Source: a virus. Taken from it: a DNA stretch of 46,992 nt. Shown here in pieces: positions 1 through 46,992 of the stretch. Each line of letters begins with the position of its first letter. The stretch's first letter is position 1. The position numbers were made by a program, and so were the translations under genes. The notes beneath the pieces are model-generated. The model did not search any database. It saw nothing but the letters and a program-made list of their open reading frames with translations, and was not told where the DNA came from. The stretch is taken from the IMG/VR virus record IMGVR_UViG_3300009610_000039, positions 1 through 46,992 of that record; one strand, 5' to 3'.

Positions 1-183
1 AACAAACGTCTAGCATCACAACTCTTTGTAAAGTAGTTATGCACAGATGTTACCTCTTGTTATAGCAAGCGTGCTTTACGTTCGTTGGTAAGGTGGCTTT
101 CCAAAAGTTGGGAAGGTGACTGAACTATATTCGGAAGGGCAACGTTCCGGCACCGCCCCGGTCCAGGTCTTACCCATTTTTGG
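1..183. other. Non-coding left end
   Basis: No open frame of useful length crosses this stretch in either direction: all three forward frames hit stops by about position 65. It holds only weak inverted repeats, for example CGGAA...TTCCG near 131-149. I see no tRNA and no clear terminator. It acts as the upstream spacer of the late-gene promoter. Whether it is close to a physical genome end cannot be told from the window. Confidence 0.5.
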
Positions 184-212
184 TTCAAAGCTTTGTGTTA
201 CAATGTTATAAT
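184..212 (+). promoter_or_regulatory. Probable promoter of the terminase/late operon
   Basis: A perfect TATAAT (207-212) lies 17 bases after TTCAAA (184-189), a fair sigma-70/SigA-type -35. Transcription would start near 219, giving a leader of about 37 bases before the small terminase ATG at 256. A 10-base palindrome CAAAGCTTTG overlaps the -35 and could bind a regulator; that is inference. Confidence 0.55.
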
Positions 213-255
213 TTTGAGTTGCGGTCACGCAAGGTCATACGTTATACTCGGGAAC

Positions 256-570
256 ATGAAGACATGGGATCCCGATGATGCCTTGGCGGAGCTCACCCAG
301 GGTCAGCGACACTTGATCGAAGAGACGGACCTTTCAGATGCTAAGCAAACTGGGCAGATGGTGGATCAGATCTTCCGCGAGAGTGCCTGTGCAGCTGCCC
401 TCAGTGTCGTCCACATTGCCCTGCACGGAGCTAACGATCGTATTAGATTCCAGGCGGCTCAATACGTAGTGGAGCGTGGCACATCCGTTGATGGTGGTAG
501 TGGAGACGCGCTGCACGATCTCGTCAGTGAGCTGTCGGAGATGCTGCGTGCGAATCCCTCTGCAAGCTAA
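256..570 (+). CDS. terS: Terminase small subunit (probable)
   Basis: 104 residues. The start at 256 (MKTWDPDD) is preferred to the upstream ATG at 193 because 193 falls inside the promoter region. The C-terminal half carries a helix of the form RIRFQAAQYVVERG, typical of small terminase subunits and related phage DNA-recognition proteins. The position is right: it is the first late gene and overlaps the large terminase by 23 bases. The small subunit recognises packaging sites and feeds DNA to the ATPase. Assignment rests on this helix and synteny, since these proteins are poorly conserved. Confidence 0.65.
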   Translation: MKTWDPDDALAELTQGQRHLIEETDLSDAKQTGQMVDQIFRESACAAALSVVHIALHGANDRIRFQAAQYVVERGTSVDGGSGDALHDLVSELSEMLRANPSAS

Positions 571-1999
571 GCTGGCGATCTTCGATAAGGCTGGCTACAC
601 GCCTCATTCGTTTGGGCAGCGGGCGTATCACACATCACAGGCGCGCTTCCGGGCGGCGTGTTGCGGCCGAAGATACGGCAAGTCAACAATGGCGGCGCAA
701 GATAAGTTGCCTGACGTGATGTTGATGCAGGATTCCATAGGGTGGATTGTTGGGCCGACGTATGACTTGGGCGAGAAGGAGTTTCGCGTCCTGTGGGAGT
801 CGTTGATCATTAAGCTGAAGTTGGGCCGGGACAAGCGGGTTCAGAAGGCTTATAATAAGAGGGCTGGCGATATGTATATCGAGATGCCCTGGGGAGCCCG
901 AGTTGAGGTGAGGAGCGCCACACAACCGGAACGGTTAGTGGGTGAGAAGCTCGATTGGGCCATTATGTCGGAGGCGGCGAAGCATAATAAGGAGACCTGG
1001 GAGCGCATGATTCGGCCGAGCTTGGCTGACAAGAGAGGCACGTGCGATTTCCCTACCACCCCGGAGGGCTTTAATTGGTTCTACGACCTGTGGAGGCAAG
1101 GCTTCGATGACTCTATGACCAACTATGCGTCCTGGAGGTTCCCGAGCTGGGAGAACCCGATTGTTTACCCGGGAGGACGCCAGGATGAGGAGATCCTTGA
1201 TATTGAGAGGACCACCACGCCTGAGTGGTTCTTGCAGGAGATTGCGGCGGACTTTTCGAGTTTTGTGGGGAAGATCTATGAGGAGTTCACGGAGGCGACG
1301 CATGTACGAAATCATCGATTCCACCCAGAGTGGAAGAACTACATCGCCTTCGATTGGGGCTTCGTTAATCCGCTCGCAGCAGTCGAGTTCCAGGTGGATC
1401 CTTCCGACAATATTTATATCTGGCGGGAACACTATCGTTCGTACACTCGAGTGGAAGAACATTGCCAGATCCTGAAGGATAGGAAGCAGCCTGACGGGTA
1501 CCATTTGGATTTGACGTTTGGCGATCCGGCTGATCCGGAGGCTGTGATGTCAGTGTCGCTGCATTTGGCGCCTTGTTTGGCCATTCCAGATTGCAAGACG
1601 AACTGGCGTGCTGGGATTGACTTGGTTAAGAGGTTCGTGAAGGTTAGGAGCACAGGGAGAGACCTGGATGAGTTTGGAACGCCAGAGGTGGCGCCTAAGT
1701 TGTTCGTGGACCCTAGTTGCGTTAACACTATTCGAGAGTTCAACCTGTACAAGGCGCCGGAGGGCATTAAGAGTACGGTGAGGGAATCGTCGACGACTTC
1801 GGCGGCTGTGAAGCAGGATGACCATATTCTCGATGCGCTGCGTTATGCCTTGGTGATGATTTATGATTTGGGGGCTACTGCCTCGCTAGCCGAGGTAGCG
1901 GAACTGAATAATCTGGGGCTGGCGCACCCGGGGCAGGTTAGCTTCTTTCATGAGGCAGGGCAAAGAGGCGGAGTGACTATGTCGATGGAGGACTGGTGA
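548..1999 (+). CDS. terL: Terminase large subunit (packaging ATPase-nuclease)
   Basis: 483 residues, the normal length for the family. The chosen start is GTG at 548, seven bases after CGGAG. The open frame runs further upstream to 476, but that part lies inside the small-subunit gene and reads as Cys-rich nonsense. Walker A is CCGRRYGKST at about residues 38-47. The Walker B position reads AIMSEAAK, with Ser where Asp is usual. The C-terminal RNase-H-like nuclease shows its acidic residues in IAFDWGF, TFGDPADPEA and DDHILDALRYA. It translocates DNA into proheads and cuts the concatemer. Confidence 0.95.
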   Translation: MRIPLQAKLAIFDKAGYTPHSFGQRAYHTSQARFRAACCGRRYGKSTMAAQDKLPDVMLMQDSIGWIVGPTYDLGEKEFRVLWESLIIKLKLGRDKRVQKAYNKRAGDMYIEMPWGARVEVRSATQPERLVGEKLDWAIMSEAAKHNKETWERMIRPSLADKRGTCDFPTTPEGFNWFYDLWRQGFDDSMTNYASWRFPSWENPIVYPGGRQDEEILDIERTTTPEWFLQEIAADFSSFVGKIYEEFTEATHVRNHRFHPEWKNYIAFDWGFVNPLAAVEFQVDPSDNIYIWREHYRSYTRVEEHCQILKDRKQPDGYHLDLTFGDPADPEAVMSVSLHLAPCLAIPDCKTNWRAGIDLVKRFVKVRSTGRDLDEFGTPEVAPKLFVDPSCVNTIREFNLYKAPEGIKSTVRESSTTSAAVKQDDHILDALRYALVMIYDLGATASLAEVAELNNLGLAHPGQVSFFHEAGQRGGVTMSMEDW

Positions 2000-2061
2000 T
2001 TCAGCTGCTGGTGATCTTGCTGATTATCTTTCTGGTGATCGCCATTGTGAGGAGTTTGTGA
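1996..2061 (+). CDS. Tiny single-pass membrane peptide
   Basis: A 21-residue frame starting with GTG inside the terminase stop (GTGA overlap) and ending in TGATG with the portal start. After Met-Ile-Gln it is almost entirely Leu, Ile, Val, Phe and Ala, with one Arg near the end: a ready-made transmembrane helix. GGAGG at 1987-1991 is four bases before the GTG. Two further tiny membrane peptides occur in the leftward genes (35406-35495, 39793-39882). It could instead be a translated linker that only couples terminase to portal synthesis. Confidence 0.45.
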   Translation: MIQLLVILLIIFLVIAIVRSL

Positions 2062-3560
2062 TGGAGCCTATTTCGAAGTTGCCGCCTGGGACGGAGATTG
2101 TCGAGGTCCTTGAGAGTGGTGTGATCCTGTTGAAGGATGCGAAGCCTTCCATTAGGGAGCTGGGCGCCTCTGGGATGACTAACTATCCCAATATGTGGCG
2201 TGGGGAGTATAAGCCTGAGCTGGCTGGACAGACTGGGCGGCGCACGTATCATAAGATGAAGCGGAGTGATGGCCAGGTGCATGGCCTTATTCGGCTAGTG
2301 AAGACGCCTATCTTGGCTGCGCGTTGGTATGTGGCGCCGCCGTTGATTGAGGGTAGAGCTATTCGCCGGAAAGATAAGCAGATGGCGCTGTTTGTCAATA
2401 ACTGTTTGTTTCATTATCAGTCGTGCAGCTTTCCGCAGATCCTGTTTGAGGGTCTAGAGCACTTGACGTATGGCTTCTATGCCTTTGAGAAGGTTTGGGA
2501 GATGCGTACGATTAAGGGCAAAGAGAGGGTCGTGCTGCAGAAGCTGGCTGCGAGGCATCCGCTCGATGTGGAGGGCTTTGATTATGACGCGCATGGTGGA
2601 CCGCAAGGCTTGATGCAGTATGTTGACGGGATACAGATTGATATTCCGATTGAGCGGTTGCTGGTGTTTACGCATGAGATGGAAGCTTATGACATGGAAG
2701 GCGTTTCCATGTTGCGGCCAGCGTACAAGCACTGGTATTATAAGGAGCAGATGTACAAGGTCGACGCTATTCAGAAGGAGCGGCATGGCATTGGCATTCC
2801 AGTGATCAAGTTGCCGCCTTCATTTACGCCGGACGATAAAGCGTATGCTCAGGAGCTTGGACGGAACCTGCGTACGAATGAGAATGCGCATGTTGTGCTG
2901 CCACCGATGTGGGAGCTGAGCATGTTGAAGCTTGAGGGACATGTTGTGAATGCGCTGGATACGGCGGAGCATCATGACAAGATGATGGCGAGGGCCGTGT
3001 TGGGTCAGTTCCTCAACTTGGAGAGTGGTGGCGGACAGTCGATTGAGCAGTTCATGGATCTGTTCTTGAAGTCGACGAGATTTATTGCGGACTCGATGCG
3101 GGATGTTATCAATAAGCATCTGATTCCCGAGTTGGTTCGCTACAACTTCGATAATGTCGAGCCGGAAGAGATGCCGGAGCTCAGAGTTCGCCGCCTAGGT
3201 GATACTGTTGACTGGCGAACGATTTCCTTTGCTCTGCGTAACTTGGTCGGTGCGGGCATCATTAAGCCGGATGACAGGCTTGAAGAGTGGATCCGTGAGG
3301 AAATGGACCTCCCTGTGGAGGACATGGAGTCGGCCCGCATGGTGTTGGACCTGGATGTGCCACAAGGGTTGGAGGCACAGGAGTCGATGCAAGAGTTCAA
3401 TAAGGCGACAGATGCGGCTGCACGGGATGAAGAGCAGTTGCAGAAGGACGGAGAGCCGCCTGGGATTGCAGGGTTGCCTAGGCAGGCGAAGGGTGGCGGA
3501 GGCCAAGGACGTAACCCTGGAAGCAATGGGCGTACGGGGCGGGATAGAAGTGGTGGCTGA
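2061..3560 (+). CDS. Portal protein, Mu gp29-like (DUF935)
   Basis: 499 residues. ATG at 2061 follows GAGGAG (2049-2054), so it is preferred to the GTG three bases earlier. The stretch HGLIRLVKTPILAARWYV, the later ESGGGQSIEQF and the acidic, Gln-rich C-terminus fit the Mu gp29/DUF935 portal family. The dodecameric portal forms the DNA channel at one capsid vertex and docks the terminase. It directly follows the large terminase, as expected. The last 30 or so residues are a Gly-rich, disordered-looking tail. Confidence 0.85.
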   Translation: MEPISKLPPGTEIVEVLESGVILLKDAKPSIRELGASGMTNYPNMWRGEYKPELAGQTGRRTYHKMKRSDGQVHGLIRLVKTPILAARWYVAPPLIEGRAIRRKDKQMALFVNNCLFHYQSCSFPQILFEGLEHLTYGFYAFEKVWEMRTIKGKERVVLQKLAARHPLDVEGFDYDAHGGPQGLMQYVDGIQIDIPIERLLVFTHEMEAYDMEGVSMLRPAYKHWYYKEQMYKVDAIQKERHGIGIPVIKLPPSFTPDDKAYAQELGRNLRTNENAHVVLPPMWELSMLKLEGHVVNALDTAEHHDKMMARAVLGQFLNLESGGGQSIEQFMDLFLKSTRFIADSMRDVINKHLIPELVRYNFDNVEPEEMPELRVRRLGDTVDWRTISFALRNLVGAGIIKPDDRLEEWIREEMDLPVEDMESARMVLDLDVPQGLEAQESMQEFNKATDAAARDEEQLQKDGEPPGIAGLPRQAKGGGGQGRNPGSNGRTGRDRSGG

Positions 3561-3562
3561 TA

Positions 3563-3862
3563 GTGTTCGAGCAGCCGGTAGTCATAGCCGCCTCTATTGC
3601 AGTTATTTCGTTTATAGTCGTCACGTTTGCTCGGGTAATCGGCAGATGGCTTATGAAGGCTATCACTCGAACTTTTGCAGACACCGTATTAACTGCTATG
3701 GGTCCAGAGCTGGACAAGTTAGGAGTCCAGGTAGCGGAGGCTCAAGTGATCAACACGGAAGAGCATACGAAGACCTCTACACGTCTTGGAGCGGTAGAGA
3801 ATAGATTGACTGACGTCGAGCAGCGACTCAGCGCGGTCGAGAATCTGTTAGAACAACCATAA
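3563..3862 (+). CDS. Small membrane-anchored coiled-coil protein
   Basis: 99 residues from GTG at 3563, two bases after the portal stop. Residues about 6-30 form one hydrophobic membrane segment (VVIAASIAVISFIVVTFA). After residue about 55 the sequence becomes heptad-like (RLGAVENRLTDVEQRLSAVE), a coiled coil of three to four heptads. The architecture resembles small phage membrane or spanin-like/holin-accessory proteins, but it sits among head genes and has no lysis partner nearby. Function unknown. The ribosome site is weak, so translational coupling to the portal is likely. Confidence 0.6.
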   Translation: MFEQPVVIAASIAVISFIVVTFARVIGRWLMKAITRTFADTVLTAMGPELDKLGVQVAEAQVINTEEHTKTSTRLGAVENRLTDVEQRLSAVENLLEQP

Positions 3863-3875
3863 CAAGGAGGGCCAA

Positions 3876-4487
3876 GTGGCCGGATTAAGTACAAACGGAC
3901 GGAACGCCATCGTAGATGGGTTGGCATCTGTTACTACGCATATTGGCTTGCTAGATGCCTCAGGTACAGAGATTACAGGTGGAACGCCTGCGTATGCACG
4001 CAAGGCAGTTACTTGGACAGCTGCGGCTGCAGGCATTCGTGATAATAACGCCCAGCTGCTGTTTGATATTCCAGCAGCGACGACTGTAGCGTTCCACGGA
4101 CTTTACAGTGCCATCACAGCTGGTACGAACTACGCGATCTTGCCGGTTCAAGGCGGATCGCCTGCTCTGCCTATGCTGGCGACGATCCTTGCATCTACTG
4201 ATGTGTTCACTAGTTTTGCGCACGGTCTAGTGAACACAGACCGTGTTCTGCTCTCAGATGAGCGCAGTGCAGGATTGCCCGCAACCTTTGACGAGAACAC
4301 GATTTACTATGTGATCGCGTCGGCTACTGATACGTTCCAGCTTTCGCTCACCTCGGGTGGTGCGGCTGTTACAGTGACAGCTAATGCGGAGCTGTTCGTT
4401 CAGAAGTGCGTGCCTGAGGTCTTTGCGGCTCAGGGCCAGTACTCTATTGCCACTGGCGCGCTTGATCTCGACGCCAACCTGATCTGA
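3876..4487 (+). CDS. Virion structural protein (putative minor tail or capsid fibre component)
   Basis: 203 residues. GTG at 3876 lies five bases after a strong AAGGAGG (3864-3870). The N-terminal half is beta-rich and Ala/Thr/Gly-rich (NAIVDGLASVTTHIGLLD), a pattern seen in actinophage tail-associated proteins. A middle module (FAHGLVNTDRVLL, then GLPA..., YYVI...DTFQLS) is a small beta domain found in many phage structural proteins. It is likely exposed on the virion. Its position between portal and protease is unusual for a tail protein. Confidence 0.55.
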   Translation: MAGLSTNGRNAIVDGLASVTTHIGLLDASGTEITGGTPAYARKAVTWTAAAAGIRDNNAQLLFDIPAATTVAFHGLYSAITAGTNYAILPVQGGSPALPMLATILASTDVFTSFAHGLVNTDRVLLSDERSAGLPATFDENTIYYVIASATDTFQLSLTSGGAAVTVTANAELFVQKCVPEVFAAQGQYSIATGALDLDANLI

Positions 4488-4495
4488 GAGGATGA

Positions 4496-4789
4496 ATGAT
4501 GGGCAGAGCAAGTTTAGGGCCGGATGGAAAGCCGATCCACAAGGATGACCTGTACGGGCTGGACGACCTGTTCGTGCCAGGCAACACGTTCACCGTGACG
4601 TGGACCGTGTACAACGACGACCAGACACAGGACGTGATCTCCAGCGAAACCATCACAGTGGAAGAAACAGGTCCACACTCACCACGTGAGTTGAATCGCT
4701 ACTTCCATGCACAGTCCCGCAAGGGCTACGCAGCAAACATCACCAACATCGATCCACCGCCTGTGATGATCGGTATTCCGACAGAGTAA
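4496..4789 (+). CDS. Hypothetical small virion protein
   Basis: 97 residues, two in-frame ATGs at 4496 and 4499 behind GAGAGG (4486-4491); the second has the better spacing. The centre reads as a small beta-sandwich (NTFTVTWTVYNDD, then SSETITVEET), followed by a segment ending near GYAANITNIDPPP. No catalytic motif is seen. Its codons are GC-richer than those of the neighbours on both sides, suggesting separate acquisition. It is flanked by structural genes, so a virion role is inferred only. Confidence 0.55.
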   Translation: MMGRASLGPDGKPIHKDDLYGLDDLFVPGNTFTVTWTVYNDDQTQDVISSETITVEETGPHSPRELNRYFHAQSRKGYAANITNIDPPPVMIGIPTE

Positions 4790-4798
4790 GCGTTGCTG

Positions 4799-7700
4799 AT
4801 GACGTTTCCGTCCATACCAGGTTCAACCAAGATACGAAGTACTACTACTACCGCCACTGGTAGCGATCTCAGCATCATTCTGAATGCGACCGGTACGGGG
4901 GCAGTCATTGGCGATCTCTTGATTGCTATTGCTACTTCGTATCAAGGTGCTGCTTCTGGCGCCAACTGGGCATCTTGGGCGGCTGGTTGGACAGAGTTCT
5001 ATGACTCAGGCAGCACTACGACTGCTGCCGTTGCGATGGCTTATCGGTGGTGTGTCTCTACTGGTTCTCAATCTACAAACGTCACTCAGACCGGAACCAT
5101 CACTGGTCATCGTACCTTGACGACCATTGCCATTACCGGTGCTCATCCCACGGCAGCGCCTGAAGCTGGCGGACGGGCCGATTCGATCGACGCTACGCAA
5201 GCCAATCCGACAACGGTGACACCATCATGGGGTGCGGAGGATACCTTGTGGATGGCGGTCCATGCGGACGGTGAAACAGCAACGGCTGGTTCGTACACAG
5301 GAGTCACGGCAGCGCCGGCCAGCTACAGCGGCTTCGCTGCAACGACGCTCTCCGCCGATGCCGTGGGCGGCGTAATGAGTGGGGTTGCCTTCCGACAGTT
5401 GAATGCATCCTCCGAAGATGCTGGCGCATTTACTGCTGATACATCGAGTGCTCGCCACGGCGCACTTCTGGTTGCGATCAGGCCAGCAGGTGTCCCGACA
5501 CTCACACAAGCAACATATCGGTTCTACGATACCGGAACTGAATCAGGTAGCACCGCATTGGCTGCGCAGGACACTGGTATTTCGGTTGACACTGGTGCTG
5601 GTGACTTTACTGGTGTTGCTAGAGTTCGTCTGCAATCCACGACAGCCGTTCCGGTTTCGGCTGCTGACAACTTCAATCTTCAGTGGGACAAGAACTCAGA
5701 CGCAGCGTGGGCGGATATACTTCCTGCCGACAAGTACCAGGTTGTCGCCCTCACGGTCGCTCTGGATGGTGTCACTAATGATGGTGCTGGTCAGTCGTTC
5801 TTAGGGAACGGAAAGAAACTGACAAGAGCACGTTTCTACTTGGATTCCAACGCAACCACCGGAAGTATCACCGCAAGACTGTATGCACACTCGGGGACAT
5901 ACGGATCGGGTGGTGTCCCAACAGGGGCAGTTCTTGCCGAGGCAACGACGAGACTCAATACGGCTCTCTCCAGCACATTGTCGTGGCAATGGTTCGATTT
6001 CGATGGGACATACACGCTTGGCAGCGGAACGGCGTACTTCATTGTTGTCTACCTTGTTGGTGTCCCAACAGGAAGCGTTCTGATCGGATACGACAACGGG
6101 GTTCGGAGTCATGCGGGCAACGGTGTTATCCGAACAACAGCGGGAGCATGGACTACTAGCTCTAATGACTGGCCCTTTGAGGTTTACACCGATGACGGGA
6201 TCATTCCTTACGACATCCCGAACCTGACCGACGATGCTGTCACCACGAATCGCCTCGGCGCAGGAAGCGGTTCGTTCGTTGCAGGCAGGGTGGTTGAAGA
6301 TGGTTATCTCAACGGCCTTGGATGGACTGCTAACAACTACACGGAGTTGGTATTTCCATTTAAGGTGCTTGTCGCTAACTTTGTTGACACGGATGTTATT
6401 CGTCTTCGTGTTGTACGAAATGGAGCAGCTCTTGATACGTATACTGTATATGCGACAATCACGATTAGTACACCGGCAGCAGGACCAGAGGGTACAAGTC
6501 GTGTAGCGTTGATTGTAGGAGCCCAGTTTACTGCGACAAAAGTTGCTGTTAATGCCGCTAAGCCCTTTTTGGTGATATCAGTAAAGGCTACAGATACAAA
6601 GGTCGCTGTAGGTAGTGCAAAGGCTAGTGAGGTATTAGGCACAAAGGCGGCCGAAGTTAAGATCGGCGTAGCGTCAGCTAAGAGTAGTCCTGTAGGCCTT
6701 TCAGCTGCTGTTGGCGCAAAGGTTGTCGTGGCTGTTGATGGCACTATGAAGGCCGTGGCAGCTCTAGGTACCAAGATAACTGCTTTGAAGGTTGCGGTAG
6801 CCTTTGCTGATGCGTACCTTATAGGAAGCGTAAAGGCTACCGAAACTAAGGTAGCTGTTGGAACTTCTAAGACTTCTTCTGCTGGGGCTCTCAAAGCTAC
6901 TGAAGTCAAGACAGCTATAGGCTCCAGTACTATTTCTGTAACGGACACAGCAAGGGCTGATGGTACCAAGGTCACCACCATTGTTACAGGTTCAGCTATT
7001 GTCGTGTCTACTATAGCCGCCAAGATCACTGCTGTAAGAGTCGCCTTAGGTAGTGCGGAGAGCTCACTTGCCATCGGCTCGAAGGTTAATATTAAATCGG
7101 CCAAGATCTTCTTGACAGCAGCCATCAAAGCTACTCAGGCGAAGGTAGCAGTTGGCTCAGTCAAGAGCCCTGTGGAGGCACATGCTCGTGAGACTGCCGT
7201 AAAGGTCGGAGTCAGTAGCAACGATGTTTACCTAACGGGAAGTGCTAAGGAAGCCGCGTCTAAGTTGACCAGTGGAGCCTCCACAGGCTTCGCGTTGGCT
7301 TGGTCTCGTATGGACGGAGTCAACGTAGCTGGAGCAGTTCAAGCTGCTATGCGTGTTGCCCTTTCTATGGGCTCTAAGTTGACTAGCTCAAGACTAGCGA
7401 CTGCGGCAACTAATCTGAGCATAACAGGTCGGACAAATCAGTCTGGCGTAAAGGTTGCAAGCGGTTCGACTGACCTTGTAGCAGTAGTTAGTACAAAGGA
7501 AGCTGCATCAAGACTTGCAACTGGTTCAGCCAAGTCAGCTATAGCGAACAGTGCTCGAGAGGCTGCATCTAGATCTACGACTGGTGTTGCTACGGCCTTT
7601 GTTATTGCTTGGTCGAAAGTAGATGGCGTATTTGTTGGCGGAGCTGTTCAGACAGCAATGCGAGTGGCTGCCTCTCTAGGGTCTAGGTTGGCAGCTACTA

Positions 7701-8251
7701 AGAGTGTAAGTGGTCAAAGTGCTACTACAGTCGTTACAGGTCGTACGAAGATGACTGGAGTAAAGGTTGTAGCTGGTTCAGGTAAGCTAGTTGCTGCGGA
7801 GCATATAAAGGTCAATACTGTCAAGGTAGCTGTTGGACTCTTTAGTGTTCCTGCTGCTCTAACGAGTAGAGTTACGGCAGTTAAAGTAGCTGTACTGTCA
7901 ACTAGAGTGGGCTTGACTGTTTATGCTCGGTCGTTGTTTGTCAAGACAATTGCTGGGCAAGCTGTTACGGCACTTGTAGTTAGGACACGCCAGCTAGGTG
8001 TTCGCATTGGTGTAGCTAGGGCTAAGGCCTATTTAACCTTTGCAGCCACTTTCCTCAAGCAGGCATTTGACGATCTTCATATAGCTGACAAGGTTGTTGA
8101 TGTAACCATTCAGAATGTTACAACAGTAACCATTCAAGAGGTAGTTGCGTCATCTTTGTCTGTTCAGCGTGTTATGACTGTAGAGGTCCAGAAGACTTCT
8201 GAGGCGACATTGAATCGTATTGCTGTAGTCAACCCAAAGGAGGTTGTATGA
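4799..8251 (+). CDS. Long virion protein with C-terminal 20-residue repeat array
   Basis: 1150 residues from ATG 4799; an in-frame TTG at 4793 is less likely. Residues 1 to about 560 are Thr/Ser/Gly-rich beta domains of the type found in phage adhesins, including segments such as RFYDTGTESGS and SITARLYAHSG. From residue 582 to about 1089 the protein is a tandem array of about 25 units of 20 residues, ending in a short beta-like tail with repeated VTIQ. The array is Ala/Val/Ser/Thr/Lys-rich, with no Cys and few aromatics. Base composition drops in GC near the array. The gene overlaps the next by ATGA. Likely a fibre or surface protein; no enzymatic motif. Confidence 0.75.
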   Translation: MTFPSIPGSTKIRSTTTTATGSDLSIILNATGTGAVIGDLLIAIATSYQGAASGANWASWAAGWTEFYDSGSTTTAAVAMAYRWCVSTGSQSTNVTQTGTITGHRTLTTIAITGAHPTAAPEAGGRADSIDATQANPTTVTPSWGAEDTLWMAVHADGETATAGSYTGVTAAPASYSGFAATTLSADAVGGVMSGVAFRQLNASSEDAGAFTADTSSARHGALLVAIRPAGVPTLTQATYRFYDTGTESGSTALAAQDTGISVDTGAGDFTGVARVRLQSTTAVPVSAADNFNLQWDKNSDAAWADILPADKYQVVALTVALDGVTNDGAGQSFLGNGKKLTRARFYLDSNATTGSITARLYAHSGTYGSGGVPTGAVLAEATTRLNTALSSTLSWQWFDFDGTYTLGSGTAYFIVVYLVGVPTGSVLIGYDNGVRSHAGNGVIRTTAGAWTTSSNDWPFEVYTDDGIIPYDIPNLTDDAVTTNRLGAGSGSFVAGRVVEDGYLNGLGWTANNYTELVFPFKVLVANFVDTDVIRLRVVRNGAALDTYTVYATITISTPAAGPEGTSRVALIVGAQFTATKVAVNAAKPFLVISVKATDTKVAVGSAKASEVLGTKAAEVKIGVASAKSSPVGLSAAVGAKVVVAVDGTMKAVAALGTKITALKVAVAFADAYLIGSVKATETKVAVGTSKTSSAGALKATEVKTAIGSSTISVTDTARADGTKVTTIVTGSAIVVSTIAAKITAVRVALGSAESSLAIGSKVNIKSAKIFLTAAIKATQAKVAVGSVKSPVEAHARETAVKVGVSSNDVYLTGSAKEAASKLTSGASTGFALAWSRMDGVNVAGAVQAAMRVALSMGSKLTSSRLATAATNLSITGRTNQSGVKVASGSTDLVAVVSTKEAASRLATGSAKSAIANSAREAASRSTTGVATAFVIAWSKVDGVFVGGAVQTAMRVAASLGSRLAATKSVSGQSATTVVTGRTKMTGVKVVAGSGKLVAAEHIKVNTVKVAVGLFSVPAALTSRVTAVKVAVLSTRVGLTVYARSLFVKTIAGQAVTALVVRTRQLGVRIGVARAKAYLTFAATFLKQAFDDLHIADKVVDVTIQNVTTVTIQEVVASSLSVQRVMTVEVQKTSEATLNRIAVVNPKEVV
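6542..8065 (+). repeat. About 25 tandem degenerate 60-bp (20-residue) coding repeats
   Basis: The encoded units run back to back. The typical form is VAVGSAKxxxxxxxxKAxxVK: an alternating hydrophobic start and a Lys or Arg closing nearly every unit. Most units are exactly 20 residues; four are 23, one is 21 and one is 15. Copies are strongly diverged at the DNA level, so the array is old and maintained by selection on the protein, not a recent slippage product. Confidence 0.85.
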
Positions 8252-8562
8252 TTAAGCGTCTTGCACTCGAGTCTACTACGGTCGAAAAGATCAGAGTAGG
8301 CCTTATTAGTAGGAATGATCCTACTTCAGCTCCGCCTAGCTTTCAAACGACAGTGGAGACTGCCAATGATCCATCGGCGTGGGCTAATGGTACGTGGGAT
8401 AGTGTTTGGAATCCTGAGACAGGGTATGTCGTAGCATTGTCTCCAGTAACTGGTACAACTAATTTTGCTTTGACTGCTAATACAGAAATGAAGGGCTGGG
8501 TTAAGTGGACTCATGGTCTGGAAACGCCTGTGAAACTATTTGCCCTTTTAGTGGTGAAATGA
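8248..8562 (+). CDS. Hypothetical small virion-associated protein
   Basis: 104 residues. It starts inside the stop of the repeat-protein gene (ATGA) behind a strong AAAGGAGG, so the two are co-translated. The sequence is beta-rich, with aromatic residues around NGTWDSVWNPETGY and a C-terminal KGWVKW...PVKLFALLVV strand. It has no membrane helix long enough to be convincing and no motif I recognise. Coupling to the long repeat protein suggests a partner such as a cap or chaperone (inference). Confidence 0.6.
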   Translation: MIKRLALESTTVEKIRVGLISRNDPTSAPPSFQTTVETANDPSAWANGTWDSVWNPETGYVVALSPVTGTTNFALTANTEMKGWVKWTHGLETPVKLFALLVVK

Positions 8563-8574
8563 TATCTATTTCCC

Positions 8575-8604
8575 TTGCAGTCCTCGCGTAGGCACCTATA
8601 TAAT
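8575..8604 (+). promoter_or_regulatory. Internal late promoter before the capsid block
   Basis: TTGCAG (8575-8580), an 18-base spacer and a perfect TATAAT (8599-8604) sit in the only sizeable gap (59 bases) of the head region. Transcription would start near 8611, right at the ribosome site TAGGAGG of the protease gene. This would raise capsid-block expression above that of the terminase/portal genes. Confidence 0.55.
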
Positions 8605-8621
8605 CGGGCGTAGGAGGTAGT

Positions 8622-9776
8622 GTGAAGGTCACTGACACCCATTTCTTTACAGTCGATCTGAGGCGCACCCCCCTTCAGTTCAGCGATGAAGATGGTAGAA
8701 CGTGGATCCAAGGGTTGCCTTTAGGGCAATACCAACATCCGGTCCATGGACCCATTAACATCACGGCGAGTCGAGTAGCAAACTTTGTCAAGAACTTCTA
8801 TGACAAGGTGCGCGGTACAGATCTCGACATTGACTACGAGCACAAAGAGTTTGGCTCAGCTGCTGCTGGATGGGTTGTCGAGATGGAAGATCGTCAAACA
8901 GATGGTCTTTGGCTCCAGGTCGAATGGACTCCGAAAGCTTTACAGTCGCTACGGGATCGGGAGTATCGCTACTTCAGTCCTGAGTTCGCCGATTCATGGA
9001 AGCATCCCAAGTCTGGGACGACTTTCAAGGATGTTATCTTTGGAGGAGCGATTACTAATCGTCCATTCCTGAAGGACATCCTGCCAATCAATCTGTCCGA
9101 GTTCGGGCATGAAACACAGCAAGAGGAGAAGGATATGGACCCAGCACTCAAGCGGCTGTCCGAACTCCTTGGTCTCAAGCTTGCGGATGACGCTGACGAT
9201 GACACGGCGACAGCCGCCATCGCAGAGGCCATCACCAAGCTGCAGGAGCCCAAGAAGGACGATCCGGTCGTTGATGATGAGGCGAAGAAGCTCGCCGAGT
9301 CGAATCCCGCGGTTGCTCGGCTGCTTGCCGACAATCAGCGTATGCGGGATGAGCAGGATCGTGATCGTCAGGACATCCGTGAGCTCATGGCTCGCAATCG
9401 TTTGTCTGAGGTCAAGCTGATGCTCGACGGGCTCGACAAGCCGGGGCAATATGCCCTTTCACCGGTAGCCAAGAAGAAGCTGTCAGACGTGCTTGTCAAG
9501 CTGTCTGAACGGGATTCGACAGCTATTGTTGAGGCCTTCCAGGAGACCTTGAAGGATGGCATTGTCCTTCTGGGCGAGAAGGGCGGATCGTCAAGGCGCA
9601 CTAGCGAGACTGGTGATGCCGTTCAGCGGTTCCACGATACCGTTACCAAGTTTATGGCAGACGATAAGTTGTCGTATGCCGACGCTTGCGAACGCGTGAT
9701 CGCCAGCGAGCCCGATCTCTGGGACGCCTACAATGATGACCAGCTCGATCCGACCAAGGGGAAGGCCCACTCATGA
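8622..9776 (+). CDS. Prohead protease/scaffold, Mu gpI-like
   Basis: 384 residues, GTG start at 8622 behind TAGGAGG. The N-terminal half (residues 1 to about 165) matches the Mu I-protein protease family: the YEHKEFGSAAAGWV segment, then the YFSPEFADSW and VIFGGAITNRPFL blocks, the last two being family hallmarks. The C-terminal half (from about residue 170) is highly charged and helical, with a QRMRDEQDRDRQDIRELMAR coiled coil, as expected of an internal scaffold that is cleaved away during maturation. It precedes decoration and capsid genes, the usual order. Confidence 0.85.
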   Translation: MKVTDTHFFTVDLRRTPLQFSDEDGRTWIQGLPLGQYQHPVHGPINITASRVANFVKNFYDKVRGTDLDIDYEHKEFGSAAAGWVVEMEDRQTDGLWLQVEWTPKALQSLRDREYRYFSPEFADSWKHPKSGTTFKDVIFGGAITNRPFLKDILPINLSEFGHETQQEEKDMDPALKRLSELLGLKLADDADDDTATAAIAEAITKLQEPKKDDPVVDDEAKKLAESNPAVARLLADNQRMRDEQDRDRQDIRELMARNRLSEVKLMLDGLDKPGQYALSPVAKKKLSDVLVKLSERDSTAIVEAFQETLKDGIVLLGEKGGSSRRTSETGDAVQRFHDTVTKFMADDKLSYADACERVIASEPDLWDAYNDDQLDPTKGKAHS

Positions 9777-10156
9777 TTCCTTATAAGGACGAACCCTTCT
9801 ACATTGATTCTGCCGCGGTACGCTATCTGGCCGTGAAGCAGAACGGTGCGAGTCGTGCTACCGTCGTTTCGGGTACATCGGACCTAGTGCTCGGAATCCT
9901 CCAAGAGACGGTGCTTGCGGCTGATGTCACTGGTGGCGTTGGTCGTAGAGCCGTTTCCGTGCGTACCCACGGTACGTCAGTTGCTGTTGCTGCGGCTGCG
10001 ATTACTGCTGGTGCTGAACTTAAGGTCACTGCTACTGGCAAGATGACCCCTGTCACAACCGCTGGTGATCTGATCGCCGGTCGTGCGCGCACCGCTGCAG
10101 GTGCTGACGGCGACTGGTTTGAGATGGACATCTACGCGGGCAACAAGCACGCATAA
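9773..10156 (+). CDS. Capsid decoration/stabilising protein (DUF2190-like)
   Basis: 127 residues, start overlapping the protease stop (ATGA). A small all-beta protein of Ala/Val/Thr/Gly-rich strands ending in the LIAGRARTAAGADGDWFEMD segment, typical of DUF2190-type head decoration proteins. Those bind the outside of the expanded capsid and lock its subunits. The order protease, decoration, major capsid agrees with Mu-like and many actinophage head modules. Confidence 0.7.
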   Translation: MIPYKDEPFYIDSAAVRYLAVKQNGASRATVVSGTSDLVLGILQETVLAADVTGGVGRRAVSVRTHGTSVAVAAAAITAGAELKVTATGKMTPVTTAGDLIAGRARTAAGADGDWFEMDIYAGNKHA

Positions 10157-10170
10157 CGGAGGCATGAGAC

Positions 10171-11154
10171 ATGGTATACGATTCCCGAGGAAATACCCCG
10201 GTCCATATGGATCGTGCCCTTACGAACATTTCTGTTGGGTGGCCAACAGGAGACTTCGTGGGCGCTCGAATGCTTCCGGCGGTCAACGTCGCCAAGCAGA
10301 GCGACTCCTATTACGTGTTCGGTCGCGAGGCATGGGCCGTTCCCGTTATCTCTGACATCCGTGCGCCTGGATCGACTTCGCAAGAAGTTCCGGGCATCTC
10401 GGTGTCCACGCAATCGTACTTCGCAGTTGAGCATGCACTCAAGATTCCGGTAACGGATGAAGAAGTGGAGAACTCGGATTCCCCGTTGGCTCCACTTCGT
10501 GACGGTACTGAGCTTGTTACGAGTCAGCTTCTGCTGGTTCGTGAGCTCGCTATGCGTGACATGCTTATCACTGCTGCGAACTATGCTTCTGGTCACTCGG
10601 TCACTTTGGCTGGTGGTGACCAGTGGAGTGCGGCGGCTGGTGTAGCCAACTCACCCATTGCTGACCACAGGCTAGCGCGTTCGACCATCCACTCCAAGAT
10701 CTTCCTGGAGCCTACGAAGGAGATCATCCCCTACCAGGTGATGGCCGCCCTCGAGGATCACAACGAGATCATTGAGCGGATCAAGTACAGTGAGCGTGCA
10801 ATCCTTACTCCAGACCTGATGTCCAACTTCTTTGGAGGCCAGGAGATCATCGTCCCAGGTGTCGGTTACAACTCAGCCAACCCCAACCAGACAGCAGCTC
10901 TCGGCTATCTTTGGGGCAAGGATGTGGTCATGGCCTATGTGCCACCGCGTCCGGGCCTCAAGGTTCCTGCCTTTGGCTACGAGTTCGTTTGGGGCTATCG
11001 TGGAGGCACTCCAATGGTGACTGAGCGTTGGCGTGACGAGGATCGTGTGTCGGACATCGTCCGGGTGCGTCGTCGCTACGACATCAAGATGGTCGCCCTT
11101 GATAACCTCGGTAAGAGCATTGCTGGGTACATCATCAAGGCTGCTGTTGCCTGA
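10171..11154 (+). CDS. Major capsid protein
   Basis: 327 residues, ATG at 10171 nine bases after GGAGG. Features of the HK97-like fold are visible: an early FVGARMLPAVNV strand, the long helix DGTELVTSQLLLVRELAMRD, and a C-terminal domain with YEFVWGYRGGTPMVTERW and the basic VRVRRRYDIKMVALD strand. The length fits a capsid protein without a long N-terminal scaffold; scaffolding is supplied by the preceding gene. Confidence 0.9.
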   Translation: MVYDSRGNTPVHMDRALTNISVGWPTGDFVGARMLPAVNVAKQSDSYYVFGREAWAVPVISDIRAPGSTSQEVPGISVSTQSYFAVEHALKIPVTDEEVENSDSPLAPLRDGTELVTSQLLLVRELAMRDMLITAANYASGHSVTLAGGDQWSAAAGVANSPIADHRLARSTIHSKIFLEPTKEIIPYQVMAALEDHNEIIERIKYSERAILTPDLMSNFFGGQEIIVPGVGYNSANPNQTAALGYLWGKDVVMAYVPPRPGLKVPAFGYEFVWGYRGGTPMVTERWRDEDRVSDIVRVRRRYDIKMVALDNLGKSIAGYIIKAAVA

Positions 11155-11165
11155 GGAGGCTTATT

Positions 11166-11660
11166 ATGGCTCAAGAAACTATGTACGCACAGACAGATAT
11201 CCATTGCGACGGCGAAGTCTATGTCTGGGGACAAGAGGTCTCCGAAGAGGACGTAGGCGATGGCTATGATGCCCTCGTAGAATCTGGCGCGTTGGCAGAC
11301 ACACATCCTGCCATTTCTAATAATCCTGGCGCTGTCGAAGCTTTGCGCCACCAGGGTGAACAGCTCAATCTTGTCAAGGAGCGGCTTGCCGCAGCTCTTG
11401 CCAAGATTGAGGAGTTGACCGGAGAGCCAGTCGATGAGTTCGAACTGACTGCTGATACTACTACGGCAGGCAACACGAACGTTTCATTTGACAATCCTGC
11501 CACCGTTGCAGGCGATCCTGACTACGATCCTGCTGACCACTCGGTCGAGGAAGTGATTGCCTATCTTGGTGACAAGGATGAAACCTTCCGGAACAACATC
11601 CTCGAGAAGGAGGAGGCCGGAAAGAATCGGTCGACTCTGTTGAACCACTTTGAGCGGTGA
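11166..11660 (+). CDS. Head-associated protein, putative connector component
   Basis: 164 residues, ATG seven bases after GAGGAGG. The middle is helical (ALRHQGEQLNLVKERLAAALAK), then a low-complexity acidic linker. A C-terminal module (HSVEEVIAYLGDKDETF, then KEEAGKNRSTLLNHFE) is seen at the end of many actinophage proteins encoded just after the capsid gene. The role is inferred from position only. Confidence 0.6.
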   Translation: MAQETMYAQTDIHCDGEVYVWGQEVSEEDVGDGYDALVESGALADTHPAISNNPGAVEALRHQGEQLNLVKERLAAALAKIEELTGEPVDEFELTADTTTAGNTNVSFDNPATVAGDPDYDPADHSVEEVIAYLGDKDETFRNNILEKEEAGKNRSTLLNHFER

Positions 11661-11663
11661 GCC

Positions 11664-12098
11664 ATGTCCTACTTGGTGCCCGAAGATGCTAACAGCTGGC
11701 TGGAGACCACTAAGCTCTCTGTCGACATCATCGAGCCACAGGTAGAAGTCGTAGCTGTCAACCAGGTAATAGGGCGCATGGCGGCCCGATACGATGTCAC
11801 TCTTTGGGTGGATCGTGTCGGGTCGCCTGCTCTTGTTATCCAGCTGACAGCTATGTTGTATGCAGCTGCTATTTATCGCAGGCAGTATTCAGAAGACCTG
11901 GTTGATGGCACAGGCCTTAACTGGGCGCAGTGGTTGGAGAAGTCCGTAGAGGGCTACATTACATCACTGCTTGACGGAACGATCATCTTGGACGAAGACA
12001 TCCTGGATGATTCTGGTCTACGTCTTCCGGCTTTCTATCCAACAGATATGTCGTCTATCGACGATCCGCCTAAGTTCACTATGATGGCGAGCTTCTAA
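11664..12098 (+). CDS. Head-tail adaptor (gp6/gp15-like, probable)
   Basis: 144 residues. The N-terminal SYLVPEDANSWLE and the helical core (VIGRMAARYDVTLWVD, then LTAMLYAAAIYRRQYS) fit the helical-bundle head-tail connector family that sits between portal and tail. It lies four bases after the previous stop and overlaps the next start (TAATG). No catalytic residues are expected. Confidence 0.6.
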   Translation: MSYLVPEDANSWLETTKLSVDIIEPQVEVVAVNQVIGRMAARYDVTLWVDRVGSPALVIQLTAMLYAAAIYRRQYSEDLVDGTGLNWAQWLEKSVEGYITSLLDGTIILDEDILDDSGLRLPAFYPTDMSSIDDPPKFTMMASF

Positions 12099-12595
12099 TG
12101 CCCGCCTCTATCATCTCTTCACCTGGAGGGCGAGGTGGACTGGGAATCGAAATCGATATGATTCCCAACATTGCCATCATTGTAGATGCCTTTCATGCAA
12201 TGGGCGATGCTGTTGGGCACTATAAGGAACCCTTTACAAAGTGCATCAAAGAAGTGATGGGACCTTCGATTGGCCTCAACTTTGATGTAGGCGGACGTCC
12301 TTCGTGGGCACCTTTGTCTGAGAACACTCGAGACACCAATCGAGTTGGCGGTATTCTCGTAGCGTCTGGTAGATTGGCAGCTGCTGGTGGTCAGCTTGAT
12401 CAATGGAATATTACCGACGATACTGCCGAGATGTCTATTAGTCAAGACATCTGGTATGGTATTGTCCACCAAGATGGCCTTAGTGACACCCCTCAACGTG
12501 AGTGGGCCATGTTCCAGCAAGAGGATGTCGATCAGATGGAAGACATCTTTGGTGACTGGATGGAAGAGCAGGCTGTGAAGTCACTATGGCTGTAA
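12098..12595 (+). CDS. Virion morphogenesis/tail completion protein (Mu gpG-like)
   Basis: 165 residues. The block WAPLSENT...LVASGRLAAA followed by IWYGIVHQDG matches the phage virion morphogenesis family (Mu gpG, P2 gpS), which closes the head-proximal end of the tail. The IPQR-type ending is altered here. It overlaps both neighbours by a few bases, consistent with one translation unit for connector proteins. Confidence 0.7.
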   Translation: MPASIISSPGGRGGLGIEIDMIPNIAIIVDAFHAMGDAVGHYKEPFTKCIKEVMGPSIGLNFDVGGRPSWAPLSENTRDTNRVGGILVASGRLAAAGGQLDQWNITDDTAEMSISQDIWYGIVHQDGLSDTPQREWAMFQQEDVDQMEDIFGDWMEEQAVKSLWL

Positions 12596-13023
12596 GACAT
12601 GCATCTGAGGCTGTTACAAGAGTAATCGAACTCCTGCAAGGGTCGGACATTTTCTGTAACTGGTTGGAAGGTGATCATGAACTCATTCCTTCTTCTCCAA
12701 CTGGTTGTATCTTTCCTGGCGCTGTAGACAGAGCGTATGTTGGTATGCCTCGTCGTGTTGAAGCGGTCATTCAAGTCTTCATCATGCTGTACCATGGAGC
12801 TAACATCCCGCGAGGACAGAATCAGACTGAAGCACTTGCTCTTGAAGATGCTGTTGTCGATCTCTTAGAGAAAGATGCCAACCTTGGCGATGACCTTGTT
12901 ATCAATACGTTCGTAGGACGAGTTGAGCACGGCGAAGTTACTCGTACCCGTACAAAGCACTACGCGACAAGGATCAGCCTGATCATTACGTCCCGCTACA
13001 ACATAGGATTGGACTATGACTAA
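12586..13023 (+). CDS. Tail terminator-like protein
   Basis: 145 residues. Its position directly before the tail tube, its length, and the pattern of an N-terminal helix (EAVTRVIELLQG) followed by alternating strands (RRVEAVIQVFIMLY...TKHYATRISLIITSR) fit tail terminator proteins, which cap the tail tube and set its end. No residue-level family motif is seen, so the call rests mostly on synteny. Confidence 0.55.
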   Translation: MAVRHASEAVTRVIELLQGSDIFCNWLEGDHELIPSSPTGCIFPGAVDRAYVGMPRRVEAVIQVFIMLYHGANIPRGQNQTEALALEDAVVDLLEKDANLGDDLVINTFVGRVEHGEVTRTRTKHYATRISLIITSRYNIGLDYD

Positions 13024-13381
13024 CAACTACATCGTCCCGGAGGTTGATGGTGATCAGCTTGTTGAAGTTCCAGGCGTAGGGCTGGTTCGCAACGACAAGT
13101 CTGAAATCGTATCAGCTCACCCCCGCAAAGAGGATCAAGTTCCATCGTACTTGGAATTGACAGAAGACCTCGATAGTTTGACTCTTAAGGAACTCAAGTC
13201 ACGGGCTTCCCATGAGGGAGTTCCTGGTCGTTCTGAAATGGATCGCGAGCAGCTCATTGCGGCCCTCAGTTCGTCAGCTGTAGCTGAGCCAGTCAATCTT
13301 GATGAGCTATTGGACCTGCCACTCCCTGTGGAGGAAGAACCCGAAGTCCCCGCTGACGACACCACAGGAGGTGAGCAGTAA
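13016..13381 (+). CDS. Small protein with Rho-N/SAP-like helical motif
   Basis: 121 residues. The middle carries LTLKELKSRASHEGVPGRSE followed by DREQLIAAL, the short two-helix motif of Rho N-terminal and SAP/HeH domains, which bind nucleic acid. Such motifs are common in small phage head-tail genes. The C-terminus is strongly acidic (EEEPEVPADD). It overlaps the tail tube gene by one base (TAATG). Role in assembly unknown. Confidence 0.6.
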   Translation: MTNNYIVPEVDGDQLVEVPGVGLVRNDKSEIVSAHPRKEDQVPSYLELTEDLDSLTLKELKSRASHEGVPGRSEMDREQLIAALSSSAVAEPVNLDELLDLPLPVEEEPEVPADDTTGGEQ

Positions 13382-14325
13382 TGCCTAAGTACATTGGCGC
13401 ACAGACACAACTTGGCCTTGCGTTTGAAACAGTCTTTGGAACGTACGTTCCTCCAACGCGATTCTTTCCTATCAAGAGTGAGTCGTTGGTAAACAACTAT
13501 GCACATGTCGCACGACGCTTGATTCGGGGCGTTGCCGATAATCTTGGTCACATAGTTGGTCCTAACTTTGTCGAGGGCGACATTGTAATGGAACTATATC
13601 CGGACGTATTGCCTTACTTCTTGTATGTGTCGCGCGTTTCGCTTGTTAAGACTGGCGCTGGTCCGTATCAGTATGTCACTACACCTGTTCATGTTGGTGA
13701 CTCAGTCTCTTTGACGAAGCCAAGCATTTCGATCAACGTGTTCAAGGCGTCTGAAAGCTTTGGCTTCCGTGGCTGTGTTGTGAGCGGCTGGGAGATTAGC
13801 GTTGAAGACGGGATTCCGGTTCTGACGGTCCATATTGTTGGTTCGATTGAATCTGATCAGGCCGATCCTACACCAACGTACTTGACTACAGATGTGCCAG
13901 TCTCATCACCTGGTTGGGCTATTCAGGTTCCCGATGCGGCGGCTATCTTGACGGTTGAGGATGTTACCTTCTCGGTCAATGATAATGCTGAGCCGCAGTT
14001 TCGTCTTGGAGCTAATGGCGCAGCATGGGTGAAGTTTGGCGAACGAGAAGTTGGCGCAACTGTTACCAGGGACTTTGAGTCACGAGCAGAGCTTGATTTG
14101 TTCAAGTCTGCGACGGCTACTTCGGTAACAATCATTCTAACTGAGGGTGCTAAGAGCGTGACTATCAAGATGGCCAATGTTACTCGTGAGACTTACGAAC
14201 TTGATGGCAGTAGTGATCAGGGTTCACCTGTTATGGCTTCTATCAACTATGTCGGTAACTATAACATTGCGACGTCTAAGTCGTATGAAGTTACTGTTAC
14301 TGGCTCAGTCACCAATATCGTCTAA
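13381..14325 (+). CDS. Major tail (tube) protein
   Basis: 314 residues, directly upstream of the tail chaperone pair, the near-invariant place for the tail tube gene. The N-terminus (GAQTQLGLAFETVFGTYVPP) is the usual tube-protein opening. The rest is a beta-sandwich series, with a C-terminal domain (ETYELDGSSDQGSPVMASIN, then NYNIATSKSYEVTV). It polymerises as stacked hexamers around the tape measure to make the flexible tube. Confidence 0.8.
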   Translation: MPKYIGAQTQLGLAFETVFGTYVPPTRFFPIKSESLVNNYAHVARRLIRGVADNLGHIVGPNFVEGDIVMELYPDVLPYFLYVSRVSLVKTGAGPYQYVTTPVHVGDSVSLTKPSISINVFKASESFGFRGCVVSGWEISVEDGIPVLTVHIVGSIESDQADPTPTYLTTDVPVSSPGWAIQVPDAAAILTVEDVTFSVNDNAEPQFRLGANGAAWVKFGEREVGATVTRDFESRAELDLFKSATATSVTIILTEGAKSVTIKMANVTRETYELDGSSDQGSPVMASINYVGNYNIATSKSYEVTVTGSVTNIV

Positions 14326-14343
14326 CCTACAAGGAGCCCCGAA

Positions 14344-14784
14344 ATGCCCCGTGCAACTGTTGATGCAACTGAGCGAACTCGCTTTGACCTAAAGTCCTGT
14401 CCTGGAGGGTACGTTGTCTTGCGACGTCTCCCCTATGGGAAGTACTTGGATAGGCAAACTGAGGCCATGGAAATCAATGCTCGTGCTCAACGTGGTGAGG
14501 ATATGTCGATGGAGCTCAAGATGATGGGTCGTAAGACGTCTGTCATCGAGTTTCGTGAATGTATCCTTGAACACAATCTGACTGATGAGAATGATGTGCC
14601 GCTCAATATGTCCGATCCATTAACATTGGATCGTCTTGATGGTCGAATCGGTCAAGAGATTGAAGACAGCTTGCGGGCTATGAACGTGTTTGAGGGCGAC
14701 CTGGGAAAATCCGACACGATATCTTCCGAGTCGTCAACAAGCTTAGTGCCCAACGAGGAGACACCAACAAGTACATCGTCGTAG
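14344..14784 (+). CDS. Tail assembly chaperone (G-type, unshifted product)
   Basis: 146 residues behind AAGGAG. The conserved part (GGYVVLRRLPYGKYLDRQTE, then MGRKTSVIEFRECILEHNL) is typical of siphovirus tail chaperones. They bind the tape measure protein and are absent from the finished tail. The last 24 residues after the slippery site are Ser/Thr-rich and disordered, as in other G proteins. Confidence 0.8.
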   Translation: MPRATVDATERTRFDLKSCPGGYVVLRRLPYGKYLDRQTEAMEINARAQRGEDMSMELKMMGRKTSVIEFRECILEHNLTDENDVPLNMSDPLTLDRLDGRIGQEIEDSLRAMNVFEGDLGKSDTISSESSTSLVPNEETPTSTSS

Positions 14785-14984
14785 CCAACATATGCCAGAT
14801 GCTTCATTGCCTTCCTTCGGATCTTTATGAACAAGATCCATTGGTGATACAGGCCATCACAATGGTTTATCAGGCTCAACAGGAGCGGACAGAACGAGAA
14901 GGGAAGATGAAAAGCCGTGGCAATAACAACCCGCGACGTCATTCTCGTTCTGAGGGCGAAGGACGAAGCAACCCAGACGATTAG
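14344..14984 (+). CDS. Tail assembly chaperone GT fusion by -1 frameshift
   Basis: Join 14344-14709 with 14709-14984: ribosomes slip back one base on GGGAAAA, giving a 213-residue product. The zero frame reads G GGA AAA, so both tRNAs can re-pair. After the slip the frame reads IRHDIFRVVNKLSAQRGD and then a helical domain (ANICQMLHCLPSDLYEQD), which looks like genuine protein. The last codons overlap the tape measure start. By analogy with lambda G/GT, the T part recruits the tube protein. Confidence 0.8.
14703..14709 (+). promoter_or_regulatory. Programmed -1 frameshift slippery site GGGAAAA
   Basis: A perfect X XXY YYZ heptamer in the reading frame of the chaperone gene, 75 bases before its stop. 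It is one base different from the lambda G/GT site GGGAAAG. No strong hairpin directly downstream is obvious by eye. Confidence 0.8.
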
Positions 14985-17739
14985 GGGAGTGTCGGCAGCT
15001 TTTGGAACATTAGGTTCGGATGCTTACAACTCAGGCGCCCGGATGATTGCAGCTGGTGGAGCCCTATTAGGTCTTGGTGCTGCAATAGGCACGGTTGGCG
15101 CAGGTCTATTAGGGCTCACCAAAGAAATGATTTCCACGTCAATGGCGTATCAGCAACAGGCTGCATTGACATTGACGCAGGTTGATCAGACTGGTGCTTC
15201 GCTAGAACAGATCAAGCAGATTGGTTTGGATGTAGCAAGATACATTCCAGTTCCGTTTGATGAAGTGCAGCAAGGTCTCTACCAGATCTTCTCATCGATG
15301 GATGTCAGTGTTGCTGATGCTGGCAAGATCCTTGAAGCCTTTGCGAAGGGCGCTGTTGGAGGTCAGACTGATCTTCAAGTTGCTGGGGCTGCCACAATCG
15401 GTATCATGAATGCCTTTGGATTAGGCATTGAAGATCTAGGCCGTGTTCAAGACGTACAGTTCCAGTTAGTCCGCAAGGGCGTTGGTACCTACGAAGACTT
15501 TGCCAACTCTATTGGTCTGTCACTTCCTTCGGCAGCTAGAGCTGGGCAGAGTATTGAACTTCTTTCTGGTATGCTAGCCTTCCTAACCAGAAACGGTTTG
15601 AGTGCTTCTCGGGCTAGTACATCTGCTGCTCGTGCCCTTGACCTCTTGTCTAACCCCAAGACAGTCGAGCGCATGGAAGACATGGGCATTGTTGTCAGAA
15701 AGAACAATGGAGAGTTCGCTGATATTGATTACATTGTCACCCAGCTAGGCAAGAAGCTAGAAGGTCTTACAGGTCCTGAGAAGGCTGCCGCACTTCAAGA
15801 ACTGTTTAAGGGTGCAGGCAATAATATTCAAGCACGTCGATTCTGGGACGTAGCGATCTCAAACTATGACGAGCTCAATCAGCGTGTCGATGAAATGCAG
15901 AATGCAGCAGGTGAAGCTCAGGCTGCTTACGACATAATGTTTGTACAGCCCCAAACTCAGATTGACTTGCTCAAGAACAAGATGAAGGTCTTGGCAACTG
16001 TATTGGGTGATTTCTTAATGCCCAAGTTCCAGGAGCTTCTTGATCTGGGTAATCAGATCTTGGATTGGTTCTTGGATCTAAATCCAGAGACACAAAAGTT
16101 CATTGCCTATGCTATTGCCCTTTCAGGTATCCTGTTTGTAGCAACAGGTGCCTTGCTAGGTGTTTCAGGCGCCTTCTTGATTTTTGCTGGAGCTCTTAAG
16201 ATGGCTGGCGGTATAGCCAACATCATAGCAGTGCTAGGTCCATACGCACTAATCCTAGCAGCTATTGCTGGAGCTGCATTCCTCATTTATAAGAACTGGG
16301 ATAAGCTCAAGCCCTTCTGGGATAAGTACTGGCCTGAAGTCAAAGAGAAGACCAAGAACTTCCTTGACTGGCTGAGAGAGACCTGGGATAAGTACTGGCC
16401 AGGAATCAAGGATAAGCTGACTGAGTTCTGGGAGACCACAAAGGCTTTGTGGGCAGAGTACTGGCCGCAGATTAAGGCGAAGACTGAAGAGTTCCTAAAC
16501 TGGTTGCAGGCTAAATGGACTGAGTACTGGCCTGGGATCAAACAGGCCATACTGGATACTCTTGCTGGTATTCAAGCAGCGTGGGAATATGTCTGGCCTA
16601 GACTTAAAGAAGCAGTGCAGGCTGTTGTTGATTGGTTCAGAGAGAACTGGCCTCTGATCAGAGAGACCTTTAATACAGTCAAGGATGCTATTGTAGAGGC
16701 CATTACTTGGATTGTTAATAATATAGACACCTTCTGGAATAAGTGCAAGGATATCTACAATTATATCGTGGCGGAGTTTGGTCCTGGTCTTGTAGCTGTA
16801 TGGTTAAGCATCAAGGAGAACATCGGTCCGATCGTTGAAGACATCTGGATCATCATTCAGAAGGCTTGGGACCTAATCAAGGTGTTGACTGAGTGGCTCT
16901 GGCCTTATGTGAAGGCCATCATAGTCGGTGCGTTTGGTGCAGCCGTAGCTTCGATTGAAGTTCTGTGGAATATCCTTGCAGCCATCTTCGAAGGTGGACT
17001 TGAAATGATTCGAGGCATTCTCGATATCATTGCAGGCTTGCTGACAGGCGATTGGGCACGTATGTGGGAAGGCGCAAAGCATATTGTTCACGGCTTCTAC
17101 GTTCAAGTGACTGGTATCTTCTCAGCCTTCTGGGAGTTCATTAAGGACATCTTTAGGACTGGGGCTAGAGTGGCTACAATGATTATTACAGCGATGAAGG
17201 ATGACCTGATTGCAGAGTTCAAGGCCATAGCGACATGGCTCCAGGGACGCGGAGCAGCCATAAAGCGAGAGGTTGGCGATTTGAGTATGCTGCTTTACAA
17301 TGCAGGCAAATCTGTCATCCAAGGCTTCTGGAATGGAATGAAGAGTGTTTGGGAAAGCGCTAAGGGTTGGCTTGCAGGGATCAAGCCTGACATAACAGAT
17401 CTAAAAGGTCCTCCAGCAGCTGACGCAGTTGCCCTCATCAATAATGGTCGATTGATCATGCAGGGCTTTCAAAAGGGCATGGAACAGCAATGGGGTGACA
17501 CAGCTCGCTGGTTGAGTGGCCTAGCTCCATCAATGCCGAATATGGTTGGCGCAGCAGCCTTTGGAAGCGGTCGTGGCGGAGGTACCAATATCAATGTCGC
17601 TCAAGGAGCAGTACAGCTTACTGTTGGATCTGTACGTGACGATGACGACCTGGATAAGATCCAACAGATAGTCGATCAAAAGTTTGGCGAGCTGGTCAGA
17701 GAGATGAGCCAGCCACGATACGGGAGTAACTATGGCTAG
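14917..17739 (+). CDS. Tape measure protein
   Basis: 940 residues, GTG start behind GAAGGGAAG, overlapping the GT frame by 68 bases. Order: N-terminal helical segment (RAKDEATQTIRGVSAAFGTL), a TP901-type core with the domain marked by PVPFDEVQQGLYQIFSSMD and RAARALDLL-like helices, hydrophobic stretches around residues 390-455, then five tandem 22-residue Trp/Pro repeats, more helices, and a Gly-rich end. It sets tail length and is ejected into the envelope during infection. The longest gene after the repeat protein, in the expected place. Confidence 0.92.
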   Translation: MAITTRDVILVLRAKDEATQTIRGVSAAFGTLGSDAYNSGARMIAAGGALLGLGAAIGTVGAGLLGLTKEMISTSMAYQQQAALTLTQVDQTGASLEQIKQIGLDVARYIPVPFDEVQQGLYQIFSSMDVSVADAGKILEAFAKGAVGGQTDLQVAGAATIGIMNAFGLGIEDLGRVQDVQFQLVRKGVGTYEDFANSIGLSLPSAARAGQSIELLSGMLAFLTRNGLSASRASTSAARALDLLSNPKTVERMEDMGIVVRKNNGEFADIDYIVTQLGKKLEGLTGPEKAAALQELFKGAGNNIQARRFWDVAISNYDELNQRVDEMQNAAGEAQAAYDIMFVQPQTQIDLLKNKMKVLATVLGDFLMPKFQELLDLGNQILDWFLDLNPETQKFIAYAIALSGILFVATGALLGVSGAFLIFAGALKMAGGIANIIAVLGPYALILAAIAGAAFLIYKNWDKLKPFWDKYWPEVKEKTKNFLDWLRETWDKYWPGIKDKLTEFWETTKALWAEYWPQIKAKTEEFLNWLQAKWTEYWPGIKQAILDTLAGIQAAWEYVWPRLKEAVQAVVDWFRENWPLIRETFNTVKDAIVEAITWIVNNIDTFWNKCKDIYNYIVAEFGPGLVAVWLSIKENIGPIVEDIWIIIQKAWDLIKVLTEWLWPYVKAIIVGAFGAAVASIEVLWNILAAIFEGGLEMIRGILDIIAGLLTGDWARMWEGAKHIVHGFYVQVTGIFSAFWEFIKDIFRTGARVATMIITAMKDDLIAEFKAIATWLQGRGAAIKREVGDLSMLLYNAGKSVIQGFWNGMKSVWESAKGWLAGIKPDITDLKGPPAADAVALINNGRLIMQGFQKGMEQQWGDTARWLSGLAPSMPNMVGAAAFGSGRGGGTNINVAQGAVQLTVGSVRDDDDLDKIQQIVDQKFGELVREMSQPRYGSNYG
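16318..16647 (+). repeat. Five tandem 66-bp Trp-Pro repeats in the tape measure gene
   Basis: Units start at 16318, 16384, 16450, 16516 and 16582, each 22 residues of the form WxxYWPxIK followed by a helix with F..W. A sixth, shorter unit begins at 16648. Period is exact with no indels. The units are alpha-helical and Trp-rich, and lie just after the membrane-like segments. Confidence 0.85.
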
Positions 17740-20467
17740 GCCCGTTTTGACAAAAGCTACACCCATAGTCTTTAGCAGCATAACCAACATAAATAACTGG
17801 AAGGATAGTGCTTCGGCTTTAACGCCTACTCAGATCCTTTCAGGATCGTCTGCCACTGAGTATGTGTTTGGAACAAAGATAACTGGGGCAGCTGGGCCGC
17901 TCACGTTGGCTATGTCGACATTTACTCCGTCTGCTAGTGAGTATGTATATGGTCTGATGATTCAGTTCAGAGCCTTTTGCAGTGTAACCATTCCAGCTCA
18001 GGAATGGACACGTATTGCTGTTCCGTATCTGAGTGTTCCTATTAGACTGACAACAACAGGTGGAGTAAGAAACTTTTCCATCCCAGCTCGAAATGTTCAA
18101 GGCGAGATTGGATTCGATGTAGCTCCACTCGAAGAGCCTTTGCCTACTAGTACATTGGGCGATACTAGGGCGTTCTTCCTTTATAACTTTGACACACAGA
18201 TTCCAAGATGGAACTTGGCTGGCACTAATCAACTTGAAATCTTTGTCCCTCCAGTTCCTCCTCTGGTAGATGATGTTGAAGTGGTCTTCCGGGAAGTTGT
18301 AATCTACCCTCTTGTGTTTACACCTACTACCTATGTGGCCTACTTTTCGCCGCCGCCTCATATCTGGGATCCTACTACGCCTGGTGTGTCGCTAAGTTCC
18401 ATAGGAGGGATGGCTAAGCCTTCAGTCGGCTCTACGTTCTTTCAAAGCAGTAATCCAAGTGACGTTCCTGATGTTGTTCGGGTTGTCTACTCAGATGCTG
18501 CCCTTGCTCCACAAGAGGCCATCATTGAGGACTTTGGCCTTATTGTTCCTAGACCAGACGATAAAGGTTTGGTAGTTCCTCGAGTCGATTTCGTAAATCC
18601 TGATTCGGCTACTAAGCCTACAGGATACATACATATGTCCTCTGGATGGCTTTCTCCTGCAATGGGTGATTATTACTGGAGTAACTGGTCTACAATAAAG
18701 GCAGAGCAGACAGCTACAAGACCTGTAGTACCTGTACTAACAGCAGTTATCAATGGCGACCAAGTTGACTTTACAGGTCACTCTTGCGACAATCTTTTAC
18801 CCGCCCTAGCTTCTGGCGTTCAAGGTACAGTTGACGTTGCACAAATAGCAGTTGGGCCAGCTGTTACAGCTACAGTCAATACTCTTTCGTTTACAGCTCC
18901 CTATGACGGTACTCAAAGAACTGGTCAGGTCATTAGAGTTACCAGAAATACGAGCATTGGGGATATTACACTAAGCTGGGCAGCTGTACCAGTTCAGGCA
19001 TCTAAGGTGTATGCAGCTACTTGTTTCTTCCGTACATCTGTTGCAGCAACTGTGAACTTCAATATTAGCTGGTATACTAGCGGTACGGCCTTTATATCAA
19101 CTTCTACGGTTGCTACTTCAGCTGGTTCTACTTCACGTGTACAGCTATCTGGAACTGTTACAACGCCAGGTACTGCGGCATATGCTATAGTGCAAATCGT
19201 AGTAGTGGCTGCTGGTATTGCTACAACGTTTGACGTGGATAGTATTTCTTTCAACCGCTATAATGGGGCAAGTATTCCGGCTTTCAATGCTGGAGGCTAC
19301 ATTTGGGGAAATGCCGCTAACTTTTTGGGATCCGAGAAGCCCCTCACGTTTACTGGAGCCCTTCATAAGATTGAGTCAGATAATCCTACGGTGGGCACGG
19401 TTACCGAAGTTACTACTGCACCGCGCATAGGTACACATCATCTTCAATATGTTTCGACAGGATCCTCAACGCTAGTTCTGCCTGCGCATAAGTTTTACCT
19501 GCCAGAAGCTCTCCCAACAACTATCTGTTCGGCTCGTGCTTGGGTTCGTTCAGTTACTACAGCTGGTAGATGTACTCTAGGCTTGCGGTTCATGGATAGT
19601 ACAGGTGCTACTATCCATGATAAGTGGGGCACTGTCTCTGCTATGACAAGCACATCAACGTATGCTTCTTTTAAATGTGAAGGTGTCACTATTCCTGATG
19701 GAGCTGTAGCTGTAGCATTCTTATTAGGACTGCCTACAAATAGTGCTATCACCTATTACATTGACAGCATATGCCTACAGTTCAAGTCTACTCTTACCAA
19801 TGATGGCCTGAATACTGATGGGTATGGAAGCAACGTATATCCTCTCCAAGGCTGTGTTAGCTATTTGGTCATTGAGCGGCAACTAGCAAATAGCACTACA
19901 TGGACTCCGATTCTTATCAAGCAGGTAAGTCCGAACTCGGATGTAGCACTCTCGGATTACGTAGTGCCTGAGGGTATGACATTTAAGTATAGGGCACGTG
20001 TCCTTGGACTTATGGATGGACTTCTCCATGAAGGACAGTATACATCCGAGATAAGCCTGTCAACAAGCTCCCCTGGTCTTCAATGGACGTTGTGGGATCC
20101 TTCTGATGATGCTAACGGCCCTCTTCGCTTTGACATCAACGGAGATGACGGCTCTCTAGGATTCAACCTGCAAGCCTCTCTAGCTATGTATGCTCCTATT
20201 GGTCGTAATAGGCGTGTACTGACTCGAGACACTTCTAAGGGTAGGCAGTTTGCTTTCCAGGTCGAACTTCTCTCGGCGGCCGACTTCGCCCTGTGGGAGA
20301 TCTACCACGTGAACCGCGATGTCTTGATCTTAACACGGACCTCCACAGGGGAGTGCTGGTCTGTAGTTATCTCGAGCGACATGCAAGTGCTGATGCAGAA
20401 CACTACTCCAATAAGGTACATTATCAATGTGACTCTGGAGCAGGTCGATGAGCCTCCTGTCTGGTAG
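17732..20467 (+). CDS. Large minor tail protein with carbohydrate-binding-like modules
   Basis: 911 residues, ATG behind GGGAG, overlapping the tape measure by 8 bases. First gene after the tape measure, where distal-tail or tip proteins lie. The middle holds two beta-sandwich modules resembling CBM4/9-type domains: about residues 375-510 (YDGTQRTGQVIRVTRNTS, ending ...FDVDSISFNR) and about 560-690 (IGTHHLQYVSTGSST, ending ITYYIDSICLQF). The last 130 residues (RFDINGDDGSLGF onward) resemble a tail-tip attachment domain. Probably binds host cell-wall glycan. Confidence 0.7.
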   Translation: MARPVLTKATPIVFSSITNINNWKDSASALTPTQILSGSSATEYVFGTKITGAAGPLTLAMSTFTPSASEYVYGLMIQFRAFCSVTIPAQEWTRIAVPYLSVPIRLTTTGGVRNFSIPARNVQGEIGFDVAPLEEPLPTSTLGDTRAFFLYNFDTQIPRWNLAGTNQLEIFVPPVPPLVDDVEVVFREVVIYPLVFTPTTYVAYFSPPPHIWDPTTPGVSLSSIGGMAKPSVGSTFFQSSNPSDVPDVVRVVYSDAALAPQEAIIEDFGLIVPRPDDKGLVVPRVDFVNPDSATKPTGYIHMSSGWLSPAMGDYYWSNWSTIKAEQTATRPVVPVLTAVINGDQVDFTGHSCDNLLPALASGVQGTVDVAQIAVGPAVTATVNTLSFTAPYDGTQRTGQVIRVTRNTSIGDITLSWAAVPVQASKVYAATCFFRTSVAATVNFNISWYTSGTAFISTSTVATSAGSTSRVQLSGTVTTPGTAAYAIVQIVVVAAGIATTFDVDSISFNRYNGASIPAFNAGGYIWGNAANFLGSEKPLTFTGALHKIESDNPTVGTVTEVTTAPRIGTHHLQYVSTGSSTLVLPAHKFYLPEALPTTICSARAWVRSVTTAGRCTLGLRFMDSTGATIHDKWGTVSAMTSTSTYASFKCEGVTIPDGAVAVAFLLGLPTNSAITYYIDSICLQFKSTLTNDGLNTDGYGSNVYPLQGCVSYLVIERQLANSTTWTPILIKQVSPNSDVALSDYVVPEGMTFKYRARVLGLMDGLLHEGQYTSEISLSTSSPGLQWTLWDPSDDANGPLRFDINGDDGSLGFNLQASLAMYAPIGRNRRVLTRDTSKGRQFAFQVELLSAADFALWEIYHVNRDVLILTRTSTGECWSVVISSDMQVLMQNTTPIRYIINVTLEQVDEPPVW

Positions 20468-21482
20468 AGATATAACGAAGGCTGCCTATGCTCATGGGCA
20501 CCAAGTAGCCTTTCAGATCCGCACTTCAAGTGGACAGGAGCTCACTCTAGATGATATGCCGCCTATGACGGATGGTACTATCAACTTTATGGATAGTGGC
20601 ATTAGACGCCGCTGCCATGTAGTCTTTCAGACCAAGACACCTAGCCCGCAGTTCTTGAAGCTCCTGGAAGATGACAATGCTAGGTGGCAAGTCTACTTAG
20701 GCATAGACACTCTTGAGCCTATGGGCTTGTACTTCTTACGTGACTTGGCTATTGATGAGACTGGACAGAATACAGGCTACCGTGTTTCGCTACAGGACGA
20801 ATCCGCTCTGGTAGCAGAACGTAAGACAACTCAAGCGTACACGTTCTCTAACGACCTTATTGATGTGTGCAAGACTCTTCTGAGCTTGTCTGGTCGGGCA
20901 TTAAACTTTACAGGGCTGAACTCTATTGATGTGCAGCTGTCAAACTACTTTGTAGACTTTGACAAGGATCCCGTTGCGGCTGTGCAACAATTGCTTGAAG
21001 GCTATGGGTACGAAATGTTAATGGACCTAACAGGCAATTGTATGTTTAGGGCTATTCCAGGTGAGCCGAGTAATACGAAGTCACCAGACATCTCTGACAT
21101 AACCCTTTTGAAGCAGATCAATAAACAAAGGCGTTCAGCCAATCATATTATAGTCACGTCTGATGGGATATCAAGAGGTGATTGGTATGATTTAAATCCG
21201 GCTTCACCAACTTATGTCTATGGGCCATATGGTGATGTGCCTGAAACGTTCTCAGTTTCTGACTTGCTATCGAATGAGGCTTGTCTTAAGGCCGCTGAGC
21301 GGATCTCGTACAAGAAGTTTGCAAGGCAAGCTACACATACCTTTGCAGCTATCCAGATTCCTAAGGTCGAGTTGGGTGATGGATGGACTTACGATGGTAT
21401 GAGATACACGGCTGATCAGTTGGCCTTCTCTCTTATCCATAGCAGGCCAATGTATTTGACAGGCAGGGGTGTAAGTGTCTAA
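20448..21482 (+). CDS. Tail tip/baseplate hub-like minor tail protein
   Basis: 344 residues, starting 20 bases inside the previous gene behind GGAG. It is rich in short beta strands with DxxD turns and contains segments typical of actinophage second minor tail proteins (GINFMDSGIRRR-like opening, VYLGIDTLEPMGLYFLRDL, DEVCKTLLSLSG-like helix). Gene order, tape measure then distal tail then this, points to the hub that threads the tail tip. No peptidase motif is seen. Confidence 0.6.
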   Translation: MSLLSGRDITKAAYAHGHQVAFQIRTSSGQELTLDDMPPMTDGTINFMDSGIRRRCHVVFQTKTPSPQFLKLLEDDNARWQVYLGIDTLEPMGLYFLRDLAIDETGQNTGYRVSLQDESALVAERKTTQAYTFSNDLIDVCKTLLSLSGRALNFTGLNSIDVQLSNYFVDFDKDPVAAVQQLLEGYGYEMLMDLTGNCMFRAIPGEPSNTKSPDISDITLLKQINKQRRSANHIIVTSDGISRGDWYDLNPASPTYVYGPYGDVPETFSVSDLLSNEACLKAAERISYKKFARQATHTFAAIQIPKVELGDGWTYDGMRYTADQLAFSLIHSRPMYLTGRGVSV

Positions 21483-22182
21483 CATAGAAGCCATTCAGTT
21501 AGGACAGGCTTTAGCCCAACAGGATGCGCCTGTACATTTGTCTCAAGCTGTCGTTAAGTCTTTGACGTCGCTATCTTTAGTTGAAGTGACTATGGATGGT
21601 AATGCTGGGCAGCAGATCCTGCCAAGCCTGCAGCCTGTTGTAGTTGGCCAGACAGTTTGGGTTCTTGCTAAAGGTTCTAAGGCCATTATCTTAGGAGCGA
21701 TACCTGATGCTGGGGCTGGGACTGTTACTACAGTTCAGTCGGCGAGCTACGTACCGGTCATCGGCGAGTGGAATGTTGGCAACGGCACCAATACCGCCGA
21801 GTACACGTATGTCGGAGCCTCTGGTGTTGGCGGCAAGGGACACATGTTTGCGACTGGTCTGCTGGTGTTCGGTTCAAGCGGGTCCGTGTTCGCGTCTGCT
21901 TTCCCGTACATCGCGCTCCCAGTCGGATTCGATTTCTGGGGGCCGCAGTTCAACGGGCCGTCGATTGGTCGTGTCGCCTACGACGACGTGAGTGCTGGAG
22001 TCCTATTCGAAGGCGAGATCATCCGACATGGTGGTGCCTACAACTGGGCGTTCCCGCGCGTGTCGGCGACCTCAGCAGCACACACCTTCATCCAGGGGAT
22101 CACGGCTACCATTCCCTTCACCTGGGTGGTCGGTGATCGCGTCAACTGGACGATCAACAGCGCAGTAGTCAGGACGTCATGA
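21475..22182 (+). CDS. Minor tail/receptor-binding protein, chimeric
   Basis: 235 residues from GTG 21475, overlapping the previous gene by 8 bases. Residues 1-85 have a small OB-like fold (LVEVTMDGNAGQQILPSL, then GQTVWVLAKGSKAIILG), common in tail-tip attachment domains. From about residue 90 the DNA becomes much GC-richer and the protein aromatic and Gly-rich (PVGFDFWGPQFNGPSIGRVA), as in receptor-binding heads. The junction suggests a swapped host-range module. It lies just before the lysis genes. Confidence 0.6.
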   Translation: MSNIEAIQLGQALAQQDAPVHLSQAVVKSLTSLSLVEVTMDGNAGQQILPSLQPVVVGQTVWVLAKGSKAIILGAIPDAGAGTVTTVQSASYVPVIGEWNVGNGTNTAEYTYVGASGVGGKGHMFATGLLVFGSSGSVFASAFPYIALPVGFDFWGPQFNGPSIGRVAYDDVSAGVLFEGEIIRHGGAYNWAFPRVSATSAAHTFIQGITATIPFTWVVGDRVNWTINSAVVRTS

Positions 22183-22213
22183 TGACAGTTCTCAATCAGC
22201 TAGGAGCCCTGAA

Positions 22214-23119
22214 ATGAACAACGAGTTTCAAATCATTCCTCGACAGACAACAGGTCTGCCCTTGGTAGTACGTAATAGTGATGGGAGTATTAGGCCAGCT
22301 TTGTCTGATGAGCCCTTCATGACTATTCACTACACAGGAGTCAATGTCACGTATGGCGATGCGGGTGATACAGTCAATGAGATCCTGGCGCTACAGAACT
22401 ATGCTGTCCTAGCGGGGAAACCATTTGAATACAACTACATCATTGACCAGGATGACTCAGATCGGATCTACGAGTATGCCGGAACGTTTCGAGCTGCTCA
22501 CTCGGCAGGAGAGAATGACATTGCTGTCGGTGTTCTAATCTTTAATGGCACAGCAGAACCTATGACTGATAAGCAAGTCAGGAAGGTTCAATGGCTGAGA
22601 GCCTACCTGATCGAGACAGGCATTCTTCAAGCCTCTGTGGATACCAGACCCCACAGGCAGATGCCCGGAGCCAATACTGCTTGCCCTGGACAGCTCATCT
22701 TGAATCGGTGGGCAGAGATAGTGACTCCGTATCACCAGACGCCTGTTGAACCCCCGCCTGAGCCAGAGCCCGTTCCGCCGCCTGGTGACCTGGAGCACCT
22801 TAGCTATGGACTACACTATGTTGTCAACGGAGATTCGCCTTGGAGTGTATCAATGCTGCACTACGGAACTGGTAAGCATTGGGGAGTCATCGTAGAGTGG
22901 AATGCACCAGATACGGTTATGAATCCAGGGGAGCGCTGGAAGATACCGATGGTGAAGGGAGTTGACATAGCTGTCCTGCCAGGAGAAGGCGCTTGGTCGA
23001 TTATTCGTCGAGCTGGTCAGACACCTAGTACGGCGACTGTGAAGGACTTCTATAACTGGAACGGCGGACCTTCGCGTCAGCTTGCTGCTGGCAACAGAGT
23101 CTTCGTTCATTACACGTAA
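22214..23119 (+). CDS. Endolysin: N-acetylmuramoyl-L-alanine amidase with two LysM-like domains
   Basis: 301 residues behind GGAG. The N-terminal amidase_2 domain shows the zinc ligands: His39 in TIHYTG, a His in HRQMPGANTACPG near residue 147 and the Cys of that same block. A Pro/Glu linker (EPPPEPEPVPPP) follows near residue 180. Two LysM-like repeats end the protein: HYVVNGDSPWSVSMLHYG and VLPGEGAWSIIRRAG. It cuts the amide bond between muramic acid and stem peptide at lysis, after the holin opens the membrane. There is no signal peptide. Confidence 0.88.
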   Translation: MNNEFQIIPRQTTGLPLVVRNSDGSIRPALSDEPFMTIHYTGVNVTYGDAGDTVNEILALQNYAVLAGKPFEYNYIIDQDDSDRIYEYAGTFRAAHSAGENDIAVGVLIFNGTAEPMTDKQVRKVQWLRAYLIETGILQASVDTRPHRQMPGANTACPGQLILNRWAEIVTPYHQTPVEPPPEPEPVPPPGDLEHLSYGLHYVVNGDSPWSVSMLHYGTGKHWGVIVEWNAPDTVMNPGERWKIPMVKGVDIAVLPGEGAWSIIRRAGQTPSTATVKDFYNWNGGPSRQLAAGNRVFVHYT

Positions 23120-23128
23120 GGAGAAACT

Positions 23129-23473
23129 ATGCAAGCCAAAGCCTTTATTGCCTATGCAGCGAAAGCTGTAGCGGCCTTCTTGGCTCCGTTCATTATGCTG
23201 GGATTGGTATGGTTATCAACCAAGGCCGGCATTGATAGTCCAGTTAAGTTTGATGAACTCAATACCTGGCTCGTCGCAGCTGTAGGGGCACTGCTCCAGG
23301 CGATCTGGGTATACTACCAGAAGAATGCATCTAAAGTGGTCTCAACGGAGGTCACGACGACGGAGGTCACAGTGCCAAAGACTGATCTAGGCGAACTAGT
23401 GATTGGTAGCTGGGTCTGGGTAGTCTTGCTTATTGTCGCCTTCATGCTTGGGTACCTCTGGGCTGGCCGCTGA
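23129..23473 (+). CDS. Holin (probable)
   Basis: 114 residues, ATG behind AAGGAG, nine bases after the endolysin. Three hydrophobic segments: about residues 12-32 (AVAAFLAPFIMLGLVWL), 44-62 (LNTWLVAAVGALLQAIWVYY) and 92-112 (GSWVWVVLLIVAFMLGYLW). A charged Thr/Glu-rich linker joins the second and third. Size, topology and position next to the endolysin fit a holin, which makes the lethal membrane holes that release the amidase. Confidence 0.75.
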   Translation: MQAKAFIAYAAKAVAAFLAPFIMLGLVWLSTKAGIDSPVKFDELNTWLVAAVGALLQAIWVYYQKNASKVVSTEVTTTEVTVPKTDLGELVIGSWVWVVLLIVAFMLGYLWAGR

Positions 23474-23791
23474 CTTAGGCTGTTGCCAAGTCGCCATAAA
23501 GATCGCAAGCTCTCCTACCGACAGGCTTTCGGGGCTCCTTGGTAGGAGAGCTTGCTTTATTTGTTTACGCATGCGACGTGAAGTACCGCCGCATACACCT
23601 AGTGGTGTGTCGTTTGTCTCCATTCTCAGTGCAGTCAGAAGACATTCCATAATCACCGGACAGCTATTGCAGACGACGTATTGCTCGGTTGGAAAAGGTC
23701 CACGAGGCGGGAAGAACCATTCTGGTGGCAGACCTACGCATGCGGCCTTTGCGCGCCAGGTGCCGTGGCCAACTTCACGAAATCCATACAT
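23396..23791 (-). CDS. WhiB-family Fe-S transcriptional regulator
   Basis: 131 residues if started at ATG 23791; an open frame continues to 23974, but that part lies within the RuvC-like gene. The four cluster ligands are present: Cys18, Cys41, Cys44, Cys50 (C-x22-C-x2-C-x5-C). The beta-turn motif reads GVCGG (65-69) where the family has GVWGG, followed by the usual basic SRRMRK. WhiB proteins bind the primary sigma factor and retune host or phage transcription. The last 26 codons overlap the end of the convergent holin gene, and the late terminator lies inside the frame. Confidence 0.75.
   Translation of the reverse strand: MYGFREVGHGTWRAKAACVGLPPEWFFPPRGPFPTEQYVVCNSCPVIMECLLTALRMETNDTPLGVCGGTSRRMRKQIKQALLPRSPESLSVGELAIFMATWQQPKSAASPEVPKHEGDNKQDYPDPATNH
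23505..23566 (+). terminator. Intrinsic terminator of the late/lysis operon
   Basis: A perfect 15-bp inverted repeat (GCAAGCTCTCCTACC at 23505-23519, its complement at 23541-23555) with a 21-base loop, then TTTATTTGTTT. It begins 32 bases after the holin stop. The same DNA codes for about 20 residues of the convergent WhiB-like protein on the other strand. Confidence 0.85.
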
Positions 23792-24204
23792 TTGAGATCG
23801 CGTTGGATGAACAAGAGAAGGACTCGAAGGGCGTCCCGCTGATGTCGAGGCTTTGCGGGAGGCAGCTCTATACGCAGCTTCTTCAACTTTTTGTCGGGCC
23901 ACACTGACTTGCTTGCGCTTGAGCCGATCACGGTAAGCTTCGTACCACTCTTCATCTGAGTCCATTGCTTGCATACCCCAATATATTCGACGCTGGTTAA
24001 TAGTGCTGCTGGGTTGTTGCGATTCTCAAAGTTCTCTACAACTACGTGGCGAGGCCCCACGACATCGAGGAACTGTTTCAATACATCGTGGTGAGGTCCT
24101 GGACCGAACTCGCGCCACCAGATGCTGCCCATTGTATACCACGCGACTCCGGTAGTCTCGCCCGGATCTATAGCGACAATAGGTGTATGTATCGGATCGA
24201 TCAT
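23734..24204 (-). CDS. RuvC-like RNase H-fold nuclease (Holliday junction resolvase type)
   Basis: 156 residues, ATG six bases after GAGG. The RNase H fold acidic residues are visible: Asp13 in AIDPGETTGVAW, Glu57 in HVVVENF, Asp124 in RHQRDALRVLLL. Proteins of this size in phages resolve branched DNA before packaging. The last 58 bases overlap the WhiB-like gene. Part of composite element B lies just upstream, so this gene may be under its control. Confidence 0.8.
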   Translation of the reverse strand: MIDPIHTPIVAIDPGETTGVAWYTMGSIWWREFGPGPHHDVLKQFLDVVGPRHVVVENFENRNNPAALLTSVEYIGVCKQWTQMKSGTKLTVIGSSASKSVWPDKKLKKLRIELPPAKPRHQRDALRVLLLFIQRDLKCMDFVKLATAPGAQRPHA

Positions 24205-24246
24205 CTCTATCCTCGAGTCTGTAAGTAGCCTTTATCTTGTGCTTAG

Positions 24247-24302
24247 AGAGCGCGATGTCACTTGTTAGACTCGCGTAGACCATAGTCTATGTGCCTCTAT
24301 AA
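24247..24302 (+). promoter_or_regulatory. Composite palindromic element, copy B
   Basis: AGAGCGC (24247-24253), ten variable bases, then a 39-base block (24264-24302) opening with GTTAGACTCGCGTAGAC and closing GTCTATGTGCCTCTATAA around a 4-base centre. The block matches copy A (39697-39735, opposite strand) at 33 of 39 positions with no gap, and AGAGCGC stands at the same distance. TAGAC half-sites are spaced one helical turn apart. Within it TAGACC-N16-TATAAC could act as a rightward promoter. Most of the 105-base gap between the neighbouring genes is this element. Confidence 0.75.
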
Positions 24303-24309
24303 CGCGTGC

Positions 24310-24684
24310 TCATAAGTAAATCGCTGATAGACCGTGGGCCAAACGAAGGTCGTTTAAGAGACCGTGAATATCATTCAAGGCGCCTTGTGTGTCCGGAGCC
24401 TCTTCGACGAAGAGGGCCATGCGATCACGAAGTGAATCATACCGCTTGTCGTATGTCTGACTCACTCGCATCTGCTTGATAACCACTTTTAGGTTACTGC
24501 AGTTGAGATTCGTTCGGTCACCGTCGACGAAGATGACCCGTTCGTTTTCTTCTAGCGGTCGGCCTAATGCTACTTCGGCAACCAGATGATGCTTGAAGCG
24601 CCACCCTGTGGAGGTCTTGACGCATGTATAGCCGTTCTGGTTGACAGTCTCATCGCCGATATCAGCCCGCTTACCCTTACTCAT
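24310..24684 (-). CDS. HNH-fold protein lacking a normal catalytic centre
   Basis: 124 residues, start overlapping the polymerase stop (ATGA). The phage HNH pattern is clear: HHLVAEVALGRPLEENERV then DGDRTNLNCSNLKVV. The position that should read HH (general-base His) is IF here (residues 51-52). The fold can bind DNA, but nicking activity is doubtful. The C-terminal 55 residues are helical. It may be a decayed homing endonuclease beside the polymerase gene, a common target. Confidence 0.65.
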   Translation of the reverse strand: MSKGKRADIGDETVNQNGYTCVKTSTGWRFKHHLVAEVALGRPLEENERVIFVDGDRTNLNCSNLKVVIKQMRVSQTYDKRYDSLRDRMALFVEEAPDTQGALNDIHGLLNDLRLAHGLSAIYL

Positions 24685-26984
24685 GCTAAGCTTCCCCAGT
24701 CGTTTCCTATTTGTACATCAACGAAGAATGGTATCTTGTCCGAGTATTCCTCGGCAGCTGTCAGTTCCATTTCCTTAGCGATGACTTCTCCTATTTCTTT
24801 CGCCTCATCAGGTAATGCTTGTACAAGTATAGAGTCATGAACTAGAATGCGGATGTCGAAGCCGTACTTCTCCCAGACTCTTGCTGCGGCTCGGTAACAG
24901 ATCTCATTGGCAGTTGATTGTGGGAAGAATGCATACAGTTGCCTTTCAACATCGTTGGCATTCTCTCTGGTGATCAGGTGGAAGTGCCTAGTCCGTCCGA
25001 AGTGGGTAATGGGATCCCAACCATCTTCGAAGACGCGTCGCTTGAGTTCCGCCTTCCAAGCGATAACGTCAGGCATCATGTTTGTAAAGCCATCCTGGAT
25101 AATAGCTGCAGCAGCAACAGTGATGCCGTATTCGTCAGCAATCGATTGAGGTTCGCGTCCATACGAGGTTCCGAATACCACTGCCTTAGTACGGACTCGC
25201 TCCACTTCCTTTCGCCAGTTTCCAGGACCATAGACAACGTCACTAACTTCGTTGTGGATGTCTCGTGAAGAATCTGAAAGGACAGGAATAAGGTAGCTGC
25301 AATTAGCTTCGATTCCCATGACACGTAGTTCCGCCGTTCTATAGTCCGCCTGAACGTATACGTATTTGTCACTATCGGGTATCCAAGCTCGCCGAATCCT
25401 GTAACCTCGTGGTTGGTTATGGATATTAGGATTTCGGGAGGAAGCACGTCCTGTAGTCGTTCCGTGGAGCAAGATAGTGGTGTGAATACGGTCATGGTAA
25501 GCTCTTTTCAATAGGCCCTCTACATAAGTAGAGTGCAGCTTTTGAACGCCTCTGTACTTGAGTAGTGCAACGATAAAGTCCTTTATTGATTGCTTCATAC
25601 GCCTGTCGCGCATCAGCATGGTCAGATGAAGTTCGTCAGTAGATTGTGTTGGGTGACCTAGTTCAGCTAAGGCATTCTGAACTTGCAGCCAGCTTCTAGG
25701 GTTGTCGACATACTTGGATGTGACTTCCATGTACTCAGCCATTTCGATCTTGAGCTCTTCACCTAGCTGGACTAAGTACTCTGGGTCGATACGAGATCCG
25801 GCCATCTCAGTATGCATGAACATCATAGAGACGCGACACATCCAATCGTGGAGTTCACGTTCCTTGGGTGTCAAGTGTTCACAGTAGTACTTGTATAGCA
25901 GCCAGGTGTTCCAGATGTCATAGGCATTGTATCTGTAGAGGATGTCGCGAGGAATGTCTGCATAGTTCTTATTCTCTCCAAGGTACTGTTCGAGTTCCTT
26001 CTTCCAAGCAGGACTGCCAAGGATCTCGACTGCGTTGTACTCTAGAGAGTTTGTTCCACGTCGCTCGTCTGTTATATGAGAGGCCAACATTGTGTCGAAG
26101 TACAAGATTCCAAAGATGTTTAAGGCAGTCAAGCCTGCTAGGTCGAACTTTCCATTGTGACAAATGGGCTTGTGCCATTCGATGAACATCTTAAGTGCAT
26201 CGTTGGCAAAGGTACTTTGAAGGGCATTCTCGCCTATGACTACTACTTCGTTTGCCAGTACAATCCCTACACACAAGAACTGATAGCGTTCAGGGTGTTC
26301 GAAGTCGACGTCCTTCTCGATGCCTACTTCGATATCAATCACCACAGGTTGAGGCGACCAGGGCTCAGTATGGCCGCGGAGCCAATCTTCTGCTTCGTCT
26401 GGATCGTCTAGCACTAAGAAGTCTGGAGCTTTCCATTGTGAAGGTAGCTCATACACCTTGCGGAGGTCACGAGACATTGATGGGAAGAAGTCGCCTTGAC
26501 GAAGACATGCGGCTGGATGAAATGTCGGTATAACCTTCCAGCCATTCATCTCTCTGGGTGGACCGATACGAGCTTGGGTGATCTTCTCGAGTCCGGTGAT
26601 GGCACGAGTCGCAGTGTTGCCTAGAGTCACTACTGTCTCGATAGGAAGCGAAGCGAGATCTGCCATGAGTGCGGGCTTGCATCGAGTAATGGCTTCGTTC
26701 GGAAGTGTCTTCTGAGGCTGACATTGTACTGTGTTCAGCTCTGAAACGTTTGCCATATCGATTCCCTCCTGTCTAGCCGCGCTGTGGAGGAGACGACCGC
26801 TTGGGCCGACAAATGGTAGGCCGCCTTTAGCTTCCATAGCGCCCGGAGCTTCCCCGATGAAAGCTATGGTAGCTGTTGGGTTAAGATTGTTCGGGACATG
26901 CTTCCTCTTGTAAAGAGGGCAGCCTTCACAATCAGCTTGCGGGTGCTTCCGCCCAGCGAAGGAGGGTGCCTGCGTTTCGGTCAC
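24681..26984 (-). CDS. Uracil-DNA glycosylase/DNA polymerase I fusion
   Basis: 767 residues, GTG seven bases after GAGG. Residues 1 to about 185 are a UDG family-4-like domain: CEGCPLY, GEAPGAMEAKGGLPFVGPSG and TFHPAACLR. Residues about 210-390 form a 3'-5' exonuclease (DIEVG, CHNGKFDLAGL, RYNAYDIWN). The rest is a family A polymerase: motif A ADYRTAELR (Asp547), motif B with Arg596, Lys600, Phe604 and Tyr608 in exact spacing, motif C HDS at 716-718 where HDE is usual. It is the phage replicase. The 53-base overlap with the DpdA-like gene ties it to base modification. Confidence 0.9.
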   Translation of the reverse strand: MTETQAPSFAGRKHPQADCEGCPLYKRKHVPNNLNPTATIAFIGEAPGAMEAKGGLPFVGPSGRLLHSAARQEGIDMANVSELNTVQCQPQKTLPNEAITRCKPALMADLASLPIETVVTLGNTATRAITGLEKITQARIGPPREMNGWKVIPTFHPAACLRQGDFFPSMSRDLRKVYELPSQWKAPDFLVLDDPDEAEDWLRGHTEPWSPQPVVIDIEVGIEKDVDFEHPERYQFLCVGIVLANEVVVIGENALQSTFANDALKMFIEWHKPICHNGKFDLAGLTALNIFGILYFDTMLASHITDERRGTNSLEYNAVEILGSPAWKKELEQYLGENKNYADIPRDILYRYNAYDIWNTWLLYKYYCEHLTPKERELHDWMCRVSMMFMHTEMAGSRIDPEYLVQLGEELKIEMAEYMEVTSKYVDNPRSWLQVQNALAELGHPTQSTDELHLTMLMRDRRMKQSIKDFIVALLKYRGVQKLHSTYVEGLLKRAYHDRIHTTILLHGTTTGRASSRNPNIHNQPRGYRIRRAWIPDSDKYVYVQADYRTAELRVMGIEANCSYLIPVLSDSSRDIHNEVSDVVYGPGNWRKEVERVRTKAVVFGTSYGREPQSIADEYGITVAAAAIIQDGFTNMMPDVIAWKAELKRRVFEDGWDPITHFGRTRHFHLITRENANDVERQLYAFFPQSTANEICYRAAARVWEKYGFDIRILVHDSILVQALPDEAKEIGEVIAKEMELTAAEEYSDKIPFFVDVQIGNDWGSLA

Positions 26985-27693
26985 TGATGTACCTCTGATT
27001 CTTATTCAGGTCGTAATGAAAGTAGTTATCAGGTCGTTCAATCTGTTTGTTCAGTATACTTGTAATGTACCTCTCCTGGATTCCGTACACCCAAGGCAAA
27101 CTTGTATCCATCGATCGAACGTTAGGCAGCCATTTCAAGTTTCGGGCTTCAGACGGGTATTGGTACAAGCTGCCAAGACAATGGATTGGTTTGGGATACG
27201 TATCGTTCCTAGCAAGAGCTTCACACATCCGAAGACGACTTTGTCTGCCGAAGAGAATGTTCATAACTCGAGGCAAGCCAATCACGTCAACGTATGGTAG
27301 TTCGGTATACAAGTTGATACATGACATAACTTCTGCAAGGGTCATACCTTGAGCTACTGCCATGAACTTAACACCGTTCTGTTCTTTCAGTTCTAACAAA
27401 GGTTCTAGGTTGCCTACTTGAAGAACGAAGTCACGAGTCGTTGCACAGTCTGTCAACTTATCGGGCAAGACAAGTTCATCAATCTCAGGCCAATCTCGAA
27501 CGAGTGTGTGCAATTGATTCAGCCCAATACTTTGACCCTCTGCAGCTCCATTGTCAAGAATGGTGTAGGTCTTCAGAGCCTGCTGGACGAAATCTAGAGG
27601 CAGGTCCACTAGCTGCCATGGAAGCATCAGGTTGATTGTCCCCTGAAGGATTGAGGCGTGCGACGAGTTCGGCGGGATCAATGCCAACTGCAT
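26932..27693 (-). CDS. dpdA: DpdA-like DNA 7-deazaguanine transglycosylase
   Basis: 253 residues behind AGAAAGG. A TGT-like TIM barrel can be read strand by strand: ILDNGAAEG with Asp47 (general acid/base position), ELVLPDKLTD, FMAVAQGMTL, YVDVIGLPRV, IHCLGS and RSMDTSLPWVYG with Asp196 at the nucleophile position. It lacks the tRNA-binding zinc site of true TGTs, as phage DpdA proteins do. It would exchange guanine in DNA for preQ0. Four preQ0-synthesis genes accompany it in the window. Confidence 0.75.
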   Translation of the reverse strand: MQLALIPPNSSHASILQGTINLMLPWQLVDLPLDFVQQALKTYTILDNGAAEGQSIGLNQLHTLVRDWPEIDELVLPDKLTDCATTRDFVLQVGNLEPLLELKEQNGVKFMAVAQGMTLAEVMSCINLYTELPYVDVIGLPRVMNILFGRQSRLRMCEALARNDTYPKPIHCLGSLYQYPSEARNLKWLPNVRSMDTSLPWVYGIQERYITSILNKQIERPDNYFHYDLNKNQRYISDRNAGTLLRWAEAPAS

Positions 27694-27826
27694 GAAGAAA
27701 CCTTTCTGCGGCCATATAGACCCTACCTACAAAGACTACTTGGGCTGTCGCCATTTGAAGAATGGCTTGTTGTTGGTCCTCAGAGAGCAAGCAGGGCGAG
27801 GAACTCTGCTCTGGCGAGTCGTTCAT
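27554..27826 (-). CDS. Possible small overlapping gene
   Basis: A 90-residue frame that bridges the 86-base gap between the FolE-like and DpdA-like genes. It overlaps the first by 47 and the second by 140 bases. The part in the gap is a plausible amphipathic helix pair (DQQQAILQMATAQVVFVGRV, then AAERFLHAVGIDPAELV). The tail inside the next gene is Ser/Asp/Gly-rich. The ribosome site is poor. The gap could instead be an untranslated leader carrying the DpdA ribosome site. Confidence 0.35.
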   Translation of the reverse strand: MNDSPEQSSSPCLLSEDQQQAILQMATAQVVFVGRVYMAAERFLHAVGIDPAELVARLNPSGDNQPDASMAASGPASRFRPAGSEDLHHS

Positions 27827-28343
27827 GGTCGGCGAAACATCCTTTCATTGCTGACGTAGTTGTAGTTGCCATACGTTCTTTGATACCACGTACCTTCATA
27901 CACGTATGGATTGTATCAGGCATTACTACTGCTACACCAATCGGATCAAGAACCTCTTCAAGGAAGTTAGCAATCCTCTGGGTGAGTCCTTCTTGTGTCC
28001 AAGTTCCCTTTGAGAGGTAGTGAACCAGTCGAGGGATCTTACTGAGCCCGACAATCGTCCCATTAGGAACATATGCTACGTGCACTCTACCGAAGAACGG
28101 AAGGAGGTGATGAGCACACAGCGAAGCGAACTCGATGTCCTTTACCAAGACAAGTTCGTCATGCCCTGGATTCTTAAAGGTGGTGAACTCGAATGGCATT
28201 CCCTTTCCATCATTGGACATCTCTTCCATCATCTTGCACCAGCGCATGGCAGTGTTCACCATATCTTGACTATGCCAGTCTTCATTGGGCATGAGTTCTT
28301 GAAGGACGTTCAGCGCATGCCTTTTGATCATGTCAGACGCCAC
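27780..28343 (-). CDS. folE: GTP cyclohydrolase I
   Basis: 187 residues, GTG six bases after GGGGAG. Zinc ligands are present: Cys76 and His79 in SLCAHHLLPFFG, and Cys148 in IHTCMKVRG. The following KERMATTTTSAMKGCF is the family signature. It converts GTP to 7,8-dihydroneopterin triphosphate, the first step of preQ0 synthesis. It sits between QueE and DpdA, so it serves base modification and not folate supply. Confidence 0.95.
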   Translation of the reverse strand: MASDMIKRHALNVLQELMPNEDWHSQDMVNTAMRWCKMMEEMSNDGKGMPFEFTTFKNPGHDELVLVKDIEFASLCAHHLLPFFGRVHVAYVPNGTIVGLSKIPRLVHYLSKGTWTQEGLTQRIANFLEEVLDPIGVAVVMPDTIHTCMKVRGIKERMATTTTSAMKGCFADHERLARAEFLALLAL

Positions 28344-29031
28344 GTTGTTCTCCCCAGATATGCTTATGAAGTTGAACGTTCAATACCCATGGTAACCTAT
28401 TCTCTAGTACATAGTCGACAATGGTTTTGTCATCGATCTTGGACCAAGCTGCTCCGACATATGGCGTCGCGCGGACAAAGTACCATTCCTTCCACAGGCC
28501 GTGCGCTTCAGCCAGGTCTTCAGGTGACGCGACTACGAACTTGACACAATCTTGGGTACGTAGTTGCCGAAGATTGATATGTCGATTGGCAAGCTTCGTC
28601 TTGGCCTCACCGCTACCTTCGAGCTTCCAATCCATAATGATAGTGACTTCTGGCGAGCGCATCAGCCATTCAGGATAGATGAACGAACCATTACTAAAGA
28701 TGTCAATCAGGAGTTCGGCTCTGTCGAGTTTTGAGATTAGTGCCCGCAAGGTATCGTTGTCTTGCATCAGAGGCTCTCCGCCTGTCAAGCAGATTCGCAT
28801 GGCTCCTGTTCGGTAGCGCTCGGCAATGATTTGATCCGCTAAGGCGTCCGGGTCGAGCTTTGGATCGTCCTTCCAGAGCGCGGGCATTATAGCATGCGGA
28901 GTATCGCAAGGCCAACCAGGGCAGCGCATGTTGCAGCCGCTAAACCTAACAAACTGCGTCGACTCACCAACATGAGGCCCTTCGCCTTGAATGCTTGTGT
29001 AGTGTTCATTGAGTCTCAGTTGCAGAGACAT
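28333..29031 (-). CDS. queE: 7-carboxy-7-deazaguanine synthase (radical SAM)
   Basis: 232 residues, ATG behind AAAGGA. The N-terminus YTSIQGEGPHVGESTQFVRF is the QueE signature. The cluster motif is Cys33, Cys37, Cys42 (CNMRCPGWPC; C-x3-C-x4-C, two residues longer than the canonical radical SAM spacing, a variant seen in some QueE proteins). LTGGEPLMQ is the SAM-binding GGE motif. It contracts carboxy-tetrahydropterin to 7-carboxy-7-deazaguanine, the substrate of QueC. It overlaps folE by 11 bases. Confidence 0.92.
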   Translation of the reverse strand: MSLQLRLNEHYTSIQGEGPHVGESTQFVRFSGCNMRCPGWPCDTPHAIMPALWKDDPKLDPDALADQIIAERYRTGAMRICLTGGEPLMQDNDTLRALISKLDRAELLIDIFSNGSFIYPEWLMRSPEVTIIMDWKLEGSGEAKTKLANRHINLRQLRTQDCVKFVVASPEDLAEAHGLWKEWYFVRATPYVGAAWSKIDDKTIVDYVLENRLPWVLNVQLHKHIWGEQRGV

Positions 29032-29242
29032 AGTTTCCTTTCAGGATGTATGGATGTAGTTCAATCCAACGAGCAGGTATACCGACGCCGCATGCACATA
29101 GATGACTTGTGCCAGGGTGGCTTCGGCGACCTGCATGATTGAGAGGCCATGCACATCCGTGGAACTCGCCAAAGAGTGTGCATGGGCCCTCCCAACCAAC
29201 GCATGGTTCAATTTCAGGTTCGTCTGTACAGTACACAAGCAA
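29006..29242 (-). CDS. Small Cys/His-rich protein
   Basis: 78 residues from a TTG at 29242, or 76 from the GTG two codons later, overlapping the genes on both sides by about 27 bases. Cysteines and histidines are arranged as zinc-ligand-like groups: YCTDEPEIEPCVGWEGPC, GEFHGCAWPL and HLCACG. Similar short ACG/CACG-type proteins are frequent in actinophage early regions. The neighbouring frame at 29041-29238 has no such pattern, so this one is preferred. Function unknown. Confidence 0.55.
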   Translation of the reverse strand: MLVYCTDEPEIEPCVGWEGPCTLFGEFHGCAWPLNHAGRRSHPGTSHLCACGVGIPARWIELHPYILKGNYVSATETQ

Positions 29243-29549
29243 TGATGGAGTATACGGCTCTGTCGATGTAGCCGTCGTTCGAACCAGCTGTCTTGACTGG
29301 ATCTACTGTGTGGTCTGGTTGACGTGCGAACCAGGCTCTAAGAGCGCCGCTATGCTTGGCCAGTAGAGCTTCGAGGTATCGGAGCGGTGTTGAGTTCGTA
29401 GCATAAGCACCAACTGTGAAGTTGTCGAGGGGGTCGTTATCGGAGCCATACTGCACACTCTTCTTCCTATGCATCTTTAGGATGTCGATAATAACAGCTT
29501 CGAACTCGTCATCAGGATTCAAGACTAACGGATTGTGATTGGTAACCAT
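29214..29549 (-). CDS. MazG/DUF1599-like helical protein
   Basis: 111 residues. AAAGGAG six bases before ATG 29549 fixes the start despite a 38-base overlap with the upstream gene. The RKKSVQYGSDNDPLDNF segment followed by helices and a final GYIDRAVYSIIACVLYR resembles the alpha-helical nucleotide pyrophosphohydrolase-like proteins (DUF1599, MazG-like) of phages, which use acidic residues to bind Mg-dNTP. In this context it could shape the nucleotide pool for modified-DNA synthesis (inference). Confidence 0.55.
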   Translation of the reverse strand: MVTNHNPLVLNPDDEFEAVIIDILKMHRKKSVQYGSDNDPLDNFTVGAYATNSTPLRYLEALLAKHSGALRAWFARQPDHTVDPVKTAGSNDGYIDRAVYSIIACVLYRRT

Positions 29550-29910
29550 TCAGGACTCCTTTGATATCAGGCAGCTCGAAGTTTGGACCCTTGAGAACCT
29601 TGCCGTCCTCACGTTTGATAGGAATACCATCTGGCGGCATCTTGGTCATATTGGATCGGTGGACCTCAGCAGTAACGGAAGGAAGATGAATGCCAAAGGC
29701 AACAGCTGCTCCGTTCACAACATAGTCGAGGTCACCAAGAGCATCGGCAACTTCAACCATATCTTCTGCGTCTAGGGCATCAGCTAGTTCACGTAGCTCT
29801 TCCCGAATCAAGGCGACTCGCAACGAGCGGTCTGAAGGGTTTGTGATGCCGATTCCGATGGCGCAGTTGAACTGCTGGTGGAATTGCATTACCATGTCGT
29901 AGGTGTTCAT
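29512..29910 (-). CDS. MazG-like nucleotide pyrophosphohydrolase
   Basis: 132 residues, start overlapping the queC stop (ATGA). The core is REELRELADALDAEDMVEV followed by DALGDLDYVVNGAA: the EExxE...ExxD acidic pattern of MazG/PRA-PH enzymes. Then VHRSNMTKMPPDG and GKVLKGPNF, a C-terminal form common in phage MazG-like proteins. It hydrolyses NTPs or dNTPs to monophosphates. Confidence 0.8.
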   Translation of the reverse strand: MNTYDMVMQFHQQFNCAIGIGITNPSDRSLRVALIREELRELADALDAEDMVEVADALGDLDYVVNGAAVAFGIHLPSVTAEVHRSNMTKMPPDGIPIKREDGKVLKGPNFELPDIKGVLNGYQSQSVSLES

Positions 29911-30620
29911 CCGCGGTATGCCTCAATCTCAAAGTTCGGATCTGCATACTCAGTGGGATCAATCACTTCACTGAGTCGGAAAGCTTCCTTGCGCTCCACG
30001 CATGTTCCACAACGGCCGCAATGGATCTGTCCGCCTTTGTAGCATGACCATGTCTTGCGATAGTCAACATCAATCTCGGCTCCCAGAGCTGCAATGTCGT
30101 GCTTGCCTCCTCCAAGGAAGGGAGCAATGACAGCATCAGTTGTCCACTCCATGAAGCCTTCGTTGGCCACGCGAGCTGTCTCGGCAACCTTCTGGATGAA
30201 GATCGGTCGGCAGTCAGGATAGATGAAGTGATCACCACTGTGCACGCCAGTCCAGACACCGTCTGCAGCTTCTAGAGTGACAGCATAACCAATGGCCATA
30301 GACAGCATGATCATGTTCCGATTGGGAACGACTGTCTGCTTCATCGATTCTTCCGCATAGTGTCCGTCAGGTACTTCGCGTTCATGATCAGTGAGTACGC
30401 TAGCCCCAAGCAGATCTTGCAGCACGCGAAGATCGACTGTCTTGTAGTCGATAAGGATTCCGTCTTCAACAAGCAACGAGGCATACGCCAACTCCTTTTG
30501 ATGGCGCTGTCCATAGTTGAACCCAATGCCATAGACCTCGGCTTGACCGAGGTTCTTTTTCATGTGGTGTGCCAGCGTAACGCTGTCCATTCCACCACTG
30601 ATGATTGCTACTGATGCCAT
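29907..30620 (-). CDS. queC: 7-cyano-7-deazaguanine (preQ0) synthase
   Basis: 237 residues. The PP-loop SGGMDS is at 8-13. GFNYGQRHQKEL and VVPNRNMIMLSMA are QueC signatures. Zinc-binding cysteines follow in TWSCYKGGQIHCGRCGTC. It uses ATP and ammonia to turn carboxy-deazaguanine into preQ0, the base that DpdA inserts. No glutamine amidotransferase domain is fused to it, unlike the Gat-QueC of some phages. Confidence 0.95.
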   Translation of the reverse strand: MASVAIISGGMDSVTLAHHMKKNLGQAEVYGIGFNYGQRHQKELAYASLLVEDGILIDYKTVDLRVLQDLLGASVLTDHEREVPDGHYAEESMKQTVVPNRNMIMLSMAIGYAVTLEAADGVWTGVHSGDHFIYPDCRPIFIQKVAETARVANEGFMEWTTDAVIAPFLGGGKHDIAALGAEIDVDYRKTWSCYKGGQIHCGRCGTCVERKEAFRLSEVIDPTEYADPNFEIEAYRG

Positions 30621-30629
30621 ACTGTCCTC

Positions 30630-32837
30630 TCAGGTATATTGGTTTGCTACAACGGTAGGATGTAAAGTCTCTGAACGGCCATTCTTGACTCTCTGCAATA
30701 GACCTCGTTGCTCTAAGGTCATAAGAGATGCCTCCGCTTCCCGGGCGGACAAATGGTAACGCTGCATAAGAGCTGAACGAAAGATGCCAGGCTCCTTAGC
30801 AATAGCCCGCATCAATAGCTGGACTTGACGTTCTGTAGAAGTACGTCCAATGTTAGCCAGGAGTTCAACAGAACCTGCACGCCACTGTTCGACGTAATAA
30901 AAGGCCTTCATCAAATGAATATCGTCTACTTCGACTCTGTCCTTCATATCAAGGCAGGCAATCAGCACAGCTGCCTTAAGGCCACTCTTTGCTAGGCGAT
31001 CGAACATAGGCGTCAAGAGATCTGGGTACTGGCTATCAAGTGCCGTCTTCATCAACTCTTGTTCGTAATGATTGTATAAGTCCCAAGCTGATGGAGTCAA
31101 CGTAGCTCGCCACTCAGAAGTCGAAGCAATCTGTTTGCCACCAATAGTCATAATGGTGTCAGACGTATAGTAGTTGTGCAGATTAGTCAGAAAGGTTTGG
31201 AGCCTATCTCTTCCTTCAAGAGTGAAGTCTGTTGGAGGGCCAAGAGGTCGCAGGCGACTTGTATCTGATTCGGCCATGATGAATATGAAACGAGGCAAGA
31301 AGCCCGAAGCGACGTGCTCATACTGGAGCAGTTGAAGGATGCGTTCACGTATGCCTCCAGCAAAGAGGATAAGGACTGGGTCCTTGACCTCAATGGTCTC
31401 TCGTCGGAGGATTCGCTTTTGGAACTTCCCGTCGTAGAGTTTGGTGAACGACTCTGCCATTCCTGCATAGTAGTCCTTCTTGTTCATTGCCTCAAGCAAG
31501 CCTGAGAACTCGTCACGAAGGAAGACACTTGGCCTTCCAGGTCTAAACTGTAATGCTCCCATCAAGCCTTCGATAGAACCATCAGTTGCCATGATAGCGT
31601 TATCGTCAATCTCCACTAGCAGGTCCACTGCTAGGTCCATCGCCGTTGACTTCCTCGTCAGAGTCGTGTCTGCTAGAATCATGAACCAGAGGTTCGGCAT
31701 CACTACACCAAAAGAAGTAGGCAAACGGACAGGGCCAGCAAGTAAGGATGAAAGGAGAACAAAAGCGCCTGCTTGATGGTATTGTGGTGCGGCGTCTCCT
31801 ATGGTTCGTGCCCATTCGATGTACTCCTCAATGAACGTATGGTTGGCTTCACACGCCTTACGGTCAGCATCAGATAGAAGGTCGCCCATTCCCTTCGGGG
31901 CGAGCACTGTCATCTGCTGATCGAACTTCGACTTAGCTCGGCAGACCTCTTTCCAAAGATGAACTATACTCTTGCCATCTCGCTTGTACTTATTACAGGC
32001 ACTGTCTCGAGCTACTACAAACGTTTCCTCTGAGGACATGCCTGACTCGATGCAGAACATCTCCAGCTGCCAAAGAGCCTCTGACCACTTCTTCCTCTCT
32101 GGGACAACAGAGTGAAGGTGAAAAGCTAAGGGTTGTAATGACTTCTTATACTTCTGCAGGAGCTCTTCCGAATCCTCTTTAGGCAGGTCATCATCCATCG
32201 GCATCGGAATATCTAGTGCCTCGTAGCCGACCACCTGTGGAAGTTTGTCTTGCAAGTCCTCGAGAGTGTACGATACACCATTGACCGAATGAATGGTTAC
32301 AAGAGGTGCCGCACCTAAAGATGCTGCATACTTATGATTCGGAGTAAAGGGTGTACGTAGCAGCTGAGTGATGTCCCAGCCGCCTTGATCTGCTCCCTCA
32401 GTCAGATACTTAAAGGCCAGGCGCCTAGAGATGTCTTCGGCATCCCACGCGTTGATTGGCTCTTCGAACTTCCACAGGGCTTGGAACCTGTTAAGGGAAG
32501 ACTCTATGACGAAGGTTGGCATCTCTTCGAGCAGGTCTGGCGTACAGTTATCAAGATCAGCCCAAGCACATGGCGCCTCTTTAACTGACTCCTTAGTCCT
32601 TCTCATGTCTGTAAACGTCATTGGACAGTAATAGACATCGTGGGTCATACAGAACTTCTCGACGTATGACAAGAGGAAGGCCTTCTGTTCTGGCCATTGG
32701 AAGAACTCTTGCATCATTCGATCGACCCCAGGCTTCTTACAAGCTATGCAGACATACCCCTCCATATCTCCGAACAGGGCGCTAAAGAAGACATCCCTCT
32801 TATTTGTAGCCTCTGGGCCTACCGGTGCTATTGCCAC
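30630..32837 (-). CDS. Primase-helicase (AEP-like primase with DUF3987-like ATPase)
   Basis: 735 residues, GTG at 32837 with no ribosome site; the N-terminal VFFSALFGDMEGYVCIA looks conserved, so a later start is unlikely. Residues about 60-200 are an archaeo-eukaryotic primase-like domain (CAWADLDN with the paired Asp, then FQALWKF and LRTPFTPNHKY). The middle is an ATPase with ADTTLTRKSTAMDLAV at the Walker A position and SVFLRDEFSGLLEAM as Walker B. The end is a winged helix (REAEASLMTLEQRGLLQRVK). It primes and unwinds DNA for the fused polymerase. A tRNA-like fold abuts its start. Confidence 0.75.
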   Translation of the reverse strand: MAIAPVGPEATNKRDVFFSALFGDMEGYVCIACKKPGVDRMMQEFFQWPEQKAFLLSYVEKFCMTHDVYYCPMTFTDMRRTKESVKEAPCAWADLDNCTPDLLEEMPTFVIESSLNRFQALWKFEEPINAWDAEDISRRLAFKYLTEGADQGGWDITQLLRTPFTPNHKYAASLGAAPLVTIHSVNGVSYTLEDLQDKLPQVVGYEALDIPMPMDDDLPKEDSEELLQKYKKSLQPLAFHLHSVVPERKKWSEALWQLEMFCIESGMSSEETFVVARDSACNKYKRDGKSIVHLWKEVCRAKSKFDQQMTVLAPKGMGDLLSDADRKACEANHTFIEEYIEWARTIGDAAPQYHQAGAFVLLSSLLAGPVRLPTSFGVVMPNLWFMILADTTLTRKSTAMDLAVDLLVEIDDNAIMATDGSIEGLMGALQFRPGRPSVFLRDEFSGLLEAMNKKDYYAGMAESFTKLYDGKFQKRILRRETIEVKDPVLILFAGGIRERILQLLQYEHVASGFLPRFIFIMAESDTSRLRPLGPPTDFTLEGRDRLQTFLTNLHNYYTSDTIMTIGGKQIASTSEWRATLTPSAWDLYNHYEQELMKTALDSQYPDLLTPMFDRLAKSGLKAAVLIACLDMKDRVEVDDIHLMKAFYYVEQWRAGSVELLANIGRTSTERQVQLLMRAIAKEPGIFRSALMQRYHLSAREAEASLMTLEQRGLLQRVKNGRSETLHPTVVANQYT

Positions 32838-32839
32838 GT

Positions 32840-32890
32840 GCCATGTCGGGACTTGAACCCTGTTTGATGTAGGCCTTACACCTTCATGGC
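32840..32890 (-). other. tRNA-like element without a D arm
   Basis: Read on the minus strand, GCCATG (from 32890) pairs with CATGGC (32845-32840), a 6-bp acceptor-like stem. Inside are a hairpin with stem GGTGT/ACATC and a 7-base loop, and a T-arm-like GGGTTCAAGTCCC (only three stem pairs). Total about 51 bases, against 73 or more for a tRNA; there is no D arm and no U33. It ends three bases before the primase-helicase start. Either a tRNA relic or a structured leader. Confidence 0.45.
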
Positions 32891-32897
32891 GCCTCTT

Positions 32898-32930
32898 GCT
32901 GCGTGGAAAGGAGCAAACAATACACGCAGC
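32898..32930 (-). other. Intercistronic hairpin with anti-Shine-Dalgarno-like loop
   Basis: An 8-bp perfect stem (GCTGCGTG/CACGCAGC) with a 17-base loop. On the transcribed minus strand the loop contains TTTGCTCCTTTC, the exact complement of the leader GAAAGGAGCAAA used before 35314 and 42795, and 11 of 12 bases of that before 41396. It starts 10 bases after the stop of the DUF669-like gene. There is no U tract, so it is not a standard terminator. Confidence 0.55.
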
Positions 32931-32939
32931 TAGAACTTA

Positions 32940-33404
32940 CTACGGCATGAAGCCGCTGCTAACCTTCTCTCCTCCTTCGCCACCGCCGCCCTTGAGGCCG
33001 GACTCGTCGAAGGACTTGATCTGGTTGATCTTGTTGCCAGCCTCGTATTCCTTGGTGGCCTTCTTGACGGCGACGACGAGGTTGACCTCGAGCTCGCCCT
33101 CCTGCTTGTCGAGCCAGTCCTCGATGTCCTCGTCTTTCCCGGGGCCAGTCGGCGCCGAGTCAACGAGCTGCTTCAAGACGAAGGGCGTGTACTCCGGTGG
33201 GAGCATCGCGTTCGTCCAGAGCTTCCGGTTCTCATAGGGACCGGACTGGATCGTGAACTCCAAGCTGTAGTAGTCCTTGTCAGGGTGCTTGGCGTTCTCA
33301 CTTGTCTGGCGGGTCTCCCAACCAGTGAGGAGTCCGTGGTATGTCCCGCGGGGAAGCGGATCGAAACCGCCACCTTGTACTCCATCAAAGTCGACAACAG
33401 GCAT
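32940..33404 (-). CDS. DUF669-like/ssDNA-binding protein
   Basis: 154 residues behind AAGGAG. PRGTYHGLLTGWETRQTSEN, then YYSLEFTIQSGPYENRKLW, is the OB-like pattern of phage DUF669 proteins, often encoded next to Sak4 ATPases and thought to bind single-stranded DNA. The end is Gly-rich, as in SSB tails. GC content is visibly higher than that of its neighbours, with host-like third positions, suggesting strong expression. Confidence 0.65.
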   Translation of the reverse strand: MPVVDFDGVQGGGFDPLPRGTYHGLLTGWETRQTSENAKHPDKDYYSLEFTIQSGPYENRKLWTNAMLPPEYTPFVLKQLVDSAPTGPGKDEDIEDWLDKQEGELEVNLVVAVKKATKEYEAGNKINQIKSFDESGLKGGGGEGGEKVSSGFMP

Positions 33405-33405
33405 C

Positions 33406-34215
33406 TTACTCTCCTTGAATCAGGGTGTGGATTTTGAACATTGTAGGATCCAGCATTACCTCTGGCATGCGTGAGGAACGATCCTTACACACAAACTCGT
33501 CCGTGCTGCTGGAGAGCACGAACCTATGGAGGGCTTCATCTGCGTCTTGGTCAAGCTCACCTGTCAGAGGATTCACCCTGACGTGCTTGGCATAGACGAA
33601 GAGAACAATGTCCATGAAGCCGGCGACTTCTTTCTTGAGCTTACCGGACAACATGGGGTTCTTTTTCATACGACCCTTCTTGTCTTCGCTCTCGTCCAAG
33701 AGCGCCGTGAAGACCGTATGCATGGGAAGATCGCGGAACCGACGAATAACTCGACGCATCTGCTCACCAAGCTTGCCCCATTCGCGAATGGAAGGGACAT
33801 CAGGATCTCGTTCCTCGTCCTCTTCGACAACAGCCTTCATGATGTCGCCCATGATCATTTTGTTGACTTCAGACAGGCTGTCAAGAACAAAGGTCTTGTA
33901 GCCGTGATCGGTTGTCAATAAGGTCTGGTACACTTGAACGAGTTCAGCCAGACTCTTGATGCGGACAACGTCGACGTTTGGATAGAAGGCCTTAAGCGAG
34001 AAGCTTCCACCTTCAACGTCGCCGATCAGTACAGGTGACATATCAGGTACATCGTCGGCACTTCCTGCTAGGACAGTTTTGCCTGCTCCAGGGTCTCCAT
34101 AGAGGAAGATGTTCATCCACGGAGGTGCTTGTCGAACTGATGTAAGAGTCAGCCCTCCAAAGCTACGTTCGGTTAACACAGATAGATCAGGCATTGGTTC
34201 TCGATTCTTTGACAA
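33406..34215 (-). CDS. RecA-fold ATPase, Sak4-like (AAA_24)
   Basis: 269 residues. Walker A GDPGAGKT at 40-47, Walker B YKTFVLDSLSEV, then MHTVFTALLDESEDKKG and a final domain that remains charged. This fits the phage nucleotide-binding Sak4 group, which promotes single-strand annealing with an SSB-like partner. It lies between the DUF669-like gene and the Cas4-like nuclease: a complete resection-annealing recombination set. It overlaps the nuclease gene by 29 bases. Confidence 0.8.
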   Translation of the reverse strand: MSKNREPMPDLSVLTERSFGGLTLTSVRQAPPWMNIFLYGDPGAGKTVLAGSADDVPDMSPVLIGDVEGGSFSLKAFYPNVDVVRIKSLAELVQVYQTLLTTDHGYKTFVLDSLSEVNKMIMGDIMKAVVEEDEERDPDVPSIREWGKLGEQMRRVIRRFRDLPMHTVFTALLDESEDKKGRMKKNPMLSGKLKKEVAGFMDIVLFVYAKHVRVNPLTGELDQDADEALHRFVLSSSTDEFVCKDRSSRMPEVMLDPTMFKIHTLIQGE

Positions 34216-35314
34216 AGGATTGGGTTAGGATCCACTCGTAGTCCTGACCTTCCATCTTTGCGAGGCAGGGAGCGGCTGTTGGACAGTTGTCACAAGCCCA
34301 TCGACCTGGATGAGGATAGATCCGAGGGTCGTTGATCATGTCTGCTGTCTCGTCTTTGATACGTTGGCGGATACCCATCAGCTCGTTAGTGTTCCGACTG
34401 ATCTCTGTACGCCGTACGTAGGTTGTTCCGAAGTCTTTCAGCCATTGTAGATGGTCTGCATACAACTCTACGTCCTCACCAGCTTCGGTGATGGTCTTCA
34501 AGTAGATGTCGTGGCTTGTGTATGCATTCTGACTAACACTAAACCGGCGTCCAAGTCGAATGACCTTGTTCTCATTAGGCGGTACAGGGTAACCTTTCAG
34601 GATCTCATTGTAGATAGCACCAGCAATACGAGTCCCAGTCATTAGGCTGTAACCCATAATGTAGGAGCCCATCTGTTCGTCCATCTCAAGGAAGCGCAGG
34701 TTGTCGGGCATGCGCGCTGTCGTCTTATGGTCAAGGATCCAGATGCGGCCTTCCTTGTCCTGGCACAACAGATCGATACGGCCTCGGAAGACTAATATAG
34801 TCCCAGCGGACTTTGGGCAGTACTCGAGTTGCTCTTCGTAGGTGTCATAGACCGGTACAACGAAATCATATTCAACACCGAGAGGTGTGATCCCGTAGTC
34901 AAGGTCACGCTTTTGTACCCACTCGAAGTAGTGGTATAACATACCTCGACCAAGGTCCATGTGCTCATCGAACTTTTCCTTCCAAGTATCGTCCAACACT
35001 TCCTGTTTGGTTACTCGGAGGTAACGCTTCTTGGTTTCATTCATGTGGTCCACGAACGCCTGGATAGCATTCATGATGACAGCTTCACGTTTAATACCAT
35101 CAGCTAAGACAAGAGACCACGTATCAGGGCAGTAGTAAACTTCCTCACCCTTATGAATGGCAGAACCAAAGAAGAACGGGGTAGGAGTCTCTTCAGGTTT
35201 CCAGCCTTGGCGCAGATCGCTCAGCCAGTTCCACCGCTCACGACATCCTTTGAACCCTTGAATGTCAGAGTTATGGATGTAAATAGGAGTTAGGCCTTCT
35301 GGGAAGTCGCCCAT
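34187..35314 (-). CDS. Cas4/RecB-like Fe-S exonuclease (PD-(D/E)XK)
   Basis: 375 residues from ATG 35314, six bases after AAAGGAGC; the longer frame to 35371 covers the promoter and is rejected. Motifs in order: Cys24 in FKGCRERW, GSAIHKGEE, VFRGRIDLL and WILDHKTTARM (catalytic Asp and Asp-x-Lys), QMGSYIMGY (QxxxY), and the C-terminal cluster CDNCPTAAPC. Four cysteines in this arrangement hold an Fe-S cluster in Cas4 and AddB nucleases. It resects DNA ends for the Sak4-like annealing protein. Confidence 0.85.
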   Translation of the reverse strand: MGDFPEGLTPIYIHNSDIQGFKGCRERWNWLSDLRQGWKPEETPTPFFFGSAIHKGEEVYYCPDTWSLVLADGIKREAVIMNAIQAFVDHMNETKKRYLRVTKQEVLDDTWKEKFDEHMDLGRGMLYHYFEWVQKRDLDYGITPLGVEYDFVVPVYDTYEEQLEYCPKSAGTILVFRGRIDLLCQDKEGRIWILDHKTTARMPDNLRFLEMDEQMGSYIMGYSLMTGTRIAGAIYNEILKGYPVPPNENKVIRLGRRFSVSQNAYTSHDIYLKTITEAGEDVELYADHLQWLKDFGTTYVRRTEISRNTNELMGIRQRIKDETADMINDPRIYPHPGRWACDNCPTAAPCLAKMEGQDYEWILTQSFVKESRTNA

Positions 35315-35338
35315 CCTTTGCTCCTTTCTTGTACTATT

Positions 35339-35396
35339 ATTATATAGTAAGTCAACTGTGAAAGTCAACACCAGTCGACTAACTTTTCCCTGGCAG
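35339..35396 (-). promoter_or_regulatory. Leftward promoter with upstream block, class 1
   Basis: On the minus strand TTGACT (35368-35363), 18 bases, TATAAT (35344-35339). TTGACT is repeated 7 bases further on. The block CTGCCAGGGAAAA (35396-35384) lies 15 bases upstream of the -35. The same 13 bases stand 14 bases upstream of the -35 of the promoter at 43432. It drives the nuclease-annealing-primase genes. Confidence 0.65.
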
Positions 35397-35405
35397 TATT
35401 GAGGA

Positions 35406-35495
35406 TTATCGCCTGGCTCGCTTGCTAAGAAGGATGACAGCGATTGCCAGAAGGATGATCGCCAGAAACTGGAACCACTCCCTGATCATCTCCAT
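35406..35495 (-). CDS. Tiny single-pass membrane peptide
   Basis: 29 residues from ATG 35495, or 27 from the ATG at 35489 that overlaps the upstream stop as ATGA. The middle (FLAIILLAIAVILL) is a clear membrane helix, followed by a basic KRARR end, predicting a cytoplasmic C-terminus. It is coupled to the secreted peptidoglycan hydrolase gene. Possible roles are holin-like helper or inhibitor; nothing more can be read from the sequence. Confidence 0.6.
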   Translation of the reverse strand: MEMIREWFQFLAIILLAIAVILLSKRARR

Positions 35496-36121
35496 GGGCT
35501 CATGCCTGACATGTCGTAGAGGACCTTAGCTCCACAGGCTTGTCGCTGCTTGTCTAGCGGTACGTCACTATTGAAATCTTGGTAGGAGTCGATGTCGCAG
35601 TCTTGACGTAAACGTGTAGCATAACCCGATCGGACATGGTTCTGATGTAGCTGCCAGTACCCGTGACAGCAGAAGGTCTTGACGCTATCTTCGTTTCTGC
35701 AGTTTGATTCACGCCAGCCCAAAGAGTCGAACACATCTGGTAGTCCTGCCTGTTGTCTATAGAACTTCATCTCTGCACAGTTATCTAGGCCGGCTGGTGC
35801 AAATGCTAGGCCATTCAATCCTGTAACTTGTGTGGCATTATTCTGTCGTACAGCCCCTCGTAGGGAGGCCAGAGTGACAGGTCCGGCTACACCATCGACT
35901 GATAATCCATTTGATTTCTGCCACGACTTCACTGCCTTCGTTGTTTGCGGACCATACTTGCCATCTACTGTGACCGTATACCCGAAAGCCTTTAGGCGCA
36001 TTTGAACTTCCGTGACCTCTGTCCCTGTGTCACCCGGTCCTGCTGCCTGGACTGCTTGGTAGGCTCCAATGACGAACCCTAAAGTGAACCCAATAATGGC
36101 AATCACCATGATGCGCTTCAT
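35486..36121 (-). CDS. Secreted peptidoglycan hydrolase with PG-binding domain
   Basis: 211 residues. The N-terminal MKRIMVIAIIGFTLGFVIGA is a signal peptide or signal-anchor, with an AxA-like site near residue 27. Residues about 30-92 are a peptidoglycan-binding_1 domain (VQMRLKAFGYTV, DGKYGPQTTKAVKSWQ, DGVAGPVTLASL). The C-terminal part has GWRESNCRNEDS with a Glu in the lysozyme/transglycosylase position and CCHGYWQLH. Six cysteines suggest disulfides outside the membrane. It is encoded among replication genes, not with the lysis cassette. Confidence 0.75.
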   Translation of the reverse strand: MKRIMVIAIIGFTLGFVIGAYQAVQAAGPGDTGTEVTEVQMRLKAFGYTVTVDGKYGPQTTKAVKSWQKSNGLSVDGVAGPVTLASLRGAVRQNNATQVTGLNGLAFAPAGLDNCAEMKFYRQQAGLPDVFDSLGWRESNCRNEDSVKTFCCHGYWQLHQNHVRSGYATRLRQDCDIDSYQDFNSDVPLDKQRQACGAKVLYDMSGMSPWR

Positions 36122-36591
36122 TGTGCTGTTCGCTTTAAGCTCAGTTCCGTCTGGAACGCTTGCATGTTGGACTTGGCTAGTCTGCGCAAGTCCTTCAGGT
36201 AGCCACGTACCATTTTAGGCACATGTCGATGAACACAGGGATCGGGCTGCTCTGCTAGATGCAGCAGGTACCGGTCAATGTCTGCGATGACATCTTGACA
36301 GGCCGCTATGTCCATCTGCAGCTTTGCAATCCGTTCCTGTCGTTGCTGACCTGCGTTGGGTGCTGGCTTGGCAGTACCATCTCGCAGTTCTGTCAACAGC
36401 TTGGGCAATGGCATGTCTAACTCGTTGGTCATGCTCTCCTCTTTCATGAAGCCCCAATTACCAGGGCAGTTACATTCGAAGCAGTTCCTAGGTTCACCAC
36501 AAACTTCGCAGCGCTCAAAGGCTATCGCAACAGTATGCCTATCAATACCCGTTATGCCTGTCGCTCTTGAGTGGCAGTCGTTACAGATCAT
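36118..36591 (-). CDS. Zinc-ribbon and coiled-coil protein
   Basis: 157 residues, start and stop both in ATGA overlaps. Residues 1-45 hold zinc-ligand pairs (MICNDCHSRATG, CEVCGEPRNCFECNC). The rest is helical with Gln/Arg/Leu-rich stretches (QQRQERIAKLQMDIAACQDV). A shorter product could start at Met49 or Met54 behind GAGAGG-like sites. Function unknown; the architecture suggests nucleic-acid or protein binding. Confidence 0.6.
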   Translation of the reverse strand: MICNDCHSRATGITGIDRHTVAIAFERCEVCGEPRNCFECNCPGNWGFMKEESMTNELDMPLPKLLTELRDGTAKPAPNAGQQRQERIAKLQMDIAACQDVIADIDRYLLHLAEQPDPCVHRHVPKMVRGYLKDLRRLAKSNMQAFQTELSLKRTAQ

Positions 36592-36809
36592 TCTACAATG
36601 CCCATCTTGATAAGGACATCTGTGAACTCTTTGGCGATGACAATGTTCTCTGGGTGGTTCTTAGTCCCACGCTTGACTTCCCAGTTAAGGAACAAGTTGG
36701 CGTGCAAACCATTTTCGATGTAATGTAGTACAGTAGCTTCGACCTCTTCACGTCTTAGCGGTCCAGACTCTACCCATGTAGTGCCGTTTATTCTATGCAT
36801 CAGTGCCAT
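36588..36809 (-). CDS. Hypothetical small protein
   Basis: 73 residues from ATG 36809, which has GAAGG upstream; a second Met three codons later is possible. The longer frame to 36920 lies within the DJ-1-like gene and is rejected. The sequence has a short strand (INGTTWVESGPLRREEV), a helix (EATVLHYIENGLHANLFL) and a basic turn. It overlaps the previous gene by 17 bases. No family recognised. Confidence 0.6.
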   Translation of the reverse strand: MALMHRINGTTWVESGPLRREEVEATVLHYIENGLHANLFLNWEVKRGTKNHPENIVIAKEFTDVLIKMGIVE

Positions 36810-37437
36810 TTTCGCGGGCCCTTCTTTCCTTGATCTGTTCAACAATGGCGATAGGCTTGCGCTCTCGTCCATGAGGAGTGAAGCCACTGTCAACCAATCC
36901 TGTGGTAACATCTTCCCCATTCAGTACTTTGACAAACATTTCTGCCCACATTGTAGTGGCCATTTGATTCTCGGCTGTAACAACTCGTCCATCGACTGAG
37001 ACAGTCAACGTAGAAAGATTAGCTCCACCTAGCCGAAGCTTTTGTCTGCTACGTACTAATGGGAAGAAGGACACTTGCACACCTTCAACAACCTGCCACA
37101 GGGAGGGCACGGAACAACAAATTGCTGCCAGTGGTTTCTTCTCGAAGTCAAAGGCCCTGACAAGTGCTTGTGCCTGCGGATCATCCCAATAAGCTTCGGT
37201 GTCCTTCATGTTGCCTGATACAATCATGAACGCATTGAACTCGTCGACAACCTTTTCGGGATCAACTGAGTCAAGCGTCCGCTCAAGAACATTGCGACGT
37301 CCGGTGAGCTCGTCAGCAACTTCTAGGTCAGTTGAGATGACTTCAAAGGTCTTCCCAGCGTCAGCCAAGACACCTAGTGCTGTCCAAAGCTCATGCCCGT
37401 TATATCTGCGGGCCACAAGTAATAGAACGTCCTTCAC
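36793..37437 (-). CDS. DJ-1/PfpI-superfamily protein
   Basis: 214 residues, GTG start in a GTGA overlap. The opening VLLLVARRYNGHELWTALGV...GKTFEVIST and the block FNAFMIVSGNMKDTEAY...PLAAICCSVPSLW are the DJ-1/PfpI fold, with the nucleophile-elbow Cys at 107 or 108. Family members are amidotransferase-like, deglycase or hydrolase enzymes. The C-terminus has a class-I-like TAENQMATTMWAEMFV segment in which the usual pattern is recognisable. A role in converting preQ0 in the modification pathway is conceivable but unproven. Confidence 0.7.
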   Translation of the reverse strand: MKDVLLLVARRYNGHELWTALGVLADAGKTFEVISTDLEVADELTGRRNVLERTLDSVDPEKVVDEFNAFMIVSGNMKDTEAYWDDPQAQALVRAFDFEKKPLAAICCSVPSLWQVVEGVQVSFFPLVRSRQKLRLGGANLSTLTVSVDGRVVTAENQMATTMWAEMFVKVLNGEDVTTGLVDSGFTPHGRERKPIAIVEQIKERRARENGTDA

Positions 37438-37805
37438 TTGGTGATCTGTCCTCTCTCGACAGCGGCACGCGACTGCACTTCATCTGGAGTAATGGGCATT
37501 GGCGGCAAGTCTGCCTCAGTCAGCTCGTGACCCTCGGTGCCTTTAGCATTCGGATCCTCGCGGATACGTGCCAAGTAGATTTCACCTTGGCGGCTAAAGA
37601 TTTCGACAGGCAGACTGTGCGATGAGATGTAGGCACGCAACGATGAGTACAGCCCTTGAAAGCTGTTCTGCATTCCAGTACGATCCACCATCACAAGGTC
37701 TTCATTGCTCTCCAGGAACATCTTCAAGATGGGATAGCTGACACGTCCTCGACGGCCTTCTCTCACATTGTTGATGCTGGCCGGATCTACCGGTACAAGT
37801 TTCAT
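37434..37805 (-). CDS. Hypothetical protein downstream of SNF2 helicase
   Basis: 123 residues from ATG 37805, in ATGA overlap with the helicase stop; the longer frame to 37844 is rejected. The core GRRGRVSYPILKMFLESNED...MQNSFQGLYSSLRAYISS looks like a small alpha-beta fold that ends in a strand (PVEIFSRQGEIYLARI), a form seen in small winged-helix-like phage proteins. The C-terminal 45 residues are Pro/Glu-rich and disordered. No function assigned. Confidence 0.6.
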   Translation of the reverse strand: MKLVPVDPASINNVREGRRGRVSYPILKMFLESNEDLVMVDRTGMQNSFQGLYSSLRAYISSHSLPVEIFSRQGEIYLARIREDPNAKGTEGHELTEADLPPMPITPDEVQSRAAVERGQITK

Positions 37806-39217
37806 TTCTTGTCGTCTCCTAACAGTTGCTTGATCCAACTCCACTTCATAGCGACTCTGTCCTTCTTGTCTGTTTCGATTGTTCCTTCCACATAGATGTC
37901 AATAACGTCTACGACATTTAACTGGCCCATACGATCAAGTCTGTCTTCTGCCTGATTGTTCTTTGCCGGTGACCAGTCTCTGGAAAGGAAGATAATGCAG
38001 GATGACTTGAATAAGTCAATACCCTCTCCGCCAGCTCCAATAGTTCCTAAGAAGACATCCACGTCTCCCCTCTGGAAAGACTCTACAGCCGTTACACGAT
38101 CTGTCTGTTTGACATCTCCAGTGACCTTTACGTAATCGATTTTGGACTTCTTCAGACGCTCTTCGAACAAGGTCAGTAGCTGTTTGAAGGCCGAATAGAT
38201 TACAACTGGTTGTCCTTCATCGAGTCGTTCTTGCATTAAGTCCCACGCAACATCACATTTGGGACTAGGCTCGCTCATGTGAACCTTGTCGTCCTTATCG
38301 ATGATGCAGTAGGCACATGCGAACTGTTGCTGTCGGACTAATCTAGAAATGACTGCGTTCGCTATAATGGGTGAGAGCTCGTCCTCATCGGTCGCGCCTT
38401 CCTCTTCCATCTTCGTATGAACCCAGGCGACCATCTCTTCAGTCATCTGCTTGTAAGCCGCCACTTGCAACTCTGACATCTGACACCAGTACTCCATAGG
38501 GTTCTTCTTGAGATGCGGAAGCACCTCTGACTTGAGTCGCCGAATGGTGTACATCGAAATGAGGTGTTGCAGTTCCTCTTCGTTCTGAGGTCCAACTACC
38601 TTCATGAACTTTTGATTGCCTCCATAAGAGGACAGCTCTTGTCTGGTATACCTCTTGCGGAAGTTCCAGTACGATCTCCACGAGCCAGGATACAGCCAGT
38701 TCAAGATACTCCAAAGGTCGTCCGGCATCCCTGTGGAAGGAGTGCCGCTAAGCCCCGTTTTGTACTGCGTAGGAACCTTCTTGATGGCCTTCGCAGCCTT
38801 GGTATCTTTGTTCTTGATACGGTGCACTTCGTCAGCAATGATGTGCAGCCATGGTTCCTTACTGAGATAGTCCACCAACATAATCTGGACGGCTTCCCAA
38901 TGCATGACTAGTACATCGGCATTCTCGTTCTTGAACTGCAGCCAAGATCGACCACGTGCTTTAGGGTCGAGCATGACTACCTTAAGATGAGGTTGCATCA
39001 TCTGAAAGTGCTTGTACCAACTATAAACGACAGCGCCAGCTGGACATACTACAAGCGTTTTCCCATTAGGGAAGTCTTGTCGTCGTACAGCATCAAGTGC
39101 AACTGCCATAACAGTCTTGCCTGTTCCCATCTCGTCAAAGATGGCGCAGTTAGGAATGTCAGGAGGCGCGAACTTGTTGACTGCTTCTATTTGGTAAGGG
39201 CGTAGTTCAATCGGCAT
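37802..39217 (-). CDS. SNF2-family DNA helicase/translocase
   Basis: 471 residues from ATG 39217 (MPIELRPYQ); the open frame to 39475 lies over the zinc-ribbon gene. Motif I is DEMGTGKT (28-35), motif II IIADEVHRIKN, motif III LSGTPSTG, motif V GEGIDLF and motif VI QAEDRLDRMGQ. An inserted Cys-containing stretch (FACAYCII) precedes the second RecA lobe. SNF2 proteins move along duplex DNA and are common in phage replication and recombination modules. Confidence 0.9.
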   Translation of the reverse strand: MPIELRPYQIEAVNKFAPPDIPNCAIFDEMGTGKTVMAVALDAVRRQDFPNGKTLVVCPAGAVVYSWYKHFQMMQPHLKVVMLDPKARGRSWLQFKNENADVLVMHWEAVQIMLVDYLSKEPWLHIIADEVHRIKNKDTKAAKAIKKVPTQYKTGLSGTPSTGMPDDLWSILNWLYPGSWRSYWNFRKRYTRQELSSYGGNQKFMKVVGPQNEEELQHLISMYTIRRLKSEVLPHLKKNPMEYWCQMSELQVAAYKQMTEEMVAWVHTKMEEEGATDEDELSPIIANAVISRLVRQQQFACAYCIIDKDDKVHMSEPSPKCDVAWDLMQERLDEGQPVVIYSAFKQLLTLFEERLKKSKIDYVKVTGDVKQTDRVTAVESFQRGDVDVFLGTIGAGGEGIDLFKSSCIIFLSRDWSPAKNNQAEDRLDRMGQLNVVDVIDIYVEGTIETDKKDRVAMKWSWIKQLLGDDKK

Positions 39218-39491
39218 GATGTCGTTCTTTAAGAACGTCCTCCCTGATAAGGTCTCCGCAGCGATTACACCAGGCTTCTCGAACCATGTCTCTGCTTTTG
39301 TCCAGCCAGTATGTCCATGTGATTTCCTTCCACGGAATGCGGTGATGGCAGCTCTTACATCGGACGCCAAGGTCTCTTCCGGCTTTGAGTTCGTCGAGAG
39401 AGACCTCTGCCTGTGTTCCGGCGAGTACGCCTTCCACCTTCCGCTTTCGTCGAAACGTCTTGTAGGTGTACTCATAGTCCGAAGAACTCAT
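39207..39491 (-). CDS. Zinc-ribbon protein
   Basis: 94 residues. Two CxxC pairs, CKSCHHRIPW and WCNRCGDLI, are 27 residues apart and separated by a Trp-rich strand (WTYWLDKSRD), giving a four-Cys zinc ribbon. The N-terminus is basic (TFRRKRKVEG). It overlaps both neighbours by 11-20 bases. The same DNA read in the helicase frame has no such pattern, which supports this frame. Probable nucleic-acid binding. Confidence 0.65.
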   Translation of the reverse strand: MSSSDYEYTYKTFRRKRKVEGVLAGTQAEVSLDELKAGRDLGVRCKSCHHRIPWKEITWTYWLDKSRDMVREAWCNRCGDLIREDVLKERHHAD

Positions 39492-39681
39492 CAGTCTTCT
39501 TTACGTCTATGACCTTGCGTCCACATCTGCAGAGTTCTACCTCAATGTGTTTGTTACGAATGTGATGGTAAATGTTCTGGGGAGTAAAGTGCCTCAGCCT
39601 GGCATATTCTCTAGGTGTGAGGAACCCTACTTCGGTCGCTTGATCCTCCAGATCGAAACGATCCAGGTCCTCCGGATCCAT
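39472..39681 (-). CDS. Small helix-turn-helix DNA-binding protein
   Basis: 69 residues behind GAAAGGAGC. The core LTPREYARLRHFTPQNIYHH then IRNKHIEVELCRCG is an excisionase/MerR-like helix-turn-helix with a wing. It is the first gene after composite element A, whose end lies 7 bases before the ribosome site, so autoregulation through the TAGAC sites is likely (inference). It could be the regulator acting on both copies of the element, or a recombination directionality factor, though no integrase is seen. Confidence 0.7.
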   Translation of the reverse strand: MDPEDLDRFDLEDQATEVGFLTPREYARLRHFTPQNIYHHIRNKHIEVELCRCGRKVIDVKKTDEFFGL

Positions 39682-39696
39682 TGATGCTCCTTTCGT

Positions 39697-39792
39697 TTAT
39701 AGACGCATATAGACCGTTGTCTATGCGAGTCTAACCGTTGCCCGAGCGCTCTGCGCGAGAGTAGTAACAGACGATGGTAGACTCGAATAGAC
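39697..39792 (-). promoter_or_regulatory. Composite palindromic element, copy A, with an extra half-site
   Basis: On the minus strand AGAGCGC (39752-39746), ten bases, then the 39-base block (39735-39697) with GTTAGACTCGCATAGAC and GTCTATATGCGTCTATAA. A separate half-site TAGACTCGAATAGAC lies at 39778-39792 in the opposite orientation, 44 bases from its inverted partner. TAGACA-N16-TATAAA inside the block is a plausible leftward promoter for the helix-turn-helix gene. This region is the 111-base gap between genes. Confidence 0.75.
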
Positions 39793-39882
39793 TTAGTCGT
39801 GTGGCATCAGGAAGCTAAGGATCAAGGCAATAAAGACAAGTGCGAGAAATACTACCAAGCACCACTTAAGAACCTCAATCAT
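39793..39882 (-). CDS. Tiny single-pass membrane peptide
   Basis: 29 residues, ATG in an ATGA overlap with the zinc-ribbon gene, with GGGAAG a few bases upstream. The core (LVVFLALVFIALILSF) is a strong membrane helix; the flanks are Glu/Lys at the N-terminus and His-Asp at the C-terminus. The stop touches the half-site of element A. Same size and layout as the peptide at 35406-35495, but the sequences are not clearly related. Confidence 0.6.
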   Translation of the reverse strand: MIEVLKWCLVVFLALVFIALILSFLMPHD

Positions 39883-40190
39883 TCCACTTCCCGGCTGTCC
39901 CTTAAGTCTCGTCCTACAGCGTCCTCAACAGTACGCATGCCTGCCGACAATCTATCATTGGACAGATTCTGAAAGGTTTTAGGACCTCGATTTTCATCCG
40001 GCTTTGGAACTGTACCGTCGATTCGAATCTGTACAGCCCATCGTTCGCCTACATCGCGGCATCGAGTATTGATGCACCGGAAGAACTTGATGACGCCATC
40101 TCCAGATGGTGCCTTGTTCTCTGCTACTTCGTCACCAGCTTCATGACAAGTAGGGCAACGACGTGCCTCTTCAAACAATGTGTCAGGCAA
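39879..40190 (-). CDS. Zinc-ribbon protein
   Basis: 103 residues from a TTG at 40190 six bases after GGAGG; an ATG at 40247 has no usable site. One zinc ribbon: CPTCHEAG, then FFRCINTRCRDVGERW. After it a strand (AVQIRIDGTVP) and a charged helical tail. The pattern resembles small ribbon proteins that contact DNA or RNA polymerase. It overlaps the winged-helix gene by 8 bases. Confidence 0.6.
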   Translation of the reverse strand: MPDTLFEEARRCPTCHEAGDEVAENKAPSGDGVIKFFRCINTRCRDVGERWAVQIRIDGTVPKPDENRGPKTFQNLSNDRLSAGMRTVEDAVGRDLRDSREVE

Positions 40191-40602
40191 CTTGGGCCTC
40201 CAATCTTTCGACTCGCCGTTCCAGAGTTCGAATGTACTCCCATACATCCTTGATGCGCTGGTCGGCAGCTTGGTCTTTGGGTGAATCCTCTTTCAGAACG
40301 GGCTCTGCATGCGACCTCCACAGGGCGTGAGATGGCGGCTGCATAATAGCCCATTGACTGCCATGCCCACCGCCTCCACGGCGCAATTGTCGAACGCAGT
40401 CCATAGCTTTGAGAGCCCGCATCACTGAGGTGTAGTACGGATTACTCAATCCAGTGGATGCTACGAGCTTGGTCAGAGACCCTTCGTAGATCCGACCTTC
40501 TGGGAAGTCCTGAGCCTCTTTGTCCATTTCTTTGAAGATCTGTTCGCAGTATCCGTACAGTGCTGGAAGTGGATGAAGCGCAGCCGGTGATGGTTCAGTC
40601 AC
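40183..40602 (-). CDS. Winged-helix DNA-binding protein
   Basis: 139 residues, GTG in a GTGA overlap. GSLTKLVASTGLSNPYYTSV then MRALKAMDCVRQLRRGGGGH is a helix-turn-helix followed by a Gly/Arg wing, as in MarR-like or plasmid replication regulators. The C-terminus is a coiled coil (VWEYIRTLERRVERLEAQV), implying dimers. Likely a phage transcription regulator; the target is unknown. Confidence 0.65.
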   Translation of the reverse strand: MTEPSPAALHPLPALYGYCEQIFKEMDKEAQDFPEGRIYEGSLTKLVASTGLSNPYYTSVMRALKAMDCVRQLRRGGGGHGSQWAIMQPPSHALWRSHAEPVLKEDSPKDQAADQRIKDVWEYIRTLERRVERLEAQVA

Positions 40603-40772
40603 AGAACAGCTCCATCTGTAACAAGAATGTACTCACCCTGATCATCGTTGAACTCGAAGACTGGCTCGCACCAAATCTCTGTCTCGTTGTTCGGCTCACG
40701 TGTCATCATGACTAGGTCACCGTATTGTCCCTGTAGACTTTCCAGTTCGACAATGGCGTCACTGATTTTCAT
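40599..40772 (-). CDS. Hypothetical 57-residue protein
   Basis: 57 residues with ATGA and GTGA overlaps to its neighbours. MKISDAIVELESLQGQYGD opens with a helix; then come strands (DLVMMTREPN, IWCEPVFEF). This layout, helix plus short beta hairpin ending near a final LVTD, is common for small phage early proteins. No function recognised. Confidence 0.65.
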   Translation of the reverse strand: MKISDAIVELESLQGQYGDLVMMTREPNNETEIWCEPVFEFNDDQGEYILVTDGAVL

Positions 40773-40972
40773 TGGTCTCTCCGTTCGAGTTGAAGTCGCA
40801 GACGTACTCGCGCGACCTTTTCCTTGTGTTGCCTCATTTGAAAGAGTTGCCAGATGACATTGTTCTCTTCTGCTACCTCCAATTCTGGGACTTCTCCATC
40901 AATGCCGTCGATCCACATTCCAAGAATGTCCTCGACGACCTCAGCTTCGTCGTCACTCAGCTCTAGCTTCAT
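40769..40972 (-). CDS. Hypothetical 67-residue protein, apparently leaderless
   Basis: 67 residues. The first half is acidic and helical (LSDDEAEVVEDILGMWIDGI), the second basic (RQHKEKVARVRLRLQLERRD). The -10 box ends five bases before the ATG, so the transcript should start at or next to the A of the ATG and carry no leader. Leaderless messages are well known in actinobacteria. First gene of a five-gene overlapping unit (with 40599, 40183, 39879 and 39793). Confidence 0.65.
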   Translation of the reverse strand: MKLELSDDEAEVVEDILGMWIDGIDGEVPELEVAEENNVIWQLFQMRQHKEKVARVRLRLQLERRDQ

Positions 40973-40977
40973 ACTCT

Positions 40978-41017
40978 ATTATACCTTATTGTCAACAAAA
41001 AATCAAGAGGTCCCACT
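40978..41017 (-). promoter_or_regulatory. Leftward promoter with block, class 2
   Basis: On the minus strand TTGATT (41006-41001), 17 bases, TATAAT (40983-40978). The 15-base block AGTGGGACCTCTTGA (41017-41003) overlaps the -35 and is identical at 44241-44227, in the same place relative to that promoter. It occupies the whole 43-base gap. Confidence 0.7.
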
Positions 41018-41396
41018 AGTGAGCCATATATTCGGACACATACCAGATTTCGATGGTGTTCTTCGCCTGTGCCCAGAAGTCAATCAGCTGCTCCCAAGTG
41101 TAAGCCTTAGGCGCCTTAGGTCCAGTAGAGTACCACAATCCGGCACACTTGATGGCCGCATAGGCATACATCTTCCCGCCTTCAGCGAACTGGTAGTCGA
41201 ATCGAATGACAGCACCCTCTTCGTATTCATCGTCGCCGAACTGTTCAAGCACTTCGAGCTTGGACATAGCTCGTTCGATCGCCCTCTCCCAATAAGCCTT
41301 GGTAGCAGAAGGTGCCCTGGGAGATGAAGCTGCCTTGGGCTTCCATACTGATCCGTAATCATAGTCTTCGTCGGAGGGCCGATTGATGTAACTCAT
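41016..41396 (-). CDS. Conserved-looking hypothetical protein
   Basis: 126 residues, ATGA overlap with the ligase and AAAGGAGCAAAC as ribosome site. The first 30 residues are Ser/Pro-rich. The core is a small alpha-beta domain (GAVIRFDYQFAEGGKMYAYA, then CAGLWYSTGPKAPKAYTWEQ, then TIEIWYVSEY). Rich in Tyr and Trp. I recognise no enzyme motif. Its stop falls two bases inside the shared block of the class 2 promoter. Confidence 0.65.
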   Translation of the reverse strand: MSYINRPSDEDYDYGSVWKPKAASSPRAPSATKAYWERAIERAMSKLEVLEQFGDDEYEEGAVIRFDYQFAEGGKMYAYAAIKCAGLWYSTGPKAPKAYTWEQLIDFWAQAKNTIEIWYVSEYMAH

Positions 41397-42385
41397 GTTT
41401 GCTCCTTTGTTGCGAACCAGCAGTCGCTGGGTCCTTTGTCTTCACGCCAACGCAGAAATTGCGGATGACGTGGAGTTCCTGCAGTGAGTCCGAAGTGCTT
41501 AACTTCCAAGACCCATTGCTGTTGGATGATTCGTTCTTGTCTGGCTGTAATCCTGATGCGCTCATCGTCGGTCATACCGCTGCATCGCACTTCGACATCA
41601 TCTTGAGTCGTACAAACGATAGCGCCTATCAGACCTTCGTACTTACCTTGGCCAGGATCAAAGCCTGTAACGTAGGCTTCATAGGTGTCAAACTTCTTGA
41701 CCTTGTACCAGTTGTTAGCTTGTCGCTTACCTGGATGATAGTGAGCAAGAGGGTTCTTAACCATAACACCCTCGCCGCCGTGTGTCACGATCCAGTCATA
41801 CAAGCTTTCCTTCCAGCCAACCCATTGGCTAATGACTGCTCCCCAACTAGCTCCGAAGTAGTCATATGAGTCTGCCTGCTCGTCTTCGCATCTCTCCAAG
41901 ATAACTCGACGTTCCCATAAAGGTGCATCCATATCAGGGATGTCAAAGATCATGGCGAGCGGAAGCTCTTGGCCAGGCTCTGGGTTATCCCAGTCGACAA
42001 TGAACTCAGCTGCCTTACGTTGTGCCTCTGCTGCACCCGAACCCATAACCCTCATCGTCTTGTTGAAGTCGAAGTTGAGTGTACTGAAGCTAGCTCCTGA
42101 ACGACTTCCTGTCCAAGTGTCGACATAACCGAGCTCGCAGTCGAACCATTCGTAGCCGTGCTTCAACCAGAAAGAACGAAGGTCATTCTCGGCCTTCTCC
42201 TTCCAGAGGTCAGGTATCTGAGGCAGAACATCTCGGCCGCTTCGAGTTAACGCTTCCGTCAGTTTTCCATACGGGAAATGCAGAAGCAAACGCATGCCAT
42301 CGTACTTGGGCTCGCACAACCAATCTGGACCGATTTTACGGTCCATGTCTTGGTGCTTGAGCGCTACTGCCATTTGTGGTAACAT
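41393..42385 (-). CDS. ATP-dependent DNA ligase
   Basis: 330 residues, ATG one base inside the previous stop (TGATG). Nucleotidyltransferase motifs: EPKYDGMR with the adenylated Lys27, WFDCELGYVD, MIFDIPDM, GGEGVMVKNP and NNWYKVKKF. An OB domain follows (GAIVCTTQDDVEVRCSGMTD). It seals nicks during replication and recombination. An alternative start at Met5 would change little. Confidence 0.9.
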   Translation of the reverse strand: MLPQMAVALKHQDMDRKIGPDWLCEPKYDGMRLLLHFPYGKLTEALTRSGRDVLPQIPDLWKEKAENDLRSFWLKHGYEWFDCELGYVDTWTGSRSGASFSTLNFDFNKTMRVMGSGAAEAQRKAAEFIVDWDNPEPGQELPLAMIFDIPDMDAPLWERRVILERCEDEQADSYDYFGASWGAVISQWVGWKESLYDWIVTHGGEGVMVKNPLAHYHPGKRQANNWYKVKKFDTYEAYVTGFDPGQGKYEGLIGAIVCTTQDDVEVRCSGMTDDERIRITARQERIIQQQWVLEVKHFGLTAGTPRHPQFLRWREDKGPSDCWFATKEQT

Positions 42386-42588
42386 CAGTCAGGCACGCAG
42401 ATTAGACCAACTTGATGCTCCATAGGCGGGCACTGTTGATCAGGCCAGCAAACATTGCCTATCTTGATTTCGAGCGGCATACATTGAACCGGCCTAGGCG
42501 GCTTGACCTTGCGCGCTGCCTCGACAGATGTACCTTGAATTGAACTGCCCAAAAGGACCAGCCCAACTAATGTAATACGGGCAATCAT
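42385..42588 (-). CDS. Small secreted Cys-rich protein
   Basis: 67 residues behind AAGGAGG. Residues 1-24 are a signal peptide (MIARITLVGLVLLGSSIQ...) ending near SVEA. The mature part of about 43 residues holds four cysteines, each followed one residue later by Pro (QCMP, VCWP, QCPP, ICVP), probably two disulfides. An exported peptide in a replication operon is unusual; superinfection exclusion or envelope modification are possible but not shown. Confidence 0.65.
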   Translation of the reverse strand: MIARITLVGLVLLGSSIQGTSVEAARKVKPPRPVQCMPLEIKIGNVCWPDQQCPPMEHQVGLICVPD

Positions 42589-42597
42589 GATTCCTCC

Positions 42598-42795
42598 TTA
42601 GATGACCGTCAGTTGATCGACTGGCAGTCGCATAATGGTTCCATCTTCTGTTTCGTCAAAGACTAGTACGGGGACAGTGATGTCTCCATAGTCCTCATCA
42701 CGAAGTACTAGACCCTCTAGCTGTTGCTTGTCGCAGTACACACGCCATCCCTCTTTGAGACGAATCATGGCACCGGTAAGCGGGTCAGTATCCAT
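42598..42795 (-). CDS. Hypothetical small protein, SH3-like
   Basis: 65 residues, ATG behind GAAAGGAGCAAAG. A single compact run of strands (RLKEGWRVYCDKQQLEGLVL, then DITVPVLVFDE, then TIMRLPVDQLTVI) suggests a small SH3- or KOW-like barrel. It begins 21 bases after the tRNA-like gene on the same strand. No function recognised. Confidence 0.6.
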   Translation of the reverse strand: MDTDPLTGAMIRLKEGWRVYCDKQQLEGLVLRDEDYGDITVPVLVFDETEDGTIMRLPVDQLTVI

Positions 42796-42816
42796 ACTTT
42801 GCTCCTTTCACTAGCG

Positions 42817-42886
42817 TGCCCTGAGTGGGATTCGAACCCACACTGCCCAGCAGCTGAAGACTGGGTCTCGCCATTCGAGTCAGAGC
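42817..42886 (-). tRNA. Atypical tRNA-like gene, anticodon not assignable
   Basis: 70 bases on the minus strand: acceptor GCTCTGA/TCAGGGC (7 bp, one G-T pair), D arm CTCG-AATGG-CGAG, one base, anticodon stem CCCAG/CTGGG, 4-base variable loop, perfect T arm GTGGG-TTCGAAT-CCCAC, discriminator A, no CCA. The anticodon loop is TCTTCAGCTG, ten bases instead of seven, and the D loop is tiny. It may be a decayed tRNA or one with a special role. No anticodon is given for that reason. Confidence 0.6.
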
Positions 42887-42928
42887 GACCATCGTGTCCG
42901 GAAGGAAGAATCCGTCACGAGGATGCGA

Positions 42929-42958
42929 GGCTGCCGACGGCGGGTAGAATCGGCAGCC
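42929..42958 (-). other. GC-rich hairpin after the Lys/Ala-rich protein gene
   Basis: Perfect 9-bp stem GGCTGCCGA/TCGGCAGCC with a 12-base loop, 11 bases after the stop at 42970. There is no T run after it in either direction, so it may slow or process transcripts before the tRNA-like gene and not act as a classic terminator. Confidence 0.55.
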
Positions 42959-42969
42959 CCGCGAACTGA

Positions 42970-43611
42970 TTACGCCTTCGACGTTTCGGGCGTCGGGGCC
43001 ACTGCAGCAGCCGTGTTGGCCTTCGCAGCGTCAGCCTTCTCCTTCTCCGCCTTGGCCTTCTCGCGGTCGCCCTTGCGCCCCTGCAGCGCATCATACCACG
43101 TGTTGGCAGCAGCCTCATCGACGATCCATGCGCCATCGGTGTTCTGCTTGGACGGGAACGGGTTCTTGGAACCCGCAGCGTTGTTCTTCAGGTACCCGTA
43201 GATGATCTGCGGGCGAATGCTCTCACGGTTCTGGTTCAACCTCTCGCCGAGGCGATGGGCGAATTCAACCGGTGTAACGTATCCGTCCGGCAGAGGAGCC
43301 TTGACCTTCTTTGCGGCCTTCTCTTCTGTCGGGGCTTCCGTCGCAGCCTTGGCCTTGACGTCTTCGGTGCTTGTAGCCATGATGTCTTGTTCTCCTTGTT
43401 GTGGCGATCGCTCGCTGTCATTATCTATTATACCTGATTCCTCAACTGAAAGCAACGCGGCAGTTGAAGTTTTCCCTGGCAGGAGACACGCTTTGCATGT
43501 CACGCCAGACTGGAACGCGGTCTGCTCTTCGAAGTCCTTCGTCCGAACTCCACAGGCCGCGATGAACATCGGTCCCTTCTCTCTGAACCGAAGTAGATGA
43601 ACTGTCTTCAC
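42970..43611 (-). CDS. Two-part protein: Cys-rich N-terminus and basic DNA-binding-like C-terminus
   Basis: 213 residues from GTG 43611 (GTGA overlap). Residues 1-50 resemble a stand-alone actinophage peptide (HLLRFREKG...AACGVRTKDF...GVTCKACLLPG). Residues 78-213 have their own ATG (43380) with AAGGAG, and their own promoter lies within the frame. The C-terminal part has a YVTPVEFAHRLGERLN helix-turn-helix-like core between Lys/Ala/Glu-rich tails, and GC-rich host-like codons. Both a full-length and a 136-residue product are likely. The short one may be an abundant DNA-coating protein (inference). Confidence 0.6.
   Translation of the reverse strand: MKTVHLLRFREKGPMFIAACGVRTKDFEEQTAFQSGVTCKACLLPGKTSTAALLSVEESGIIDNDSERSPQQGEQDIMATSTEDVKAKAATEAPTEEKAAKKVKAPLPDGYVTPVEFAHRLGERLNQNRESIRPQIIYGYLKNNAAGSKNPFPSKQNTDGAWIVDEAAANTWYDALQGRKGDREKAKAEKEKADAAKANTAAAVAPTPETSKA
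43427..43482 (-). promoter_or_regulatory. Leftward promoter inside a gene, with class 1 block
   Basis: Minus strand TTGCTT (43455-43450), 17 bases, TATAAT (43432-43427). The block CTGCCAGGGAAAA (43482-43470) lies 14 bases upstream of the -35. Start near 43420 gives a 40-base leader before the internal ATG at 43380. Confidence 0.65.
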
Positions 43612-43766
43612 TCTTGGCCTATGCCCTCACGAATGATTGGACGAACTTCCCAAGAATCTTTGACCAACTCGTTCGACATGGCGAAGTCATACGCTGCCGC
43701 CTCATCGTCGTGGAACAGAGCTTGGAACTGGCCTTCTTCGTTGTAGACCTCGTAGATGGTAGTCAT
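43608..43766 (-). CDS. Hypothetical 52-residue protein
   Basis: 52 residues, ATG behind GGGAGG, ATGA overlap upstream and GTGA overlap downstream. The sequence has an opening strand (MTTIYEVYNEEGQFQALF) and a helix (DDEAAAYDFAMSNELV), then VRPI. This beta-turn-beta-helix pattern is typical of small phage proteins that mimic KTSC or YcfA-like folds, but no family is certain. Confidence 0.65.
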   Translation of the reverse strand: MTTIYEVYNEEGQFQALFHDDEAAAYDFAMSNELVKDSWEVRPIIREGIGQE

Positions 43767-44161
43767 TGTACCTCCCTCACGAGAGCATGAACACCACTCA
43801 GAAGTCTTCCTGCGATGTCCATCAAGGCCTCATCCTGATTCTTGTCAGCAATTGCCTGAATCTGTCCGATATCGCCGCCCATCTGAATGGCTATAACCAC
43901 CCATGAACGCTCGTTGGCCTTTTGGGTAGCTGCACGTCGACGCTGACGATTGACTGCCAGTTTGTCTTCGCGGGCCTCCTTCTTCTCGTCCCAGACTGGT
44001 GTGCTCGGGTCGCCGTAGCCACCTTCGCGCCAGTAGTGCAACGTGGCTGTGTGCTTCTCGATCCCCTTCTTCCGAGTTCCGAGGTTCCAACAGTACACTC
44101 CTGGCAGCGCGCCGCAAACCTGGCACGCTTCCGACTTCTTACGCTGATGTCCTATGCCCAT
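43763..44161 (-). CDS. Zinc-finger-like protein with basic helix
   Basis: 132 residues from ATG 44161, six bases after AAAGGAC; the longer frame to 44197 starts inside the promoter. CQVCGALPGVYCWN...EKHTATLHYW is a Cys3-His-type zinc site of the kind found in small actinophage proteins. It is followed by a basic helix (KLAVNRQRRRAATQKANER) and a C-terminal helical domain. Probably DNA- or RNA-binding. Confidence 0.65.
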   Translation of the reverse strand: MGIGHQRKKSEACQVCGALPGVYCWNLGTRKKGIEKHTATLHYWREGGYGDPSTPVWDEKKEAREDKLAVNRQRRRAATQKANERSWVVIAIQMGGDIGQIQAIADKNQDEALMDIAGRLLSGVHALVREVQ

Positions 44162-44193
44162 TACTGTCCTTTCCGTTTGAGATTTTGCTTCAT
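44161..44193 (-). CDS. Possible leaderless 10-codon upstream reading frame
   Basis: ATG at 44193 lies six bases after the -10 box, at the expected +1. The frame encodes 10 residues (Lys/Gln/Arg-rich), contains the ribosome site of the next gene and ends TAATG, sharing one base with its start. Translation of this peptide would deliver ribosomes to the zinc-finger gene. It may be chance. Confidence 0.35.
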   Translation of the reverse strand: MKQNLKRKGQ

Positions 44194-44199
44194 ACATAT

Positions 44200-44241
44200 A
44201 TTATACTACATCCGACATATGACATTTCAAGAGGTCCCACT
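44200..44241 (-). promoter_or_regulatory. Leftward promoter with class 2 block
   Basis: Minus strand TTGAAA (44230-44225), 19 bases, TATAAT (44205-44200). The block AGTGGGACCTCTTGA (44241-44227) overlaps the -35, as at 41017-41003. The spacer is longer than ideal, so the promoter may need an activator. Confidence 0.6.
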
Positions 44242-44254
44242 CAAAATAAGCGGC

Positions 44255-44707
44255 TCATGGCTTGTAAACCGCCACGCTGGTTGGCGTTTCCCAAACGGCC
44301 ACTTCGATTAAAGTCCAGTCCGACTGCTCCCTGTGGAGGATATGATCACGCATCTCCCAGAAAAACAGTTCAGCCAGATTCTCGGCCGTCGGGATCTTGT
44401 CGATGAAATGGATGTTCATCCCATGCGCATCCTTTAACAACCTCCACAGGACGATATTCGGATCCTCCCGATAGAAGATGGCGCCGTGGTCATACATGTC
44501 GTGAATACAATCCACCATAACCGTCTTGAGGTCCGAAAAGTCGACTACCATACCTTGGTCGGAACCTTCTCGCTGGTTGATATCGACGTTACCGACCGCC
44601 GTAGCCTCTACCCTGTACCGGTGGCCATGGAGATTGTAGCACTTTGACTTGTGGTAAGGGACGCGATGTGCCGCGTCGAACTCAATCGTCTTGGTAATGG
44701 TGTACAT
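44255..44707 (-). CDS. queD: 6-carboxy-tetrahydropterin synthase
   Basis: 150 residues, ribosome site AAAGG. Zinc histidines: His14 in FDAAHRV, His27 and His29 in CYNLHGHRYRV, with catalytic Cys23. GMVVDFSDLK and PTAENLAELFF are further QueD signatures. It makes carboxy-tetrahydropterin from the FolE product and feeds QueE. It stands 14-16 kb from folE, queE and queC, in a separate transcription unit, yet completes the same pathway. Confidence 0.95.
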   Translation of the reverse strand: MYTITKTIEFDAAHRVPYHKSKCYNLHGHRYRVEATAVGNVDINQREGSDQGMVVDFSDLKTVMVDCIHDMYDHGAIFYREDPNIVLWRLLKDAHGMNIHFIDKIPTAENLAELFFWEMRDHILHREQSDWTLIEVAVWETPTSVAVYKP

Positions 44708-44966
44708 CTAGCATCCTTTGTAGTGCGATTGATGGTTGTATGTGATTGGGTCGAAGTTTGTCGACCAGCACCTGAGCTTTCATACCAGCTTCCCAGTCAC
44801 TATGATCCCACGGGCTATCTTCAGTACCTGTAGTCCATGTGTATGTACCCCAGTTTCCTTCTGGATGCATACGGGCTCGCGAGTAACCGGCCTCAGCCAT
44901 AGCTGCCTCATAGGCGTGCTTCCATCTGAACTCGGCCAGGATCTGTTCGTCAGATAGGGGTAACAT
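44682..44966 (-). CDS. Hypothetical 94-residue protein
   Basis: 94 residues from ATG 44966 (TGATG overlap, AGAGGA upstream); the longer frame is rejected. It opens with LSDEQILAEFRWKHAYEAAM, then EGNWGTYTWTTGTEDSPWDH, Trp-rich, and a C-terminal helix. It overlaps queD by 26 bases. No family recognised. Confidence 0.6.
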   Translation of the reverse strand: MLPLSDEQILAEFRWKHAYEAAMAEAGYSRARMHPEGNWGTYTWTTGTEDSPWDHSDWEAGMKAQVLVDKLRPNHIQPSIALQRMLDVHHYQDD

Positions 44967-45148
44967 CAGGCATCCTCTTCTGTCCACATCTGGACTTGTT
45001 GCGCAGGGATATAGGTGTTCTTCCTGCCATACTCCTGATGGATGACCAAAATACCATCTTTGACCAAGCACCCGGTGACTTTCTCAAAAGTCGTGTCACG
45101 TACGTCGTCCTGCCAATAGAGGTTCCAGTACACTACGACTGTCTTCAT
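44966..45148 (-). CDS. Hypothetical 60-residue protein
   Basis: 60 residues from ATG 45148 (ATGA overlap); upstream residues of the open frame lie inside the next gene. A strand-rich peptide (TVVVYWNLYWQDDVRDTTFE, then GCLVKDGILVIHQEYGRKNT) that resembles a small beta barrel. Function unknown. Confidence 0.6.
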   Translation of the reverse strand: MKTVVVYWNLYWQDDVRDTTFEKVTGCLVKDGILVIHQEYGRKNTYIPAQQVQMWTEEDA

Positions 45149-45543
45149 CTCAGCTCCGCTCTGTCTAGGTATACGAATGAACCTGCACTGCGAAGAAGTT
45201 CCTTCCGCGATGCACTGATATGTGGTTTCCAATCGGTGTGCTGTGAACGATTCAAGTCTAGCCGTTCACACATCTCTCGGAAGGTGTACAGGATGTTATC
45301 GCACGGAGAAACCCGTGCTACATACGTTCCACCAAATGAACTAGGCGCCGTTACACGTACTGCAATTGGTCCTTTGTACTTAATGTACCTGTTTAGCAAG
45401 TTGACGATAATGTCAGCTAAATCGACCGCATCCTCCTGCATTGGATTGAGAGGAGTGTCTGTAAGGTCGAACTTACCCATCCAAGTGAGTGTTAGATGTT
45501 CCTTGGGATGCAACAGATGATCGGGTATTAGTGCAATATGCAT
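45145..45543 (-). CDS. 2H-phosphoesterase-like protein
   Basis: 132 residues. The two H-x-[ST]-x motifs of the 2H superfamily are present: HLTL at 16-19 and HISA at 108-111, each in a strand context (EHLTLTWMGK; WKPHISASRK). The length fits compact 2H enzymes such as cyclic phosphodiesterases and 2'-5' ligase-like proteins. These cleave 2',3'-cyclic or 2'-5' linked nucleotides. Candidate roles are RNA repair or destroying cyclic nucleotide alarm signals of host defence. Confidence 0.65.
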   Translation of the reverse strand: MHIALIPDHLLHPKEHLTLTWMGKFDLTDTPLNPMQEDAVDLADIIVNLLNRYIKYKGPIAVRVTAPSSFGGTYVARVSPCDNILYTFREMCERLDLNRSQHTDWKPHISASRKELLRSAGSFVYLDRAELR

Positions 45544-45683
45544 CAGTCCACTCTCCGATACAGGTTGTCTCCCTCAGAGTACACTCCAAGAAGTTGTGTC
45601 TGATGGAACGGTAAGCAGTTGAAGGGAAGTCTGATAATCTCCCACGTCTTGCCGCCATCATGACTGTACTCTACCTTACCCAT
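45543..45683 (-). CDS. Hypothetical 46-residue protein
   Basis: 46 residues, one-base overlaps (TGATG) on both sides and GGAGG ten bases upstream. VEYSHDGGKTWEIIRLPF looks like a short beta hairpin with an Asp-box-like SHDGGKTWE turn, the motif of sialidase and beta-propeller blades. A single such motif in so short a protein has no clear function. Confidence 0.6.
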   Translation of the reverse strand: MGKVEYSHDGGKTWEIIRLPFNCLPFHQTQLLGVYSEGDNLYRRVD

Positions 45684-45853
45684 CACTCATCCTCCTCGTC
45701 ATCCCAGCCTCGGTCATCGAAGTCATCGTCCATGATCTCGTCGGCATGCTCCATGTCGTACTTATTCTCGTTGTACCACATGAGTTCGGCATCTTCGTTC
45801 CAGTGCGCATAATCGCTCACCGGCGGAATGTTATCTCCACGTCGCCTACTCAT
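45683..45853 (-). CDS. Small acidic protein
   Basis: 56 residues from ATG 45853 (ATGA overlap). After SRRRGDNIPPVSDYAHWNED the rest is extremely acidic, ending DDDFDDRGWDDEEDE. Such polyacidic small phage proteins can mimic DNA or bind basic host proteins, but nothing specific can be said. Confidence 0.6.
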   Translation of the reverse strand: MSRRRGDNIPPVSDYAHWNEDAELMWYNENKYDMEHADEIMDDDFDDRGWDDEEDE

Positions 45854-46050
45854 AACGGAATCAACAGTCTCTTGGACGTCAGTCCTTGTGAATGCGGATA
45901 GCCTTCGGACTTGAGGTGCTCTTCGCACATATTTGCCCAAGGTCCAAGTTTCGTTTTGCCGTCGTATGGCGCGGGAGTCTTGACCCCGTATTCCATACCA
46001 CAAATATCGCAATCTGGCAGTTCACCATACCAGGCTATTGGTCGGGCCAT
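45850..46050 (-). CDS. Small zinc-finger-like protein
   Basis: 66 residues, ATG overlapping the upstream stop (TAATG), behind GAGGAGG. CDICGMEYG and MCEEHLKS provide three Cys and one His, enough for a zinc site. The middle (APYDGKTKLGPWAN) is a loop commonly seen between the halves of such fingers in actinophage proteins. Function unknown. Confidence 0.6.
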   Translation of the reverse strand: MARPIAWYGELPDCDICGMEYGVKTPAPYDGKTKLGPWANMCEEHLKSEGYPHSQGLTSKRLLIPL

Positions 46051-46340
46051 TATATCCTCCTCGTCTCTTCATCTTCGTTACTGACAAAGTACTCGACGAT
46101 CAAGTCGTGCTCGTTCGGATCGAACTCGTCATCCCAGTACTGCTGTTCCGGATCGGTATCATCTCCGGCTAGGACGCGCCACCCTAGGGCTCCTCCTAGG
46201 TTGCCAACTCTAGCGCACTCGTCACCAGTGGCTGCGGCCCACAAGAGTTGCTCCTCCGATGGCTCGCCCTCTACGACTGTAATCGTAATAGTCGAAGTGC
46301 GTGTATGTTGGAAATAGTGTTCCTGTACCTCACTGGTCAT
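46050..46340 (-). CDS. Hypothetical 96-residue acidic protein
   Basis: 96 residues. Opens with a beta strand (RTSTITITVVEGEPSEEQLL), then a helical middle, then a strongly acidic end (DPEQQYWDDEFDPNEHDLIV). It overlaps the zinc-ribbon gene by 11 bases. No family recognised; the acidic tail resembles that of the 45683-45853 product. Confidence 0.6.
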   Translation of the reverse strand: MTSEVQEHYFQHTRTSTITITVVEGEPSEEQLLWAAATGDECARVGNLGGALGWRVLAGDDTDPEQQYWDDEFDPNEHDLIVEYFVSNEDEETRRI

Positions 46341-46575
46341 GGTAACTCATTTCATTGCCTTCCATGTCGCCGATCTCCTCGTCGAACTCTGATTGGTTGA
46401 CTCGCGTACGGAGGTCGTCACGAAGACGCTGTCCAAACGCGTTGTAGTTGGCGTCGCAACCTCCACAGCGGAGATCGCCCTGGCCACGGAACCGGTAGAT
46501 TAGGTGTCCGCAGCGATCGCAGTTCCCCTGGACGTTAGACCTATCGTCCTGCCCAGGCTGAATGGTCATCTTCAT
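46330..46575 (-). CDS. Zinc-ribbon protein
   Basis: 81 residues behind AAGGAGG. GNCDRCGHLIYRF then DLRCGGCDANYNAFGQRLRD is a four-Cys zinc ribbon followed by an amphipathic helix, a frequent arrangement in actinophage early genes (CxxC...CxxC-xxYNxxGQRL). The C-terminus is acidic. Likely nucleic-acid binding; no function known to me. Confidence 0.7.
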   Translation of the reverse strand: MKMTIQPGQDDRSNVQGNCDRCGHLIYRFRGQGDLRCGGCDANYNAFGQRLRDDLRTRVNQSEFDEEIGDMEGNEMSYHDQ

Positions 46576-46742
46576 GACTCTTCCTCCTTTTCCGCCTTGG
46601 CGCGTTCTTCGGCCAAGATCTGATCGAACTCGTCGCGATGGCGGGCAGCCAACTCGCGGTAGGCACGCTGTATGGCGCGGTTGTACTTACGGATCCAGAC
46701 CTGTTGCTTTTTGGCCCGAATGAGTAGTTCTGCATCGGTCAT
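46572..46742 (-). CDS. Small helical charged protein
   Basis: 56 residues, ATGA overlaps on both sides. Almost wholly helical and highly charged (LLIRAKKQQVWIRKYNRAIQ, then ELAARHRDEFDQILAEERAK): one long basic then acidic amphipathic helix. Could be a coiled-coil or nucleic-acid-binding peptide. Confidence 0.65.
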   Translation of the reverse strand: MTDAELLIRAKKQQVWIRKYNRAIQRAYRELAARHRDEFDQILAEERAKAEKEEES

Positions 46743-46992
46743 CGGTATACTCCCTTCTGTAGGTCTTTCGGATGTCCTCTGAACATCACCAGAACGTCAA
46801 TGACGAGATCCTTCCAGACCTCAGTCGTGACATCCCAGTACTGTGAATACCGCATCATCGGATACGTCGCCTCATCTGTCCAATCGTACAGACCGACATT
46901 TTCGCCCTGCACAATCAACGACCATTCCTCTTCGTGCATTTCGATACGACTGAGGACGATTCGGTGGACAAAATCCGTGTACTCACTGTCAG
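46739..46992 (-). CDS. Hypothetical protein, 5' end outside the window
   Basis: The frame stays open to the window edge: upstream of an in-frame ATG at 46939 it continues with protein-like sequence (DFVHRIVLSRIE). The gene probably starts beyond 46992. Visible part: EEEWSLIVQGENVGLYDWTD, then RYSQYWDVTTEVWKDLVIDV. Trp/Tyr-rich, acidic. Family not recognised. Confidence 0.6.
   Translation of the reverse strand, partial: DSEYTDFVHRIVLSRIEMHEEEWSLIVQGENVGLYDWTDEATYPMMRYSQYWDVTTEVWKDLVIDVLVMFRGHPKDLQKGVYR

Follow-up and report, generated by a model that had tools for sequence, protein, structure and literature searches.

The window analysed here is the whole of a 46,992-nucleotide virus record (IMG/VR IMGVR_UViG_3300009610_000039), and it contains a run of minus-strand genes headed by a small gene (39472..39681) for a 69-aa protein that models as a winged helix of the HTH_17/BldC/Xis type. 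The next gene of this operon encodes a DNA helicase (37802..39475), and the run continues through genes for nucleases, a recombinase, a primase, QueC, MazG, QueE and a GTP cyclohydrolase to end at a family A DNA polymerase (24681..26984) and an HNH endonuclease (24310..24684), all on the minus strand. A RuvC-like gene (23734..24204), also on the minus strand, lies beyond the HNH gene. Two copies of a composite DNA element bracket this replication and modification block, as the first-pass annotation had claimed: copy 2 lies at the start of the operon and copy 1 at the far end, where it fills the gap between the HNH and RuvC-like genes. The copies are inverted relative to transcription. No known RNA families were found in the window and no intrinsic terminators around copy 2; two weak plus-strand terminator-like sites to the left of copy 1 are part of a region of gene convergence.

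Each copy is about 95 bp long and consists of a pair of short units, a spacer and an array of four further units, giving six short sites in all. The unit is a 7-mer, GTTAGAC or GTCTAAC (consensus GTYWRAC), that is nearly identical to its own reverse complement. Copy 1 (24205..24301, plus strand) runs from unit pair to array. Its pair (24205..24223; CTCTATC at 24205-24211 and GTCTGTA at 24217-24223), recognised by alignment with copy 2 and with the relative L005, lies directly 5' of the start codon of the RuvC-like gene (24204), and the four-unit array (24264..24301) consists of GTTAGAC (24264-24270), CGTAGAC (24274-24280), GTCTATG (24285-24291) and CTCTATA (24295-24301), with the 3' end of the HNH gene adjoining the copy on that side. 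Copy 2 (39698..39792, minus strand) is inverted with respect to copy 1. The units of its array (39698..39735) occupy 39698-39704, 39708-39714, 39719-39725 and 39729-39735, the 3' edge of the array falls 16 nt 5' of the start codon of the winged-helix gene, and the unit pair (39776..39792; 39776-39782 and 39786-39792) has a weaker CAGAC unit beside it at 39768-39772. This pair is located just 3' of a small ORF whose product is a likely membrane peptide. The pair-to-array distance is 47 bp in both copies, and in both arrays the unit centres are 10, 11 and 10 bp apart, in agreement with the earlier description of TAGAC half-sites one helical turn from each other.

The two arrays fall within the longest and best inverted repeat that a repeat search detected in the window (24247-24302 and 39697-39752; 56 nt, 77% complementary, with 43 of 56 bases identical and no indel). 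Within it, the 39-base core at 24264-24302 agrees with the reverse complement of 39697-39735 at 33 positions, counted by eye. The two inverted copies are where the first-pass annotation had placed them. The pattern AGAGCGC-N10-GTTAGACTCGC has one match per strand in the whole record (24247-24274, plus; 39725-39752, minus), and TAGAC-N4-GTCTA occurs with zero mismatches only at 24276-24289 and 39710-39723. When a unit matrix was applied with this lineage left out of its training, the two arrays scored 39.3 and 32.2, against a top score of 23.9 in five dinucleotide-shuffled windows. The composite is confirmed as a real, non-chance element, which had previously been asserted from the matching spacing.

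Comparison with L005, which has 76% identity in the helicase and 90% in the winged-helix protein, changes the earlier description in several respects. Two blocks are conserved across both window copies and L005, namely TTAGACTCRCRTAGACNNNNGTCTA and TCTAT-N-TCGAGTCTR; the latter constitutes another unit pair, 52 bp upstream of TTAGACTCRCRTAGACNNNNGTCTA (51 bp in L005). The copies of 56 bases are real, but the element is larger than that extent, which missed the unit pair 47 bp from the array. The AGAGCGC motif is indeed common to both window copies, but it is absent from L005 and from more distant relatives. The orientation of the units varies among relatives, and for this reason the block that had been called palindromic is more aptly described as a series of four quasi-palindromic units at even spacing.

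The composite extends well beyond this one genome. An IMG/VR scan with TAGACTCNNNTAGACNNNNGTC found G001, a 54-kb contig whose polymerase is about 40% identical to that of the window and which carries the composite at both syntenic places. G004 and G005 have their own versions at both places, also inverted, and most related IMG/VR contigs likewise keep the composite at both, inverted where orientation was checked; the blocks on whose conservation the first-pass annotation had staked its proposal are retained in most relatives. A number of loci bearing the winged-helix gene, 31, were found next, and the polymerase was also present in 13 of 25 further contigs searched. A strict search for 7-mer arrays with one mismatch missed most copies, and a scan with a unit matrix, from whose training the tested lineage was omitted, was used instead. 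Among contigs with both loci, the top arrays fell at both in 12 of 16; three contigs (G025, G023 and G030) had an array at one locus only and one (G016) at neither, and the shuffled maxima were far below the real arrays. For G015 the RuvC/HNH gap does contain the second array, although outside the 600-bp label.

A larger sample was chosen by polymerase homology only, and its 80 loci included 63 new ones with a recognisable RuvC gene. For 52 of these 63, the RuvC/HNH gap contained the best array of the locus, although this gap makes up 6.3% of the bases, and at a score of at least 25 an array was found in the gap at 29 loci and elsewhere at none. The nominal binomial p for this enrichment is 1.6e-51, a value that ignores kinship and comes from a set in which a few loci are from near-identical contigs, with a matrix trained on an earlier set that included RuvC gaps. 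Natural negatives also exist: seven loci of the polymerase-chosen set have neither array nor HNH gene, and the cultured Arthrobacter phage Anansi has the same polymerase-RuvC order with neither the winged-helix gene nor the arrays. INPHARED contains no nucleotide match to the module and no match to the winged-helix protein, in keeping with the earlier remark that the element matches no known phage element.

Relatives carry two to five composites per genome, compared to two in the window, and the arrays occupy gaps immediately ahead of gene starts: those of the winged-helix operon, of RuvC and of some tail-assembly chaperones. A third or further array is found just upstream of a tail-assembly-chaperone-like gene in G021, G028, G035, G038 and G039, G015 has one array before a tail gene, and G034 has five arrays. 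The extra arrays before tail genes favour the control of transcription of gene blocks over a role as replication origins. The winged-helix gene lies directly after one array, or a few genes after it, in the window and in L005, G001, G012, G015, G018, G025, G026, G028 and others. The association is imperfect in both directions. A profile search for the protein in the array-bearing G038, G040 and G041 found none, apart from a marginal match in G041, and the converse, the protein with no strong array, is seen in G016 and G045. At the place of the winged-helix gene, G038 and G040 have another small protein that ends in a CxCG motif and that could be its replacement.

The spacing of the sites is closely tied to the DNA helix. 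The units of 71 composites are spaced 10.64 bp apart on average, and the distance from pair to array, for which any value between 35 and 75 bp was allowed, takes values of 36 (1 composite), 44-48 (22), 56-59 (46) and 67 bp (2), with nothing between. The two main distances, about 46 and 57 bp, differ by one helical turn, and the periodicity is still strong with one composite per contig (n=44, R=0.86). Such phased units, together with a quantised distance, are what would be expected of a phased protein assembly. The orientation of the four units is far less regular; >><< was found in 30 of the 71 composites, <<>> in 13, <<<< in 13, >>>> in 5 and other arrangements in 10. Copies within one genome resemble each other (mean similarity 0.61, versus 0.40 between genomes), and the nearest neighbour of a copy was the other copy from the same genome in 25 of 46 cases, where about 1 was expected. 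This likeness is expected of sites that co-evolve with one protein.

The proposed candidate for that protein is the product of 39472-39681. Its AlphaFold model (pLDDT 84.8, and above 90 over residues 21-69) predicts a helix, an HTH, a beta wing and a final helix, that is, a lone winged helix with a two-strand wing. In a Foldseek search all seven top matches to the model were BldC-DNA complexes (6ama, 6amk; probability 1.00), followed by the Xis of mycobacteriophage Pukovnik, with weak E-values (0.0085-0.014), a TM score of about 0.55 and 14-16% identity in the structural alignment to BldC. Weak E-values of this kind are usual for so short a domain. The best viral matches are excisionase-type HTH proteins. 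The motifs PQxxYxxI and CxCGR are common to 26 homologs, of which two matched PF12728 (HTH_17; best E 5e-4), and the window protein itself had no Pfam match. Residues P34, Q35, Y38 and I41 of the predicted recognition helix are invariant in these 26 homologs, in line with the conserved unit. Neither a homolog of the protein nor a closely related polymerase was found in 84,980 prokaryote genomes, and a first scan of bacterial genomes for the protein returned 272 pattern stretches with no relative among them.

The explanation with most support, already among those offered by the first-pass annotation, is that the composites are an operator pair bound by this protein. In this model, each copy would be a multi-site operator for the phage's own 39472-39681 product, which would bind cooperatively with one monomer per 7-bp GTYWRAC unit and one unit per helical turn, the second two-unit patch being kept in constant helical phase. 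From copy 2 the protein would control its own operon, which runs from the helicase gene through to that for DNA polymerase and has the preQ0/7-deazaguanine genes within it, and from copy 1 it would control the RuvC-like gene at the opposite end of the block; several relatives have a third copy just upstream of a tail-assembly-chaperone gene, where it could act in the same way. The protein would then act as a timing switch through which the starts of a small number of gene blocks are coordinated. It is considered probable that the phage encodes a cooperative regulator of this kind, acting on phased arrays at operon starts and on its own gene; that the 69-aa protein represses this gene is a guess. 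The absence of both protein and arrays from Anansi, despite its polymerase-RuvC order, supports the operator reading. Several observations count against it: the units are of mixed orientation, whereas the sites of BldC, Apl and Xis are direct repeats, and a strict head-to-tail oligomer would fail here unless the quasi-symmetric unit can be read either way; a conserved sigma70 promoter was not detected in the composites; the protein and the arrays do not always occur together (G038, G040 and G041; G016 and G045); and the Foldseek E-values are weak, at a TM score of about 0.55. A broader version can be entertained more tentatively, in which this widespread and apparently non-integrating siphophage lineage uses an integrase-free, Xis/BldC-type global switch of gene blocks on six-unit composites of strict helical phase, with the inverted pair perhaps serving as a loop or origin pair that couples replication to the timing of transcription.

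Looping, replication control and silencing, the other readings that the first-pass annotation offered, are candidate roles. If the units were the iterons of a replication initiator, the two inverted copies might form a pair of origins that fire around the replication block. In favour of this, most relatives have arrays on either side of the replication module, the iteron-like units are phased on the helix, and the cumulative GC skew often reaches its peak close to the RuvC/HNH junction. This skew peak is confounded, however, by a switch in gene direction at the same place; no AT-rich core stands out, the copy number of two to five includes sites upstream of tail genes, and the adjoining protein resembles regulators of transcription or excision. 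An origin pair is therefore judged unlikely.

Somewhat less likely still is an architectural site, at which one protein would bridge the inverted composites and so fold or partition the block of roughly 15-20 kb. The placement of an inverted pair at fixed genetic positions fits this idea, as do the co-variation of copies within a genome and the fixed helical phase between pair and array, but some phages have additional copies outside the block, and none of the window proteins searched was recognised as a partition protein. The fragmentary contigs G026 and G012 are uninformative here.

Promoters for the host RNA polymerase or a phage sigma factor, with the repeats as promoter parts, are about equally doubtful. 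The elements lie 5' of gene starts, and TTAGAC and TAGACT resemble -35 and -10 hexamers; the first-pass annotation had proposed a promoter of the form TAGACM-N16-TATAAM. This does not hold up in L005, which reads GATTGC in place of TATAAA even though its units are retained and lie exactly as far from the start codon. In 68 composites no conserved sigma70 signal, that is, no -35/-10 pair at a fixed position, was found; the maximum promoter score there was 7.24, against 7.00 in block shuffles, and the local peaks were due to the units themselves. A simple scan of the two window loci found none either. The variable orientation of the units also argues against promoter parts, as does a separate promoter-like repeat downstream of the element in G005, and a promoter was rejected as the conserved function on the loss of TATAAM in L005 and on the composite and locus scans.

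The suggestion that the arrays are attachment-site arms for an excisionase, to which the fold and the array style do correspond (Xis, Apl and RdfS; PMC7498355, PMC11963761), is largely refuted and very improbable, in that neither a tyrosine (PF00589) nor a serine (PF00239) recombinase was detected in the window and 21 relatives by searches with positive controls, and nothing in the 84,980 prokaryote genomes pointed to prophages. A prophage or att site was rejected on the same lack of an integrase and of relatives in bacterial genomes. Transposon ends, which the inverted pair had suggested, were rejected in view of the lack of a PF00239 or PF00589 protein and of the synteny of the pair between genomes whose polymerases share about 40% identity. 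A hairpin or cruciform in the spacer is striking in G002 and G018 and is not general (best palindrome 7.98, versus 7.57 shuffled; mean z of the spacer RNA fold -1.05 and -0.58).

What began as a curiosity of a single genome is now a testable regulatory element shared across a lineage of uncultivated phages, about whose gene control nothing was previously known. If the protein does bind, it would be a filament-forming regulator of the excisionase type that acts without an integrase and on units facing either way. The helically quantised spacing makes a clear structural prediction, and the array is a DNA marker with which further members of the lineage can be found.

Repeated regulatory sites have been described in several other systems. 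The cluster A stoperators are asymmetric repressor sites of 13-14 bp, about 25 or more of them scattered through the genome, unlike the few composites found here. The 17-bp palindromes of cluster O mycobacteriophages are also short palindromic repeats in siphophage gaps but occur as more than 30 single copies per genome, in place of two to five composite arrays (PMC4351075). The ESAS of cluster K mycobacteriophages resemble the composites in being inverted-repeat elements upstream of orthologous genes with a genome-specific consensus, and differ in occurring many times, as paired 17-bp inverted repeats next to a 13-bp SAS; the parts of that report consulted propose no binder (PMC3203893). The SAS, GGGATAGGAGCCC, had 10 matches in the window at up to 3 mismatches, versus 10.75 expected, and none with fewer than 3. 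Closer parallels come from small phage proteins such as Apl of phage 186, with Cox of P2 and Xis of lambda being of the same kind. Apl is likewise one small phage protein that binds cooperatively, at the early promoter region and at att, to arrays whose sites follow one another at intervals of one helical turn (PMC7498355); the present phages also have arrays with this spacing at two loci, one of which is the early promoter region. Proteins of this kind serve an integrase at an attachment site with direct repeats, in contrast to the present phages, where no integrase was found and the second locus is the RuvC/HNH gap. RdfS and Xis also bind as cooperative head-to-tail oligomers (PMC11963761). 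The best structural match, Streptomyces BldC, consists of a winged helix only (68 aa, versus 69 here) and binds as cooperative head-to-tail oligomers to repeats about one turn apart, in multiple copies upstream of genes, as in the smeA-sffA and whiI operators (PMC5859096). The mean unit spacing of 10.64 bp would suit such an oligomer, but what BldC binds is an AT-rich direct repeat, AATTNNNN(C), and not GTYWRAC units of mixed orientation with a separate phased pair. An annotated element of comparable design was not found; the composite would work much as the arrays of Apl, Cox and BldC do and yet, because an integrase is missing, would stand outside the excisionase-attachment kind.

The HNH gene that lies between the polymerase and RuvC genes (24310-24684) is kept across the lineage, and among loci chosen by DNA polymerase homology, the array of 7-bp units is also missing from nearly all of those without the HNH gene; a functional link between gene and array is possible. 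In the related contigs G023 and G024, the polymerase-HNH-RuvC block is divided between the contig ends, which suggests that the genomes are circular or circularly permuted.

Directly 5' of copy 2 of the composite element is a small ORF (39795-39890, minus strand) whose product, MIEVLKWCLVVFLALVFIALILSFLMPHD, is likely a membrane peptide, and comparable short membrane-peptide ORFs are found at the equivalent position in two loci from relatives, L005 and L020. Another relative, G005, carries a promoter-like 58-bp direct repeat (TTGG...TATACT; 773-830 and 6526-6583 of locus L006), with one copy located between the composite element on its upstream side and SWIM-HTH genes downstream. Extra weak homologs of the winged-helix HTH protein were detected in several relatives (G044, G043, G042, G036 and G039), and so a single phage may possess a family of HTH-type regulators.

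ARAGORN called a tRNA gene with an unusual four-base anticodon (tcag) at 42816-42886. Finally, the presence of GTP cyclohydrolase, QueE, QueC and QueD genes (27780-30620 and 44255-44707) suggests 7-deazaguanine (preQ0-type) modification of the DNA.
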